NCBI GenBank assembly: GCA_950106755.1
Contig: OX467089.1
Span: 5,272,501-5,336,500, forward strand
Origin: Climacium dendroides
Lineage: Eukaryota; Streptophyta; Bryopsida; Hypnales; Climaciaceae
Reading direction: 5' to 3'
DNA length: 64,000 nucleotides
Part shown: in pieces, positions 1 to 64,000 of the stretch
Numbering within the stretch: the first letter of the stretch is position 1
How the letters are laid out: each line of letters begins with the position of its first letter
Position numbers and translations under genes: made by a program
Notes under the pieces: generated by a model
Told to the model about the DNA's origin: nothing
What the model saw: only the letters and a program-made list of their open reading frames with translations
The model's database searches: none

Positions 1-103
1 TCAAAATGAACCCTTGCATGAAACAAATACCTCTGTTGCTACCAAAAAGGAGGTAAATGGTACAGATTGGAGACCAACAGTGCATAGGAGGGAACTTAAT
101 TAC

Positions 104-1497
104 CAACTTCACAATTGCATCTTTCTCGATACACTTCAACTGTAATGCCTTGGAACCCTTGCCAAGAGATATAGCACGCATGTGTTCGGACATCTTCCGC
201 GAAGCTGGTGAAGCACGGTTTCTAACTAGTGTGTTCCATTGCTCCTCCGTGACCTCAGGAGGCTTGGGTTTGCAATTGTCGATCAAACAATTCAGGCGCC
301 AACGACTGTTTATTAATATCTTGGTGATTATGGGTGATACCCACTTCTCACTAACTCCAGATCCTTTCCCTTTCATTGTCCAATCTGTACCCACAGAACA
401 ACATGGACACCAGTGAGAGTCATGCAAATTGGAAAATGTCAGATCTCATGAAACAAAAGTGGGAAATTGAAGTCATACCCGAGTAGAGACGTCTGAAAAA
501 ACGCCTCCTTTCACCGCCGGGCTGCCCTTCCCAGCTTGTGGTTGGATCTAAGTCCTTTGCGTATCGCTTAATGTCGTCTGCCAATACCTCTCGCATATTG
601 CCGTAGGGAAAGCCATCAGGCCCAATTTTGACGGGTTTCTTGTCGTCATTTCCTCCACGGCGTTTGCGACTACGCTTCAAACTCCGGTCTTTGTCGGTGC
701 TAACGTCACTACCCAAATCGCTGCTCTTGTTGTCGTCACTGCTGCACAGGCATGACTTCCGTGAAAAACCTATTACATCTCAATGTACTCATAAATTTCA
801 ATCTTTTTTGTTAGTGAGGCACGTTGGTGACTGAAGACATGCTTTCCAACATGAAAGACCCTTAAAACAAATTCTGGACGTTCTTGGACATCAACTAAGC
901 AATAACATATTCCTGAGCAAGTTACAACTATAAGCAACATTTATGAAATAATGAACCATGACGCCAATAACTGGGATTGACTCCTTCTATGGATGGGCTC
1001 ACTACTGTACTTAAACCTTCACATGATACAACAAGACTCCTTGCTAAGCTGGCCCCTACGACCAGTTCATCGACAGGATATGCTACTGCGAGGTTATGCC
1101 GCGTTCTTATAAACATCGGAACTAATGGACAGCAAGTTTGTGTAATCTATAATTCACTATTGCAGCAACTGGTAAGAGACACTTACCCAGACTCGGTGTC
1201 ACTCTCTTTTTTGACGTCCAGCAACGGAGTCCTCAGAGGAAATACACGCTCAGGGGACGACGAATCCGAAGTGATATATTGACATTTGCGCGGTGGAACA
1301 AGTCCAGGCACTGGATCTGGAGAAACTATTGTGGACTTACCTTTCGACATACGCATGTCATGCTTCTCCCTCAGTCTGCGTTCATTGAACGCGCGTTGTC
1401 GCATCAGCTGTTGTATACGCTTGTCTCTTCCATCATCCGATGCTTGACGGCCCGGTGAGAGCTTTCGCTTGCCCTTGTTTGGTCGATCTGAAGCCAT
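104..1497 (-). CDS. Ptta/En-Spm-type plant transposase, 5' exons (partial)
   Basis: Three exons join in phase on the minus strand: 1497-1187 (ATG at 1497, donor GTAAGT), 741-479 (donor GTATGA) and 384-104 (donor GTAATT). The gene runs off the left edge. The N-terminus is basic and charged, with a helical R/Q-rich stretch. The last exon carries a W-R-L-N-C-L-I-D-N motif, then EEQWNTLVRNRAS, a run of basic residues and GKGSKALQ. This matches the Trp-rich layout of the Ptta/En-Spm plant transposase family, where EQW...L...R is followed by GSKSFAR. I see no in-frame stop in these exons, unlike most coding sequence here. The family call rests on motif layout, not an alignment. Start choice: 1497 is the first ATG of the open frame, which stays open a little further upstream. 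Confidence 0.55.
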
Positions 1498-2355
1498 GAT
1501 AGAGCTTCCAACTGCGTCGATCACTCTGTCCTGTCCTCCCTGCTGCGTACATAATACCAAAAAAATGGATGCATTAGCTCATGAGAAATGAACTACACAT
1601 GCGTTACAAGTTCTCGCACTTCAGTTCTACGTGGACTTCCACTACCAAGCCACGAAGGAACACAACACGAACAACTACAAAAGATTAACAGTAAAAAAAA
1701 TAATGACCGTAATTTATTGGAACTACGACTTTGCTTCTGTAGTTATTGCAGAACAAAATCGAATCAGTCGATAGTGGAACTACAAAACCTACGTGAAAGC
1801 GATAGCTTAGCATGACAAGCAGTTTAGAATCAACGTACGTCTTCTCCAATGCAGGTAGCGAGTGACTACGTATTTGCTAGAATGAACAGGCACTGAAAAA
1901 TTGAACGAGCAGTAGTGAAAGATAGAAGTGCATGGACAGTAAGCTCTAATCAACTAACTAACAACATGCTAGAGAAAACATAAATTAACTCAGACGTGAG
2001 TTATCTTGAAGCGCTTGTGTTTATATAGAAGGTCTTCCACAGAGATGGTCGGCCCCACCTTCCAGCGAATTGGACGTCCAACGGAACATCAACGGACTCT
2101 CTTTCCTGGACAAAACACAATATTCAATATTTTGAGAGGTTTGGGGTCTCTCATAATAATATTGTCCATTTAGACCCTAACAAATGAATTATAATTTTAG
2201 GCAATTTAGGTGGGCAAACATTGAATTTGTTAGTTGTAATGCGCAATTTCCATTAAAATGAGAGTCTTTTGAGTGATAGTCTGTTCAAACACATGTAATT
2301 CGGTTTAGAGTAAATGTTATAATTAATATAAATAAAGATTACGTCATCTTCTAAA
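1498..2355. other. intergenic, no gene recognised
   Basis: Short frames only, none with coding character. The stretch is AT-rich from about 1600 onward. No repeat or RNA gene was recognised. It would hold the promoter of the minus-strand transposase gene. Confidence 0.4.
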
Positions 2356-2517
2356 CACCAAGTCATGAACTCCGCGGTTGGTTGTGAGGGGTTGTTCATC
2401 TCATTGAAGCGGTCCGGGTTCGATTCCCGTTGGACTTGTATGAGTGCATGAGAGAACAACATGACTTGGTGCTGCTAAATGAACTTTGCAGGCAGGAGAG
2501 TTGTAACAACCAACCGC
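2356..2517 (+). repeat. tRNA-like (SINE-like) sequence with interlocked inverted repeats
   Basis: The segment 2359-2438 looks tRNA-derived. CAAGTC at 2359-2364 pairs with GACTTG at 2433-2438 like an acceptor stem, and GGGTTCGATTCCC at 2416-2428 is a good T-arm / B-box. I see no convincing A-box or anticodon arm, so it is not called a tRNA gene. Two 12-bp perfect inverted repeats overlap it: CACCAAGTCATG (2356-2367) with its complement at 2460-2471, and GCGGTTGGTTGT (2374-2385) with its complement at 2506-2517. They interlock rather than nest. A tRNA-derived SINE fragment is the simplest reading. Confidence 0.4.
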
Positions 2518-2842
2518 CCCCCTACCCAGAATGTGACAAGTGCTTTATCTGTTAACCAAATAAATAGTAGATATATCTACTACTTTTTTTCCCAATAACA
2601 ATGTAATTTGAAATAAAACATACTCAATGATAAACAAATAAGATAATGAAGTAAAAAATAAAGAAAAGAGTGCTGAAGAATATAAAAAGAAGTATATTGA
2701 GACTATACTTAAATTCCAATGTTCTGTAAACACAAAATATACAGTTGAAATCAATAATGCAATGCCGAGCAATAAAATAAAATCAATCCACTCAAAACTA
2801 TACCATCTAATCATATGCATACATATTACATAGCTACAGATA
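2518..2842. other. AT-rich 3' flank of the DUF7869 gene
   Basis: AT-rich DNA downstream of the minus-strand DUF7869 gene. It probably holds that gene's 3' UTR. No other feature seen. Confidence 0.35.
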
Positions 2843-5533
2843 TCAAGTGTAGGATGCGAGACTTTGGTTGATAACGTCAATTTGAGCAGCAGGAATCTTG
2901 ATCATGCATTGACGAGTATCTTTTCGAATGCCAGACTTCCACGCTGTCATAACAGCATTTGTATGCTCCCAAAGTGGCGGTTCAGTTTCATCCACTTTCC
3001 AACGTAGACCTCTTTCACTGTCCCATCCAGTGTAAAAGTCTTGAACATCTTCATCTCTCGATGTTGGACGGAAGTACTGAATGCGTATACAATTAGGTTT
3101 CTCCGGATTACAATTTGGATCAGATAACACCCTTGCAATCCAAACCGGATGACTGTCACCATCTGCGGGTCGAACTGCAACAAAATATCCTTCAAAGAGA
3201 TCTCGACCCACCCTAAAGGATGGTTGTGGGCGACCTCTCAAAGGGCCTACGTACGCGTCATCTTCCCCAAACTCTTCACGATCCTCGCCGTCTTCGTCTA
3301 ATTCATCTACTTGAGTTGCTTGAACACGGCTCGTAGGCCAAAAACCATCCTTCAAAATAGAAGATGAAGGTAGTGGTTCTAGCAATGCTACCTTGACACC
3401 TTGCCAGTAGTGCACTACGTGCTCATAGCGTCTTTGGTACTCTCCAGTGCGATCTTGATTGTACAAATGCTCCCAATACCTCACGAATCCGGATATGCCC
3501 TTCAAGATGTCCTCTGCACCTTTCATTGGACTCGGCAGAACTGCTTCTAGTACTCCACGTGGCCACAAACTTTGCCCTTCAGAGTCCTCCTTCCACAATT
3601 TCATTCCATGACCAGTCCCCTTCGGCAACCACTCTACATCAGTGCACAACATTTTGTACTTCATGACTGGACACCCAGTCGAGTCAAGGTAGAACTTCAC
3701 TTGTTGTGGCTTTGTGTGTCCAACCATGATGTCATTGCCGTCCAAAACTTTGCCTGCTATAAAACCCTTGAAATCTGGCACCTCTTCGATGAGGTGAGGG
3801 ATTGTTGGAATGGATTCCACATCCATAAACGACTTCATAAGTGCAGGAATTGTAAGGAAGTTTTCCTTCTTCAAAAGCATACTCCATCTTCCAAAGAGCG
3901 CATCAATGTCGTCATGAGTATGACCCACAATCATGAAGTTCACGTACACTTCACGAAAGATCTTGTTTGCAACAAGTAGAGACCAATAACAGAAAACAAA
4001 TCTATTCTTGTTATCTCCGGTGGCATTATCCATCTGCACATTCAAAATAGGAGGCAACGGCATCCCTGGACATAATGTTTCTGGTAGCGGAGGTAGTGAT
4101 GCTTCGCAAACTTTGGCACCCTTTAGTATTGCCCTGGATAAATTTGTGGATCCAGACCCCGTAAACAATTGCCGAGAAGACGATTTTGGTGGCAATTCCA
4201 AATCTCGGAGCAACTTTGCCATGGAGCCAATAGTGTAGTTTGAGTCGTGGGGAAACATATCCAAGCCATAGTGCGCATATCGAACATCAGCATGACCATG
4301 CGCAATCATGCCAGTGACCGAGACGGACAACTTCATGAGCCCATCAAGTTCTTTAGTTTTGTGGGAAAAAACCGGAGAAGCGGTCTTGGCATGGTCCATC
4401 TTGTCATGTATGATCGTCAAACATTCATGTGGAAACTCATGCGAGCGGTAACGATTTGCGTAGTACAGCTCCCTATGTGCCCGAGCAATAGCCAAATGTT
4501 TGTCAAGCCTCCTTGACCATATCAAAGCACTTTGAGATCTAGCAATACAACTCCTTCGTAGCTCTTGTAGTTTGTCACACACTGAACACCGAGCAAAATT
4601 ATCACCAGGTTTTTTCACCTCGTACTCTGAAAACTTCGAGGACCTGATCTTACTCAGGTTTGAAGTAGAAACTTCGGGTAATCCGAAGGCTACATTGACA
4701 TCATTAATTTCTTTCATCTTACCCTTCCACTGAAAAGTAGAGGGAAGACACATGGATACGACCTTGTCCCCTGACTTCAAAGTCCGAGTACGATGTGGCA
4801 TGTGATCTGCCTCCTTTTCAAGGATGTACTTTAGTGTGGCAGTTGCTTGTTGAGTGTGCTTTCTCGGCTTCTCCAATCCTACATTTCCATGGTCTCTTGC
4901 CTCTCGTTCGTCCTTCCAATATTTGAGGTACCGATAGAATGTAGCCTCCGGGACCCCAGAAATATGCATCCATGCTCGCATGCACACGTTGATGCCTTCA
5001 ACGGTCACTGTCTTCCTCCCACGTGCATCAAGATGCACTGACCTATGTACATCAGTCTTCATGTGTGACCTGAACTTGAATGATGTATTGGAGTACATTC
5101 TCTCGCGGAAGGCCCGAATCTTCTCCCTTGAAAACGGTTGAACGCAATTCTGAAAACAACAGACTTTGCTAGACACCAAGTTGATGCACTCTGGAGTGAG
5201 GAGTTCCTTAGACCTGCGGGAGGTCACACGAGGTGGATTCCTAAGGATACTTGAATATGGCCGTACAGATGCTAGAGGTTGTGGATTCAAGAGGCAGGCT
5301 TGTAGCTGATTGAATCTGTCTCGCGCCTCATGGTCGTAAAGACTTGCTCCCGCACAGTGGACTCGTTTAATCGGCCAAGCAACCAAATAGTAAATCTGCT
5401 CCTGAGGGATATCCGCTTCTGAGAATGTCTTGGTGATGTGAACTGCTACATGGGTATCTCCAAGGGGACCATTAGCTCCAAGCACGAGGTCTGAGTTGAC
5501 ACTATGGCAAGTCCCTTCGCCAACAAGTAGACC
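2843..5533 (-). pseudogene. DUF7869 transposase-like gene, unit A, main part downstream of the insertion
   Basis: The frame is open for about 895 codons, from the insertion junction at 5533 to the stop at 2843; the first Met-type codon (GTG) is only at 5485. Order of parts: a basic region; an HTH-like block beginning GINVCMRAW; the Cys pair CSVC; then the DUF7869 core. Three acidic blocks stand out: HDKMDHAKTA, QMDNATGDNKNR and GHTHDDIDALFGRW. Their spacing and D/N/H content resemble an RNase H-fold (DDE-like) transposase; that assignment is inference. The C-terminal ~180 residues hold a BAH-like Trp/Asp-rich module (VRPADGDSHPVWIARV ... YTGWD). The 5' end lies at 9090-9301, beyond an inserted element. 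It lacks the intron present at the equivalent point of the unit B copy. The core itself carries no in-frame stop. Confidence 0.7.
5529..5533. repeat. target-site duplication (AGACC), left copy
   Basis: AGACC here matches AGACC at 9090-9094 exactly. The DNA between begins TG (5534) and ends CA (9089). Confidence 0.75.
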
Positions 5534-8500
5534 TGTCGTATGCGCAGTTAGCAGTAAGCATCCTTACAACCACAAATTGTTGCAAGACGACACGAATTAT
5601 CGGTCCAGGGAACTTCTAGGGTGATATCGATAAAGTTAGAAGCATCCGGATTGAGACTACTCACTTAATCCTCTTTCTTTCATTTACCCTCCCTTATTCC
5701 GGAAACTTAGTACATTCCAGATTCCGTTCCGGATCCGGATACACCCGGAACTGAGTTCCGTCTCTCTTCCGTCACTGGTTTTTGTTGCCTCTGTTTTACC
5801 CTCAGAGGGTCCGCCCTTGATCTAGAAAGGGGTGGGGACTCACCACTTGTGCAATTATCCTCTCTATACTCTAAATCTACTAAAACAACACACCCAAGAC
5901 AACAAAGTTGTAGGAGGAGGAAGGAGTATTCTCTCACAGTTTCCGGATTGGACAATCCGGAATCAGGTCACACAGAGCAATTCTCACACCTCCCTTTACT
6001 ACAACGACGGATCTGAACTCATAGACCAAAGGGACAGAGTTTCAAGGGAAAGACAATGTACCAAGGGGGAGGTTGGTAGACCTTCCGAAGTAGCGGGAGT
6101 TCCTTTCCTTTGGCGGTTGCTTATCTCCGCACAGAACCCTCCTGGTTCCGGACTCGCAGGGACCTCTACCTTCTTACCCGGATTGCCGTTCCGGCAATTT
6201 AAAGGTACATCACACTTACACTCCCTTACTCAATTCACATCTCTCCCACTCAACTCAACACCAAGGGATTCGTGGCTCAAGATCCGGATTCCTCCTCTCC
6301 CTCCCTTCTCTTTCTTCAGTACACGGATACACACACATGCAACACTGAACCAAAGATTCTGTCTAAGCAAAGTGCAGCTAGAGGCACCCTGACTAACTTA
6401 GATTAAGAAAAAGGAGATCAAAAATACATACGTGAAAGTACTAAGGTCGAATGGAGTAGAATGGAATGACAGGCAACTAACTTGCCTGCCCTTAAAATAC
6501 TAACACAAAAACCCAAAGTCAACTCCTAAAAGCCTAAAAAGAAACCCGGAAATCCAGGCAACCAATCACTGAAAACCCCGGGATATCCGGAAAGATTGCT
6601 AACCGCTGCCCTGGATAACCGGATCCCTTACTATCCGCCTAAGATCCCGGAAACCGGATTCATGCTCGGAATCCAATTCCGGATGCTACACTAACCCTAA
6701 TGTCTTGGTTTCCGTCCCTTCTTTGACCGGCTCCCCGCTTGGCTGGAAGGCGTCCCCTTTGTACCCTTTGCTGGCGTGGTCTTTGCTGTGGCCCGAGTTT
6801 GGATATGACGCGTTGCAGGAGACGGATCGCTGTCGTCTTCGGTTCCGGAAGTGGAGTGGGCACTCTCTTCCTCGGAATCTTCGATGACTTGAATTTCCCC
6901 TTCCTTCTTCGGTGTGGTGTCCTCCATTGTTGCGGGTTTGCTTCTCTCTTCCGATGTGGTCTTCTGCATATGCGCAAATCCCTGCGGATTAGATCGAGCC
7001 AGATTGGTCATTCCACCGATCCGGCTGATCAGATCTCCCCTGACTTGCTGCCCTGGAACCTTGAATGTCCCGGTCATCAAGTTCGGCATTGTTTGCGCCT
7101 TGGGAACTTCCGGAGTTGAGAACTTGGATGGCACCGGAACCGATTTCGCGTTAGACTCCGGTTCCGGCTCCGGTGTCGGTTCCGAGGCTGGCCCCAAGTT
7201 CAACTCTGTCATCCGTATCTTACTAGCGGAAGGTTCGGCTGGTGTGAGTATCCCCCGCAAGCCCTCCATCCGTGTTGCCTGATCCGCCACTGGTTTCCCT
7301 GGGGTAGCTGCAACAAAAGGAAGTTCCGGAAAGGTGGAGAAGTCCATCGCATGGTTTGGGTCGATGGCCATCAGCAACTTCTGAATTTCCTTGAAAATCC
7401 TCTCTATCCTCGCGGTGAAGTCCACGAGAATGGTAACTACCTTGGTTCCGGTAATGTGGCCTTCTGAGATCATCTTTGAGTCAAACAAGGCAGCTTTGGT
7501 GATGATGTCGGCTTTGATGTTGACTGCTCCGGTTAAATTCTTGACCAGAGCAAGGGCCTCTTTCTCTTTCTCCTTCGCAGCCACCATTTCCCCTTCCGCC
7601 CAATTCACCCGAGTCTGGAGTAGGTTCCGTTCCGCCTCCAACTCTTGGATCCGCTCGTCCCTCTTCTTTAGATCCTCCGGCTTTGGCAGTCGCTTGACGG
7701 CTTCCACGATCTGATCCGGATCTACCTTCAACACTTCCGCGGTATCTAACACCAAGTCTGACAACCCGTCATGAAGTACCTTGGCTTCACGTATCCAATC
7801 AAACCCCGCATTGAAAAATGCGGATTCTGTTTCCGTTTCAGGTCCTCTACTGGACTCCCCCCTCTCCATTGCCGGCGGCTTGATTCTTGAACCCGGATCG
7901 GTCGACTTCCTCTTCTTGGTCCTTGGATCCGTCAGCCGTTCCTCGGGAAGCTCCTCCGGCTCAGACTCAACTGGATCTTCCGCTTCCTCCCCGGAAAGTC
8001 CATATGACAAGAGGGTCTTTCCGGTGTCGTACTGAATTATCTCCGCCGCATTCAAAAGTTCTTGCTGATGGTACAGATGAAACAGATAAGTGCTAACTGG
8101 GCTTGCCTTCGCTCGGGTCACGTGATCTGCTAGTTTAGCCACTATCCCGGCTATGACCCTACCCCAATGCACTACCCGATTCTCCATAGCCCCAAAGATG
8201 GTATTGGCCACCGTAATGGTAACCTGCGTTGGCTTCTCCGGATACATGATCGGAATTAAAAACTCAAGTAGCCGTCTGTGTCTTTCGTCCTTGCACTCGC
8301 TGATAGCGAATCCGTCCTTAGGGTTGGTAGACCCCGCGAACTTCCCCGCTACGAAACGATCCGTCCTTGATGCCAAGCCGTTCCCACTCTTCCGGAACTG
8401 GTATACGTCCGCCCAGATGTCTTCGGTCCACGCAACTGGCCGCCCTCTCAAGGTGAGCTCGTACTGGTTCGGAACTCCGTGAAGTAGTTCTTGGATCATC

Positions 8501-9089
8501 TCCTCACTCTTGAGGTTCCACGGTCGGTGTAGTAAACCGACACATCCTAACCTAGTCAAGTCCTCCTCCAACTGTTTGTGTAGTTCCGAGCTATCCGGAA
8601 TGGCCGGAGAGATCATCCGGGCGGATACCGCTATCTTCCGTACTGGTCCGGATGCCATAAGATCTACGCGAGAAGGAAAAAGTAGTTCTACCTCAGTCGC
8701 TAACTCACCACTCTTTCTCTCAACTACTCACAAAAAAAAAACAGTCTCAGGAATACTGAACAGAAAAAGTGAAGAGGAAACCCTAAGAGGACAGCTTAAG
8801 TACTAATCTGTCTTTCTACGGTCTTAAGGACAACGGCTACAGGTCCGTTGTCTCAACGGTATCCTACTTCCGTAGCTACGGGGCCTATACGGTAGGTTCT
8901 TGCGTTCCGGATGAGTCCGGATTCCGGATCCGGATAAGTTCCGGTTTAGGGTTGTGCTGGAACACTAATTTTCTAATTCAAGCTATCTAGTCTAAAAATC
9001 ACAATCTAACTATAATTTTTTTCATTTTTTTCTATTTTTGCACCTACTTCTTGTGTTGTTGCTCTGTTTCCAGATTCCGGATTCCCACA
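5534..9089 (-). mobile_element. element C1: TCCGGA-rich retroelement-like insertion
   Basis: A 3556-bp insertion bounded by TG...CA and a perfect 5-bp duplication (AGACC), the hallmark of LTR-retrotransposon-type integration. It carries one long minus-strand gene (8658-6697) and about 1.1 kb of 3' noncoding DNA (5534-6696). That 3' part is shared with copy C2 up to an end near 37830. I could not find a pair of long terminal repeats, reverse transcriptase or integrase, so it would be non-autonomous. The hexamer TCCGGA and the longer ATCCGGAT recur throughout, in coding and noncoding parts, far more than in flanking DNA. It sits inside the coding exon of the unit A DUF7869 gene. Confidence 0.65.
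6697..8658 (-). CDS. element C1 protein, gag-like / putative plant transposon protein
   Basis: An intact 653-codon frame with ATG at 8658. Residues ~1-220 form a compact domain (HRPWNLKSEEM, an R-G-R-P-V motif, a long helical segment with YLFHLYHQQELL). This resembles the plant transposon / retroelement capsid-like proteins annotated as putative plant transposon protein. Residues ~230-280 are acidic with a KKRKS nuclear-type basic patch. Residues ~320-400 form a coiled coil (ERIQELEAERN). The tail is P/E/T-rich with a final basic stretch (KKGRKPRH). No polymerase, protease or integrase motif is present. The paralogue at 34712-36655 aligns over the full length but has a Trp-to-stop change. The function is inferred from its position in a mobile element only. 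Confidence 0.6.
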   Translation of the reverse strand: MASGPVRKIAVSARMISPAIPDSSELHKQLEEDLTRLGCVGLLHRPWNLKSEEMIQELLHGVPNQYELTLRGRPVAWTEDIWADVYQFRKSGNGLASRTDRFVAGKFAGSTNPKDGFAISECKDERHRRLLEFLIPIMYPEKPTQVTITVANTIFGAMENRVVHWGRVIAGIVAKLADHVTRAKASPVSTYLFHLYHQQELLNAAEIIQYDTGKTLLSYGLSGEEAEDPVESEPEELPEERLTDPRTKKRKSTDPGSRIKPPAMERGESSRGPETETESAFFNAGFDWIREAKVLHDGLSDLVLDTAEVLKVDPDQIVEAVKRLPKPEDLKKRDERIQELEAERNLLQTRVNWAEGEMVAAKEKEKEALALVKNLTGAVNIKADIITKAALFDSKMISEGHITGTKVVTILVDFTARIERIFKEIQKLLMAIDPNHAMDFSTFPELPFVAATPGKPVADQATRMEGLRGILTPAEPSASKIRMTELNLGPASEPTPEPEPESNAKSVPVPSKFSTPEVPKAQTMPNLMTGTFKVPGQQVRGDLISRIGGMTNLARSNPQGFAHMQKTTSEERSKPATMEDTTPKKEGEIQVIEDSEEESAHSTSGTEDDSDPSPATRHIQTRATAKTTPAKGTKGTPSSQAGSRSKKGRKPRH

Positions 9090-9301
9090 AGACCCTCCTC
9101 ATTGTAAAGAGTGACACATCTTGTATTCCAAAGATGACGCGGAAGTCCTTCGCATTCAGGAATGCCTACATTCATCCCTTCCAAAACTGGAAATTCATCA
9201 TCCGAGGATTCCATGAAGTCGTCAAAAGTCGCAGATGAAGTCATGTCACGTATTTGGAAAACCAAATGAAAAGCAGTATTGAAGTCAATGTCTGGCATCA
9301 T
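9090..9301 (-). pseudogene. DUF7869 gene, unit A, 5' coding part upstream of the insertion
   Basis: The open segment begins with ATG at 9301 (an AG acceptor sits at 9346-9345) and runs to the insertion at 9090. It is acidic (MESSDDEF) and contains IPECEGLPRHLW, which aligns with IPDCEGIDRDGW in the unit B DUF7869 gene. If element C1 and one copy of the 5-bp duplication are left out, the frame here reads straight into the 5533-2843 segment without a shift. So these two pieces were one exon. The break presumably disables the gene unless the element is spliced out. Confidence 0.65.
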
Positions 9302-9369
9302 ACTCCAATCGACCTGATTGACGGAGTAAATGGTGTTGGTATTTCTGAGCGGCAATAATATCCGAATGG

Positions 9370-10092
9370 CAATTCAGTGCGACTGGCGCTGAATTGTATT
9401 TCAGCTCCCAGGACACTAACATATCGTCGCAACCAATTTCATGCAATAGGTGATTGCACTTTAGCGCGACCAACTCTGAATTGCAATTTAGCACCCACGA
9501 TGTAGACATACGTCGTCACTAATTCCACTCTCTGCATGATGAGAATTCAGCGCCAATTGAGCTAAAATAGCATCAAAATGAATTTCATTCTCTGCGAGCT
9601 GAATTGCAATTCGGAACTACTCGCACTGGAATACCGTCACAATATATTTCATTCCCTCCGTGACGACACTTCAGCGCGAGTCGCGCTGAATTGCAATTCA
9701 GATCCAATAAGTCTGACACTTCAGCGCGAGTCGCTCTGAATTGTAATTAGGCATTAGTCGTGGTGTAATATCGTCAAAATACATTTAACTGCGCATATCT
9801 ACACTTCAGCGCGACTCGCGCTGAATTGCAATTCAGCTCTGATAGATCTGGAGTGTCTCCAGAGTATATTCCATCACGATTTTATAGAATACAAATCTAG
9901 ACCAGCTTACTTCAGTGCACATCAGCGCGAGTCGCGCTGAAGTGTCGACACTACATATTCCTTTACTTTTGTGAATACACTTCAGCCCGACCAGGGATGA
10001 ATATCAATTAAACGCGAGTCTAGGTGATCCATCTGCACAAAGACAATGGAAACTCTGGTAGAAGCACTTCAGCGCGAGTCGCGCTGAAGTGC
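9370..10092. repeat. family-A palindrome cluster upstream of the unit A DUF7869 gene
   Basis: Five strong copies of the family-A palindrome (arms TCAGCGCGA / TCGCGCTGA, one central base) lie at 9671-9689, 9721-9739 (one arm mutated), 9806-9824, 9922-9940 and 10069-10087. Degenerate copies lie at about 9370-9393 and 9541-9560. The copy at 10064-10092 extends to a 29-bp palindrome. Several are followed by a second palindrome, CTGAATTGCAATTCAG. The cluster lies just upstream of a splice acceptor (9346-9345), so it probably sits in the leader intron of the DUF7869 gene. Confidence 0.8.
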
Positions 10093-11700
10093 ATTTCATT
10101 TTCATTGTAGTCAAGGAATTTCTATTTATAGTAAGTCCGTCTTTCGCGGAGGAGTTTATATAGAGTTCTGCGCATTCTCCAGACTGCGCTCGTCGAGTGA
10201 CTTGAGAACTTGAACATTTCATGGATAATAGTCGGACTGACTAATCACAACGTGAACTGTGCTAGAGATCATTGAGCACCTACGCAAAACAACTACCAAT
10301 CATGGAATGAAAGATCTTATGCAAACCTAGAGGCTGGAATGACAGATCCTAGAAGCTGGTAAATGGAGAATTCTCATGTTTTCAAAGGGGTCGGAGTGGC
10401 TTACTGTAATTCCTATGCGATGGATCTCCTGCTTGAGCAATACAACGGGCAACAACCGGCGTTGTACCAATACAATTGCGGAACAACACTAATCAAACTC
10501 TTCTAAAGACATAATAGAACAAGTTGAAAGCGCAGAGAACAACAACAAAGCTCAAAGTTGATGCAGTTGAAGAGAAAGGTGGAATGACTGGAATGCAACT
10601 AAACTGCCGACGTCCACTCAACTCCTCGGCGGGAAGGAAAGAGCGTGAAGTCAGTTCTCATTTTTGAATGGCGTACATTCTAATATCAAGTGTCCCCAGA
10701 ATCATGACGGCCTTGCCACGTAAACCTTTCGATATCCACATGCAATCCTGAATTTAGTGGTTGGCCCCACGAAAATAATGGGGTCACTACACTTTTCATT
10801 AAGTTTGTGTTGACTTTTAAAGTCCGTAGTGGCATATCCCCTTTGGCAGTCTTCAAATGCGGACAGCAGAAGCTACTATCCAAACCCTTTTCTACTTTGA
10901 CTTTAAAATTTTGATCCCAATTGTTGACCTTACAATGCACCTAAGTTCATTATTAGGAAATGAAGGTTCCGTTACTTATACTAACCATGTGGCACCTAAC
11001 GCGGCTTGCCATATATATAGCACACACTAGAATAATGTTAATTTTGGCTAGAAAGTGCCTTTACTGCAAACTTCCCCACCTTTAGTCGGCGGGAATATTG
11101 TTCTTCTTCTAAAGTGAATGAAAAGTATGATTTTAAAAAATTCCTAATAATGTTGGAATGTTTAAAGAATGTTCCTTTTCTTGCAGTAGATTTGAGGGTT
11201 TAGGATGGGAACATTTTGCCTTCAATTTCAAGGGTTCACGGTCTCAGGGTTTAGGGTTTAGGGCTTGGAATCCACGCCCTAAATTCAAATAAATTGTCTC
11301 CAGCAAGTCATCAAAAAAATTTGAAAGGAAATTACATTTACCATTCCTAAATTCTTTTAACCTTGCCTTTGAAGAGGTTCTAATTTTTACCCATGCAAAC
11401 CAAAGCGGAAAATATGGAGTTCAAAACGAACAACAAAATACAAGTTCTAAATAGATTCGAAATGTACAATCTATGGCCATTTCTTAGAAAAAAGAATTTT
11501 TTTGTTTGAAAATGAACAAAAATCAAAATAGCCGTCACGGTTTTACTTTCATTCTAAGGTTCATTAAGTGCTAATTCAAAACAGTAGAAAAACTGTCAAG
11601 TGAAAAGAGTAATGCATACAAGAACTTCAAAATTCAAAGCTCAACCATATCTGCATGACCTGAAGGGCTCATAGAAAAGTTAAATTAAATTATTTTCTTT
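10093..11700. other. no gene recognised; short telomere-like tract
   Basis: No coding frame of substance. At 11246-11263 there are about three TTTAGGG-type repeats, too few to be a telomere. Nothing else recognised. Confidence 0.4.
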
Positions 11701-11724
11701 GTTAGGTGCCCAATTATAGATTAT

Positions 11725-12005
11725 TGGATTATCATTGAAGAGCATGATTCTAATTTCTACCTATTTGACCTTCCTCATTTGTACTTCCCTTGCATGTTTT
11801 TTCTCACTTTCTCAAACAAAGTACGACCCCGGCCATTTTTGCATGAACTTGGTCCACGTGGAAAAATTCAGTTACATTATTTTTTTAAAGAGGTGTCCAT
11901 GGGTTATCATCAAAGAGGGCGTTTCCAACTTCTATGTTAATTTCTTTTTCCATTTGCACTTCCATTGCCGTTTTTTTTCAACTTTCTCGGACAGTCCAGG
12001 TTTAA
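11725..12005. repeat. diverged direct repeat, two copies
   Basis: Two roughly 150-bp copies share the order TTATCAT...AGAG...TTCTA...TTTGNACTTCC...TTGC...TTTTTT...TCAACTTTCTC. They start near 11730 and 11903. They adjoin the 174-bp array. A 92-codon frame here follows the repeat and is not believed to be coding. Confidence 0.45.
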
Positions 12006-12033
12006 AAAAATAAATAAGTGACGCACATATTTC

Positions 12034-12960
12034 TCAATCAAGGCCAATTTAAATGGGCCCAACAAATTTGTCCACAAGTTTCAAATTTTTTTTGGTTGTG
12101 GGTTTGGTCAATGCATGTGTGGAAAAAATTAAATTAGTGACCCACATGTTTTTTTAAACGTAAACTCTTAAAATTGACTGTACTTTCTAGTACCAATGTC
12201 ATGAAATTCAATCAAGGCCAATTTAAATGGGCCCAACAAATTTGTCCACAAGTTCTAATTTTTTTTTGGTTGTGGATTTGGTCAATGCATGTGTGAAAAA
12301 AATTAAATTAGTGACCCACCTGTTTTTTTAAAACTAAACTCTTAAAATTGACTGTATTTTGTAGTACCAATGTCATGAAATTCAATCAAGGCCAATTTAA
12401 ATGGGCCCAACAAATTTATCCACAAGTTCTAATTTTTTTTTGGTTGTGGGTTTGGTCAATGCATGTGTGGAAAAAATTAAATTAGTGACCCACCTGTTTT
12501 TTTAAAACTAAACTCTTAAAATTGACTGTACTTTGTAGTACCAATGTCATGAAATTCAATCAAGGCCAATTTAAATGGGCCCAACAAATTTATCCACAAG
12601 TTTCAAATTTTTTTTTGGTTGTGGATTTGGTCAATGCATGTGTGAAAAAAATTAAATTAGTGACCCACATGTTTTTTTAAAACTAAACTCTTAAAATTGA
12701 CTGTATTTTGTAGTACCAATGTCATGAAATTCAATCAAGGCCAATTTAAATGGGCCCAACAAATTTGTCCACAAGTTCTAATTTTTTTTGGTTGTGGATT
12801 TGGTCAATGCATGTGTGGAAAAAATTAAATTAGTGACCCACATGTTTTTTTAAAGCTAAACTCTTAAAATTGACTGTACTTTGTAGTACCAACATCATGA
12901 AATTCAATCAAGGCCAATTTAGATGGGCTCAAAAAATTTGTCCACAAGTTCTAAATCACT
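12034..12960 (+). repeat. 174-bp tandem array, forward arm
   Basis: The block AAGGCCAATTT recurs at about 12040, 12213, 12388, 12562, 12737 and 12910, a period of 173-175 bp. Each unit includes GGGCCCAACAAATTT, a poly-T tract, TCAATGCATGTGTG and GTAGTACCAA. Copies are very similar. Satellite-like, noncoding. Confidence 0.85.
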
Positions 12961-13424
12961 TGAACTATACATCATCATATTTAACAATTTCTAGTTTCAT
13001 GTGACATTCATTATAATAGATTGAAATTGTTTCAATCAGAGTATAATGAATGTACTTAGTAGTAGCCTTATTAATAATTGTGATGTTGAGAGTCATAATT
13101 ATGATGTAGTTTCACCACAAATCGCTTAAAATAAATAACGCTTCATCATGAATTCAATTTACTAGCCTCAGTCATTATGATGTTGGTACCCATAATTACA
13201 ATTTAAGGTCACTACAAACTCCCATTAAGCGAATAACGCTTCACAATAAATATCTTAACACACTTCACAATCAAGCATTGTAATTCAAGGTACTAGTGAT
13301 GATATTCATAGTGTACTATGAATATAGTGGCATTGTACCAAACAAATGTTTACTAAATATTGTTGAGGTCAAAGTAAATCTACTTAATGATCATGGTTAG
13401 TAGTATGTAATGTTTTTCCAAATG
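12961..13424. other. unique AT-rich spacer between the two 174-bp arms
   Basis: About 460 bp between the oppositely oriented arrays. It holds short AT-rich inverted words (for example ATTCATTATA / TATAATGAAT near 13007-13053) but no gene. Confidence 0.5.
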
Positions 13425-14395
13425 CATTGACCAAATCCACATCCAAAAAAAATTTGAAACTTGTAGACAAATTTGTTGGGCCCATTTAAATTGGCCTTGA
13501 TTGAATTTCATGACATTGGTACTACAAAGTACAGTCAATTTTAAGAGTTTAGCTTTAATAAAACATGTGGGTCACTAATTTAATTTTTTCCACACATGCA
13601 TTGACCAAATCCACAACCAAAAAAAAATTAGAACTTGTGGACAAATTTGTTGGGCCCATTTAAATTGGCCTTGATTGAATTTCATGACATTGGTACTACA
13701 AAATACAGTCAATTTTAAGAGTTTACGTTTAAAAAAACATGTGGGTCACTAATTTAATTTTTTCCACACATGCATTGACCAAACCCACAACCAAAAAAAA
13801 ATTAGAACTTGTGGACAAATTTGTTGGGCCCATTTAAATTGGCCTTGATTGAATTTCATGACATTGGTACTACAAAGTACAGTCAATTTTAAGAGTTTAG
13901 TTTTAAAAAAACAGGTGGGTCACTAATTTAATTTTTTCCACACATGCATTGACCAAACCCACAACAAAAAAAAAATTAGAACTTGTGGACAAATTTGTTG
14001 GGCCCATTTAAATTGGCCTTGATTGAATTTCATGACATTGGTACTACAAAATACAGTCAATTTTAAGAGTTTAGTTTTAAAAAAACAGGTGGGTCACTAA
14101 TTTAATTTTTTCCACACATGCATTGACCAAACCCACAACCAAAAAAAAATTAGAACTTGTGGACAAATTTGTTGGGCCCATTTAAATTGGCCTTGATTGA
14201 ATTCCATGACATTGGTACTACAAAGTACAGTCAATTTTAAGAGTTTAGTTTTAAAAAAACAGGTGGGTCACTAATTTAATTTTTTCCACACATGCATTGA
14301 CCAAACCCACAACCAAAAAAAAATTAGAACTTGTGGACAAATTTGTTGGGCCCATTTAAATTGGCCTTGATTGAATTCCATGACATTATACCTAC
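13425..14395 (-). repeat. 174-bp tandem array, inverted arm
   Basis: The same unit as in 12034-12960, in reverse complement. TTGGCCTT recurs at about 13491, 13665, 13839, 14013, 14187 and 14361, a period of 174 bp. Together the two arms make a roughly 2.4-kb inverted repeat with six copies on each side. Confidence 0.85.
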
Positions 14396-14469
14396 CAAAA
14401 AGTGAAGTCAATTCTAAGAGTTTTGTTTTAATAAAACATGCAGGTTACCAATTTATGTTAGTAATGTGT

Positions 14470-14945
14470 GTAAATGCTCTAGGCACTAGAATGTGGTGTT
14501 TGCAGGACTTTGAAGTCAAGCAAAACTTAACGAAGTTGCTATTTTAAGTAGTTTAATATTTCCAAAAAAACTTTGTAAAGTCTAGTTTTAGCATCAAACA
14601 TCTATAGAGTACATTTCAAACAACTATAGAGTAGATTTTAAGAAGCCATATGTTCATTGGGGTTATACATGTTAGGCTTTGTAACCTCAAATCTTTTTGG
14701 TCACCAATTTTTTAGATTTGACTTCTGAAAAGAGGGTTGAAATTTTTTTGCAGTTTGAACACCTTCATGGTCAAACATTATAATCTTTCACTGTATAAGT
14801 GATATTGTTGTCTTTTCTTTTCTTATAAGATCTCTAATATGTGAAGTTTGAATTAGTATGGTTAAAATTTAACAAAAATTGAAACAACTTATGGAAATGT
14901 TGGCATTTTGTTCAATTTCAAAAAAATTCCAAGTTACTCAAAATA
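14470..14945 (+). repeat. dispersed repeat, copy 1 (inverted copy near 61.1-61.7 kb)
   Basis: Blocks in 14470-14945 recur in reverse complement at about 61090-61700 in the mirrored order. These include the poly-T/TTGAAAT tract, ATGGTCAAACATTATAATCT, CCCAATGAACATATGGCTTC-like and GATGCTAAAA-like words. Noncoding; family unknown. Confidence 0.5.
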
Positions 14946-15034
14946 GGCCTTAGCCTTTGTATCTCCGTTGATTCTAATTGATATTGATATCCATCTATGC
15001 GCACACCATGTCCACTTATCTTCCATTCAGAGAT

Positions 15035-15155
15035 CCTTGTGAGACACCCTTTCAATCTCGGTTCCGAGTATAGGCCCTGGGTATACGTTGTGCAGGTATC
15101 ATTTGTGAGACCCCCTCTCAAACTCGGATCTGAGTATAGGCCCAGGGTATCAAAC
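15035..15155 (+). repeat. direct repeat, two ~55-bp units
   Basis: GTGAGAC-CCCT-TC-AACTCGG-TCTGAGTATAGGCCC-GGGTAT occurs twice, near 15035 and near 15106. Noncoding. Confidence 0.5.
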
Positions 15156-15382
15156 AGATCAGGGGCGGGTATCAATTTGATCAGGGGCCACAATTCAATG
15201 AACGACGGAGTGACGATGGACGGAGTTCAACCATCGGTCGTCGGGTTTCCATCCCAGTCGTCGTCTCTTTCGTCCGAAGAGGGTCGGCTGCTGGCTGGTC
15301 GCCCAGAGGTGGCTTGCTTTTCTTCTCTACTGCCGTAATTTTCTTCTGTGCTGTCGGAGGTGGCTTGCTTTTCTTCTGTGCT

Positions 15383-16005
15383 GTTGGAGGTGGCTTGTTT
15401 TTTCTCTGTACTGTCGGACAGACACGAGTTCTTCAGTGGCACTTTTTGTTTGTGAGAGTTTGGGTTGCGATTCAGGGTGGAGCACATTTTGAGGGTTTAG
15501 GGTTGTCATTCAGTTCCGAGGCTTCTCTTCACGGAGGTGGCTTGCTTTTCTTCTGTATTGTCGGACACACGAGTTCTTTAGTGGCGCTTTTTGTTTGTGA
15601 GAGTTTGGGTTGTGATTCAGGGCGGAGCATGTTCTGAGGGTTTAGGGTTGTCATTCAGTTCCAAGGCTTGTTCTTCACGGAGGTGGCTTGCTTTTCTTTT
15701 GTATTGTCGGACACACGAGTTCTTTAGTGGAGCTTTTTGTTTGTGAGAGTTTGGATTGTGATTCAGGGCGGAGCATGTTTTGAGGGTTTAGGGTTGTCAT
15801 TCAGTTCCAAGGCTTGTTCTTCACGGAGGTGGCTTGCTTTTCTTCTGTATTGTCGGACACACGAGTTCTTTAGTGGCGCTTTTTGTTTGTGAGAGTGTAG
15901 GTTGTGATTCAGGGTGGAGCACGTTCTGGGGGTTTAGGGTTGTCATTCAGTTCCGAGGCTTGCTCTTCACGGAGGTGGCTGCTTTTCTTCTGTACTGTCG
16001 GACAC
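15383..16005 (+). repeat. 146-bp tandem array carrying a TTTAGGG word
   Basis: Units start at about 15383, 15531, 15677, 15822 and 15969, a period of 145-148 bp. Each full unit holds GGAGGTGGCTTGCTTTTCTT, GTCGGACA, GAGTTCTT, TTTTTGTTTGTGAGAGT and GAGGGTTTAGGGTTGTCATT. Hydrophobic frames across the array look spurious. Confidence 0.75.
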
Positions 16006-16089
16006 ACATGAGGACCTGCGTTTTGAAGCAATTTCCCGGCCTGATTGCTTCAATCAGTTACGGTAGAGGAGTTGTGTTTTGAAGGAGCT

Positions 16090-17806
16090 CACGGTCGGGG
16101 TTGAAGCTGCTGAAGAAGACGTCCGGGTTCAAATCTGCAAGGTCTTCTAATTGTGGCAGGTGAGCACTTCGGGTTTTCTTTTCTGATGATTAGGTCAACA
16201 TGCGCAACTTCTCTCGCAGAGCTCGTGCAATTCGTAGTCCATGACTGACGAGGGAATTTCATTGTACGCCAAGGTTTCGTAATGCATCTGTCGCTACATT
16301 GCTGAGGCAATTTTTCGGTTGCCCCCCAGGCCATGCAGGCATTTTCATTGATGCTAGTGCTTTGCCTGTGCACCGAATCCCCGACGCTCTTGCCATCTCC
16401 TGATGGAATGTGTGAGGTTCTAGACTGAGTTGCCATAGAACGTGCTAGACAGTCGTAGATTGAACCCGTGCATAAGATGAAAGAGATTGGATTGCAGCGT
16501 GAATGAATTCAGTGTGCGAGCTTTGTAGAGGTCGATGTCTTTTGCTTTGAGGGACTCGGCTATGTGCAGTGCATGTTTTTTCCCGAAAGAAATGAAGCCA
16601 GCATCCTGTTTTTTGAGTTGTCCTGGAGCGGAGAGGAGCGGAGCGTGTGATGTTGCACTGTTTTTGGCTATAGTGTCAAAGCTAAAGGCACTGGACGTTT
16701 GTTGTTCCAAGTTTCATGTTTCATTTCTGTATTTCATTGCTTTTCAAACTTGTTGTGTAAGCTGCCATTTTGAAGGATGGATTATATTCATTGGCAGAGC
16801 ATTGACGTCTCAAAGACTATGTTTGTTATTTTATTCAGGAATCAATTAATGAGGAGGTGAATTGCAGTTTCAGCATTCAGCTAGCTTCGGAATTTGATTT
16901 TTTCTTGTTTTCAGTCCAGATTCCATTCCTGCCTTTCCTTGATTTTAATCATAGGTATATCCTTAACCAATTCACTTCCAGGTCTATCTGAGCTTAGGTT
17001 TGCTTAGGGTCTGTATGTGTTTTGGAATTTGTGTGAGAAATCCTGGAGAAGTTCAGAAGCAGACTTGCCCTTAAAACCCTAAAATATGACAGAATGCAAA
17101 TCAGCGCGAGCCGCGCTGATTTGACAATATACTATCTTGGAAGCCAGAAAAATTTGACAAGCTAGGTAGACTACAGGATAAGTAGCTCAAGGATCACAGT
17201 GATTAGTTGGAGTCTGTCACCTGAAACAAAGAACTGCATATCAACGCGAGCCGCGCTGATCTGCAATGTCGCCCTCAAAACATAAACTGACTAATTTCAT
17301 ATAATTGAAATACAATCTAGGAATTCCACTACGTTAATATCTCCCGACAAGCGAATCAGAGCAACCCACTCTCAATTGTAGAAGCACAACTCCATAGTAT
17401 TTAAGAACCCTGCACCGCTGATTAGCGCGAGACGCGTTGATCCGCAACGTCTCTCTTGTAAAAACAGACAACCTAAGAGAAAATAAAATGAACCCAAATA
17501 CATGAATTCCACAACGCAAATATATAACAACTGAACACATCAGCGCGATCCGCGCTGATTCGTTAAGTCTTGCCGTAAAAGATAAGAAAGCCAAATAATT
17601 GAGGTCATCGGAATAGAGAACCAAACCCAATAGAAACTAACCTCACCTTCATAAGTAGGAAATACATCAACATCTATAATAGACAAGCAATGTAACAAGG
17701 CCGAAAACAACAATCTACAAACCGAACGCAGATCAGCGCGACTCGCGCTGATCTGACAAGTGCATTCATAACAAGCCACCTGACATATTATTATTCTACT
17801 CGCAGA
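16090..17806 (+). other. putative leader exon and leader intron of the unit A large gene
   Basis: A CAG/GTGAGC donor-like site lies at 16158/16159, and a pyrimidine-rich tract ending in CAG lies at 17803-17805, directly before the ATG at 17807. This suggests a noncoding first exon ending near 16158 and a ~1.6-kb leader intron. The intron contains all the upstream family-A palindromes. Splicing is inferred from the sites only. Confidence 0.4.
17101..17751. repeat. family-A palindrome cluster in the leader intron of the unit A large gene
   Basis: Five palindromes lie at 17101-17119, 17241-17259, 17422-17440 (degenerate), 17540-17558 and 17733-17751. Spacing is 120-190 bp. All keep the TCAGCGCGA / CGCGCTGA layout with small changes. 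The last lies 56 bp before the ATG. Confidence 0.8.
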
Positions 17807-19261
17807 ATGGATCAACACAGAGAAGCACTGGAAATGTACTTTGACAGATGTGATATTCAGTACCCTGAAGACCCCAACGAGACAGATGGATCCCTCATCG
17901 AGGGCGAGTACTGGGAGTTTAAACATCCGGATAGGGTTGAAGTGTGGGGATTCCATATGATCCCCTTCAGAAACAATTTCTGCTTCGCGTACAAGTTCAA
18001 GAACGCGCAGGTGTTTCTAAACCTCTCCTACGAGGAGATGGTAAAAGATCTAGAAACAGACACCCTCCCCATGGTTAGAGTGAAGTGTGTGACAACGTTT
18101 CCCAACGTTGCCCCTCAAGACCAGTACCACTTCACAATCTGCCTAAACTCCATCCTCATTCCGTATGTGATGACACCCCTCCTCGCAAGCCTAGAACCCA
18201 CGCCGTTCCGGGACGAAATAAAGGAGTTGGAGAAAAAAATCGATAACAATGAGTGGCAGAATTCAGATGGCACGCCCTTAAACCACAAGAAGCTCTGCAG
18301 CAAGATCCGTGCCTTGTTCAAGGACTTCGATCAACTCAAAGGGAAGGTGGCAATGCAGACCGAGTTAAGCAGGCCGAGATCTGTCTCAGTGGACACCTCC
18401 AGACAGGGTGTGAGTCAGGGCTCCAGACTCAACAGCACGCAGGAATCTGGAGGCGCTCGCGGAACCAGAAATTCGAGAAAGCCGGTAGAGAAAACCCCGG
18501 AAAATAAGAAAGGGAAGAAAAGTAATTCCTCCCCGTCCGTGCAGGCACCTCTGGCAAGGTCCTCTGAGGTATCTGAAGTTGCGGAGGCAAGTTACGTCGA
18601 CGAGATGGCACATGTCCCTCATTCTCGAGCAACGGAAAGAAAGCCAGACTATGAAGAAGTAAGCAAAGTGTACAAGAAGTTCTGGACCACTTGTGAGGAC
18701 GCCTACATCTTCAAGATTGATGACAAGAAAGAGATTGACATCTCTCAACTAGTCCCACCTCCGGCAACATTCAACATCCGCTCGAAGGAGGACCGAATCG
18801 TCGAGGATTTAGTGAACTGGCTACTAAATATGCCCGACAAGAGCACGAGACAAACGCTCTGCGTCATGCCGGTTGGATACAATGAAAAACCGAAGGAGTG
18901 GGCAGAGATTGAAAAAGGCGATTTCTACATCATCAATGGGCAGCACAGCGTCGCCGCCAAAAAGTGGATGATGGATGACGCCAACAAGGTAGACCGCACG
19001 GAGAGGGAACACTTCCGGAAATGGAAGTGCTTCGTGGTCTGGTCAAATGACGCAGAGAAGCTCAGGCTCATTTCTGCGTTCTACAATAGGACAAACCATT
19101 TCCAGGTTGTGCAGCCATCATGGGCAACGAATATCCTTGGAGCGCGATCAGTGTGGGAGGCTATGGGGAAGCCAAGAAATCCTACGCAGGCAGCGTCCGT
19201 CGGGGCCAGCACGGCTACAAGACGCACGGTTGAAGCAAGAAGAAACAGAGAGTCCTTTCAG
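17807..19261 (+). CDS. unit A large gene, exon 1: ParB-like domain
   Basis: 485 codons from ATG 17807 to a CAG/GTATGT donor, phase 0. Residues ~190-265 are S/R/K-rich and disordered (EKTPENKKGKKSNSS). The C-terminal third holds IINGQHSVAAKKW at about residues 375-387. This matches the ParB/sulfiredoxin-like signature (I-x-G-H/Q-x-R-x-x-A-A) that binds nucleotide in ParB proteins. It is followed by KWKCFVVWSND and ISAFYNRTNHFQ. The equivalent exon of unit B aligns here (KWTCEIIWS..., VMP...). In prokaryotes and phages ParB-like domains are often fused to DNA methyltransferases, which agrees with the next exon. The ParB call rests on one motif and the fusion partner. Confidence 0.55.
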
Positions 19262-19274
19262 GTATGTATGCATT

Positions 19275-19293
19275 TCAGCGCGGTTCGCGCTGA
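19275..19293. repeat. family-A palindrome, intron 1
   Basis: TCAGCGCGG-T-TCGCGCTGA, 14 bp downstream of the donor of intron 1 (19262-19382). Unit B has its own-family palindromes in the intron at the same coding position. Confidence 0.8.
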
Positions 19294-19382
19294 TGTGTCA
19301 AGTTTGGCTCAAGTCAACTAGCAATGCCAATTCAAAGATCATTAAACCACCTTGTCTAATAAGTGTTGTGCACGATCCTCAG

Positions 19383-20729
19383 GACTTCGAGAAAGCCGTC
19401 TTCTTGCGGTTCTCGATGATTGACGTGAACAAGAACCTCCGAATCGCAAAGACAAAGTCGAAAGAGGAGAAGCTGAAGCTCACGAATGAGCTCAAGCTAA
19501 TCACGGCCCCAGAGGAAGTGTACAAGCTCTGGAGCGAGGTTATCACTACGGCCGCATTCGGAGAGCTCATCAACCCAGATACGCGGAGAACGTTCAATGC
19601 AAGGGAAGGATGGAACCCAGATAACTGCCTTCTCAACCGAGAATTCTTCAAGCATCTGGGAAACCTGAGCTATGACGAATTGGCGACACTCGCCAAGCAT
19701 ATGCTGAACCAGACAGGAGAGAAACGCACCTTGCCTTATTCGAAGGTGACGGTGAACGCCGTGTCGTCTGTGCTGCAGAGTTGCTATACCGCCAGGGAGT
19801 GGTCGGAGAGGCGGAAGCGCAAGCACTTGGTGAAGAAAGAGCTTCACCAAATCGATCCTGAGCTTGGACTTATGAATGCCAAGAACGAAATCATCAAGGA
19901 CAATTGGAAAGCATTCAAGACGTCACGAATGTTTTCCAGAGCCACGATGGACGTGCTCCTCGACCGACCTAGAGAGGCCTACTTCGGGAGAGCAAAATCT
20001 GTCAGCCAAAAGAATAAGACTTGTGCGGAGCTCTCCCCACAAGCATTCAAATTTTTCAACGTATTTCTTCATCACAAGAATAAATTTGAGAAACCTACGG
20101 CCAAGGGTTATTACCGCCCATACGTTGAAAGCACTAATAGTTTCATGGAGTGGCCAGCGAGAGCATGGGATCCAGACACGTCGAAGAGAATGGCGTTGGG
20201 CGTGATCGACTTCAGGACATTACCTGGAGTCGAGAATAAAGGGAGCTCCACTGTGGACAGCCCTTACTTCAAGGAAGTAATGATGTCACTCCGCAAGATG
20301 CACGACCCGGTACTTCAGAATGTTCCCTCCTAGCTCTTTATTTGCGGCGATGAGAAGGAACAGGCACAGGTCCTGCACTTCGTGGAGTCTGACCAGATTC
20401 TATCTTCCTTCTTATTGGACTACTCCACGTACAATGCGGGAAAGAATGACCGCCTCGGAGATATTTCGGCGTCGAATAAGCCGCCGAAGGTGTTTCTGGT
20501 GTTTCTTCAGCATCCCAGCAACGCAATTGGAGTGGGTATTCCAGAGCAGTACGAATGTCCGGACTCCAATCGGTACGTGAAGGCACGTGCCTACAGCGAG
20601 CTCGAATATCGGCTCCACAGCTTGGAGTTGCGCATGGAGTTCTATTTGTGGCTCGTGAAGAGTTTCTGTGCTCCAGGGGGTTGCATCTTCTCCTGTTTTG
20701 CGGGAGGCAAACTTACATGCGCTGCAGTG
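19383..20729 (+). pseudogene. unit A large gene, exon 2: helical region and DNA-methyltransferase-like block
   Basis: 449 codons in phase 0 between AG acceptor 19381-19382 and donor GTATGT at 20730. One in-frame TAG (20331-20333) breaks it; Gln (CAG) is the likely original. The first ~300 residues are helical and basic, starting DFEKAVFLRFS. The end reads FCAPGGCIFSCFAGGKLTCA, and the next exon continues YAVGFAVESPNWEKI. The order PGG-x-V/I-x-x-x-F-x-G ... A-A ... G-x-x-x-E is that of motif I and the following strand in beta-class N6A/N4C DNA methyltransferases. The usual D-P-F-x-G-S-G-T has become S-C-F-A-G-G-K-L, so SAM binding may be lost. No clear DPPY is visible. Confidence 0.5.
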
Positions 20730-20749
20730 GTATGTCCCTTAACTGCCGA

Positions 20750-20833
20750 TCAACGTGACTAGCGCTGATTCGTTTCCTTCCTCTTCAATTTCATGGTTTG
20801 ACGCACTCGTCAATTCAGCGCGAGTCGCGCTGA
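20750..20833. repeat. family-A palindromes, intron 2 (one strong, one degenerate)
   Basis: The intron 20730-20884 holds a good palindrome at 20815-20833 flanked by CAAT/ATTG, so the symmetry extends to about 27 bp. A decayed copy (ATCAACGTGACTAGCGCTGAT) lies near 20750-20769. Confidence 0.75.
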
Positions 20834-20884
20834 ATTGTCACTGTCTACAATTGTATTCTAACCCTCTGCTTCTCTCCCTTGCAG

Positions 20885-22291
20885 ATGTCATCTGTAGACG
20901 TGTACGCTGTTGGATTCGCAGTGGAATCCCCTAACTGGGAGAAAATCTGTTCGAAGGCCTACACATTGGATAAGGCAGATTTTCTCGACACTGGGTATCC
21001 CATCCAGAGTGGTGAAGGTCCCAGTTCCTCCTCCAAGCGGAAATTGAGATCAAGTCAGGAGTCTCCAACCAGAAAGAAGGCGGCTCCAGTCTACGATGAT
21101 GTAGAAGACATTTCCACCGATGAGGAGGAAGACGACATTATGGAAATGGATGATCATAATGTAGGCATTGAAGAGATGCCCACACCAACGAGACGACATA
21201 CCGACGTACCGGGGTTGTCTGCTTCATCCATGCTTCCGCCCTTATCGCAGATGCCGCGGACGCCCACTCCTTCTGGACGGCCACAGAAGAAGAGGAAGGC
21301 AGATCCCATCACCAGTGTCGTCCAGCAGCTGGCTGAAATTCAAAAGTCGACCACAGAATCTCTGGCGGCTCTGCAAAAGCAGACGGAGAATTCACAGAAG
21401 CAAACGAAGCTAGCGTTGGCTCAAATGAGAGCGGACAATGCAAACGAGCGGCTGTTGAACATGGAGATGCACCAGCAGAACACGGACTGGATGAAGGAAG
21501 AGTCCCGGAGGAACAGGGAGATCATACAGTTGTTGATGTCGAGGGTCGGAATCCAACCTCTTGCTGAGCTACAGCCCGCGACGCAGTCGCCTCCGCTGAT
21601 GCTGCAAGGCCAACCCTCCAGTTCCAACATCAACAATGCCTCAAGCCCGGTGCACTCGGACAATGCGCCTCCACCTCTTCCTAGTGCGGATCCTGTCTCG
21701 ATGCCACTCCCGCCGGTAGAGGAAGCTCCAGAGGCCATTGAACGGAGTCGTGTCGACGTCGGCGAGGGAGACACCGCAATGGAGGGCGTTGGCATTGCGC
21801 GCATCCTGCTAGTGGATGATTCCGGGCCTACGCAAGCAAGTTCTGACCAATCCACCGAGGAACCACGTGCAGGTTGTGCCCAATGACCATTCAGTGTCCT
21901 GTGTGTAGTCTCAGCGCGACTCGCGTTGAATTGTATTGTAGTCTTTGGGCTAGAGATTCAATTGTAGATACAACATGCCGACTAGAAGCAATTCAGGTGG
22001 TACAGAAAATGTAGGACTAGTTTTGTAAATTAAAACTCATTTCATGAAATTGTAATAAATGGATTTCTCACGAAAACTATTTTTCCTGATTCATGAATCG
22101 CAGGCCACCTGAATGTCGATTGCTTGCCTGAGAAAGGCCCTCCTGTTGTCGCACATTCTCTTCTACCAATGCCTTCACTACACCCGAACGTAGATGAGGC
22201 ACAACCAATGGATGAGCAATCGGTACTTCCTAGACCTACACTATTGGCAATGGAAAATCAAGATGAACCTTCAGGTTCTACGCGGAGGAAG
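20885..22291 (+). CDS. unit A large gene, exons 3-4: methyltransferase tail, acidic and coiled-coil linker
   Basis: Exon 3 is 20885-21872 (AG acceptor; weak donor GTTGTG, phase 1). Exon 4 is 22104-22291 (donor GTAAAA, phase 0). Exon 3 starts with the strand GFAVESPNWEKICSKAY that completes the methyltransferase-like fold. Next comes a basic patch (KRKLRSSQESPTRKKA), an acidic run (STDEEEDDIMEMDD), a KKRKAD nuclear-type signal, and a coiled coil of ~70 residues (VVQQLAEIQK ... RREI-type heptads). The rest is Pro/Ser-rich. The unit B gene has the same order, including the R-R-x-R-E-I/M-x-x-L/I coiled-coil end. No in-frame stop in these exons. Confidence 0.5.
21911..21929. repeat. family-A palindrome, intron 3
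   Basis: TCAGCGCGA-C-TCGCGTTGA in the intron 21873-22103; one arm carries a single transition. Confidence 0.75.
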
Positions 22292-22414
22292 GTAAAATGC
22301 GCCCTCTTGTTCTGATGGACTCATTACTCTTCTACCTTCATTTTGAGCAATGATGCCTCCTAGAATTCGTGTCATTTGGCGTGACTGGACACGATTGCTG
22401 CCGTTTGTTACCAG

Positions 22415-23229
22415 GGGTCCGATCTGCAGGGCTTTGATAAGGGATCCTCGGAGGGAGTCCATAGGTCATTGAGATCCGGGATGGCAGGGAAGTGGTTGAA
22501 CGTCATCCTGGACCTCAATGGCATTCTATGTGTCACAGAAGATTGGAAGTCCAAGGGGTCAGGGAATGCGTACAACCAGAAGTCGGAGCCACACTCGGCC
22601 ACAATCGGGGCCATTGTAGGACCGAAGGCTGTCTACGTCAGGCCCAACTGCTCCGCGTTCTTGAAGGAGTTAGGCAGGATAGCATTCATCTCAGTGTGGA
22701 GTTCCATGAAGAAGTCCACCACTGATGAGATCTGCGCTTATCTGTTCCGAGATGGAGGGTTGCCCTTCCATGTTCTCGGGTAGGACGCATGCAAAACGTT
22801 GAAGCGCTGGGATGGAGCCGGCACGTGGATCCCCTATAAGGAACCGGGAACCGACAAAGCATTGTTCCTCAAGAACCTAGACGTGCTTTTCGCCGACTCC
22901 CGAACCAACTTCACTCCTGACAATACAGTCGTAGTCGACGACAGCCGCCGGAAGCACATCATGAACAAACCGGAAAATGTTGTAGTTTCGGAGTCCTGGA
23001 GTAACAAGGGCAATGGAGACAAGGACACGTTCCTGCTCGGGGTTCTACTTCCTTGGTTTCAACAGTTGCACCGAAGCCAGGACATGGGACTCAAAGCGTT
23101 CAGGAAAGCGAAGAAGTGGAAAATCGGGCAAAAAATGTTGTGCGAGGAAAGGAATCGTCGAGAGTACGACGAGCTCATGAAGGTGGTTCGGGGGTCGCCT
23201 AGTGGCACTAGATAGCTGACCCACTAGAG
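22415..23229 (+). pseudogene. unit A large gene, exon 5: FCP1-like HAD phosphatase domain
   Basis: The exon follows acceptor CAG at 22412-22414. It contains the HAD/FCP1 (NIF-type) signatures in order. Motif I is VILDLNGIL: the nucleophile Asp is kept but the second Asp of D-x-D is Asn. Next are RPNCSAFLKEL, the block ISVWSSM standing for the motif II Ser/Thr, FHVLG(stop)DACK where the FCP1 family has GQ-E/D-x-C, and NTVVVDDSRRKHIMNKPEN as motif IV. TAG at 22781-22783 splits it. TAG also occurs at 23213-23215 and 23225-23227. All fit CAG-to-TAG. FCP1-like enzymes remove phosphate from Ser/Thr, typically on the RNA polymerase II tail; activity here is doubtful. The junction to the next exon is not in phase with the obvious donor (GTATGC at 23230). 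Confidence 0.6.
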
Positions 23230-23238
23230 GTATGCGAT

Positions 23239-23325
23239 TCAGCGCGAGTGGAGCTGATGTGTAGTGTTTTGAAGCCTCGTTTAGTACTTTTGGAGTCTCG
23301 TACATTTCAGCTCGAGTCGCGCTGA
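23239..23325. repeat. two family-A palindromes after exon 5
   Basis: Copies at 23239-23257 (TCAGCGCGA-G-TGGAGCTGA) and 23307-23325 (TCAGCTCGA-G-TCGCGCTGA), each with one mutated arm. Both are just downstream of the exon 5 donor. Confidence 0.7.
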
Positions 23326-23452
23326 TTTGCAACTTCGCGGGCAATCACGGTTGTGGACTCTCCTACCAATCTTGACTACGGAGACCCCAAAATGATGTCC
23401 AATGTTGAAATTCCCTCGATTGCTATTCTAATTCAAGGTACGTTTGTTGCAG

Positions 23453-24091
23453 ATGGACAGCACATCGAAGTACCCTGCAACGGATGGACTCCCCTGTCAG
23501 GCATCTGCGGACTCCATCTTCGATTATGGACAGTACGTTATATTCAGTACTGGGAACTTCCTCTGCTCAGCTCCGACCGTCAATTCCACTATGGACTTCT
23601 CAAGGAAACCAATCGATGAGGGAGTAGTGGACAGTCCACCGGAGAAGAAACCGCGCTTGTCAGTTTCATGCTCGCCGTCTCCTCTGCGCTCCAAAGATCT
23701 TCGAGCGTCACCAATGTCACCAACTGCCTCGGACAAGGGGACTCAGAGGAAGCTTTACGGGGATGCCAATTATCCAACCTCCGTAGCACAAGAGAAGTCC
23801 AAGGCCCCAATTCATCCGCTTTCGGAAACGCTTCCGATCCCTGCTGTTGGACCATCCATACCACGGCCACACATTCCGTCTGAACGGGGGAGATTGAAGA
23901 AACCAAAACGCAGTGGATCATTCTGTACTGATGTCTCAACTCCAAGTTGGGACGCATGGGAAAGAAGGTCGTTGCAAGCACAAAGGGGGCAATACATTCG
24001 AGACTTTGGACATATCAACAAGGGAGGATACAGTCGGGGACCGGAAATTCGAAGGGCTCGGGAAAAGATGAAGAGTGCATCGTATAGCTGA
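23453..24091 (+). CDS. unit A large gene, terminal exon (basic, Ser/Pro-rich)
   Basis: Open from ATGGAC at 23453, directly after an AG acceptor (23451-23452), to a stop at 24089-24091. It contains EKKPRLSVSCSPSPLRSKD, a Ser/Pro-rich segment, GRLKKPKRSGS and a basic C-terminus (RRAREKMKSAS). No domain recognised. It may be the last exon of the unit A gene or a separate small gene starting at its own ATG; the phase of the upstream junction leaves this open. Confidence 0.45.
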   Translation: MDSTSKYPATDGLPCQASADSIFDYGQYVIFSTGNFLCSAPTVNSTMDFSRKPIDEGVVDSPPEKKPRLSVSCSPSPLRSKDLRASPMSPTASDKGTQRKLYGDANYPTSVAQEKSKAPIHPLSETLPIPAVGPSIPRPHIPSERGRLKKPKRSGSFCTDVSTPSWDAWERRSLQAQRGQYIRDFGHINKGGYSRGPEIRRAREKMKSASYS

Positions 24092-24299
24092 ATGAAGAAA
24101 TTGAATGAACTCATCGACCTGGGGTAGACCTCCAATCCTGAAGATTGTTCAATAGTAGTGTTATTTCCGTATTGTAGATATCTTTGTGTATGTAGGATAA
24201 CTAAGTAGCATTCCACATGGGAAACGAACTAGGAAATGCTTCTGAAGACTGCATCTTGTACCTCATGTACAATTGTATGTAGAAGAGGTCCTAATTATG

Positions 24300-25230
24300 T
24301 ACAAAAAGGCTCAACAATCCCTAAGTTTGCATAGAGAGTACAGAAATAATGAACCCTAAACCTTAGTAAGGCCTTGAGCCCGATTTTATCAATAGCAGAG
24401 AATAATGTAGGGGTTGTCGAAACTCGGAAGTTGTAGAGTCGTATATCAACTGTTCCCTTAGCAAATAATTGTTTGCATTGCACATGGAACCGACTGAGTG
24501 CACAACTGAGCTTGAAAGTGGAAATGGACAAAGCAAAAATTATATAGCTCAACTCACGCCATGCTCATCAAGTACACTCATACACTACTCTTTAGACATT
24601 GTGGTGTGTGAGAGTACTTGATGAGTAGGGGTGTGAGTCGGGTTATATGATGTTTGCTTTCTCCCTTTCCACTTTTAAGATGTCTTAGACCCGACTATGT
24701 GCATAGTTGAGCCAATTCGTGGTAGAAGAGAAAGGAAACATTATATAACCTTTACTCGCAGCTATTCTTTGAATGTACACTCATACACTGCTTTTTGAAC
24801 ATTGTGGTGTGTGAGAGTACATTCTAAGAGTAGCTGCGAGTTAAGGTTTTATAATGTTTGCTTTCTTCTACCACGAATAGGCTCAACTAGGGGAACAGCT
24901 GGTATTTGATTCTACAATTTTCGGGGCTCTGACAATCCTGGACCTCATAGTCATTATGGACAGTACATTGTCTTACCTCGGAAGTTGTAGACTTGAATAC
25001 CAACTGTTCCCTCACCAAATAATCTTTTGCATTGCACTTTCTCCGGTGCAATGTCTGAGAATATTGGTGGGGGAACAGTTGGTATTCGATTCTCCAATAT
25101 TCGGGCTTTGCTAATCCCTACGTTTGTCTCTGCTTTTGATAAAGGCAGGCTCATAGCCTTCTGGTCACGAAGCCTTCATTTTGTGGACGCAATTGTCAAT
25201 TTCACAAAAGTCTTAGTGCTCAGTCGTAGT
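24300..25230. repeat. nested fold-back element with two internal hairpins
   Basis: Outer arms: 24366-24486 matches, in reverse complement and diverged, 25030-25165 (ATCCCTACGTTTGTCTCTGC pairs with the CTCTGCTA...GTAGGGG-type words on the left). Inside are two near-perfect hairpins: 24544-24586 with 24604-24648, and 24718-24788 with 24808-24877. A direct copy of the left outer block (CGGAAGTTGTAGA...AACTGTTCCC) recurs at 24977-25041 and forms a third hairpin with 25042-25110. No gene. A MITE-like or fold-back transposon is likely. Confidence 0.7.
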
Positions 25231-28058
25231 GCTTCCTGAACCCTACGTTTTACATCATATGTATCTTATACAAGTGTAGTCTACGATGGAAGTAGTAGTT
25301 TAGTACATGGATTGGTCTATGTTTATAGTGCATACATACAATACATGTATATTTGATGACTTCCTATAAATTATGAAGAAGTCACAATTTTGACCTTCGA
25401 TTTTGGAATTTGTACCTTCCGTATGTGCTTTCTGTGTCATTGCAATGCTTTCCTGGTAGTCATTGATCTACAAGTATATTAAATTCATGGTTGAAAGTCT
25501 CTTCCGCAACTCCCATTTCATTGGAAAACTCTCATTTTAATGAATATTATGTTACAATTGTTTATCCGATTTTAAATCCCAGTCCTACAACAATTGAGGT
25601 GAACATCCCCTGTTGCATGTACCCTAAGCCCGTGATGCCAAAACACCTAGACTTGTACTACATTGAGGCATATATTTCCTGTTGCGTACGCCATAGCCAA
25701 GTTTGGAGAACGACGGCGCTTGCTGCCTTCGTAGCTACAACTGAGATTATGAACCCCTATGGACATTGAATTGAGCCCACATGAGTCACCAAAGTGCATT
25801 CAAGACTCTCTAAGAGCTAGAAAGTTTAGGATTCACCTTCTTGAACTGTGCATGGTAGAGTGCGGCCACTTCTGTAGGCTCTTCAATTCCTTGTCCTTCT
25901 TGGTTGAGCCCCTGCAATTGCGTTCTTCTGCGTCGCCATCTCCAAGCCAAACAGTTCTCTTTCATCTATGGTATTGGAGGTACCTGAGCTTCAACAGCAA
26001 TCTGGAGGAGGAAATTCTTGAAGTCTAGGACCGCAGACTGTGTCACCAAACCATCTGTCTGAACTTCCACAGGTGAGAGTTCATTGCAACTATAAACCCT
26101 AGGAAAATTTGATCTGGGCTTGCGTACAGCCATGGCTACTTTGCGATGGATCTAGGTCAGTTAGAGACGCTGTTGTTGAGAGACGTGGTTTGCACCGTCC
26201 GCATGAAACTTTAGGTTTTTCTAGGAATTCCGTCCACTGCAACAGACAAACACGTGTACCATGGGTGTTGGGCAAAGCTAACCGCTAGAAACTCCTTTCG
26301 CCATTGTGCACGGAGGTGCCTAGTGATGTTAAAGTTGACAGGAGCATGTTCAATCTGATGTTGAGAAAACCATTACGAATTTGAAGTAACCAGACAAGAA
26401 AAAGTAACTACAGAGTTTGCTCGAAGTAGGAATTTTGTGGTACGTCTTGGCTAGACTCACAGAGGATAGATTCGAATTCAAGAAATTATGGGATTTAATA
26501 CTTTATGAAACTGAACCCTAGCAGTAATGCAGATCGAGGAACTAAGATAAGGACGGGAGGTCACCTGAATTGAAGGAGTTCTTCTTGCAGTACTAAAGGA
26601 GGTACACTCCAAATCGCCAATCTTGTCCATTCCATGAAACTGTGCAATCAGTCACTTTTTTTTAGCAATGGAATGAATTGTAAAACATGGAAGACTATGC
26701 TTGTACAGTGCCGATGGTATGCATGCCATCGGAAGTGCGGAAATGGATCTATCTGGATTCTCACAACTGAACAACCAATAATTCTAACTATCTCTCCCAT
26801 GGCGTTTGCATAGAATTGTATTGAAATTCACTCCATGTACTGTGCTGGTTTTAGTACTCTCAATCAAACATTGAAATCAAAAACAATGCAGCCCATGTCT
26901 TAGGGCAAGGAAGTACTGACTACATTGGAAAAAATTGTGATGGCTAAGATCCTAGCTCACTTCACTGAGGCAACCCACCCTGTCCTTTGCGAAGTGGACT
27001 CATATGTCGACTACTGACAAGAATAATTAGGAAGCAGAGAGTTCGATTAAGCTAAAGAACAGTAACCCGGTGGACAATCTAGACTGAAAAGGCTGGAAGA
27101 CTCAGCTTTGGTGTGTGACAGTAAAACAAGGGAACCCAAAAAAAAAATTAGGGAACGTTGTGAATGTCTTGCTCAGCGCTTGGCAGATAGTGGAACAAAC
27201 ATTAATTAGCGTCAGCGTTGACAGGCTATGATAAGGGTTTTCCAGACCTTGGCAGTCCGATAAAGGAGGCACCTGACTAAATGGAATTGACTAAAGGGAG
27301 TATAACTAAATCAATGGATAAGCATGAGGAATTCAGAAAATAGGTCCATCAAGCACCCATTTAAGAGCTGAAACTTAATTTGAGGGAGGTGAAACTTATT
27401 GAAAGTTTTCCCATAAAGTTTTTCTCGGAAGATAAGTACAATTGACATGTAACCGAAGTTGTTTCAGAATTTTTGAAGCTTTGTAGAAGGAGTTATGCAT
27501 TTGTGAAGTTGAAATGACATAGGGCTCTAAAGTCGCCAACCTACTCCAATGTACAATGTTGGAACAGTGGTGGTAAAAAGACAAAGTAGCATGTATAAAT
27601 TGAGAAAATTTGAGAAGGGGGGTGATTCTACAGCCTAAACGCTTAATGGACCTGTTACCTTACTGAAGTGGAATTTTTTTGATCCTGGAGTATAAAGCTA
27701 TGAAATTGAGCTTTTGTTATGGATTTTTTTCACTCTCAGTTACTATGTAGAATGGAAATGTCTATAGCTTATGATTCTTACATTTGAAAATGAACCAAGT
27801 GAAAAAACATTTTGGTGTAATCAACTATGGAATCTTAAAGTTTGAATTCACCCTAAATTTCTAAAGAAGATGTGTCTCATGGTCCATGCAATTTGTAAGA
27901 GAAGATGGAAACATAGACACATAGATAAATAGTATCAATGTATGAAGTTGTTTACCTTGAGTATCTCAATGAATAGAGAGGTCAATTTAAGAAAGGCCAA
28001 TTGTCCGTTCTACAACCATTGGTATTAGCAGTTTGTAATGCCCGTACAATTTTATGGC
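25231..28058. other. no gene recognised
   Basis: About 2.8 kb with short frames only (the longest ~90 codons at 25491-25769 and 25759-26028), none resembling a known family on either strand. No repeat with a clear unit seen. Confidence 0.35.
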
Positions 28059-31000
28059 CACTAACCACGCATAGATTAGCGTAGGAGATAGTACAATATC
28101 AAATGTACCACGTGCATGATAAGTACTGATGTTGAAACTATATTTAGTAACAATGTATGGCTTAGCTTCGAAACTAAGTTATGAAGCACAATTTGCTTAT
28201 TATGCAATGTACTGATTGGAGGATGTAGCTTTAATCTTGTATGAATAGTTAAGTTTATTGTACAAAAAATCAGTGCAATGTGTGATACAGGAGCGAAACA
28301 GCCCATACGATTCTACATGTGCAATGCATAATCTTAGATTTTCATACTTGTACTAGAGCAATAGCACAGTAAGTGTTCCTCTTCTTTCACTGTTTTTCCT
28401 GCTTCTATTGAACACCAAAGGAAGGAAGTATGAATGCGCATCCTATAGAACGCGCAGCAACCATTCGTCTCAGTACGGATGGACGAACGTTGCGACACAT
28501 TCCAGTTGGCGATTTGATTTTGCAAACGGAGTTGCGTGTTGCAACTGAACAAAACATACGAGCATACCGTTGTCCATGTAGAAACTGTCATGGTGGACAG
28601 CGAAAGAGTATTGACATCATTCGAAAGCATCATGCATCTGTGGGGCGAGATCCCTTTCTAACAAAGTCAATGATTGGGGGAGACCCGCACGATGGATTTC
28701 CAGCACGTGGAATTTGGGTGGAAGATACAGCGTATGATGACGATCAGCAGCATATACATGCAGCTGTTGAAGATAATGGTAATGGTGAGAACCATAGTAC
28801 AAAGGAAACCGATATGAATGGGGCACAAGAGGAAATTCCTGTTCTTGATGAATTGCATGAGGTGCACCGACAAGTGATGGAGGCGTTGGACCACGGCGAT
28901 GCTCTACATAGAGAGGCGCAAGGAAATGGAGATGAAGAAGAGAATGATGAGAGCAACACAGAAACAATGGATGGTTTGGAGGAACTTTATGAGCAAGCAA
29001 CACCACCGTTGTACACGGGTTCGAAGACTAGTGTAGTGTCAGCCACGATCCTCCTAATGAATATGTGTGCAATTTTCCGCGTCAACAATTGATTTAAGGA
29101 CAAGTTACTACGTTATTTGTCAGAGGATTTGTTACCAATGGGTAACAAGTTGCCAGCTAATCATTATTTGGCACGCAAGAGCATAAAGAGGTTGGGTTTG
29201 GATTACCAAAACATCCATGCTTGTACACACGGGTGTGTCCTTTTTGAAGATGAGTTTGCCGAATTGAACCATTGCCCAAAGTGTGGAACATCACGTTGGG
29301 TCAGCGGCACAGATGTAGTACCAATGAAAGTCATACGTCATTTTCCCCTCATACCAAGATTAAAACGAATGTGGAGATCATCGGAAATTGCACAAATGCT
29401 CACGGGTTATACGAAACACATAAGTAATGATGGTGTTATGCGTTCCGTAGTGGATAGTCCAGCGTGGAAGCATGTGGATTCGGATGCCGTTTTCAACAAC
29501 TTTGGAGCGGAGAAGAGGAACATGCGCCTAGCACTGGTACTCGACGGCGTGAATCCTTTTAAATTGAGTAATACCAATTGGTCAACATGGCTGATTCTCA
29601 TATTAATATACAATTTTGAACCATGGTTTGTAACGAAGAAGTTTTTCATTTCCCTGTGTATTCTTATTTCGGGGAAGCAATCACCGACGTCGAAGAACAT
29701 TGACGTGTACGTGAAACCACTTCTAAAAGAGCTACGTCAACTATGGAACGGTGTTCCGGCCATGGATTTCTCTCAACCAGAAGGTAGTCGTGGGTTTACA
29801 GTAAGGGGATTACTCATGTGGACTATATCTGATTTTCCTGCGTATGGTCTCATTTCGGGGCTCTGTTGTAAAGGATACAAGGGTTGTCCGTACTGTAGAC
29901 CAGACACAGAGGCGCGCATGGCAAAAACCGGTGAAGTTCTTGCGTCCCAATTATCAAGAAGATCGAAGATAGTGTATGGTGGGATCAGAAGGTATTTACC
30001 ACGACACCATCCGTATCGCAGAAACAAACGTTTCAATGGGCAGGTGGAACTCAGGACAGCACCATCTATAATGTCAGGGCACGACATCATAAAGTTTGCA
30101 GCGTGGCGACAATCGTATTTGGATCTTGGAGGTAAGGAGAATGCAAAGGTTGATCCGGTGCACTATACGGGAGTGAAGCGTTTGAGTGCTTTCTATGAGT
30201 TTCTACCATATTGGGAAGTGAGTGCCTAAACCAGAAAAAGCTATGTGCATCCTTGTCATATTATGTGCTACTGTGTTGTTCGGAACAATGTAAATGTGTG
30301 CAAGCACAAAGCACAGATACAATTGGCTATCTGGAAATACAATGCCATGCATGAATCATAACAGTAACAAGGTTGACATCATGAATGGTTGAAGTGATGC
30401 ACACATGTCAATCACCAAGAAATTGAGGTTGTGGGATCATGAATATTAATGCATGGAGTGTATTTCAGTGACAATGCATTGTCACGGACCCATGTGTTAA
30501 ATGGCGTTTCGTAATTTTTTGAAACAAATTTGAGGTGACGTTCATTGCAAAAAATCCATGTTTTTATGTCAACAGTATGTCTAATATAACATCAAAGTTG
30601 ACATAAGAACATGCGCTTGTTGCAATGGACGTCATCTAAATCCATTTAAGAAAATTACAAAACATCACCTAGAACACGGATATCTTCTAATGATGGAATC
30701 ATTGTTACACTTGGTAGTACTGAGTTGGTATTTTGTACCATGTATTGTAGCATTTGCTCGAACGCCATATGTTGGATCCAATGCATTGTGAGAAGAACAT
30801 ATGCGAGAATATAGTGAAAACTATATTAGGTATGAAAGATAGTCCTGGAAGTCGGCAAGACGTTCAAGATCTGAAAATGTGAGAAGAGATATGGTTGCAA
30901 CCAGCTGTCCGTCAGCAGGAGGAGTACTACATGCCGCAAGCTCCTTATATATTGAAACCAGAAGAACGTAAGCAATTTGTGGATATAATCACAAACATCC

Positions 31001-33038
31001 GCACGCCGTCAAATTATGTGGGTTCCATTCACAAACGACTTTTGGATGGCAAATTGCAGTACATGAAGACGCATGATTATCATGTCCTTATGCAGCAAGT
31101 GAACGCTCTAAAGTGAATTTGTACAATGGAAATTAGAAGTGGTACTTGTTGTAAGGAATGTCTTTTTTTACAAACAACAGTGTTGGGAAACATGAGTTCA
31201 AAGTTGTACCATGTAGGGATGTTCACTTGTGTGATGTATATAGGTACTACCAGTGGCCATTCGAAATGTTTTGGATGAAAATGTACGGAGCGCTATAATA
31301 CGGATTTGCAGAGTTTTTCAAAAACTTTGTGAGAAAGAAGTGCGACATTCAGAACATGATGATCTAATGCACAACGTCATTATGGCGACATGCGCATTGG
31401 AGAAAGAATTTCCTCCAACGTTCCTGAATGTCATGACGCATCTACCCGTGCATCTTGTGAAACAGTTGTTCATATGCGGTCCGATGCACTATCGTTGGAT
31501 GTATCCTATCGAAAGGTACATGAAGACATTGAAAGATTATGTTCGCATGTATGCACATCCGGAAGGGAGTATAGCTGAAGGTTACCACATGGATGACACT
31601 CTAGGTTTCTGCACCGAATATATGAAGTAGTATAGAGCGACAACTCATCGTATTTGGGATCAAGCTGAGGATGCTACAATGAACGATGAGGTTCTACGTT
31701 CCCGACAACCGAAGAAACGAACAATGCCCAATGATTTCCGCAACTTTGTGCACGCATTTGTTTTGGACAATGCTGCATGTTTGGAGAATTGGAGAGAGTA
31801 AGAATCTCATGAAATTCAGTTACGTTGATGATTATGTTCATAATGTAATAGCACGTTGAAGAAACTATTAGAAGCCTTTTTGAGGATTTGGTTGGGTGAA
31901 GTCCACAATCATAATGAAGGATGTTCAAGAGAACCATGAATAAGCAAAAGGAAACAACAAGTGCATGTCAACCCTCAACTCTTAAGTAAGCGTACAAGTA
32001 CATCCACGTTCAATAGGAAAAAAATTAGGATACCATATGAAATTCTAAAAATTTCCAACAATGTTTGCATGAACAGTGACATCCGTTCTCAATGTTGGTG
32101 TGCAGGGAGTACGCGGAATTGAAAGCTCGCCGTTGGGAAGAGCGGGAAGCATTCCATTTGCAATGTCGCAGACATCGTCCATCAATGTCAACAAATTATC
32201 CCATTGAGTTGAAGGAACTTCCATGTTTTGCAGACTGGTTACGAGTCCGAGTGAACGTTGCTCACCATGACGGAGAGGAAGTTGATCCTGACATAGAACA
32301 GTACACACAACCGCCAGAACACATCGCAAGTGCACACCGCCACATGTATGCATTTGGCATGCATCTGCGTGTTCGCAGCTCAGAAATAGGACTAGTAACG
32401 CGTGACTTTTGTGTAGTTGCTTCTTTCACAAAGTAGCTCCATTGGGGAATTCGCAATGGACGACCCATTGACAGAACTGATGATTACGTTGGGTATATAG
32501 AAGAGATACTGGAGTTGGATTACCGCAATCACTGTACCACAGTTCTGGTGTGTGATTGGGTTAGATCTTCCCAAGATTCGCGGTACCCAAGTCTGCAAAG
32601 AGATAAATATGGCTTCAGTGTAGCAAACTTCAACCACATGAACGGGACGGTACACACTGATTCATTTGCATTCCCCTTGCACTGCCAACAAGTGATTTTT
32701 TCCGATGATTCGACGCAACGCGGATGGAAGGTTGTTTGTTGCACCGAAGTGCGGGGAAGACGCAGATAATTACAACTTCCTGTACCAATGCCAAACGTCT
32801 TGGACATTGGGCACGACGCGGATTTTGATGGTTTACAACCTGAAGTGTTGCATACAGATCCAGTCAGACAACCGATTGCTCAACATGAAAGCAACACCAT
32901 GCCATTTCAAGGGGGACTTCACGAGCAAAACGAATTGGAAGATTTGTAGGTCCCATAGGGTTATAGAACGTGTGACTTATTGGTCATGTCAGCGTTGGTA
33001 GAGGAAGGCTAGACAACAGAAGACGTTGTTGGTTAGTG
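28059..33038 (+). mobile_element. CACTA (En/Spm-type) DNA transposon, decayed
   Basis: The element encloses a Tnp2-type transposase. Possible ends: CACTAACCA at 28059-28067 and its complement TGGTTAGTG at 33030-33038, about 370 bp before the transposase start and 80 bp after its end. These fit the CACTA class, whose ends begin CACTA. I do not see the expected 3-bp target duplication (GGC left, GCA right), so the ends are tentative. No tnpA-like second gene recognised. Confidence 0.55.
28430..32949 (+). pseudogene. Tnp2-type CACTA transposase, five in-frame stops
   Basis: Exons deduced from splice sites in phase: 28430-30217 (donor GTGAGT), 30751-31098 (donor GTGAAC), 31244-31797 (donor GTAAGA) and 32106-32949. 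The N-terminus has the transposase-associated Cys motif RCPCRNCHGG. Exon 1 then has the Cys pair NHCPKCGTSRW and the Tnp2 core (LALVLDGVNPF, WLILILIYNFEPWF, MWTISDFPAYGLISG, KGYKGCPYC). Exon 2 has HMLDPMHCEKN. Exon 3 is the DUF4218 part (THLPVHLVKQLFICGPMHYR). Exon 4 holds DUF4216 (EEILELDY, DKYGFSVANF, GWKVV). Stops: TGA 29090-29092, TGA 30880-30882, TAG 31628-31630, TAG 32434-32436, TAA 32767-32769. All fit C-to-T changes and no frameshift is seen. Non-functional as written. Confidence 0.85.
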
Positions 33039-33039
33039 G

Positions 33040-34630
33040 CACTCATGAACATTGGTTGCATGCTTCTAAATACTAGACATAGCTGAATTAATTCTTTTTC
33101 CTAGAAAACAAAGAGGTTTCTAAACCACGTTTTGTTCAAACATGATGTGTAACACAAAGAAACACATTGAACACAAGCACGTGTACTTCATGTAAAACGA
33201 AAGTAGCTTGTGATGACAATCCAATTGATTCTGGAACTGAAGGTGGATAATAATTTCAAAAAATATGCAAATAGGTGCATGGAGAAATGCTTTTGTTGTG
33301 GAATGAAAACTTCTATTCCGATGCTACATTGAATCAATGAATGATAGTTTCCGTGCTATATATGTACATGTTATGGGAAACAAATCATGTGGTCATGAAC
33401 AATATCCAATATGACATTCATGAATAGTTGAACTAAATGATTGTACAACAGCAAAAATGTTTTACCACTGAATTATCAGAAAAAGGAAAGAACCAATTCA
33501 TGTGAAATTACAACATATGTTTTTTCCTTGAACATTGATAATGAAGTGATTGAATAACAATATATTTTATTTCACTTAGAGCTTGTAGAATATAAATATG
33601 TATAAGGGAAAAGGGAAAATTATTTTTTTGAAGATATCCAAGATATCATAAAAATACAGTAATCTCGACTTTGGGATTTTTCGAACAGGCCATGCACACA
33701 AATTAGACCTTTTGGTTTTGAAGATTTTTCAGAACTCTATTTTGGTCAATAGTGTATTTTAAAATAAAGTACACAATACCTTCGCATATTAAAATTATCG
33801 AGAAATTTAATTTCCAGAACAATTTCATGGGACAAAAATAACCAAAGCGTTTGATATGTATTAACAAATATCTAAGGTATTAGGGGAATAATGAAGATTC
33901 ATACAAACTTTGTTTTGTTGCGTGAGCTTCCCCTTCTTTTTAGTTCAATTGGACACTATTTTTTTTACAAGGTACAGATTGTCATGAATTTTATATTCCC
34001 ACAAAGTGAATCTATTTTTTGGTCTTCACAGAGGTTTCAAATGAATAGGAGGGAAAAAAAGTCCATATATATATATACGTAGTTCAGTAGTTGCCCTAAA
34101 TCCCATTTGCCCCTGCAATGGACAATTGGTCCCTTAGGGGTTAAATAGGTAAAGCATTTTTTCTAATTCAATATGGAAAAAGTCTTAGAAGTTGGAAAAT
34201 CTGAAAATGCATTGAAGAACATCCAAAAATGCTAGGACTGACGGCCCAAATAAATTAGACTGGACATATTAATCAATTAGAAAAACGTAGGTCTACGCTA
34301 GGTTCAAAGTTTAATTTTTTCAAATTCGGGCAGCCTTTTCTTTCAGCCCAGTTAGCAAATTCCTGAATTCTGGTTTCAACATTTTGGAGTTTATGGTGAC
34401 TGGGCTCTCAGATGTTTTTCGAAAATGTCTGAGAAGAACGTAACAATGTTGTTGTTGATGAATCGTTGAACATTGATGTTGCTTACACCACCCTACTGTT
34501 GTAGCTCTTGAATCACTATGTCACAAGTAACATCACAAGCAAAATGACTTTTCTGTAATCAAAATCTCAAAAACATCCATGCTCTTCATAACATCACCTG
34601 TTTTGTCTTAACATCACCACCAGCAAGGGT
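33040..34630. other. AT-rich, no gene recognised
   Basis: About 1.6 kb of AT-rich DNA with short frames only. A TATATATATA tract lies near 34066-34075. Nothing further seen. Confidence 0.35.
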
Positions 34631-34634
34631 TTCT

Positions 34635-37600
34635 TATAGTGAGTTGAGAGAAAGAGTGGTGAGTTAGCGACTGAAGTAGAGTTACTTTTCTCTCGTTCTG
34701 ACTTAGATCTTATGGCATCCGGACCAGTACGGAAGGTAGCGGTATCTGCCCGGGTTATCTCTCCGGCCATTCCGGATAACTCGGAACTACACAAGCAGTT
34801 AGAGGAGGACTTAACTAAGTTAGGATGTGTTGGTCTACTACACCGACCATGGAACCTCAAGAGTGAAGAGATGATTCAAGAGCTACTTCACGGTGTTCCG
34901 AATCAATATGAGCTTACTTTGAGAGGGCGGCCAGTCGTGTGGACCGAGGACATCTGGGCGGACGTCTATCAATTCCGGAAGAGTGGGAACGGGTTAGCAT
35001 CGAGGACGGACCGTTTTGTAGCTGGGAAGTTCACTGGGTCTGCAAACCCTAAGGACGGATTCGCTATCAGCGAGTGCAAGGACGAGAGACATAGGCGGAT
35101 ACTAGAGTTTCTGATTCCGATCTTGTATCCGGAAAAGCCAACACGGGTTACCATTATGGTGGCCAATACTATCTTTGGGGCTATGAAGAACTGGGTAGTG
35201 CACTAGGGTAGGGTCATAGCCGAGATAGTGGCTAAATTAGCGGATCACGTGACCCGAGCAAAGGCGAGTCTAGTTAGCACCTACCTGTTTCATCTATACC
35301 ATCAACAGGAACTTTTAAGTGCAGCTGAAGTGATCCAGTATGACACCGGAAAGGCGATCTTGTCGTACGGACTTTCCAGGGAGGAGGCGGAAGATCCGGT
35401 CGAGTCTGATCCGGAGGAACTTCCCGAGGAACGTCTGACCGATCCGAGGACCAAGAAGAGGAAGTCAACCGATCCGGGGTCGCGAATCAAGCCACAAACG
35501 ATGGAGAGGGGGGAATCCAGCAAGGGACCTGAAATGGAAACGGAATCCGCATTTTTCAATGTGGGGCTCGAGTGGATATGTGAAGCCAAGGTGCTCCACG
35601 ACGGTCTGTCGGATTTGGTGATAGATACCGCAGAAGTTTTGAAGGTGGATCCGGATCAGATCGTGGAAGCTGTCAAGCGACTGCCCAAACCGGAGGATCT
35701 GAAAAAGAGGGAGGAGCGGATCCAGGAGTTGGAGGCGGAATGGAACCAACTCCAGGCCCGAGTGAATTGGGCGGAAGGGGAAATGGCAGCTGCAAAAGAG
35801 AAAGAGGCTCTCGCTCTGGTCAAGAATCTATCCGGAGCAGTCAACATCAAGGCCAACATCATCACAAAAGCTGCCTTATTTGACTCAAAGATGATATCGG
35901 AAGGCCACATTATCGGAACCAAGGTAGTTACCATCCTCGTAGACTTCACTGTGAGGATAGAGCGAGTTTTGAAGGAGATCCAGCAGTTATTGGCGGCTAT
36001 CGACCCAAACCATGCGATGGATTTCTCCACCTTTCCGGAACTTCTTTTTGTCTCAGGTACCCCAGGGAAACCAGTGGCGGATTATGCAACCCGGATGGAG
36101 GGATTGAGGGGGATACTCACACCAGCCGAGCCTTCTGCCAGCAAAATGCGGATGACGGAGTTGAATTTGAGGCCAGCTTCGGAACCGGAACCTGAGTCTA
36201 GTGCGAAATCGGTTCTGGTGCCATCCAAGTTCTCAACCCCAGAAGTCCCCAAGTCCCAAACAATGCCGAACTTGATGACCGGATCATTCAAGGTTCCGAG
36301 ACAGCAAGTCAGAGGAGATCTCATCAACCGGATCAGTGGGATGACCAATCCGGCTCGGACTAATCCGAAAGGATTTGTGCACATGCAAGAGACCACGCCG
36401 GAGAAAAGAAGCGAACCCGCAACATTGGAGGATACAACACCAGAGAAGGAGAAGGAAGTTCAAGTCATCGAAGATTCTGAAGAGGAGAGTGCTCACTCTA
36501 CTTCCGGAACCGAAGACGACAGCGATCCGTCTCCCGCAACGCGCCATATCCAGACTCGGGCCACAGCAAAAACTACGCCAGCAAAGAATACAAAGGGGAC
36601 GCCTACCAGCCAAGCGGGGAGCCGTTCAAGGAAAGGACGAAAGCCAAAACATTAGAATTCGTAGGAGAAGAAGTATAGAATCCGGAACGGGGTTCCAAAC
36701 ATGGACCCGGTTTCCGGAATCTAAGGCGGATAGTTAGGAAATTCGACAATCTCGGACGGTAGTTAGTAATCTTTCTGGATATCCCGGGGTTTTTAGTGAT
36801 TGGTTGCCTGGATTTCCGGGTTTCCTTTTCAGGCTTTTAGGAGTTGACTTTGGGTTTTTGTATTAGTATTTTAAGGGCAGGCTAGTTAGTTGTCTGCCAT
36901 TCCATCCTACTCCATTCCGTTTTTAGTGCTTTCACGTATGTATTACAATTCTCTTTTCTTAATCTAAATCAACTAGGATACCTCTAGCTGCACTTTTGCT
37001 TAGACAGGGTCTTTTGGCTGAGTGTATGCATGTGTGTGTGACCTGGTACTGGAGAAAGAGAAGGGAGGGAGAGGAGGAATCCAGATCTTGGGCTACTGAT
37101 CTCTTGGTGTTGAGTTGAGTGGGAGGAATGCGAACTGAGTAAGGGAGTGTAAGTGTGAAGTGCTTTTAAATTGCCGGAACGGTAATCCGGGTAAGAGGGT
37201 AGAGGGCCCTACGAGTCCAGAACCAGGAGGGTTCTGTGCGGAGATAAGCAACTGCCAAAGGAAAGGAACTCCTGCTACTCCGGAAAATCTACCAACCTCC
37301 CCCTTGGTATATTGTCTTCCCCTTGAGACTCTATTCCTTTGGATCTATGAGTTCGGATCCGTCGTTGTAGTAAAGAGAGGTGTGAGAATTGCTCTGTGTG
37401 ACCTGATTTCGGATCTACCAATCCGGAAACTGTGAGAGGATACTCCTCCCCCCTCCTACAGCTGTGTTGTCTTGGGTGTGTTGTTTAGTAGAATTAGAGT
37501 ATAGAAAGGATAATTGCACAAGTGGTGAGTCCCCACCCCTTTCTAGATCAAGGGCGGACCCTCTGAGGGTAAAACAGAGGCAATAAAAACCAGTGACGGA

Positions 37601-37835
37601 AGAGAGACGGAACTCAGTTCCGGAGTTATCCGGATCCGGAATGGAATTCGGAAATGTACTAAGTTTCCGGAATAAAGTAGGGAAGTGAAAGAAGGGGGAT
37701 TAAGTGAGTAGTCACAATCCGGATGCTTCTAACTCAATCGATATCTTACTAGAAATTCCCTGGAACGATAATTCGTGTCATCTTGCAACAATTTGTTGTT
37801 GTAAGGATACTTACGGCTAACTGCGTGTACGATAA
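34635..37835 (+). mobile_element. element C2: second copy of the TCCGGA-rich element, 5'-truncated
   Basis: Homologous to element C1 in the opposite orientation. Similarity begins near 34635, so about 350 bp of the C1 5' end are missing. It continues through the gene and the 3' noncoding part to about 37830, where AACTGCGTGTACGATA matches the C1 end AACTGCGCATACGACA. No target duplication found. It lies directly 3' of the unit B large gene. TCCGGA words are again abundant. Confidence 0.65.
34712..36655 (+). pseudogene. element C2 protein (gag-like), broken by a Trp-to-stop change
   Basis: Paralogue of 8658-6697, aligned from the initiator Met to the last residues (KGRKPKH), with many substitutions and a shorter acidic tail. 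At 35204-35206 TAG replaces the TGG (Trp) of C1 in VVHWGRV. The frame is otherwise kept for the full length. Domains are as in C1: compact N-terminal domain, acidic/basic segment, coiled coil (RIQELEAEWN), P/E/T-rich tail. The change is a G-to-A transition in a CTGG context, i.e. a CAG (CHG) cytosine on the other strand. Confidence 0.7.
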
Positions 37836-38096
37836 TCCCCATTAGCTATTGATGAGCCCACCTTACAATATGTGCAGCCCGTCGCATCTCCATGCGGCCG
37901 CCGACCGCGTCCTCCATTTAAATTCGAGCGGACGTGACGTCCTGGCCCGCCTCGTCGGGGGTCATGCAACCGTCGGAGGAGCCCACTCCTTCCGTCATCT
38001 GCATCCGTCGCCGCTTGCCGCGTCCGGTGCCCATTCGGGAATCGGCGGCAGCATGCCTGCCCAGAGCGTGAACGCATCGGCGCCCCTGCACACGCA

Positions 38097-39083
38097 TCAA
38101 GTTTTTGTGTGGGCATCAGATTTTGTTTTGGGCTTCCTCTTCCCTCTTTGTCGGGTGAAATAATCGTCCCCTTCTCTAGTGTATTTGCCGACAAAGTCCG
38201 TATATTCCAACACGAGGTGCCTGTCCTGCCACGGGGCTAACACGCGAACGCGCAGTCCCAGATATGTCTGTCTCAAGGGTATCGTGAGGTGTTCGAAAAG
38301 TGCGTTCTGAGACACGTATTGCGACACGCTAAGGCCGGATGCGAGCAGGCCTTCGAGATACGGGCGCACAGTCCCCAACAGAGTGGAATCGTATTCACTG
38401 CCCACATACGACAAGGGAAACATGGTGTTGTGCACGGGGTTCAGGATGATGCTCTTCGGAGAGGAATCGATGAGGAGGATATTGGACGAATTGGCCCGGA
38501 AGTTCTTGGTGATGAACGTCTCGGTGTCCCACACAACCTTGTGCAACACCTTCAGCCGCAGCTGCCCCTTTGGATGGTCGGGGAATTGCACGTAGGTGTT
38601 CACGTCGATAGTAGGATCACATGAGATATGGGCAAGGTGCCCCGGGCAGGGTGGGTCGGGAAGGGACGACAAGGGCAGGCACCTGCACTCCCACCACGGC
38701 CGCCTCTCGATAATGGAGGTGCAGTTCTCCAACGCGAGGACCCGCATGTAAGTGCGGTCGAAGTCGCGAAAGAGGAAATCGACCATGGATTTGGCAACGA
38801 CGGCGGGCAGCCGAGTCCAGACGGAGACGTAAAATCGATTTGTCAAGCCCGTGAGGAAGCGGTGCAAGTCGGGACGACAATGCATCGTGTATTTGCTGAA
38901 GACGTGGCGCCGTCGAGGGTGGTAATCCTCCTTCGAGGGCTTCGCCTTCGAGGTCGAGGGAGTTGGCTGGACACATCCAACGTCCTCAATTTGGGCGAGG
39001 ACCCCTTCCAACTCCAAAAGGACGAAATAACTATACATAGGCAAAGCGACAGGGGGCGCCGTCGCGGACACCGGCAGTGGAGC
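38097..39083 (-). CDS. unit B large gene, last exon: FCP1-like HAD domain, catalytic Asp lost
   Basis: 329 codons from AG acceptor 39085-39084 to a stop at 38097, in phase with the previous exon. Order: MYSYFVLLELEGVLAQ (motif I position, where both catalytic Asp are Glu), CRPDLHRFLTGL, FYVSVWTRL, RVLALENC (matching FHVLG-DAC of unit A), then NILLIDSSPKSIILNPVHN, the motif IV block of FCP1/NIF-type HAD phosphatases. Loss of the nucleophile Asp implies an inactive pseudophosphatase. The fold call rests on motif order shared with the unit A exon at 22415-23229. The exon is GC-rich compared with most of the window. No internal stop. Confidence 0.6.
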   Translation of the reverse strand, partial: APLPVSATAPPVALPMYSYFVLLELEGVLAQIEDVGCVQPTPSTSKAKPSKEDYHPRRRHVFSKYTMHCRPDLHRFLTGLTNRFYVSVWTRLPAVVAKSMVDFLFRDFDRTYMRVLALENCTSIIERRPWWECRCLPLSSLPDPPCPGHLAHISCDPTIDVNTYVQFPDHPKGQLRLKVLHKVVWDTETFITKNFRANSSNILLIDSSPKSIILNPVHNTMFPLSYVGSEYDSTLLGTVRPYLEGLLASGLSVSQYVSQNALFEHLTIPLRQTYLGLRVRVLAPWQDRHLVLEYTDFVGKYTREGDDYFTRQRGKRKPKTKSDAHTKT

Positions 39084-39313
39084 CTGCGTATGCGAAATCC
39101 CGTGCTCAAAGTCCTCTTCTTTATGAAGAAATGGAGTCCACAAAAATGAACATGTGACTCTTCAAGCTTTGCCTTGCTAAGAGAGAGATGACAACCCCCT
39201 CTCTATGAAGATCCTAGTTCTATCCTGAATGAGATGTGCACTTCCTACAAACTATTTAGGAAAGTGCTGGACAGAGACAACGAGCATAGGGTTGCAAGGA
39301 CATGGAGTCTCAC

Positions 39314-39661
39314 CTTTCTTACATCCGTGGGAGTGGTGGCCGCGAGAGGAGGTGGTGCCGGTGGCGCCAGGACAGCAAGAGTGTCGACATCTGCAAGGGA
39401 GGGAGGCACCATCTTCATAGGTACCGGAGTGACGACCTCATCGACAGCGGGAGTATGGATGTCTACGAGGGAAGGAGGCACTAAGTTCAGAGGCACCGGA
39501 GTGGCGACTTCCAAGTTGACGGGAGGGACGACCTTGACAACAGCAACAGCAGGAGAGCCGACTTCCATGTGGATGGCAGGGAGGACTTCATCATTCCTCG
39601 GGGCCGAAATGGGAAGTGGGGACAACGGAGACTCGTTGTCACGTGCGAGAGCATCGACAAC
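39314..39661 (-). CDS. unit B large gene, Pro/Val-rich exon
   Basis: 116 codons between acceptor CAG (39664-39662) and donor GTGAGA (39313), phase 0 at both ends, joining the HAD exon in frame. It contains two copies of a ~28-residue repeat (V/A-T-P-V-P-x-x-x-V-P-P-S-L-x-D-x). Low complexity, no domain. Probably a flexible linker before the HAD domain. Confidence 0.5.
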
Positions 39662-40040
39662 CTGAACCGAAAATGCAAAGGGCGTAACTACAACGTCCAG
39701 AAGTAGTCGGAGACAAATCCCAGAGAGCATTTCAACGAAACAAGAGTCATGTATAAAGAAAAGCATCCAATATATTACAAGTGGAATACAAAGTTTGTAC
39801 AAATTGAACGGTGAATGCAGAGGTTCAGTGGTCACGCCCAAGTCTAGTAGTCTACACCTAACAATACCACTACAATCCTAACCAAGACGAGAGTCCCCAG
39901 ACTCCCGGTCTCGCGGCTGAACAGACTCAAGACAAACTCATTGAGATGATCTTCGATCGTCCCGACGTAACACCCTAACATAGCGTCCACACCACTACGA
40001 CTAACTACAAAGATGGGAGCTATGTGTAGGGGTTACCCAC

Positions 40041-42769
40041 CGCGGGAGCCTCGTCGTCCTTGGCCGGCGAGTCCACCGAGGCTTGATCATCTCGCGTCAC
40101 CGGGGGCTGCGGTGGAGCAACTGCTGCCTGTAGAGGAGCATACTATTGAGTCAAGTTAGTGAACGAGGCCTCCATATCCCCCAATTGAACGTCTAGGTCG
40201 TAAGGATCATCGTCGACGACGTTGGAACGATGCATGGGTTCAGGGATATGAATAAACGGAAACTGACTGAGGGCCAAGTCATCGTAGTCTGGGTCGCGAG
40301 TGACACTCACCGAAATAGTTGCAGGCTCCACAGTCCCCAGCAATTGCAGGCCTGACGCCGCTATGGCCGTCGTGGAAGCCGAGTTGGTGGTGGACACTCC
40401 AGAGAGGTTCTGGATTTCGCTGGCAGGATGGGCCGTGGGAGTGACGGGTGTGGGAGGTGCCTTGGGCATCGCCGAGGTGAACATCTCGAAGCGCTCGTTC
40501 ATAATCTTTAGCATCTCCCGATCGCGCCTCCTGTCCTCCTCGTACTACCTATCCTTCTTCGCCTGCTGCCTCCTCTACTCCTCCAACTGCCTCTCCTTCT
40601 CGGCGAGCTCGCGGTCCCTCTCCGCTTTCTTGGCCTTGCACTTGGCCTTCTTTTCCTGCTCCAGCCGCTCCTTCTCCTCTCTCTCCCTCTGGAGGGCCTC
40701 GATGGTCTCGGCACACTTCTCGACCACCACGGAATGCTTCCTCTTGTATCGCTCGGACATCATCTCGATGTACGCAAGGTTGAGGCCCGCCTTCTTGTCC
40801 ATGGTGTCGGGCTTCGTCTCCTTCCTCCCCACGTTCGAGCTCCCCGACGCCTGAGGTGCGGCCGTTCCACCTCCAGATGCGGTCTCCGCGTCTAACAGAG
40901 TGCAATCCCCCCCTTGGGTGGCAGCCTTGACCATCTGGCTGTACTCCTTCCTATTCTCCTATTCTCCTTCTCGGCGAGCTCGCGGTCCCTCTCCGCTTTC
41001 TTGGCCTTGCACTTGGCCTTCTTTTCCTGCTCCAGCCGCTCCTTCTCCTCTCTCTCCCTCTGGAGGGCCTCGATGGTCTCGGCACACTTCTCGACCACCA
41101 CGGAATGCTTCCTCTTGTATCGCTCGGACATCATCTCGATGTACGCAAGGTTGAGGCCCGCCTTCTTGTCCATGGTGTCGGGCTTCGTCTCCTTCCTCCC
41201 CACGTTCGAGCTCCCCGACGCCTGAGGTGCGGTCGTTCCACCTCCAGATGTGGTCTCTGCGTCTAACAGAGTGCAATCCCCCCTTTGGGTGGCAGCCTTG
41301 ACCATCTGGCTGTACTCCTTCCTATTCTCCTTCGCCGTGGAGAGCCGCATATTCAGATCCTCGTCATCCACGTTGTCGAGGTCAATCGGGTTCTCCTTGG
41401 CATTCTGGAGAGCGAAATTGAGCTTCTGCTTCATGGCTCGCACATGAGCCAAGAGAACGAGTTCCTCGGGGCCGGCGGGAGGCAGTTGCGACCGCAAGGT
41501 ATCAATGGCGACATGCACCGTGATGAGCTTGCTCACTCCATCGGCATCCAGTGGGGGTCGGGTAGACTTCAACTCCCGAAGAACGCCCTTGACCTTGTTA
41601 ATTTTTTCATCCATCGATCCCCGCGCAGGTTCGGTGGAGTAGTCTCCGACGTTGGATCGGACATTCTCCAGCTCCACCCGTTGCTCTTCAGAAAGTCTCG
41701 CCTTGAGATCGTCCAACTCCGTCTAGAGATCCTCGATCTGCATCCTGGGAAGGGCGGGAGGAGAGCCCTCACGAGAAGTGCCCGCACTGAAAGATGGACC
41801 TGTGGATGTACATGGAGTGGGAGTTTTGAAGATGGGGCCGCTCACTTCAGACTGCACGGTCTGAACCTCTTAGAGGCGAGGATGACTACGACTCGATAGG
41901 GGTGAGGCAGGATCGGTCTGGGCCCTCTGCAGCTCCGGAACTCGTACTGGAGGAGAATCGAAACGCAAAGTTTGAAGTTGTGGATGGGAGGATGGAGAAG
42001 TGGGAGACAAGGAAGGGGCTAAATCAGACCGCCCGCTCTGAACTGTTGCAGTGGGAGACGCGTGATCAGACCGCACAGTCTGATCGTTACAAGGAGCACC
42101 CGCCGATCTGATGGCAGCCTCTTCAGACTGTACCGTTGCCTCGCTCTCCATACGGTTTTGTAACGATTCCCCTATGATTTCAGGGCCGCTATCTTCTTCG
42201 TCACGGTCGAGCGTTCGATCATCCAATACGTCTTCATCTAGATCGTCTTCCTCATCCTCGTCCTCTTCTTCATCCTCATAATCATCATCATCTTCGAGCC
42301 CCTCCACTTCCTCCAATATTGCCCCCCTTTGATGAAGATCTTCTCCCCTTCGTTCGAGTAGATCTTCTTTGTCCTCCCCTTCCTCTTCTTCTTTGTCCTC
42401 TTCTCCCCCTTTGTCCACTTCTTCATCCTCGACGGGGTATTCCGCGTCCACATGCCCGGCATCGACGATGTCCAACGCCTCGTCCGACATGGCTTCCTCT
42501 TCAGTTGGTGCGGGCTCCTCCTCTATGGTCGGTCGACATCTCTGCGTCGGGGACTGCCTGTCGTAGTCGTACTTGAGGGTGTACTCCGTCACGAAGACAT
42601 GAGGCCACATTTCCACACCAATTCGCTGATGTACGGAATGGAGGAGAAGGGCTTTCTCGGTGGAGATCATGAAGGAGACGGAACTGCGACACAACATTTG
42701 CAGGACACAGTGTTAGTGAAGGGACAAAACGTGAACGTGGAATATCTATTCTTCTGGACCATATAGCCC
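40041..42769 (-). pseudogene. unit B large gene, acidic and coiled-coil exon
   Basis: The exon opens after an AG acceptor (42771-42770) and ends near donor GTGGGT at 40040. It encodes a methyltransferase-tail-like start, a long Glu/Asp run (about 42,200-42,450), a segment with repeated T-V-Q-S / Q-T-V-R-S-D peptides (41,850-42,130) and a coiled coil (EREEKERLEQEKKAKCKAKK). Stops interrupt the frame: TAG 42746-42748, TAA 42713-42715, TAA 41870-41872, TAG 41723-41725, TAG 40575-40577, TAG 40545-40547, TAG 40143-40145. All fit CAG/CAA origin. A 371-bp tandem duplication also shifts the frame. Same order as exons 3-4 of the unit A gene (acidic, then coiled coil ending RRRDREM). Confidence 0.5.
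40591..41332. repeat. 371-bp tandem duplication inside the unit B coiled-coil exon
   Basis: Two nearly identical head-to-tail copies, about 40591-40961 and 40962-41332. CGGCGAGCTCGCGG occurs at 40601 and 40972. The few differences seen are single bases. 371 is not a multiple of three, so the reading frame shifts at the junction. Recent event. Confidence 0.85.
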
Positions 42770-42806
42770 CTGCAAAGAAAAAAAACACGAGTGGTGAAAT
42801 CATTAC

Positions 42807-44195
42807 CGTGCATGCCGAGACTGCTTTCACTCCAGCGAAGACGAGCATGACCGTCCCTTGATCCCTGCAGAACTTGTCGATGAAGCGCAAGTACACATCG
42901 TACCATAGCTCGCGCTTGGACAGGATCCGAGGGAAATCGTGGCAGCAGACCTCCCGAGTCTTATACATGGGATCCGTGGCTATGAGGTCGTTGTCCTCGT
43001 CCTTGGACAATTTGGGCACCTTACCCTTAGTGTCCACCAACTTGGAGTTCATGAAGGTCTTGGTACTCCGCTGCAAGTACATGACCTTGTCCCTGTTCCT
43101 CTCCTTGAAGGTCGACTCTCCCTTGCAGATCACGTAGTCACATTTCCGCCTAAGTGAATAGGACGGGAAGAACTCCGTCGCCAATCTGTCCACCGCAGCC
43201 GCCCGCTTCGAGTTGAAGATGAACATCCACGTGTGCACGGTCTTGGATATAGTGGAGTTGGAGACCTCCCTCACTTCCTCCATGATTTTTGCGTGCCCAG
43301 AAGTGACCTCCATGCCTTCAACCTTCGGAAATAGTCGGAAATCAATAATGCTGACCTCGCAGTACTCCGTCTTCGCGGCTCCAGTTTCCGATCGATACGG
43401 TGACCACGCCCCATTCTTATGCACGTACAACTGTGGGTCGAAGTGCTTCTCGCTTCGTATCCATCGGTAGACGGTGGCTCGGGAGCACTTCCTGACCTTC
43501 TCACATCAGTCGGCATTTTGCACGACCTGATCCAACGTCGCCAGGAATGGCTTCTTGGGCTTCTCCACTGTCCTCCCTGACCGGCACTGGGACTTCACCC
43601 AATCCAAACCGAGGCTTATGAGATGCCACATGTGGAAGCCACCGATGCACAACGCGGTCTTCAGATTCCGCCAAGCCTTGACATTCATGTCTTCCGGCTC
43701 GGGAAATACGCCTTTGGCCTCCTCGATGCCGAAGGTGTCGGCCTTGTCGACAATCTCCTTCGCCAGTTGCATCTTGTGCTTCTTGTTTGTGCACCACATG
43801 AGGAAAGGAATGGCCGATGTCCAGACCGTGGGTCTCTTGTTGAGGTATACCTTGGGCGGCACGTCCAAGATTTTTTGGGCCAGCTCGCCGACGGCGTCAT
43901 CTTCCATTCCGAGCAAGGCCTTCATCATATTATTCGTGATGGGTTGGAACTTGTACACCTTGGCGTTCCCGTCCTTGCTCACCGCTTCATTGAATGGACT
44001 ACCCGTGTCCGTGTCGTGCAGAGTGCCTTGCTCGTGAGCTTCAAAGACCTTCAGCCAAGCCGACCAAGTTTCCTCTGAGGCCATGATGATTTTCCTCTCC
44101 CCCATCTTATCCAGGTCGTACGTTTTTCGGTTTCCAGACAGAGGCTTGAGGAGGCCGGTGGACTCAAAGCTCTGTTCCGCCTTGTCTCGAAAGTC
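42807..44195 (-). pseudogene. unit B large gene: HTH and methyltransferase-like exon
   Basis: 463 codons from acceptor AG (44197-44196) to a GTAATG donor, phase 0. It starts DFRDKAEQSF, aligning with DFEKAVFLRF of unit A exon 2 right after the shared intron. Mid-exon CSRATVYRWIRSEKHF looks like a helix-turn-helix recognition helix. Near the end comes DLIATDPMYKTRE (DPMY resembles methyltransferase motif IV DPPY), then FCRDQGTVMLVFAGVKAVSA, which aligns with FCAPGGCIFSCFAGGKLTCA of unit A. The glycine-rich SAM motif is degenerate. TGA at 43506-43508 (CGA origin likely) breaks the frame. A DNA-methyltransferase-derived fold is the best reading; activity is unlikely. Confidence 0.5.
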
Positions 44196-44315
44196 CTGCA
44201 TACCGCAATTGACTAGGTTAGAGGATCACAACTCTGAGAACTTGCATCAGACCTCCCGCACTATGCTTATTTGAATGGATGTGAAGGACAGCATCCTAGG
44301 TATACAATATGAAAG

Positions 44316-44335
44316 TTCAGAGCGGTCGCTCTGAA
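44316..44335. repeat. family-B palindrome in the conserved intron
   Basis: TTCAGAGCGGTCGCTCTGAA, in the intron between 44488 and 44195. Confidence 0.85.
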
Positions 44336-44445
44336 GTGGCTTGGATTCATTCCATTACAGTGGAACAATGTGACACGATTGTGCCATTGTCCAAGGCATT
44401 GGAATAACATGAATGTGGACTCGACAATATCTACTGTATTACAAA

Positions 44446-44466
44446 TCAGACCGGGCGGTCTAAACT
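44446..44466. repeat. variant palindrome in the same intron
   Basis: TCAGACCG-GG-CGGTCTAAA: same length class, with arms changed to TCAGACCG/CGGTCTAA. It matches the TCAGAC...GTCTGA variant found in the acidic coding exon. Confidence 0.6.
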
Positions 44467-44487
44467 GACCAAGTGGAGGAGACATAC

Positions 44488-46357
44488 CTCGTAGGCCTTG
44501 AATTCATCTCCTTTGTCCGCTTGCCTCGTGTTCTTCCGGAATTAGGTTGGTCTCCGCACGTTGTCCCACAGATATCGGCAATGGCGGATCGTGGCAGGGA
44601 GCGACGACATGTACGGGCCGGTGACGTTCCCGTCATTGCACTTGCAGAAGAGCGCGTGCAGGTGGTCCTTGTTTTTGGACCAGATGATTTCACAAGTCCA
44701 TTTTTGCACCCGCTTCTTGACCACCTCATCGTCGACGGATGCTGTTTCTGAAATGATTTCGGTCGCAGCCTTCCACGTGTACTGGCTGTTGATAATTTTC
44801 AGTGGGAAGGCCTTGATGCAATCCACCCAGCAGGTAGGTCTCTCTGGCGTGTCCGGCATGACAGTCAGGATTTGCTTGGTGAAGTTGACCTTCACCATGC
44901 GGGCGAGGACGGCTAGGACACCCTTCTTCTCCAATGGCCTGAAGATCATTCCCGACGTCTCATCGGCACTTGTCATGTCCTCGAGGTCCAGCTCGAAGAA
45001 GTTGCCCCGTCCAAATATGTACATGTAGGCGGACAACTCCTTGAACTTCTTGTTCGCCACTGCCTCGGCCTTGAGACGTTTCCAGGCTTCCTCTTCTTCG
45101 CTGCGCTTGGGCTCCTTCTTGATCTCCAGATCCACAAACAGCTTATCCGGAACAGCTTTCTCATCGAACAGCAAGGTCACCGGGTTGTGAACCCAGTGGC
45201 CATTCACCTTCTTGAATGCCACCTTCTGTGCCTCCTCTTCGGATAAGTCGGTGGACTCCGGGACGGTGCTCTGCGTGGATGCGCTTAGGGCACCTTCACC
45301 CTCTTCCACATCGTGCAAGGTCCGTCGTGTCTTGCGAAAGCGGGACACCCCTTCATCTTGTGAGGCCGAGTGGTCACCGGTGGCGACAGGTGCGGACTTC
45401 CTCTTCCGTGTCTTTTGTTTGTCCCGTGCCGTGGGCTTGGAACGCTCTGCTACTACCGTGCTAGGTGGATTGGGCCGGGACAGAGGGGATCGAGATGGAG
45501 TCGTCTGTGGCGCCACCGTCATGAGAGCAGACCGTGCAGGTTCAGCCGGCGTATGAGTTGTCATGCCTGCAGACCTTGGCAGCGCTGACGCTGCTGGCGG
45601 CCGGGAACGGTTGGCAGGTACCGAGGCGGATGCGACCGCTTTTTTCTTCTGGGTCCACCCTTGCGCATCCATGTCGACGTTACCTACTCCCTGTGATGCG
45701 TTACCACTAGTCAGCGACGACACGTATAAGGTGTTTGCATTAGTGAGGTACGCGCTCGCGACCCGTGCGGTCTTCACGAAGTCCCCAGCGTGTGCTTCAT
45801 ACCTAGCTTGTATGTCCAGCATGAGGATTTGGAATACATGCGGAACCTAGTCATAATTTTTGATGAGGCGCTCATGGCAGAATATCATCTCGTCCTCTAC
45901 GCGGATGATGACTACTCCTAGAGCATTGTTGCACGAATTCACTACGTCGACGAGAACGGCCTCTCGCATCATAGTAATGTTAATGACTACCAAGTTCTTA
46001 AAGGATTTCCATCTAGGCCCTCCCAGTTTCGTGAACCCCAATTCTAAATTAAATATCAGGGAGCCGTGAAGGTAACTCATTTCCACGGTCCACAATGCTT
46101 TGGTTGCAATGAAGGTCAGCGGAATTTTCCCTTCAACGTGCGCCTTCCACGACTCCATTAGCCGCTCAGGCGGTATTTGTGTAATGTAGCCCGTGAGAGG
46201 TGGCTTGCTCTCGAGGAAGGACTCCATGTCACTGTCCACATGAATCAAATCCGACAGGCCGCTTAAAATTGCAATCTTCTCAGCGGCCCCGTATTACTGG
46301 GGTTCTAGCCCTTCGATTAGTTCAGAGCGACCGCTCTGAACTGATCTGGATCCACGA
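44488..46357 (-). pseudogene. unit B large gene, first coding exon: ParB-like domain, motif degenerate
   Basis: Open after an AG acceptor near 46361 to the GTATGT donor at 44487. In-frame stops: TAA 46294-46296, TAG 45847-45849, TAA 44542-44544, all of CAG/CAA type. N-terminal third: mixed alpha/beta (ESFLESKPPLTGYITQ, VVINITMMREAVL). Middle: S/P/R-rich and basic (DKQKTRKRKSAP). C-terminal third aligns with unit A exon 1: KQILTVMPD with RQTLCVMPV, LKIINSQYTWKA with YIINGQHSVAA, and KWTCEIIWS with KWKCFVVWS. The key ParB-type Gly-Gln-His is lost (Ser-Gln-Tyr). Both genes have a GTATGT donor at the equivalent place. No ATG seen at the exon start; the initiator may lie in an upstream leader exon. 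Confidence 0.5.
46321..46340. repeat. family-B palindrome at the start of the unit B coding exon
   Basis: TTCAGAGCGACCGCTCTGAA. Read in the exon frame it encodes V-Q-S-G-R-S-E-L, close to the V-Q-S-G-R-S-D-L peptide encoded near 42030. Confidence 0.75.
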
Positions 46358-46690
46358 CCTATTCAGTGTAGATGTTCACAACTGTCTACTTATAGACAAT
46401 TCTATACCATTGACTGTGCGTGATATCTAGTGTTTGGGCTTGATTTCCTGCTATTTAATTGGGTTTCAATAAAATTTCACAGCGGCTTCACTATAATAAT
46501 TGATCGGGTTCTCTGGATCCTATAGTACAATGTGAAATGATCATAACCTAGGTTCTATGCCCCTCTATCCTCTACAGTCTTCCCAGATGAATCATTCAAT
46601 TCATAGGTGAGAGATACTGGTCTCACCGTACCCGATCTACACGAAGATGTTATTTCATCGAATGCTCACTTCAGTGAGCCATCCGAATGA

Positions 46691-47667
46691 GTTTGGAGCG
46701 ACTGCTCTAAACCTCCCTAATGTTGAAAGAGATGTTACAGGATCAGAGCTGCCGCTCTTCATTGTAGGGAGCACATACATCTAGTAAGCTTCGGCCATGC
46801 TGATAAAGGTTCAGAGCAACCGCTCTAAACCTGTAGCTCTAATTCCAACCCTGAGGATGTTGTGAACGGTCTGTCTGAATCTTGACAGCGCTCATCGCCA
46901 TCGTTGAGAATCAGAGCGACCGATGAGAACCTTGACCCTAACTACCAACTGGAAGCTTCAGTGCGTTCCCTCTGGACCGCTTCCACTCTCATTGTGGAAG
47001 TGCCGGTTTGGAGTGACCACTATGAATCTGCTGCACTGGTTTTGGCAAGTGCTTCATTTCAGAGCGGTCGCTCTAAACCGTGATCACGCTCCATATGAAC
47101 GACTGCGCTCAATTCTACCATTCCCAGTACCGATATCTACAGGTTTAGAGCAACCTCTCTGAACCTCTGCTTCGTGATGAGCATGGTCACGGTTCAGAGC
47201 GATCGCTCTGAACCGTGAGGGAGTTCATAATGGAGCAGGAGGTTCAGAGCGACCGCTCTAAACCTCTCTCTAAACGAAATCACAACTCTGTCATTTCGTT
47301 CACAGGGAGGTTTAGAGCGGTCGCTCTGAACAATCTACTCCAATATGAACTCGCTCATGGTTCAGAGCTACCGCTCTGATCCTCGTTGTGCCCGATTCCA
47401 ATGTTGTAGGTTCATAATGGAGCAGGAGGTTCAGAGCGACCGCTCTAAACCTCCCTGTGAACAATATGACAGAGTTGTGATTTCGTTCAGAGAGAGGTTT
47501 AGAGCGGTCGCTCTGAACCTCGTGCTCCATTATGAACTCCCTCACGGTTCAGAGCGACCGCTCTAAACCAGTCTGGCCGACTTCACAAGTTCAAGTTCAG
47601 AGCGGTCGCTCTGAACCTCGACATCGCTCATTACGGAGCTGGAGGTTTAGAGCGACCGCTTTGAACC
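46691..47667. repeat. family-B palindrome cluster in the leader intron of the unit B large gene
   Basis: About 14 palindromes of the type TTCAGAGCG-AC/GT-CGCTCTGAA, often with Y/R changes in the outer arm. Approximate positions: 46691, 46809, 47058, 47141, 47191, 47241, 47309, 47359, 47428, 47496, 47547, 47594 and 47644, plus a poor copy near 46743. The spacing from 47191 on is 47-69 bp. The cluster lies between a possible leader-exon donor (48334/48333) and the first coding exon. Confidence 0.85.
47201..47560. repeat. ~150-bp inverted repeat built of family-B palindromes
   Basis: The arm 47201-47350 matches 47410-47560 in reverse complement almost throughout, including the unique DNA between palindromes (AGTTCATAATGGAGCA, AAATCACAACTCTGTCAT, TTCACAGGGAGG). 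The loop is ~59 bp and holds one more palindrome. Confidence 0.8.
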
Positions 47668-48333
47668 CTATCAACAGCGTCATCATGTGCGCGGTTATAG
47701 GGGGTCCTTGTTCTAGCTAATTCTTCTGTGTTTGCATGGTTTCAAATTGTTCAGGAATGGTTGGCATTGCAATCAATTGGGATGTAGTGATTACCTGGGC
47801 TAGGAACCGGTTCAATACTCTGCTTCTTCAGCCTATAATAACAAGATTGCTTCGTTTGTTAAGACTCCAGGAACTCGGAATCCTTCACGGCTGCAGATGA
47901 AGTGCACACAAACCGCTCCTCAATCCCGAATACTGAACACAGAAGTTCAAGTGACATAGAACTCAATGTAATCACAGTCACAGTGCTCTTATGATCTGAA
48001 TCTATTTTCAAACAAACGTAGCAGAATGGATTGAACAGCAGTTGAAAATGAGAGACCTCAAGATTGAACCCCATCAACAAAGCGACAACAAATAATGCAA
48101 ACACGCAAACCAATGAAACGAAATACTGACACTACACAGACAAATGCTTTCAGATAAACACAAAATCACAACAAATAGACATCAACGCAGATAAAAGCAA
48201 CCAAACTATAGTGCAAGATGTACATGGTTTTCGTGCAATTCTGGAAAACAACCGACTCGTAGAAAGATTCAAAACGCAGAGAAATAAAGAACCTCGCAAT
48301 GGGGACCTAAACCCTAAGTCAGCGGAGAACATA

Positions 48334-48490
48334 CCTCCAAAATCTGCTCAAGGTTGTCCACCGCGCTGGGATTGAAGAAGAAAGTCCAAATTTGAGCACC
48401 GGAATTGAAGAAGGTTGTCCAGACTCTGCTCCCGCTGCTCCGCACAATGAGGGCAAAGAATACTGTTGACGAAGTCACGAAAGCGCTAAT
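48334..48490 (-). other. possible noncoding leader exon of the unit B large gene
   Basis: A GGAG/GTATGT donor-like site lies at 48334/48333 on the minus strand, upstream of the palindrome-rich stretch and the first coding exon. By analogy with 16090-17806 in unit A this may be the leader exon. The 5' end is not defined. Confidence 0.25.
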
Positions 48491-48598
48491 TGCAGAACTA
48501 CGCGGGGGAAAATCACAGCGACGAAATACCTGCGCGGGGAGAGGCGCGATAGTGAGGACTACTTTGAGAAAACCCTGGGAATAGTGAAGAAGACCTAC

Positions 48599-48668
48599 CG
48601 AACCTAAACCGAACCTAGATCCATCGAACCCAATCCGAACCTAAGCCGAACCTAAGCCGAACCTAAAG
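48599..48668 (+). repeat. short tandem CCGAACCTAA repeats
   Basis: About six copies of a 10-16-bp unit containing CCGAACCTA. Noncoding. Confidence 0.6.
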
Positions 48669-49155
48669 GAAGCAACATCAAACTACTAAAATCATAAGTT
48701 CCTCTCTAATGTCACAAATGCTATCATTAATAGTAGAGGCTTGTGCTTATTATGTTACGCATTCATTGTACCACATATTAGTGAAATTTTGATATATTTG
48801 AATAGAATGCATGATAATGATTTCAATAAGTCTTTAAAATAATTATTTTAAATATTTTGTGAAAATATTTTCAATCATGCATACATAGAAATCGTATTTT
48901 CACACAATGTAATATTACAAAAATAGTAGTTTGCAATCACTTCTACAAAGGGTGATATTATAGAAATAATTGAGTTGCTGCAATTAAGGTGATATTAAAG
49001 AGGATCCAGAGGATGATATTATAGAGGTAATAAATTCATTGCTTCTCTTGGCTTTACACTTCTTTGCACTTCTATAATTTTGTGCTTTCGTGAGCTTTGA
49101 GCTTTCATGATTTCAATTTTCTATTGCTACTACCAAATGATTTTGAGAAATTCAT

Positions 49156-49344
49156 TCAATTGAAGCAATTTGGGATTCCACAAAAATTAAGTTGCTCACA
49201 AAGGTTTTGAGATTTATTAAGGTTTTTTTTCAATTCTTCAATTTGGGTTGCCATTTTTTGTAACAATGGAATCAAATTTCTAATGCATTCTAATGTATGT
49301 GTATCTTTTTTAGTATTCATCATTGCATGTATTTCATTCAGCAT
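49156..49344 (-). pseudogene. coiled-coil mini-frame in array unit 1
   Basis: 62 codons; the core NTKKDTHTLECIRNLIPLLQ is followed by a Glu/Lys-rich helix. The same core is found in unit 3 (50474-50785), and in a form broken by a deletion in unit 2. The family is not recognised. Probably a remnant of a coding gene carried by the parent element. Confidence 0.3.
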
Positions 49345-50473
49345 TCATTAAATTTTCATTGTTTATTTCAGTATATGCTTTTTTATTAAAAAAATTATAT
49401 GAAGATTTTAGTGATTTTTATTTGAAGATTTATTGAAATTCTTGCTTTGCATTCTATCTAATACATTAAAATTCTTATGAATTTCTAATGGTGAATGCAT
49501 AGCATAGCAAGCGCCAACTGCTAATCATACTATTAAAATTAGAACTCCCTTTGTAATAGCCCAAATGCTACCATTCATACTTAGGGGTTCGTGCTTGCTA
49601 TGCTACGCATTCATTGTACCACATATTAGTAAATTTTTGATATATTTCAATAGAATGCATGATAATGATTTTGATAAGTCTTTAAATTAATTATTTTAAA
49701 TAGTTTATAAAAATATTTTCAATCAGGCATACATAGAAATCATATTTTCACACAATGTCATATTACTGAAATTGAGTAGCACTTCACAACCACCTCTAGT
49801 ATCCCTTTTTACCAAGGGTGATATTATAAAAATTATATAGTCGTTGCAATTGAAGGGATATTAAAGAGGATCCAGAGGATGATATTATAGAGGTAGCAAA
49901 TGCGTTGCTTCTCTTGGCTTTAAACTTCTTTGCACTTCTATAATTTTGGGCTTTCGTGAGCTTCGAGCTTTCATGATTTCAATTTTCTATTGCTACTACC
50001 AAATGATTTTGAGAAATTCATTCAATTGAAGCAATTTGGGATTCCACAAAAATTAAGTTGCTCACAAAGGTTTTGAGATTTATGAGTTTTTCTTTTCAAT
50101 TCTTCAATTTGAATTGCAATTTTCTGTAACAATGGAGTCAAATTCCTAATCTATGTGTATCTTTTATAGTATTTACCATTGCATATGCTTGATGCATCAT
50201 TCAATAAATTTTTATGCTACATTTCTATATATGCTTACTTTGAAAAAAAATTATACAAAGATTTTAGGCATTTTAATTTGAAGATTTATTGAGATTTTTG
50301 GTCTGCATTCTACCTAATACATAAAAATTCTTATAAAATTCTAATGATGAATGCGTAGCATAGCAAGCACCAAATGCTAGCCATACTACTAAAATCATAA
50401 GTCCCTACGTAATATCACAAATGCTACCATTAATACTAGGGGCTCATGCTTGCTATGCTATGCATTCATTGTA

Positions 50474-50785
50474 TCACATATTAATAAAAATTTGATATAT
50501 TTCAATAGAATGCATGATAATGCTTTTCTTGGCTTCATATTTCTTTTGCATTTCTATAATTTTGTGCTTTTGTGAGCTTTGAGCTTTGAATTTCAATTTT
50601 CTATTGCTACTACCAAATGACTTGATCCGATTTTCAATTTCACAACAATTGAATTGTTTAAGAAGCTTTGGAGGTTGACAAGTTTTTCCTTTAAATTCTT
50701 CTATTTGGGTTGCCACTGTTTGTAGCAATTGAATCAAATTTCTAATGCATTCTAATGTATGTGTATCTTTTATAGTATTCATCAT
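50474..50785 (-). pseudogene. coiled-coil mini-frame in array unit 3
   Basis: 103 codons, the longest version: NTIKDTHTLECIRNLIQLLQ, then ATQIEEFKGK, a basic middle (SSNRKLKFKAQSSQKHK) and a helical tail (EMQKKYEAKKS). Pattern of a leucine-rich coiled coil. No family recognised. Confidence 0.35.
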
Positions 50786-51805
50786 TATTTATTTCAATAT
50801 ATGCTTATTTAGAAAATTATATGAAGATTTTAGTAATTTTTATCTAAACATTTATTGAAATTCTTGCTCTGCATTTTATCTCATACATAAAAAATTCTAA
50901 TGAAATTCTAATGGTGAATGCGTAGTATAGTAAGCGCCAACCGCTAGTCATACTACTAAAATTAGAACTCCCTCTGTAATAGCACAATTGCTACCATTAA
51001 TACTTAGAGGTTCGTGCTTGCTATACTACGCATTCACTGTATCACATATTAGTAAATTTTTGATATATTTCAATAGAATGCATGATAATGATTTCAATAA
51101 GTCTTTAAAATAATTATTTTAATAATGTTATAAAAATATTTCCAATCAAGCATACATACAAATCATGTTTTTCACATAATGTCATATTACTGAAATAGAG
51201 TAGCACTTCACAACCACCTCTGATATCACTTTTTACTAAGGGTGATATTATAGAAATAATATAGTCGTTGCAATTGAGGGGATATTAAAGAGGATCCAGA
51301 GGATGATATTATAGAGGTAGCAAATGCATTGCTTCTCTTGACTTGAAACTTCTTTGCACTTCTATGATTTTTTGCTTTCATGAACTTTGAGCTTTCATGA
51401 TTTCAATTGTCTATCGCGACTACCAAATGATTTTGAGAAATTGATTCAATTGAAGAAATTTGGAATTCCACAACAATTAAGTTGTTCACAAAGTTTTTGA
51501 GATTTATTAGTTTTTCTTTTCAATTCTTCAATTTGAATTGCAATTTTCTGTAATAATGGAGTCAAATTTCTAATGTATGTGTATCTTTTATAGTATTTAC
51601 CATTGCATATGCTTCATTCATCATTCAATAAATTTCTATGCTACTTTTCTATATATGCTTACTTAGAACAAAAATTATACAAAGATTTTAGGCATTTTTA
51701 TTTGAAGATTTATTGAAATATTTGGTCTACATTCTATCTAATACATAAAAATTCTTATGAAATTTTTATGGTGAATGCGTAGCATAGCAAGCGCCAACCG
51801 CTAGT

Positions 51806-52746
51806 CCAGTACTACAACGATTCTTTTCCAAGTTCGCATTTCTTATACATGTAATCATATTAGCAATAGTATCGTTACTCATGAAAACTCCTTTTTACTA
51901 TTAATATAAATAAGATTTTTAATAAGTTAAAAGCTTCTAAGACATAAAAAGAATTTTAATTTAAAAAAAAAAGAATTTGCTAATTTGCTAATCTGCGAAC
52001 TTAATGTTTTTGCATAGTTCATTGCAACAACATAAATTTGTTGGGTCAACACTACAATAAAGCATCTAATGACCAAAAAAAACTATGGAGGACTTTGGAG
52101 ATTTAGGGTTACCTCATGTGATTTGAATTTCGAACATGATTTTATGAAATAGTTTGAAGATACTTAAACAAATGAGCTATCAAGGAATGTAATATTCATT
52201 TTAATAATTGTCCCAAAATATAAGTTATGCCACTACAAGTCCCCCCAAAATGCAAGAAGTGATAGAAGAAGGTATTTTGAAGACAATGTAAGCATCTCTT
52301 GTACAAAAGTACATACTTGAACATCTCCTACAATGTAAAACACAAGAGCATTAGAAAGATTCTGAATGCTTGGAAGAAGTTCCACATACCATACTAATCT
52401 CATCAACTGTTCACTTTTCATGAGCAACACACAGATAATGTTGTACTTTAGATGTTTGATAAAAATTAGTTCTGCATGTAAAGTCTTTGGGGGGATCTAC
52501 TAATCATCCAATTGAACATGTTGAATAGAAATGTCATGTTCTCTTGATGTGGCCTACAAAAGGTAGATCCCAAGGTAACAAAGTGACTCCAATTTATCCA
52601 AAAAGTAAGAAAGCTACTTGTTAGAAAAACTTGTACAAAATAAAGAAACAAAACATAACGTCTTTTTCTAATAAAACTACTCCTGGTACTATGGTACTTA
52701 GCAAAAATTCATTATGTACATACAACAAGTAAGTAGAAGTCTTCCT
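51806..52746. other. AT-rich, no gene recognised
   Basis: Short frames only. It may contain the 3' UTR of the adjacent minus-strand gene. Confidence 0.35.
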
Positions 52747-53989
52747 TCAACGATAATGGTGACGGGACACTTGACGCTCAGGTGTGAGGTTATCCAAATT
52801 TGCTTGTGTTTGATTGAGCCGGGCACAAAATTCATCAAAAATATCCGTTCCAAAATGAATTGCTTGAGACTCCCTATGCAAATGTTCAGTCCCGTACTTG
52901 TCATCCTAAACAATGAAGTACCAATAAGACATATTTCAATGAGAAATCTTTTATAAATCCTTCAAAATTCAAAAAATCACAACATTACCCAAGAAATTGA
53001 CATCATCAAAAATTCAATATCATGAAAAAAAAAATCAAAGAATGAAGAGATATCGAAGGACATCATTTTTTCCTATGCTATTGGAAGGTCAAAAGCAATC
53101 TATATTACAAACCTCAATGAGTTGTAGAAGCAAGGAACCATTCTTGGATGCGGCGAGCTCATCCTCATCATCGAATTCCTCCATGAGAGCCCTACATGCC
53201 ATGTGAATCAAGACATATTATAATATCAAAAATTAACATGTCTAAGTGTGTACATACTGAAATCTCAAAAACCAAGCAAAACCTTTGCAAACCTAAACAA
53301 TTATCAACAAATGAACTAAAAAAGAAACAATGCTAACAAGAATTGAGCATCAAAATCAACCAAGAAATGTTAATATATAGTATAGCATGTTGTACTTGAC
53401 AACCAAAAAAACTCATCGAAGGTTTGTGCAATCCTTGTTGTGACGCACATGGACATACTCCTCCATCATGGCCCACACATCTCGAATTGCAGCATCAAAT
53501 TGTGCTCCCCAAGGAACTTCAAGTATGCCCTGCAATGCACACATAACATGACCTGCAACAAGAAACCAACAGAGATTGCACTAAGGAACAACCATGCATG
53601 TGATACCTACATATTTTCCAAAACTTAGAGTTTTGCACATGCTTTTGAAGTACACAATTCTACAAATGGAAGAAGGAAAACATAACCCATGTAGTATTTA
53701 CCCATCTTGGTGTCTTGGAACATCTCCTTAGACGTCTCGCAGTGAGAATAATGGGCAAAACAATATAGCTTGTAGCCTTGCCAAAAATCACGAGCCCTAT
53801 TTCAAGCAATTTTGAATCAATTCCAATGAAGCAATCATAAGTATGGTAGAAAATCATGCAACAGTTGCAAACGCAGAAAGCCCAAAAAACATGTGTAGAA
53901 AAAGAAGAAGTCACTTACCCAAAGTCCTCATTGTCCAAAAGAACTCTAAGCTGCTCGGAGCACTTACTGAAGTTTGCAGCGCCAGCCAT
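52747..53989 (-). CDS. small five-exon gene, function unknown
   Basis: Five short exons join in phase with GT...AG introns: 53989-53919, 53796-53702, 53552-53459, 53191-53113 and 52905-52747. Donors are GTAAGT, GTAAAT, GTATGT, GTTTGT. The product is 165 residues, starting MAGAANFSKCSEQLRVLL. Then come an aromatic/His/Cys segment (FWQGYKLYCFAHYSHCE), HVMCALQGILEVPWGAQFD, an acidic stretch (ALMEEFDDEDELAASK) and a His-rich end (VSRHHYR). No domain recognised. No in-frame stop and no frameshift, unlike its neighbours, so it may be intact. It lies in the spacer of unit B. ATG 53989 follows an AG that may be the acceptor of a 5' UTR intron. Confidence 0.5.
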
Positions 53990-55780
53990 TGAATCTGTTT
54001 AGAACCAAAAGTACCCTACAATGAAACACATCAACCCTACTAATAGGTAGAGAGTGAAGATGAGGCGATCCTTCCACCAAATCCTTAAGCCCTAGAATGA
54101 AGAGATACAAAATTGTTATTCTATTACAATCAACAATCCTTATCTTTCAATTTGCAACATGTTGCTAAAAATCACTGGTGCATGCATTTTCTTATGTTCC
54201 ACATCTTTGTTTCTTGCTAAAAAACATGATTTAGAAAGAATATAGACTCTGAAGAACAATGAAAAAGACAAATGAGCCCTTACAAGGGCTCTTTTATAGC
54301 ATACAACCTCACAAGGATGAAAAAGAAAAAGTCTTAAGAAAATATAAATCTCTTCTACATGTGCTAATAAATACAAAATGAGAACTTGAAGCCTACTGAG
54401 AAGTTACAAATGAGAAGCATTCCCAATGGAATCTCAAAACCACTTTCAAGTGGGTTCATTGACATTGAAAATTGACTACCTCTCATTGAGCGCTTGACTT
54501 TCACAATGGCTTGTAGTAATCAAATCACTAAACTTTTCCGCAAACCTTAAACAAAATCAAGAAACCTTTCTTTCTTCTCTATCACTTAGAATTCCAGCAT
54601 TTCCATTCCCAAACTCTAAATGAAGAAATCTCAAGCTATTATAGAAAATGTAGTGAAGTGGTGATGGTGGCAAATGAAGCCACGATGAAAGCCAGAACGA
54701 CTATTCTTTGGAGTTCAAACCCAAAAAAAATTGCTGAGGATTATGGAAATTCAAGAGTGGCAGTGAACAAACCTTCTTGAAGTGCGTGCGATTGTGATCT
54801 CCACATGCAATGTCCTCCACTCTCACCCTTTTGCTATAGAACTTGCTGGAGCGTTGTCGACTCCCTTCACCGGATGCAAATGACTTTGGGAAAGCAGTTG
54901 GGGTTGTGCAAAAATATCTTGTACCCTTCGAATGCAAAAACCATGCGGTCGAGAACTGGTTCTGACAACACACTGAATAACCTAGCGCAGCGACTGGCGT
55001 AGAAACTACGCGTGACAGAGATGTCCGAATTTTTCAATTTTATTTATTTTTTTGTCGAAAACCAATGTGGCCCTACGCTGGCGACGTGGCAGCCGCCATA
55101 TGCGGCTGCCGCATTGAAGTACAGCCTCAAAATACAAAACCGAAACCGGCTTTTGTCTTTCTTCTTTCATCGTCTACAATTGTGTATGTCGATATTAGAG
55201 CGTGTGTCGTTTTCTCCTCTTCCGTCGGCGTTGTGCAGCACGTTGTCGACCGCTGGAGGCCATCTTTGTTGCTAAGAAGCGCCAATGACATCGTACGTCC
55301 TCATTTCAGGTTCGATGAACTACTTATTCCCTATTTTACTTCTCTCGGTTCGTAGGATTGTTTTTTGTCTCTAAGAACTCAATTTCAACGGATTTCAACA
55401 AATTTAATGTTTTTCTTCAGTTTTTTCGCATCTATAGTACTGCCTGAGCCACATTCCTAGAATCTCACACTAGCAACCGGCGAGTCGTGTCTTCCTGTTA
55501 AACAAAATGCTGCATTTGCTGAAATGCGAATTTTAGAACTGTGCTCATTGTAGTTTGTGTGAATTGTAAACTCGAAATGCTCTGTTATTCGGTTCCGAAT
55601 AGTTATTCACATTCTCGTAGACAATCAATTATCCATAGTGCTGTGCTATTTCAGAGTCATGATTTATACAATGTTGATATACCTTAGCATTATCATCTAT
55701 TACATGAGACAAAGTTCGGATGGCATTCCGTCCAGATTAATTTATGATAATTAGTGTCACCCACAATTAGTGTTACTCAG
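53990..55780. other. no confirmed gene; possible upstream exon near 54.8 kb
   Basis: A minus-strand frame around 54973-54773 ends at a GTTTGT donor-like site and reads like coding sequence (TRYFCTTPTAFPKSFASGEG). No ATG or partner exon could be fixed. The rest holds nothing recognised. Confidence 0.25.
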
Positions 55781-56535
55781 TTCAGGGCGGCCGCTCTGAA
55801 CTGAACGTGGGGTGACGATTGGGAAGCAATATGACACTCCGTTCAGTTCAGAGCGGTCGCTCTGAACTGAACGTGGGGTGACATTTCGGAAAGCTATCCT
55901 CTGTTCGATTCAGAGCGGTCGCTCTGAACTGAACGTGAGGTGACGGTTCAAAAAGCTATCCTCCGTTCGGTTCAGAGCGACCGCTCTGAACTGAACGTGA
56001 GGTGACGGAGACGAAAGCTATCCTCCGTTCGGTTCAGAGTGACCGCTCTGAACTAAACGTGAGGTGACGGAGACGAAAGCTATCTTCCGTTTAGTTTAGA
56101 GTAGCCGCTCTAAACTGCACGTCAAGTGACCGAGACAAAAGCTATCCTCCGTTCAGCTCAGAGCGGCCGCTCTGAACTGAACAGAGGGTGACTATTCATG
56201 AACGCTCCGAATTGACGGTGACGGAGCTCCGTCACCGTCCGTGCAGTTCAGAGCGGCCGCTCTGAACTGAACGGAGGGTGACGGAGCTCTATGACCCTCC
56301 CTACAGTTCAGAGAGGCCTCTCTGAGCTTCAGGTAGGGTCTTAGAGCTCCGTCACCGTCTGTTCAGAGCGTTCATGATTTGTCACCCTCTGTTTAGTTCA
56401 GAGCGGCCGTTCTGATCTATGTTTTGCATGCGCATTATTTAGATCCTAGTCCTCCGTTTTCCCAATTAGGCGCGATCACATGGATAAATTACGCATGCAT
56501 CCTGTTCCTCGCAGTTCAGAGCGGCCGTTCTAAAC
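55781..56535. repeat. family-B palindrome array upstream of the unit B DUF7869 gene
   Basis: Eleven palindromes. Six start exactly 62 bp apart (55847, 55909, 55971, 56033, 56095, 56157) with a conserved linker (CTGAACGTGAGGTGACGGAGACGAAAGCTATCCTCCGTTC in parts). Others are at 55781, 56247, 56307, 56397 and about 56515. Centres are often GGCC, so TTCAGAGCGGCCGCTCTGAA is a perfect 20-bp palindrome. The array ends ~640 bp before the ATG of the DUF7869 gene. Confidence 0.9.
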
Positions 56536-57178
56536 TGTTATTCGGTAGAGCTCTTTCTTGGAGACTCTGGATTGTTCAGCATTCTTTATAGGAACGAGTT
56601 CTTCTTTGTGATTCTTTACATTGTGTTGTTTATCTTTTGGCGCGCTTCCTCTATATTGGGTGTGGAACAATATTTGTGAGAGGTGTAACTCTTCCACGCA
56701 ATTCAAAGTGGCTCAGTGAACAGGCCTTGGGGGAATTTGTGCGTAGACTTCCAGTCTCCTCGGACTTAGACTGTTCGGTCCATACTCATGTGCGGTTGAT
56801 TGTCTCTCTTGGACATAGTGGCATTGCACTGTTGAATGGGGTCCACGGTAGTCGACGTTCTATAGGAATCGTTAGTTTCAGACTTCACTACATTCTATAC
56901 CAAACCTCACAGCAAGTGGGCGGGTTCGAGACAGATGCTACACTATTTCATATTGTATTTGATTATGTAATGATGTCCTCATATTCCCCGCTTTCGCCAC
57001 TCGCCTATATGTCATTGCTTCTAATACTTTTTATTTTACTGCTGTCAGGCGTGTTAGTCCTTGTGGGCTGAACGAAGAGGACGTATATGCTACCAATTCT
57101 TTCAAGTGTCACTCTCATCCTTCCTACGAGGCCGCTATTTTATATCATTAGAAAACACTTACGATTTTAACGTCTCCT

Positions 57179-60100
57179 ATGTTTTCTTCGGACGACTCTG
57201 ATGGTGATGAGGTATTGTATATAACTTTCTACTCTCGTCAATTTTCACGTTTCTTATTGTACATTGCGTTCCTTTGTCATTGATGTCGTGTCAATTCTTC
57301 ATCGTTCGGTGTGCAGGGGTTTGCAGAATGTCAGGAAGAGGACGTGGACTTGGAAGCATATGCCGAGGCAAACGTAGACAATAGTCCCATCCCAGATTGC
57401 GAGGGCATTGATCGAGACGGATGGTCTGGGAAGGCATTGCTCGCAAAACATGCGGACGGCTCCGACTTTGCGGAAGTGATCATCATCAATGCCAATCCCA
57501 ACGCATGCATTGATGAACAGAGCAGGCTGGGGATGGATGACGTTGGCATTGTTGTCTTGGACGTGTACAACGGGGACCCCAACGTCGGAGACATGTGCTT
57601 GCGCTGGCCTATGCGGCAGGTGTTTCACCACAGCGAAAATGGGTACGTTAGTGTTTACGATCACGCTCACAAGCGAGAAGCTCTGGATAAAGAAATGGAA
57701 GGGAGTAGAAAACATGGGGGTGTGCGACAGTATCGTTATGATAGGAGAGCTCGAGCTGTCGCTTTACTAGATAAGAAGACGAAGATGGTATCACATGAAT
57801 CCATTGCAGAGGTCTTCACACAAATCTGCTACGATAATGAATGCACTCGTAAGTTCCGTCCTTCCACCATCCGTGTGCTTCGCACGGAAATGCACCTACA
57901 GACATTTCAAGTGAAATCTAGCAAAAATTTGGATGTTCATAGGACAATGCACAAAGCGGTTCCGAGGGGGAGGCAAGTTGTCACCTTAGAAAGCATAGAC
58001 GTCTGTCCACGTGCTTGGAGGATTCTTCACAACATCCCCCTCCGCACATTCGAAAGATACAGGGCCAAGGCCAAGGCTGGCGTCAGAGGCGCTCCACACG
58101 AGAACTCCAATCGAAAAAAGACAAGGACTGCCACTGTTCAAGGCATCAAGACTTTGCGCTCATTATTGGAGGCAATGGCTGACCACATGCCCCATTTGTC
58201 TCGCACCTTGCCCACTGGTGAAAAGGTTTGCCTCAAAGTTCTTCCGACCAGTACCGAATGGAAGCAATTACTAGCCACCATGAACAAGGTACGGCTCGCA
58301 ATGTCACCTATGGCATTCATATGAAAAGGACATGGTCGAATTGTCGCATCGACCACAATAGCTCATAGAGTCCTCCAACATCCAATGAAGTGCTTGTTGA
58401 ATACGCAGACTGAGTGCGCGTGTTTCTATTGTTTGTAGGCCAATGAAGAACTCGGGCTGTCGACACTCTCGCAATCATGTTTTAGTAAAATTCGAACAAA
58501 ATATTTTGCTGAGTACGTCGTGAAGGGAAGGGGAGATTCCTTCGCAAGATGTAGCATTTGTGACAATCTAAAGCAACTACGAGCTTCTTTTGCTCCTGGA
58601 TCGGAGGACTATCAACGAATCCAAAAGCGCTTTGAGAAGCACTTGTTTCTACAAGAAGCTTGTCGACATGCCTACTACCGTAGTAGATGGTTGTCCAAAT
58701 TACGGCCTATGCAACTTTTATCTATCATGCACGACAAAATGGATCATTCAAAAACAGCATGTCCTGCATTGGCAAGGAAAACAAAAGCCCTAGATGGGTT
58801 CATGAAGTTGCCCGTGAAGGTATCAGGGATTTTTGCACATCGACACGAGGATGGCAAATATGCACATTACAATTTAGACGTGTTTCCCAGCGACAGCAAC
58901 TTCACAGTGGGATCCATCGCCAAATTGTTACGAGATTTAGAAGGGCCCCCCGCAATGTCTTCACGGATGTTGTTCGAAGGAGCCGGAAGCACGGAACTAT
59001 ATCGAGCGTTGCTGCAAGGTAGCGAGATCTGTGTTGATTCTTTGGGAGATGTTCTTCTTCAACCTATTGAGGCTCAACCATTGCCACCGGTGCTACACGT
59101 TCAGATGGACAACTCTTGGAGGGAAAACAAAAACAGGTATGTCTTCTGTTTTTGGTCCCTGTTGGTGGCAAGACGCATTGTGAAAGAAGTGGTGGTATCC
59201 TTCATGATAGTGGGTCACACCCATGATGACATGGATGCATCATTTGGGCGATGGAGCATGCAACTCCGCGAGAAAGACCATCCCACCCTACCATCATTGA
59301 TGCAATCCTACATGGAAATGGAACAAGGTCCGTTCATTCCACATCTAATTGAAGAAGTGCCCGACTTCAAGGCCTATGTCAAACCTTATATTGGGATGCA
59401 CAATAAACAATTGGTAGGCCACTCTCATGGGAGACAATACAAATTCTTCATGGATGACAACGGATGGCCTATCATGCAATACAAATTGGCGTGTACAGAC
59501 ATTCTATGGTTGCTTGAAGGGAGATTGAAGCTATGGAAGGAAGATGTCGACCATAGACCTATACTTCCTCAAGGTGATCCACCGCGCGTGACCCCCAAGA
59601 AGATGACAAACGAAGCTGAGATTTTGCGTGGACTTGATGGATACATCCAACATTGGAAGGACATATCCAAAGAAGATGGGACGGTGGAGTACAAAACCCA
59701 CATGTCAAACTTGGTCACGTATTGGACCCGCGTGAGAAATGCCATGTTGGATGGAGGCGAAGAAGACTCCCCCCAATCTAATGAATTGCAGTAAGGATTT
59801 TGGCCTCAGACTTGACAACTCGGAGATCTTATGACAGATTTCATGCAAGATGGAAGGACACGTCAAGAGTTGGAGGCCGAAGATCTTTACATTGGTACTC
59901 TAGAGGGAAGGCCCCCACCAGCATACAATGTAGTCACTGATGTTCGTGACGGATTCTACCTCTTTGTGAGGCCAGGATTGGATTGTCTTGAGCCCATATG
60001 GCTCGGAAGGGCAGTAGAAAATCCACAATTTGATCCCACGGCCGTTCACTTTCGCGAAGTCTTAGTGCAATGGTACACTCCATGTGGAACATCCAAAGAT

Positions 60101-60316
60101 GTGCAACGGTTGTATGCGGGGTGGGACACAAAGCCTAATTTCAGATGGAAGATTGACCGAACGGCCGACAAAGCTGACTATGTTTCCACAGATAGTATCA
60201 TGGCATCATGGAAACCAAAGAAGAACGATGGAAATAGTTTCATTGCTCCTCGTCAACAAGTGCAGTTTGCAGTGGATCATTTACGTCGAATTGTTGAAGA
60301 AGAACAAGGTTGGTGA
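57179..60316 (+). pseudogene. DUF7869 transposase-like gene, unit B, two in-frame stops
   Basis: Exons in phase: 57179-57211 (ATG, MFSSDDSDGDE; donor GTATTG), 57317-58288 (donor GTACGG) and 58439-60316. Domains as in the unit A copy: acidic start with IPDCEGIDRDGW, basic region, HTH-like SIDVCPRAWRILHNIP, CSIC, then the acidic blocks HDKMDHSKTA, QMDNSWRENKNR and GHTHDDMDASFGRW. The end holds the VRPGLDCLEPIWLGRA / YAGWD module. TAA at 59792-59794 and TGA at 59813-59815 lie between core and C-terminal module; both fit C-to-T (CAA, CGA). An intron removing them cannot be excluded. The intron at 58289-58438 is absent in the unit A copy. Upstream lies the family-B palindrome array. Confidence 0.7.
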
Positions 60317-60927
60317 ATATGAAGTCCTGGGAGACGACTATTCCAACAGTCATATTTCATGCTTGCAATGCCCCTTTGTATTGTAGAAGGTGGACCTTCA
60401 CATATTATGCAACAGGTAGTGATAGTTTTTCTCGTCCGATGACATTGCAACGGATTGTACAATTTTGAATAGACTGTAGGCATCATAGGTTGCCTGATCC
60501 TCGATCTTTGTATGCAACCTCCATTTTGTTCAATCTGAAATACAAGTTTTTGCCCTTCTGTTTTGCATCAATTTCAACAAGACGTATTTTAGATACCAAC
60601 TTCACTGACCACGCACTCATGAACGATGCAAACCTAAACAAGTACCCAAACTTGTGCCCATCATGATGATGAATACAAATATTCCCCCCCCCCTTCAATG
60701 GGCAATGACCCCCATGTTAAGCACCAACAACTCCATGACAAGATTTCCACGTTCTACCTATTAGTCTACCAAGACTTTCACTAACAACATCTATAGTCAT
60801 TGTCTTTTGCACAAGTCCTGTATAGAAATCCTAAGGATTTGCACTCGTATGCAAGGGGCCCATTTGCCACTCACTAGCGCTACGCCCAACAACTAGTACA
60901 TAGCACAATACAAAGGCAGCTTAATGG
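60317..60927. other. 3' flank of the unit B DUF7869 gene
   Basis: No gene. A C8 run (60687-60694) and scattered simple sequence only. Confidence 0.35.
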
Positions 60928-61052
60928 TCGCTCATGTCAACATGGGACATGGAATACCACCATTTTAACGAAATTGCCGACAAAGCAAAATCACCTCAAC
61001 GGTTCTCATGTCAAAATGGCACATGGAATACCGCCATTTTAACGAAATTGCC
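60928..61052 (+). repeat. direct repeat, two ~50-bp units
   Basis: CTCATGTCAA-ATGG-ACATGGAATACC-CCATTTTAACGAAATTGCC occurs at 60928-60977 and 61003-61052. Confidence 0.65.
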
Positions 61053-61089
61053 CATCTGTACATTCTTAACCCCTAAATGCCCAAGGCCT

Positions 61090-61700
61090 ATTTTGAGCTT
61101 CTTGGAATTTGCTCTAAATTGAACAAAATGTCAACATTTTGATAAGTTGCATCAATTTTTTTGGATTTGTAACTGTACCAATTCAAACTAAACATGTTAG
61201 AGATCTCATAGGAAAAGAAAACACAATAATATCACTTATGGAGTGAAAGATTATAATGTTTGACCATGAGGGTGTTAACACTATGAAAATCTTTCAACTC
61301 TCTTTTTGCATGTCAAATCTAAAAAGTTGGTGACCAAAAAAATATGAGGTTAAAGGGCCTAACATGTATAACCCCAATCAATTTATGGCTTCTTAAAAAT
61401 CTACTCTATAATTTTTTTAAATGAATCTTGAATGTGATATTTTCTCCAAGATCTAGTGTATTTCAGGCTCATTTCCAAGAGCTCTCAACACTATGGGAAT
61501 TCAAGATTGCAATGGATACCCTTGTACAAAATCATGAATAGAAAAATCACTATCATTTATTTTCAAGATTGGATTTTTGATGCTAAAATTAGACTTCAAG
61601 AAGAACTTTAAAAAAAATATAAACTACTAAAAATAACAACTTGGTTAGGTTTTATTTAACTCCAAAGTTTTGTAAACACCATATTTTGGTGCCTCGGGCA
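61090..61700 (-). repeat. dispersed repeat, copy 2 (inverted copy of 14470-14945)
   Basis: Mirror-order similarity to 14470-14945 (see that entry). It lies just beyond the DUF7869 end of unit B, whereas copy 1 lies within the spacer of unit A. Confidence 0.5.
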
Positions 61701-62051
61701 TTTAGGGGTTAAACCCTTAACCTTGGATGGACTGGCCCATGACCACTAATTTCAAGCCTCATTGTCCATTACAATGTTTGATGCCATGATTTTGCAACTA
61801 GATACGAATGAAAATTTTATAATTAATTTTCAAAGATGAAGTCATATGTCTACTACAAGTCATCAAATTTTCAAATGTTTTGGAGAAAATTTCAAATTAT
61901 TGTGAATTTCTTAACCCCTAAAGTCCCAAGGCCTTTCTCCATCAAAACCCAATCAAAACTTCTATTTCTATTGTAAAAATTTTTTTAATTATTTTTCTAC
62001 AAATCTAATTTTTCTACAAATATCTATTATTATAATTTGTATTTACACAAT

Positions 62052-62126
62052 ATATTGTAAATGTCTCCTATTGTATTATTGTGTAAAATATTGTAAATGT
62101 CTCCTATTGTATTATTGTGTAAAATA
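62052..62126 (+). repeat. 37-bp tandem repeat derived from Helitron helicase sequence
   Basis: TATTGTAAATGTCTCCTATTGTATTATTGTGTAAAA occurs twice in a row. The same words occur in reverse complement at about 62800-62835 inside the helicase remains. A second small repeat, TTTTTCTACAAATCTAA, flanks it at ~61990 and ~62135. Confidence 0.65.
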
Positions 62127-62479
62127 TCTATTATTTTTCTACAAATCTAATTTTTCTACAAATCTTTGCATATTTGCATATTCTCAAAGAAAAGTGATAA
62201 ATTTTATAATTGGATTGCATCCAAAAATGCATGCATTGGAATATCTTTCCATTGGCTATAAAATAATGCAACAAAATGGCCCTACCATATTTATTAATAT
62301 AGTAGGTTGTTTCAATCGAGACAATGAAATAATGATAAACACCAAAAGAATGCAATTGGATGGAAGGGAATGTTGCCAAAGCATGCATGACCCCCAAACA
62401 TGTAGAGTTTAAAACAAACTCTTAACTTTTTCATCCACTTAATTCAGGTGTAAATATATGTAGGAATCTCCATGGCAAT

Positions 62480-63985
62480 GTCAAACAAAAATCTCATGAT
62501 AAATTATATTTTTTATTGTTCCCACGACATTTGAATTGTCATTACTAATTTTAATGTTTGTAGGATGTCTACCACGAGATATAGCCACATATAACTGACC
62601 ATCGCTAAATATTTCATTTCGAAGGTAAATGCTAATTCAATCATATGATTAACCTTATGATTTATTGATTGTCATAGTAAAAGTACCAGTAATAGGAAAT
62701 TGTCTTCAACAAAGTGTAAATAGTAAGTGGCTATCATTGCAATGATGTGTAATTCTTAGAATCAACACTTCTTGACCACGATCGCATCCTTTCACAATTT
62801 TACACAATAATACAATAGAAGACATTTACAAAATATGCAAATAACTACCATTACAAAAATCCTTTATTGAATTCAAATTCCTTAGCAACATGACATGTTG
62901 ACTACATTTTAAATTTAATTGGTGAGGAGGCAAACTGCTAAGTTTTAACAATTTAAAAACTCTACCGGATAATGATGGGCATATTCATCACTTTCATGTA
63001 TAAAATTAGCACTAAAACATTAATGCACATCACCAGGCATGTAATCGGTAATTTTTTGATTGATTTCTTGAGCATCATCATTTCACACAACCAAAATGAC
63101 ATGTTCAAAGAAGTCAACCAGATTATCAAAAATGACATCAATGAAACCATCTAAAGAGTTTCCAACCGCAACCATTCATAACAATAAATTTACCTCTAAA
63201 CTGATTTTGCCTTTACCAATATTTAAGAAAAATCGTTGAAAGTTTAGTTGACTTTGCAAATGCATATTTGTTATTAAATAAAAATGTTGCATTAATGAAA
63301 ACAAATATGAACGTTGTAAGCAAGCCTCAACAATTTGTTGGCAACCTCTACATACAACAATGAGCAAAGTTTGACGAAAGTCACCACCATATAAAACTAT
63401 AACTTCACCGTTTTACCGTTTATACAATTTAAACCATGAATATCTCACAAAGATTTATCTATAGCTTCTATTATAAATTGATGTTCAGCACAACTTTCAT
63501 CAAATACAATCAATTGCACTTCACATAAACTTTAAGCCAACAACGATTGGACACTAATATTATAAGTTGAAGCCTCACGTAATTGTAATGGAATGGCAAA
63601 AGAGGAATGTATCGTTTGTTCTTTGTGCAAAAGGCAAGCGGCTATTCCACTTGTTGCCATTGCCGTACATTTGACACTACGACCACGAAGATAACTTAAT
63701 ATGGTATTGTACCCAAAAGTTTTGTCAATTCTACTAGGTCCATTCATGAAAGAAAAGTTTATCTGGAAGATGGATTTCTAAAATGGTAGAAATTATTGCA
63801 TTGAAAACAATACATTGCTTTTTATTAGGTCTATCCACATCTTTTTCTACAAAATGAATGTTTTGATTATTTAAATCATTGTTGTTATTGGCATCACCAC
63901 CAATATCAACAATATTTGAATAACCAAATTCATTCAAATCTTGAATGTTAAAAAAATCTACAACGTGTTTATCTGAAGATGACAA
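62480..63985 (-). pseudogene. Helitron PIF1-type helicase, C-terminal part, decayed
   Basis: Fragments read on the minus strand in PIF1 order: a helicase start (PNKKQCIVFNAII), Walker A written as GPSRIDKT, ATSGIAACLLHKEQTIHSSF, the Walker B region LIVFDESCAEH, FRQTLLIVVCRGCQQ, PVEFLN, and near 62690-62560 TINKS-G-S with GQLYVAISRGR. This is the end of the Rep/helicase protein of Helitron rolling-circle transposons. At least one frameshift (near 63740) and several stops interrupt it; TINKS(stop)G(stop) stands where the family has TINKSQGQ. The gene is cut by the window's right edge. The Helitron 3' terminus was not located. Confidence 0.75.
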
Positions 63986-64000
63986 ATATTGTTAATAGAT

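Follow-up and report, generated by a model that had tools for sequence, protein, structure and literature searches.

What sort of genetic system consists of two divergently transcribed genes that occur twice, as mirror images, within 64,000 nucleotides of the genome of the moss Climacium dendroides (contig OX467089.1; this whole stretch is the window below), each pair having a short palindrome of its own, and which molecule reads these palindromes? An earlier note on the window had described each pair as joining a DUF7869 gene to a large gene labelled ParB/methyltransferase/FCP1-like, and had suggested a two-gene mobile or selfish system. The mirrored arrangement is borne out: profile PF25273 detects DUF7869 genes in both units (2843-5485, minus strand, E 2.4e-42; 58520-59794, plus strand, E 1.3e-46), their products are homologous (29-50% identity in pieces), and the large genes lie divergently from them at about 17807-23215 (plus) and 46293-38097 (minus). 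The spacer between the facing 5' ends, given as 7-8 kb, is longer when measured from start to start, namely 8.6 kb in unit A and about 11 kb in unit B.

Unit A is a giant cut-and-paste transposon

The features that define the first unit, element A, are as follows.

2110-2113: left copy of the target-site duplication, ACAA, repeated on the right at 25554-25557
2114-25553: element A, the whole transposon with a 3.56-kb foreign insertion; the matches with copies c16 and c9 end here, with terminal inverted repeats and a target-site duplication
2114-2138, plus strand: left terminal inverted repeat, AACACAATATTCAATATTTTGAGAG, matching the right one at 20 of 25 bases
2843-9244, minus strand: DUF7869 gene A (PF25273), with a first exon piece at 9083-9208 (tblastn) and the start codon at 9244
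5534-9089, minus strand: inserted TG...CA retroelement-like sequence of 3,556 bp with a gag-like open reading frame and a 5-bp duplication, AGACC
12034-12954 and 13408-14438: two mutually inverted arrays of an AT-rich 174-bp satellite, in the centre of the element
17807-23215, plus strand: large gene A as modelled, with exons 17807-19261, 19383-20729, 20885-21872, 22104-22291 and 22415-23215
25529-25553, minus strand: right terminal inverted repeat, AACATAATATTCATTAAAATGAGAG as read on that strand

We compared the window with ten further copies of the DUF7869-A gene taken with about 10 kb of flank on each side (n = 11 sequences with the window), and found that on the DUF7869 side all 11 lose homology at one and the same base; two of these (c41a and c41b) have common flanks and hence count once, and three belong to a family that we call C and are only about 82% identical at this end. 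Copy c16, of 19,502 bp, matches window positions 2114-25553 at about 98% in long blocks and ceases to match at both ends, and c9 spans 18,905 bp. The termini are imperfect inverted repeats of about 25 bp (AACACAATATTC... and AACATAATATTC..., alike at 20 of 25 bases), as expected of cut-and-paste DNA transposons, and every copy for which both ends are available is flanked by a 4-bp target duplication (3/3: ACAA in the window, TTCA in c16, TGAT in c9). The dispersed copies share these ends and have unrelated flanks. Unit A is mobile DNA, a giant cut-and-paste transposon with two divergent genes. The earlier view that terminal inverted repeats are lacking and that the ends are unknown is superseded for this unit, and its estimated size of about 21-22 kb is replaced by 23.4 kb with the insert and about 19.9 kb without it.

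The inserted retroelement-like sequence splits the DUF7869-A coding region, the first codons of which lie at 9244-9095 and the remainder at 5533-2843, and its insertion site is undivided in c16; we saw no long terminal repeats in it. An inverted copy of this TG...CA element, 87% identical, lies at 34642-37832. The two copies had been considered as possible parts of the units, and are instead a separate retroelement-like insertion. Arrays resembling the central satellites of element A are found in copies of families A, C and D. We also observed a 219-aa open frame beyond the stop codon of large gene A (23432-24091) and, between the units, a CACTA-type remnant (28430-30229; Transposase_21, E 4e-61) with a weak match to a transposase-associated domain just 5' of Transposase_21.

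A search of the genome (412.6 Mb, 123 contigs) recovered at least 52 DUF7869-A copies, of which 12 of 52 lack a stop in the matched stretch, and at least 127 large-gene matches. Pairing was scored for family A only, by large-gene exon 2 at no less than 80% identity, using 72 of the 73 exon matches at that level; the one left out (C27:600109, 87%) is near no listed DUF7869 copy. A partner lies 9.0-18.3 kb upstream in divergent orientation in 34 of the 52 scored copies against a chance expectation of about 0.09, four of these pairs being a single tandem array, and no scored copy has a large-gene exon upstream in the same direction. Large-gene exons within 25 kb downstream of a DUF7869 copy number five, three of them from that same tandem array. 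Among the 18 unpaired copies, c9 and c33 do possess a large gene in divergent orientation, though one that is just 43-44% identical, and in the ten further copies taken with flanks of about 10 kb a partner is in reach in four. The two genes are therefore not found mostly apart, the outcome that would have spoken against a paired system, and together with the shared ends and target duplications the pairing supports the proposed two-gene mobile system for unit A. One tandem array (C3:15052862-15155000) holds four DUF7869-A copies with their partners at a period of exactly 29,031 bp.

The second unit and the two proteins

The corresponding features of unit B are the following.

38097-46293, minus strand: large gene B, with its FCP1-like end at 38097-39143 (PF03031, E 9.2e-10)
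48620-51866: central AT-rich repeats, about 70% similar to the spacer DNA of family C copies
57284-60316, plus strand: DUF7869 gene B, in three open pieces
61055: DUF7869-side end of element B, from the homology stops of other matches

When window positions 60250-61650 were compared with the genome (at least 42 matches, one being the window itself), 31 of the 41 other matches stopped at query bases 806-817, 20 of them exactly at base 806, which places the end of element B at window position 61055; another eight stopped earlier, at query bases 729-734. Beside this end, at 60931-61052, there is a 48-bp repeat, and the eight short copies stop 77 bases before the others, as if one-unit and two-unit forms exist. 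No convincing terminal repeat was seen for the second end in the 25.6-46 kb interval, so that for unit B only the DUF7869-side end can be added to the earlier description. Given its layout, this one end and the shared type of palindrome, we regard unit B as a single element built like unit A, and very probably as a member of a related transposon family. DUF7869-B has at least 100 matches in the genome, and 37 of the first 51 (92-100% identity) are free of stops in the matched stretch; with so many stop-free copies, family B looks recently active.

The DUF7869 proteins have near-invariant Asp residues and a predicted transposase/integrase-like fold, and from these features they are likely to be DDD-type transposases. 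Foldseek searches were unproductive, sequence searches of the PDB gave one match at E 0.12, and searches of viral contigs gave only L001, at 26% identity over DUF7869 residues 409-607. This distant DUF7869-like stretch lies at L001:10001-10534, on a contig filed as viral. The homologs with a source name, nine among the 120 matches listed, come from two mosses, and we found no paper on DUF7869 in the open PubMed Central literature.

The model of large gene A has five exons and 1,592 codons to the final stop, for a protein of about 1,600 aa; over four stretches of its exons it is collinear with moss proteins, and there are two internal TAG codons, at 20331 and 22781. In large gene B the reading frame is broken at least three times, by stops at 45847, 44542 and 43506, and four database relatives read through this region with the NGQHT motif intact. 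Both window copies are hence decayed, as judged from the in-frame stops in the large gene of each. A 371-bp coding-like stretch in the region of large gene B is duplicated in tandem (40592-41331, 98% identical).

Of the three labels that had been put on the large gene, only the FCP1-like one has profile support. PF03031 matches the unit B product at 38.9 bits against a gathering score of 21.8 (E 9.2e-10), and the homolog P0122 at 50.2 bits (E 3.1e-13), which indicates that the C-terminal FCP1-like domain is real and likens the protein to FCP1/SCP-type CTD phosphatases. Those enzymes have the usual catalytic motif DxDx. In the large protein this motif reads DLNG in unit A and the homologs keeping the stretch, and ELEG in unit B, and because of this departure phosphatase activity appears doubtful. 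The ParB-like part of large gene B is homologous to large gene A and to four intact proteins, and the large protein matched no ParB profile and no methyltransferase profile in Pfam, PHROGs or NCBIfam. DNA N4/N6 methyltransferases have motifs named DPPY-type and FxGxGT-type; by eye, DPMY and LVFAGVKAVSAC can be picked out in B and SCFAGGKLTCAA in A. We do not accept these short motifs as proof of either label, as they have no profile support. All of the large-gene homologs with a source name (22/22) come from two mosses, and 10 of the 14 from Ceratodon bear U- or V-chromosome gene names.

The palindromes and their probable reader

Counting sites with no more than five mismatches against a background of 10 Markov sequences, we found 20 A-type sites in the window (Markov mean 0.0) and 34 B-type sites (mean 1.1), in agreement with the earlier statement that each unit has a palindrome of its own. 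They are distributed as follows.

9373-10088: A-type, nine sites, upstream of DUF7869-A
17100-17752: A-type, five sites, upstream of large gene A
19274-21930: A-type, in introns 1, 2 and 3 of large gene A (19274, 20749, 20814, 21910)
23238-23326: A-type, two sites, just beyond the stop codon of large gene A
44316-44464: B-type, two sites, in an intron of large gene B
46321-47665: B-type array, 19 sites, upstream of large gene B, spaced mostly by 47-51 or 68-69 bp
55781-56534: B-type array, 11 sites, upstream of DUF7869-B, spaced mostly by 62 bp

The clusters at the 5' regions thus stand as first described, but the sites are not confined to them, since introns and the sequence past the stop codon carry some too. 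There is no A-type site in the fourth intron of large gene A, between 2114 and 9373, or between 23326 and 25553, and although 38% of the element is modelled as coding, none of the 20 sites falls there (probability 6e-5 for independent sites). The region of large gene B has four B-type sites, two intronic and two in part outside the gene model. The alternative of inside-out units, having the palindromes at their outer ends and the genes convergent, was rejected, both clusters of unit A lying inside one end-defined element.

The same placement recurs in families C (c9) and D (L037, L038), each with a palindrome of its own: sites lie 5' of the two genes and beyond the stop, and others at places compatible with introns. 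A tally of half-sites (from 13 A, 25 B, 14 C and 21 D sites) gives one frame for all four families, TYAG-nn-CG; nn is CG in A, AG in B and CT in C, and in D a G precedes a base that varies. The most telling comparison is that of families A and C, the DUF7869 proteins of which are 93% identical while their large proteins are only about 43% identical; the family C palindromes, including those beside DUF7869, differ in type from those of A. As far as these sequence comparisons go, palindrome type is a property that tracks the large gene and not DUF7869. Chiefly because of this, we infer that the large protein, and not the transposase, recognizes the palindromes.

A self-recognizing large protein with an anti-silencing role is, in our analysis, the best reading, and to the reading as a whole, a giant transposon with a DUF7869 transposase and a palindrome-binding, anti-silencing large protein, we assign a probability of roughly 0.58. 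The DUF7869 protein would act as a DDD-type transposase that cuts and joins the element ends, and the large FCP1-domain protein would be an element-encoded regulator binding as a dimer to the palindromes of its own family, its sites being those 5' of the two genes and those within the large gene's introns. It would maintain expression of the element, most likely by acting against host silencing in the manner of VANC, and changes of nn in the half-sites would limit its action to its own copies. More tentatively, we posit an independently evolved and exchangeable self-recognition module in giant Sola-like moss transposons, in which the large FCP1-domain protein may read a dimeric TYAG-nn-CG code and shield its own family from silencing, and swaps of the module may change the identity of an element while its transposase is kept.

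The readings that compete with a DNA-binding large protein fare less well. The palindromes might act in RNA, as hairpins in leaders, introns and 3' regions that affect splicing, stability or small RNAs; perfect palindromes would fold in RNA, and sites start 12, 19 and 37 bases past the modelled donors of introns 1-3, whereas long arrays with regular spacing (47-69 bp and 62 bp) ahead of the two start codons look more like DNA sites, so that we think this unlikely while giving it some weight. We judge it improbable, too, that the DUF7869 transposase itself binds the palindromes as internal enhancers or for synapsis, the large protein being otherwise accessory. Short repeats bound by the transposase are usual near transposon ends, and the arrays do lie upstream of both genes; yet in element A the sites are internal and intronic and leave its two terminal stretches free, and the 93% identity of the A and C transposases sits poorly with their different palindromes. 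The clustered palindromes, the NGQH stretch of the large protein and the central satellites bring to mind ParB-parS, in which palindromic sites also come in clusters, and a eukaryotic counterpart might be imagined in which the large protein loads, spreads and serves a segregation or centromere-like role; this is very improbable, given that ParB profiles do not match, that no plasmid or phage relative was found at an E-value better than 0.2, and that an integrated multi-copy element needs no partition. That the palindromes are a by-product read by no element protein, such as host heterochromatin nucleation sites or preferred targets, is equally hard to credit when their placement and half-site frame are kept in four families with nn differing and the sites avoid modelled coding sequence.

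Known systems and implications

The earlier note could match the system to no named superfamily; by general features Sola fits, and membership by sequence is putative. In the account drawn on here, Sola elements have a DDD transposase, 4-bp target duplications and short terminal inverted repeats, some exceed 15 kb, and they occur in Physcomitrella patens (PMC10741241). The moss elements, with their 4-bp duplications (3/3), terminal inverted repeats of about 25 bp and length of about 19.5 kb, would be Sola-like by duplication, size and host, the comparison being by description and not by sequence. The large FCP1-domain gene and the family-specific palindromes set them apart from Sola as described in that account. 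Sola2-Fanzor elements are portrayed as conserved at the transposase-bearing end and different in the rest (PMC3627910), and such mosaics suggest a part-swapping similar to that between families A and C.

The VANDAL elements of Arabidopsis are Mutator-type, and we regard the resemblance to VANDAL and its VANC protein as a likeness in working and not as proof of kinship. According to the accounts consulted, each VANDAL family has a short motif of its own, repeated in tandem in noncoding DNA that takes in the introns of accessory genes and the region before the transposase gene, and families differ in both motif and accessory protein (PMC5735166, PMC10398659). The moss motif is likewise family-specific and repeated in noncoding DNA and introns; as described there, the arrayed copies of the VANDAL motif YAGTATTAY all point the same way, and the moss motif differs in being a palindrome.

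To our knowledge, a single Arabidopsis system is the main known case of a transposon that counters silencing in a sequence-specific way. In open PubMed Central we found no description of such a moss element among the papers listed, and no paper on Sola under the name Physcomitrium; Repbase may have a description. The large family fills moss genomes, the U and V sex chromosomes of Ceratodon included, and its moss genes are at present listed as uncharacterized or FCP1-domain proteins. If our reading is true, the motif-protein code would be directly testable via partner swaps between families A and C, and the anatomy of anti-silencing would have had an independent origin in a moss, on an element whose transposase is of another sort and whose motif is a palindrome varying at two bases.
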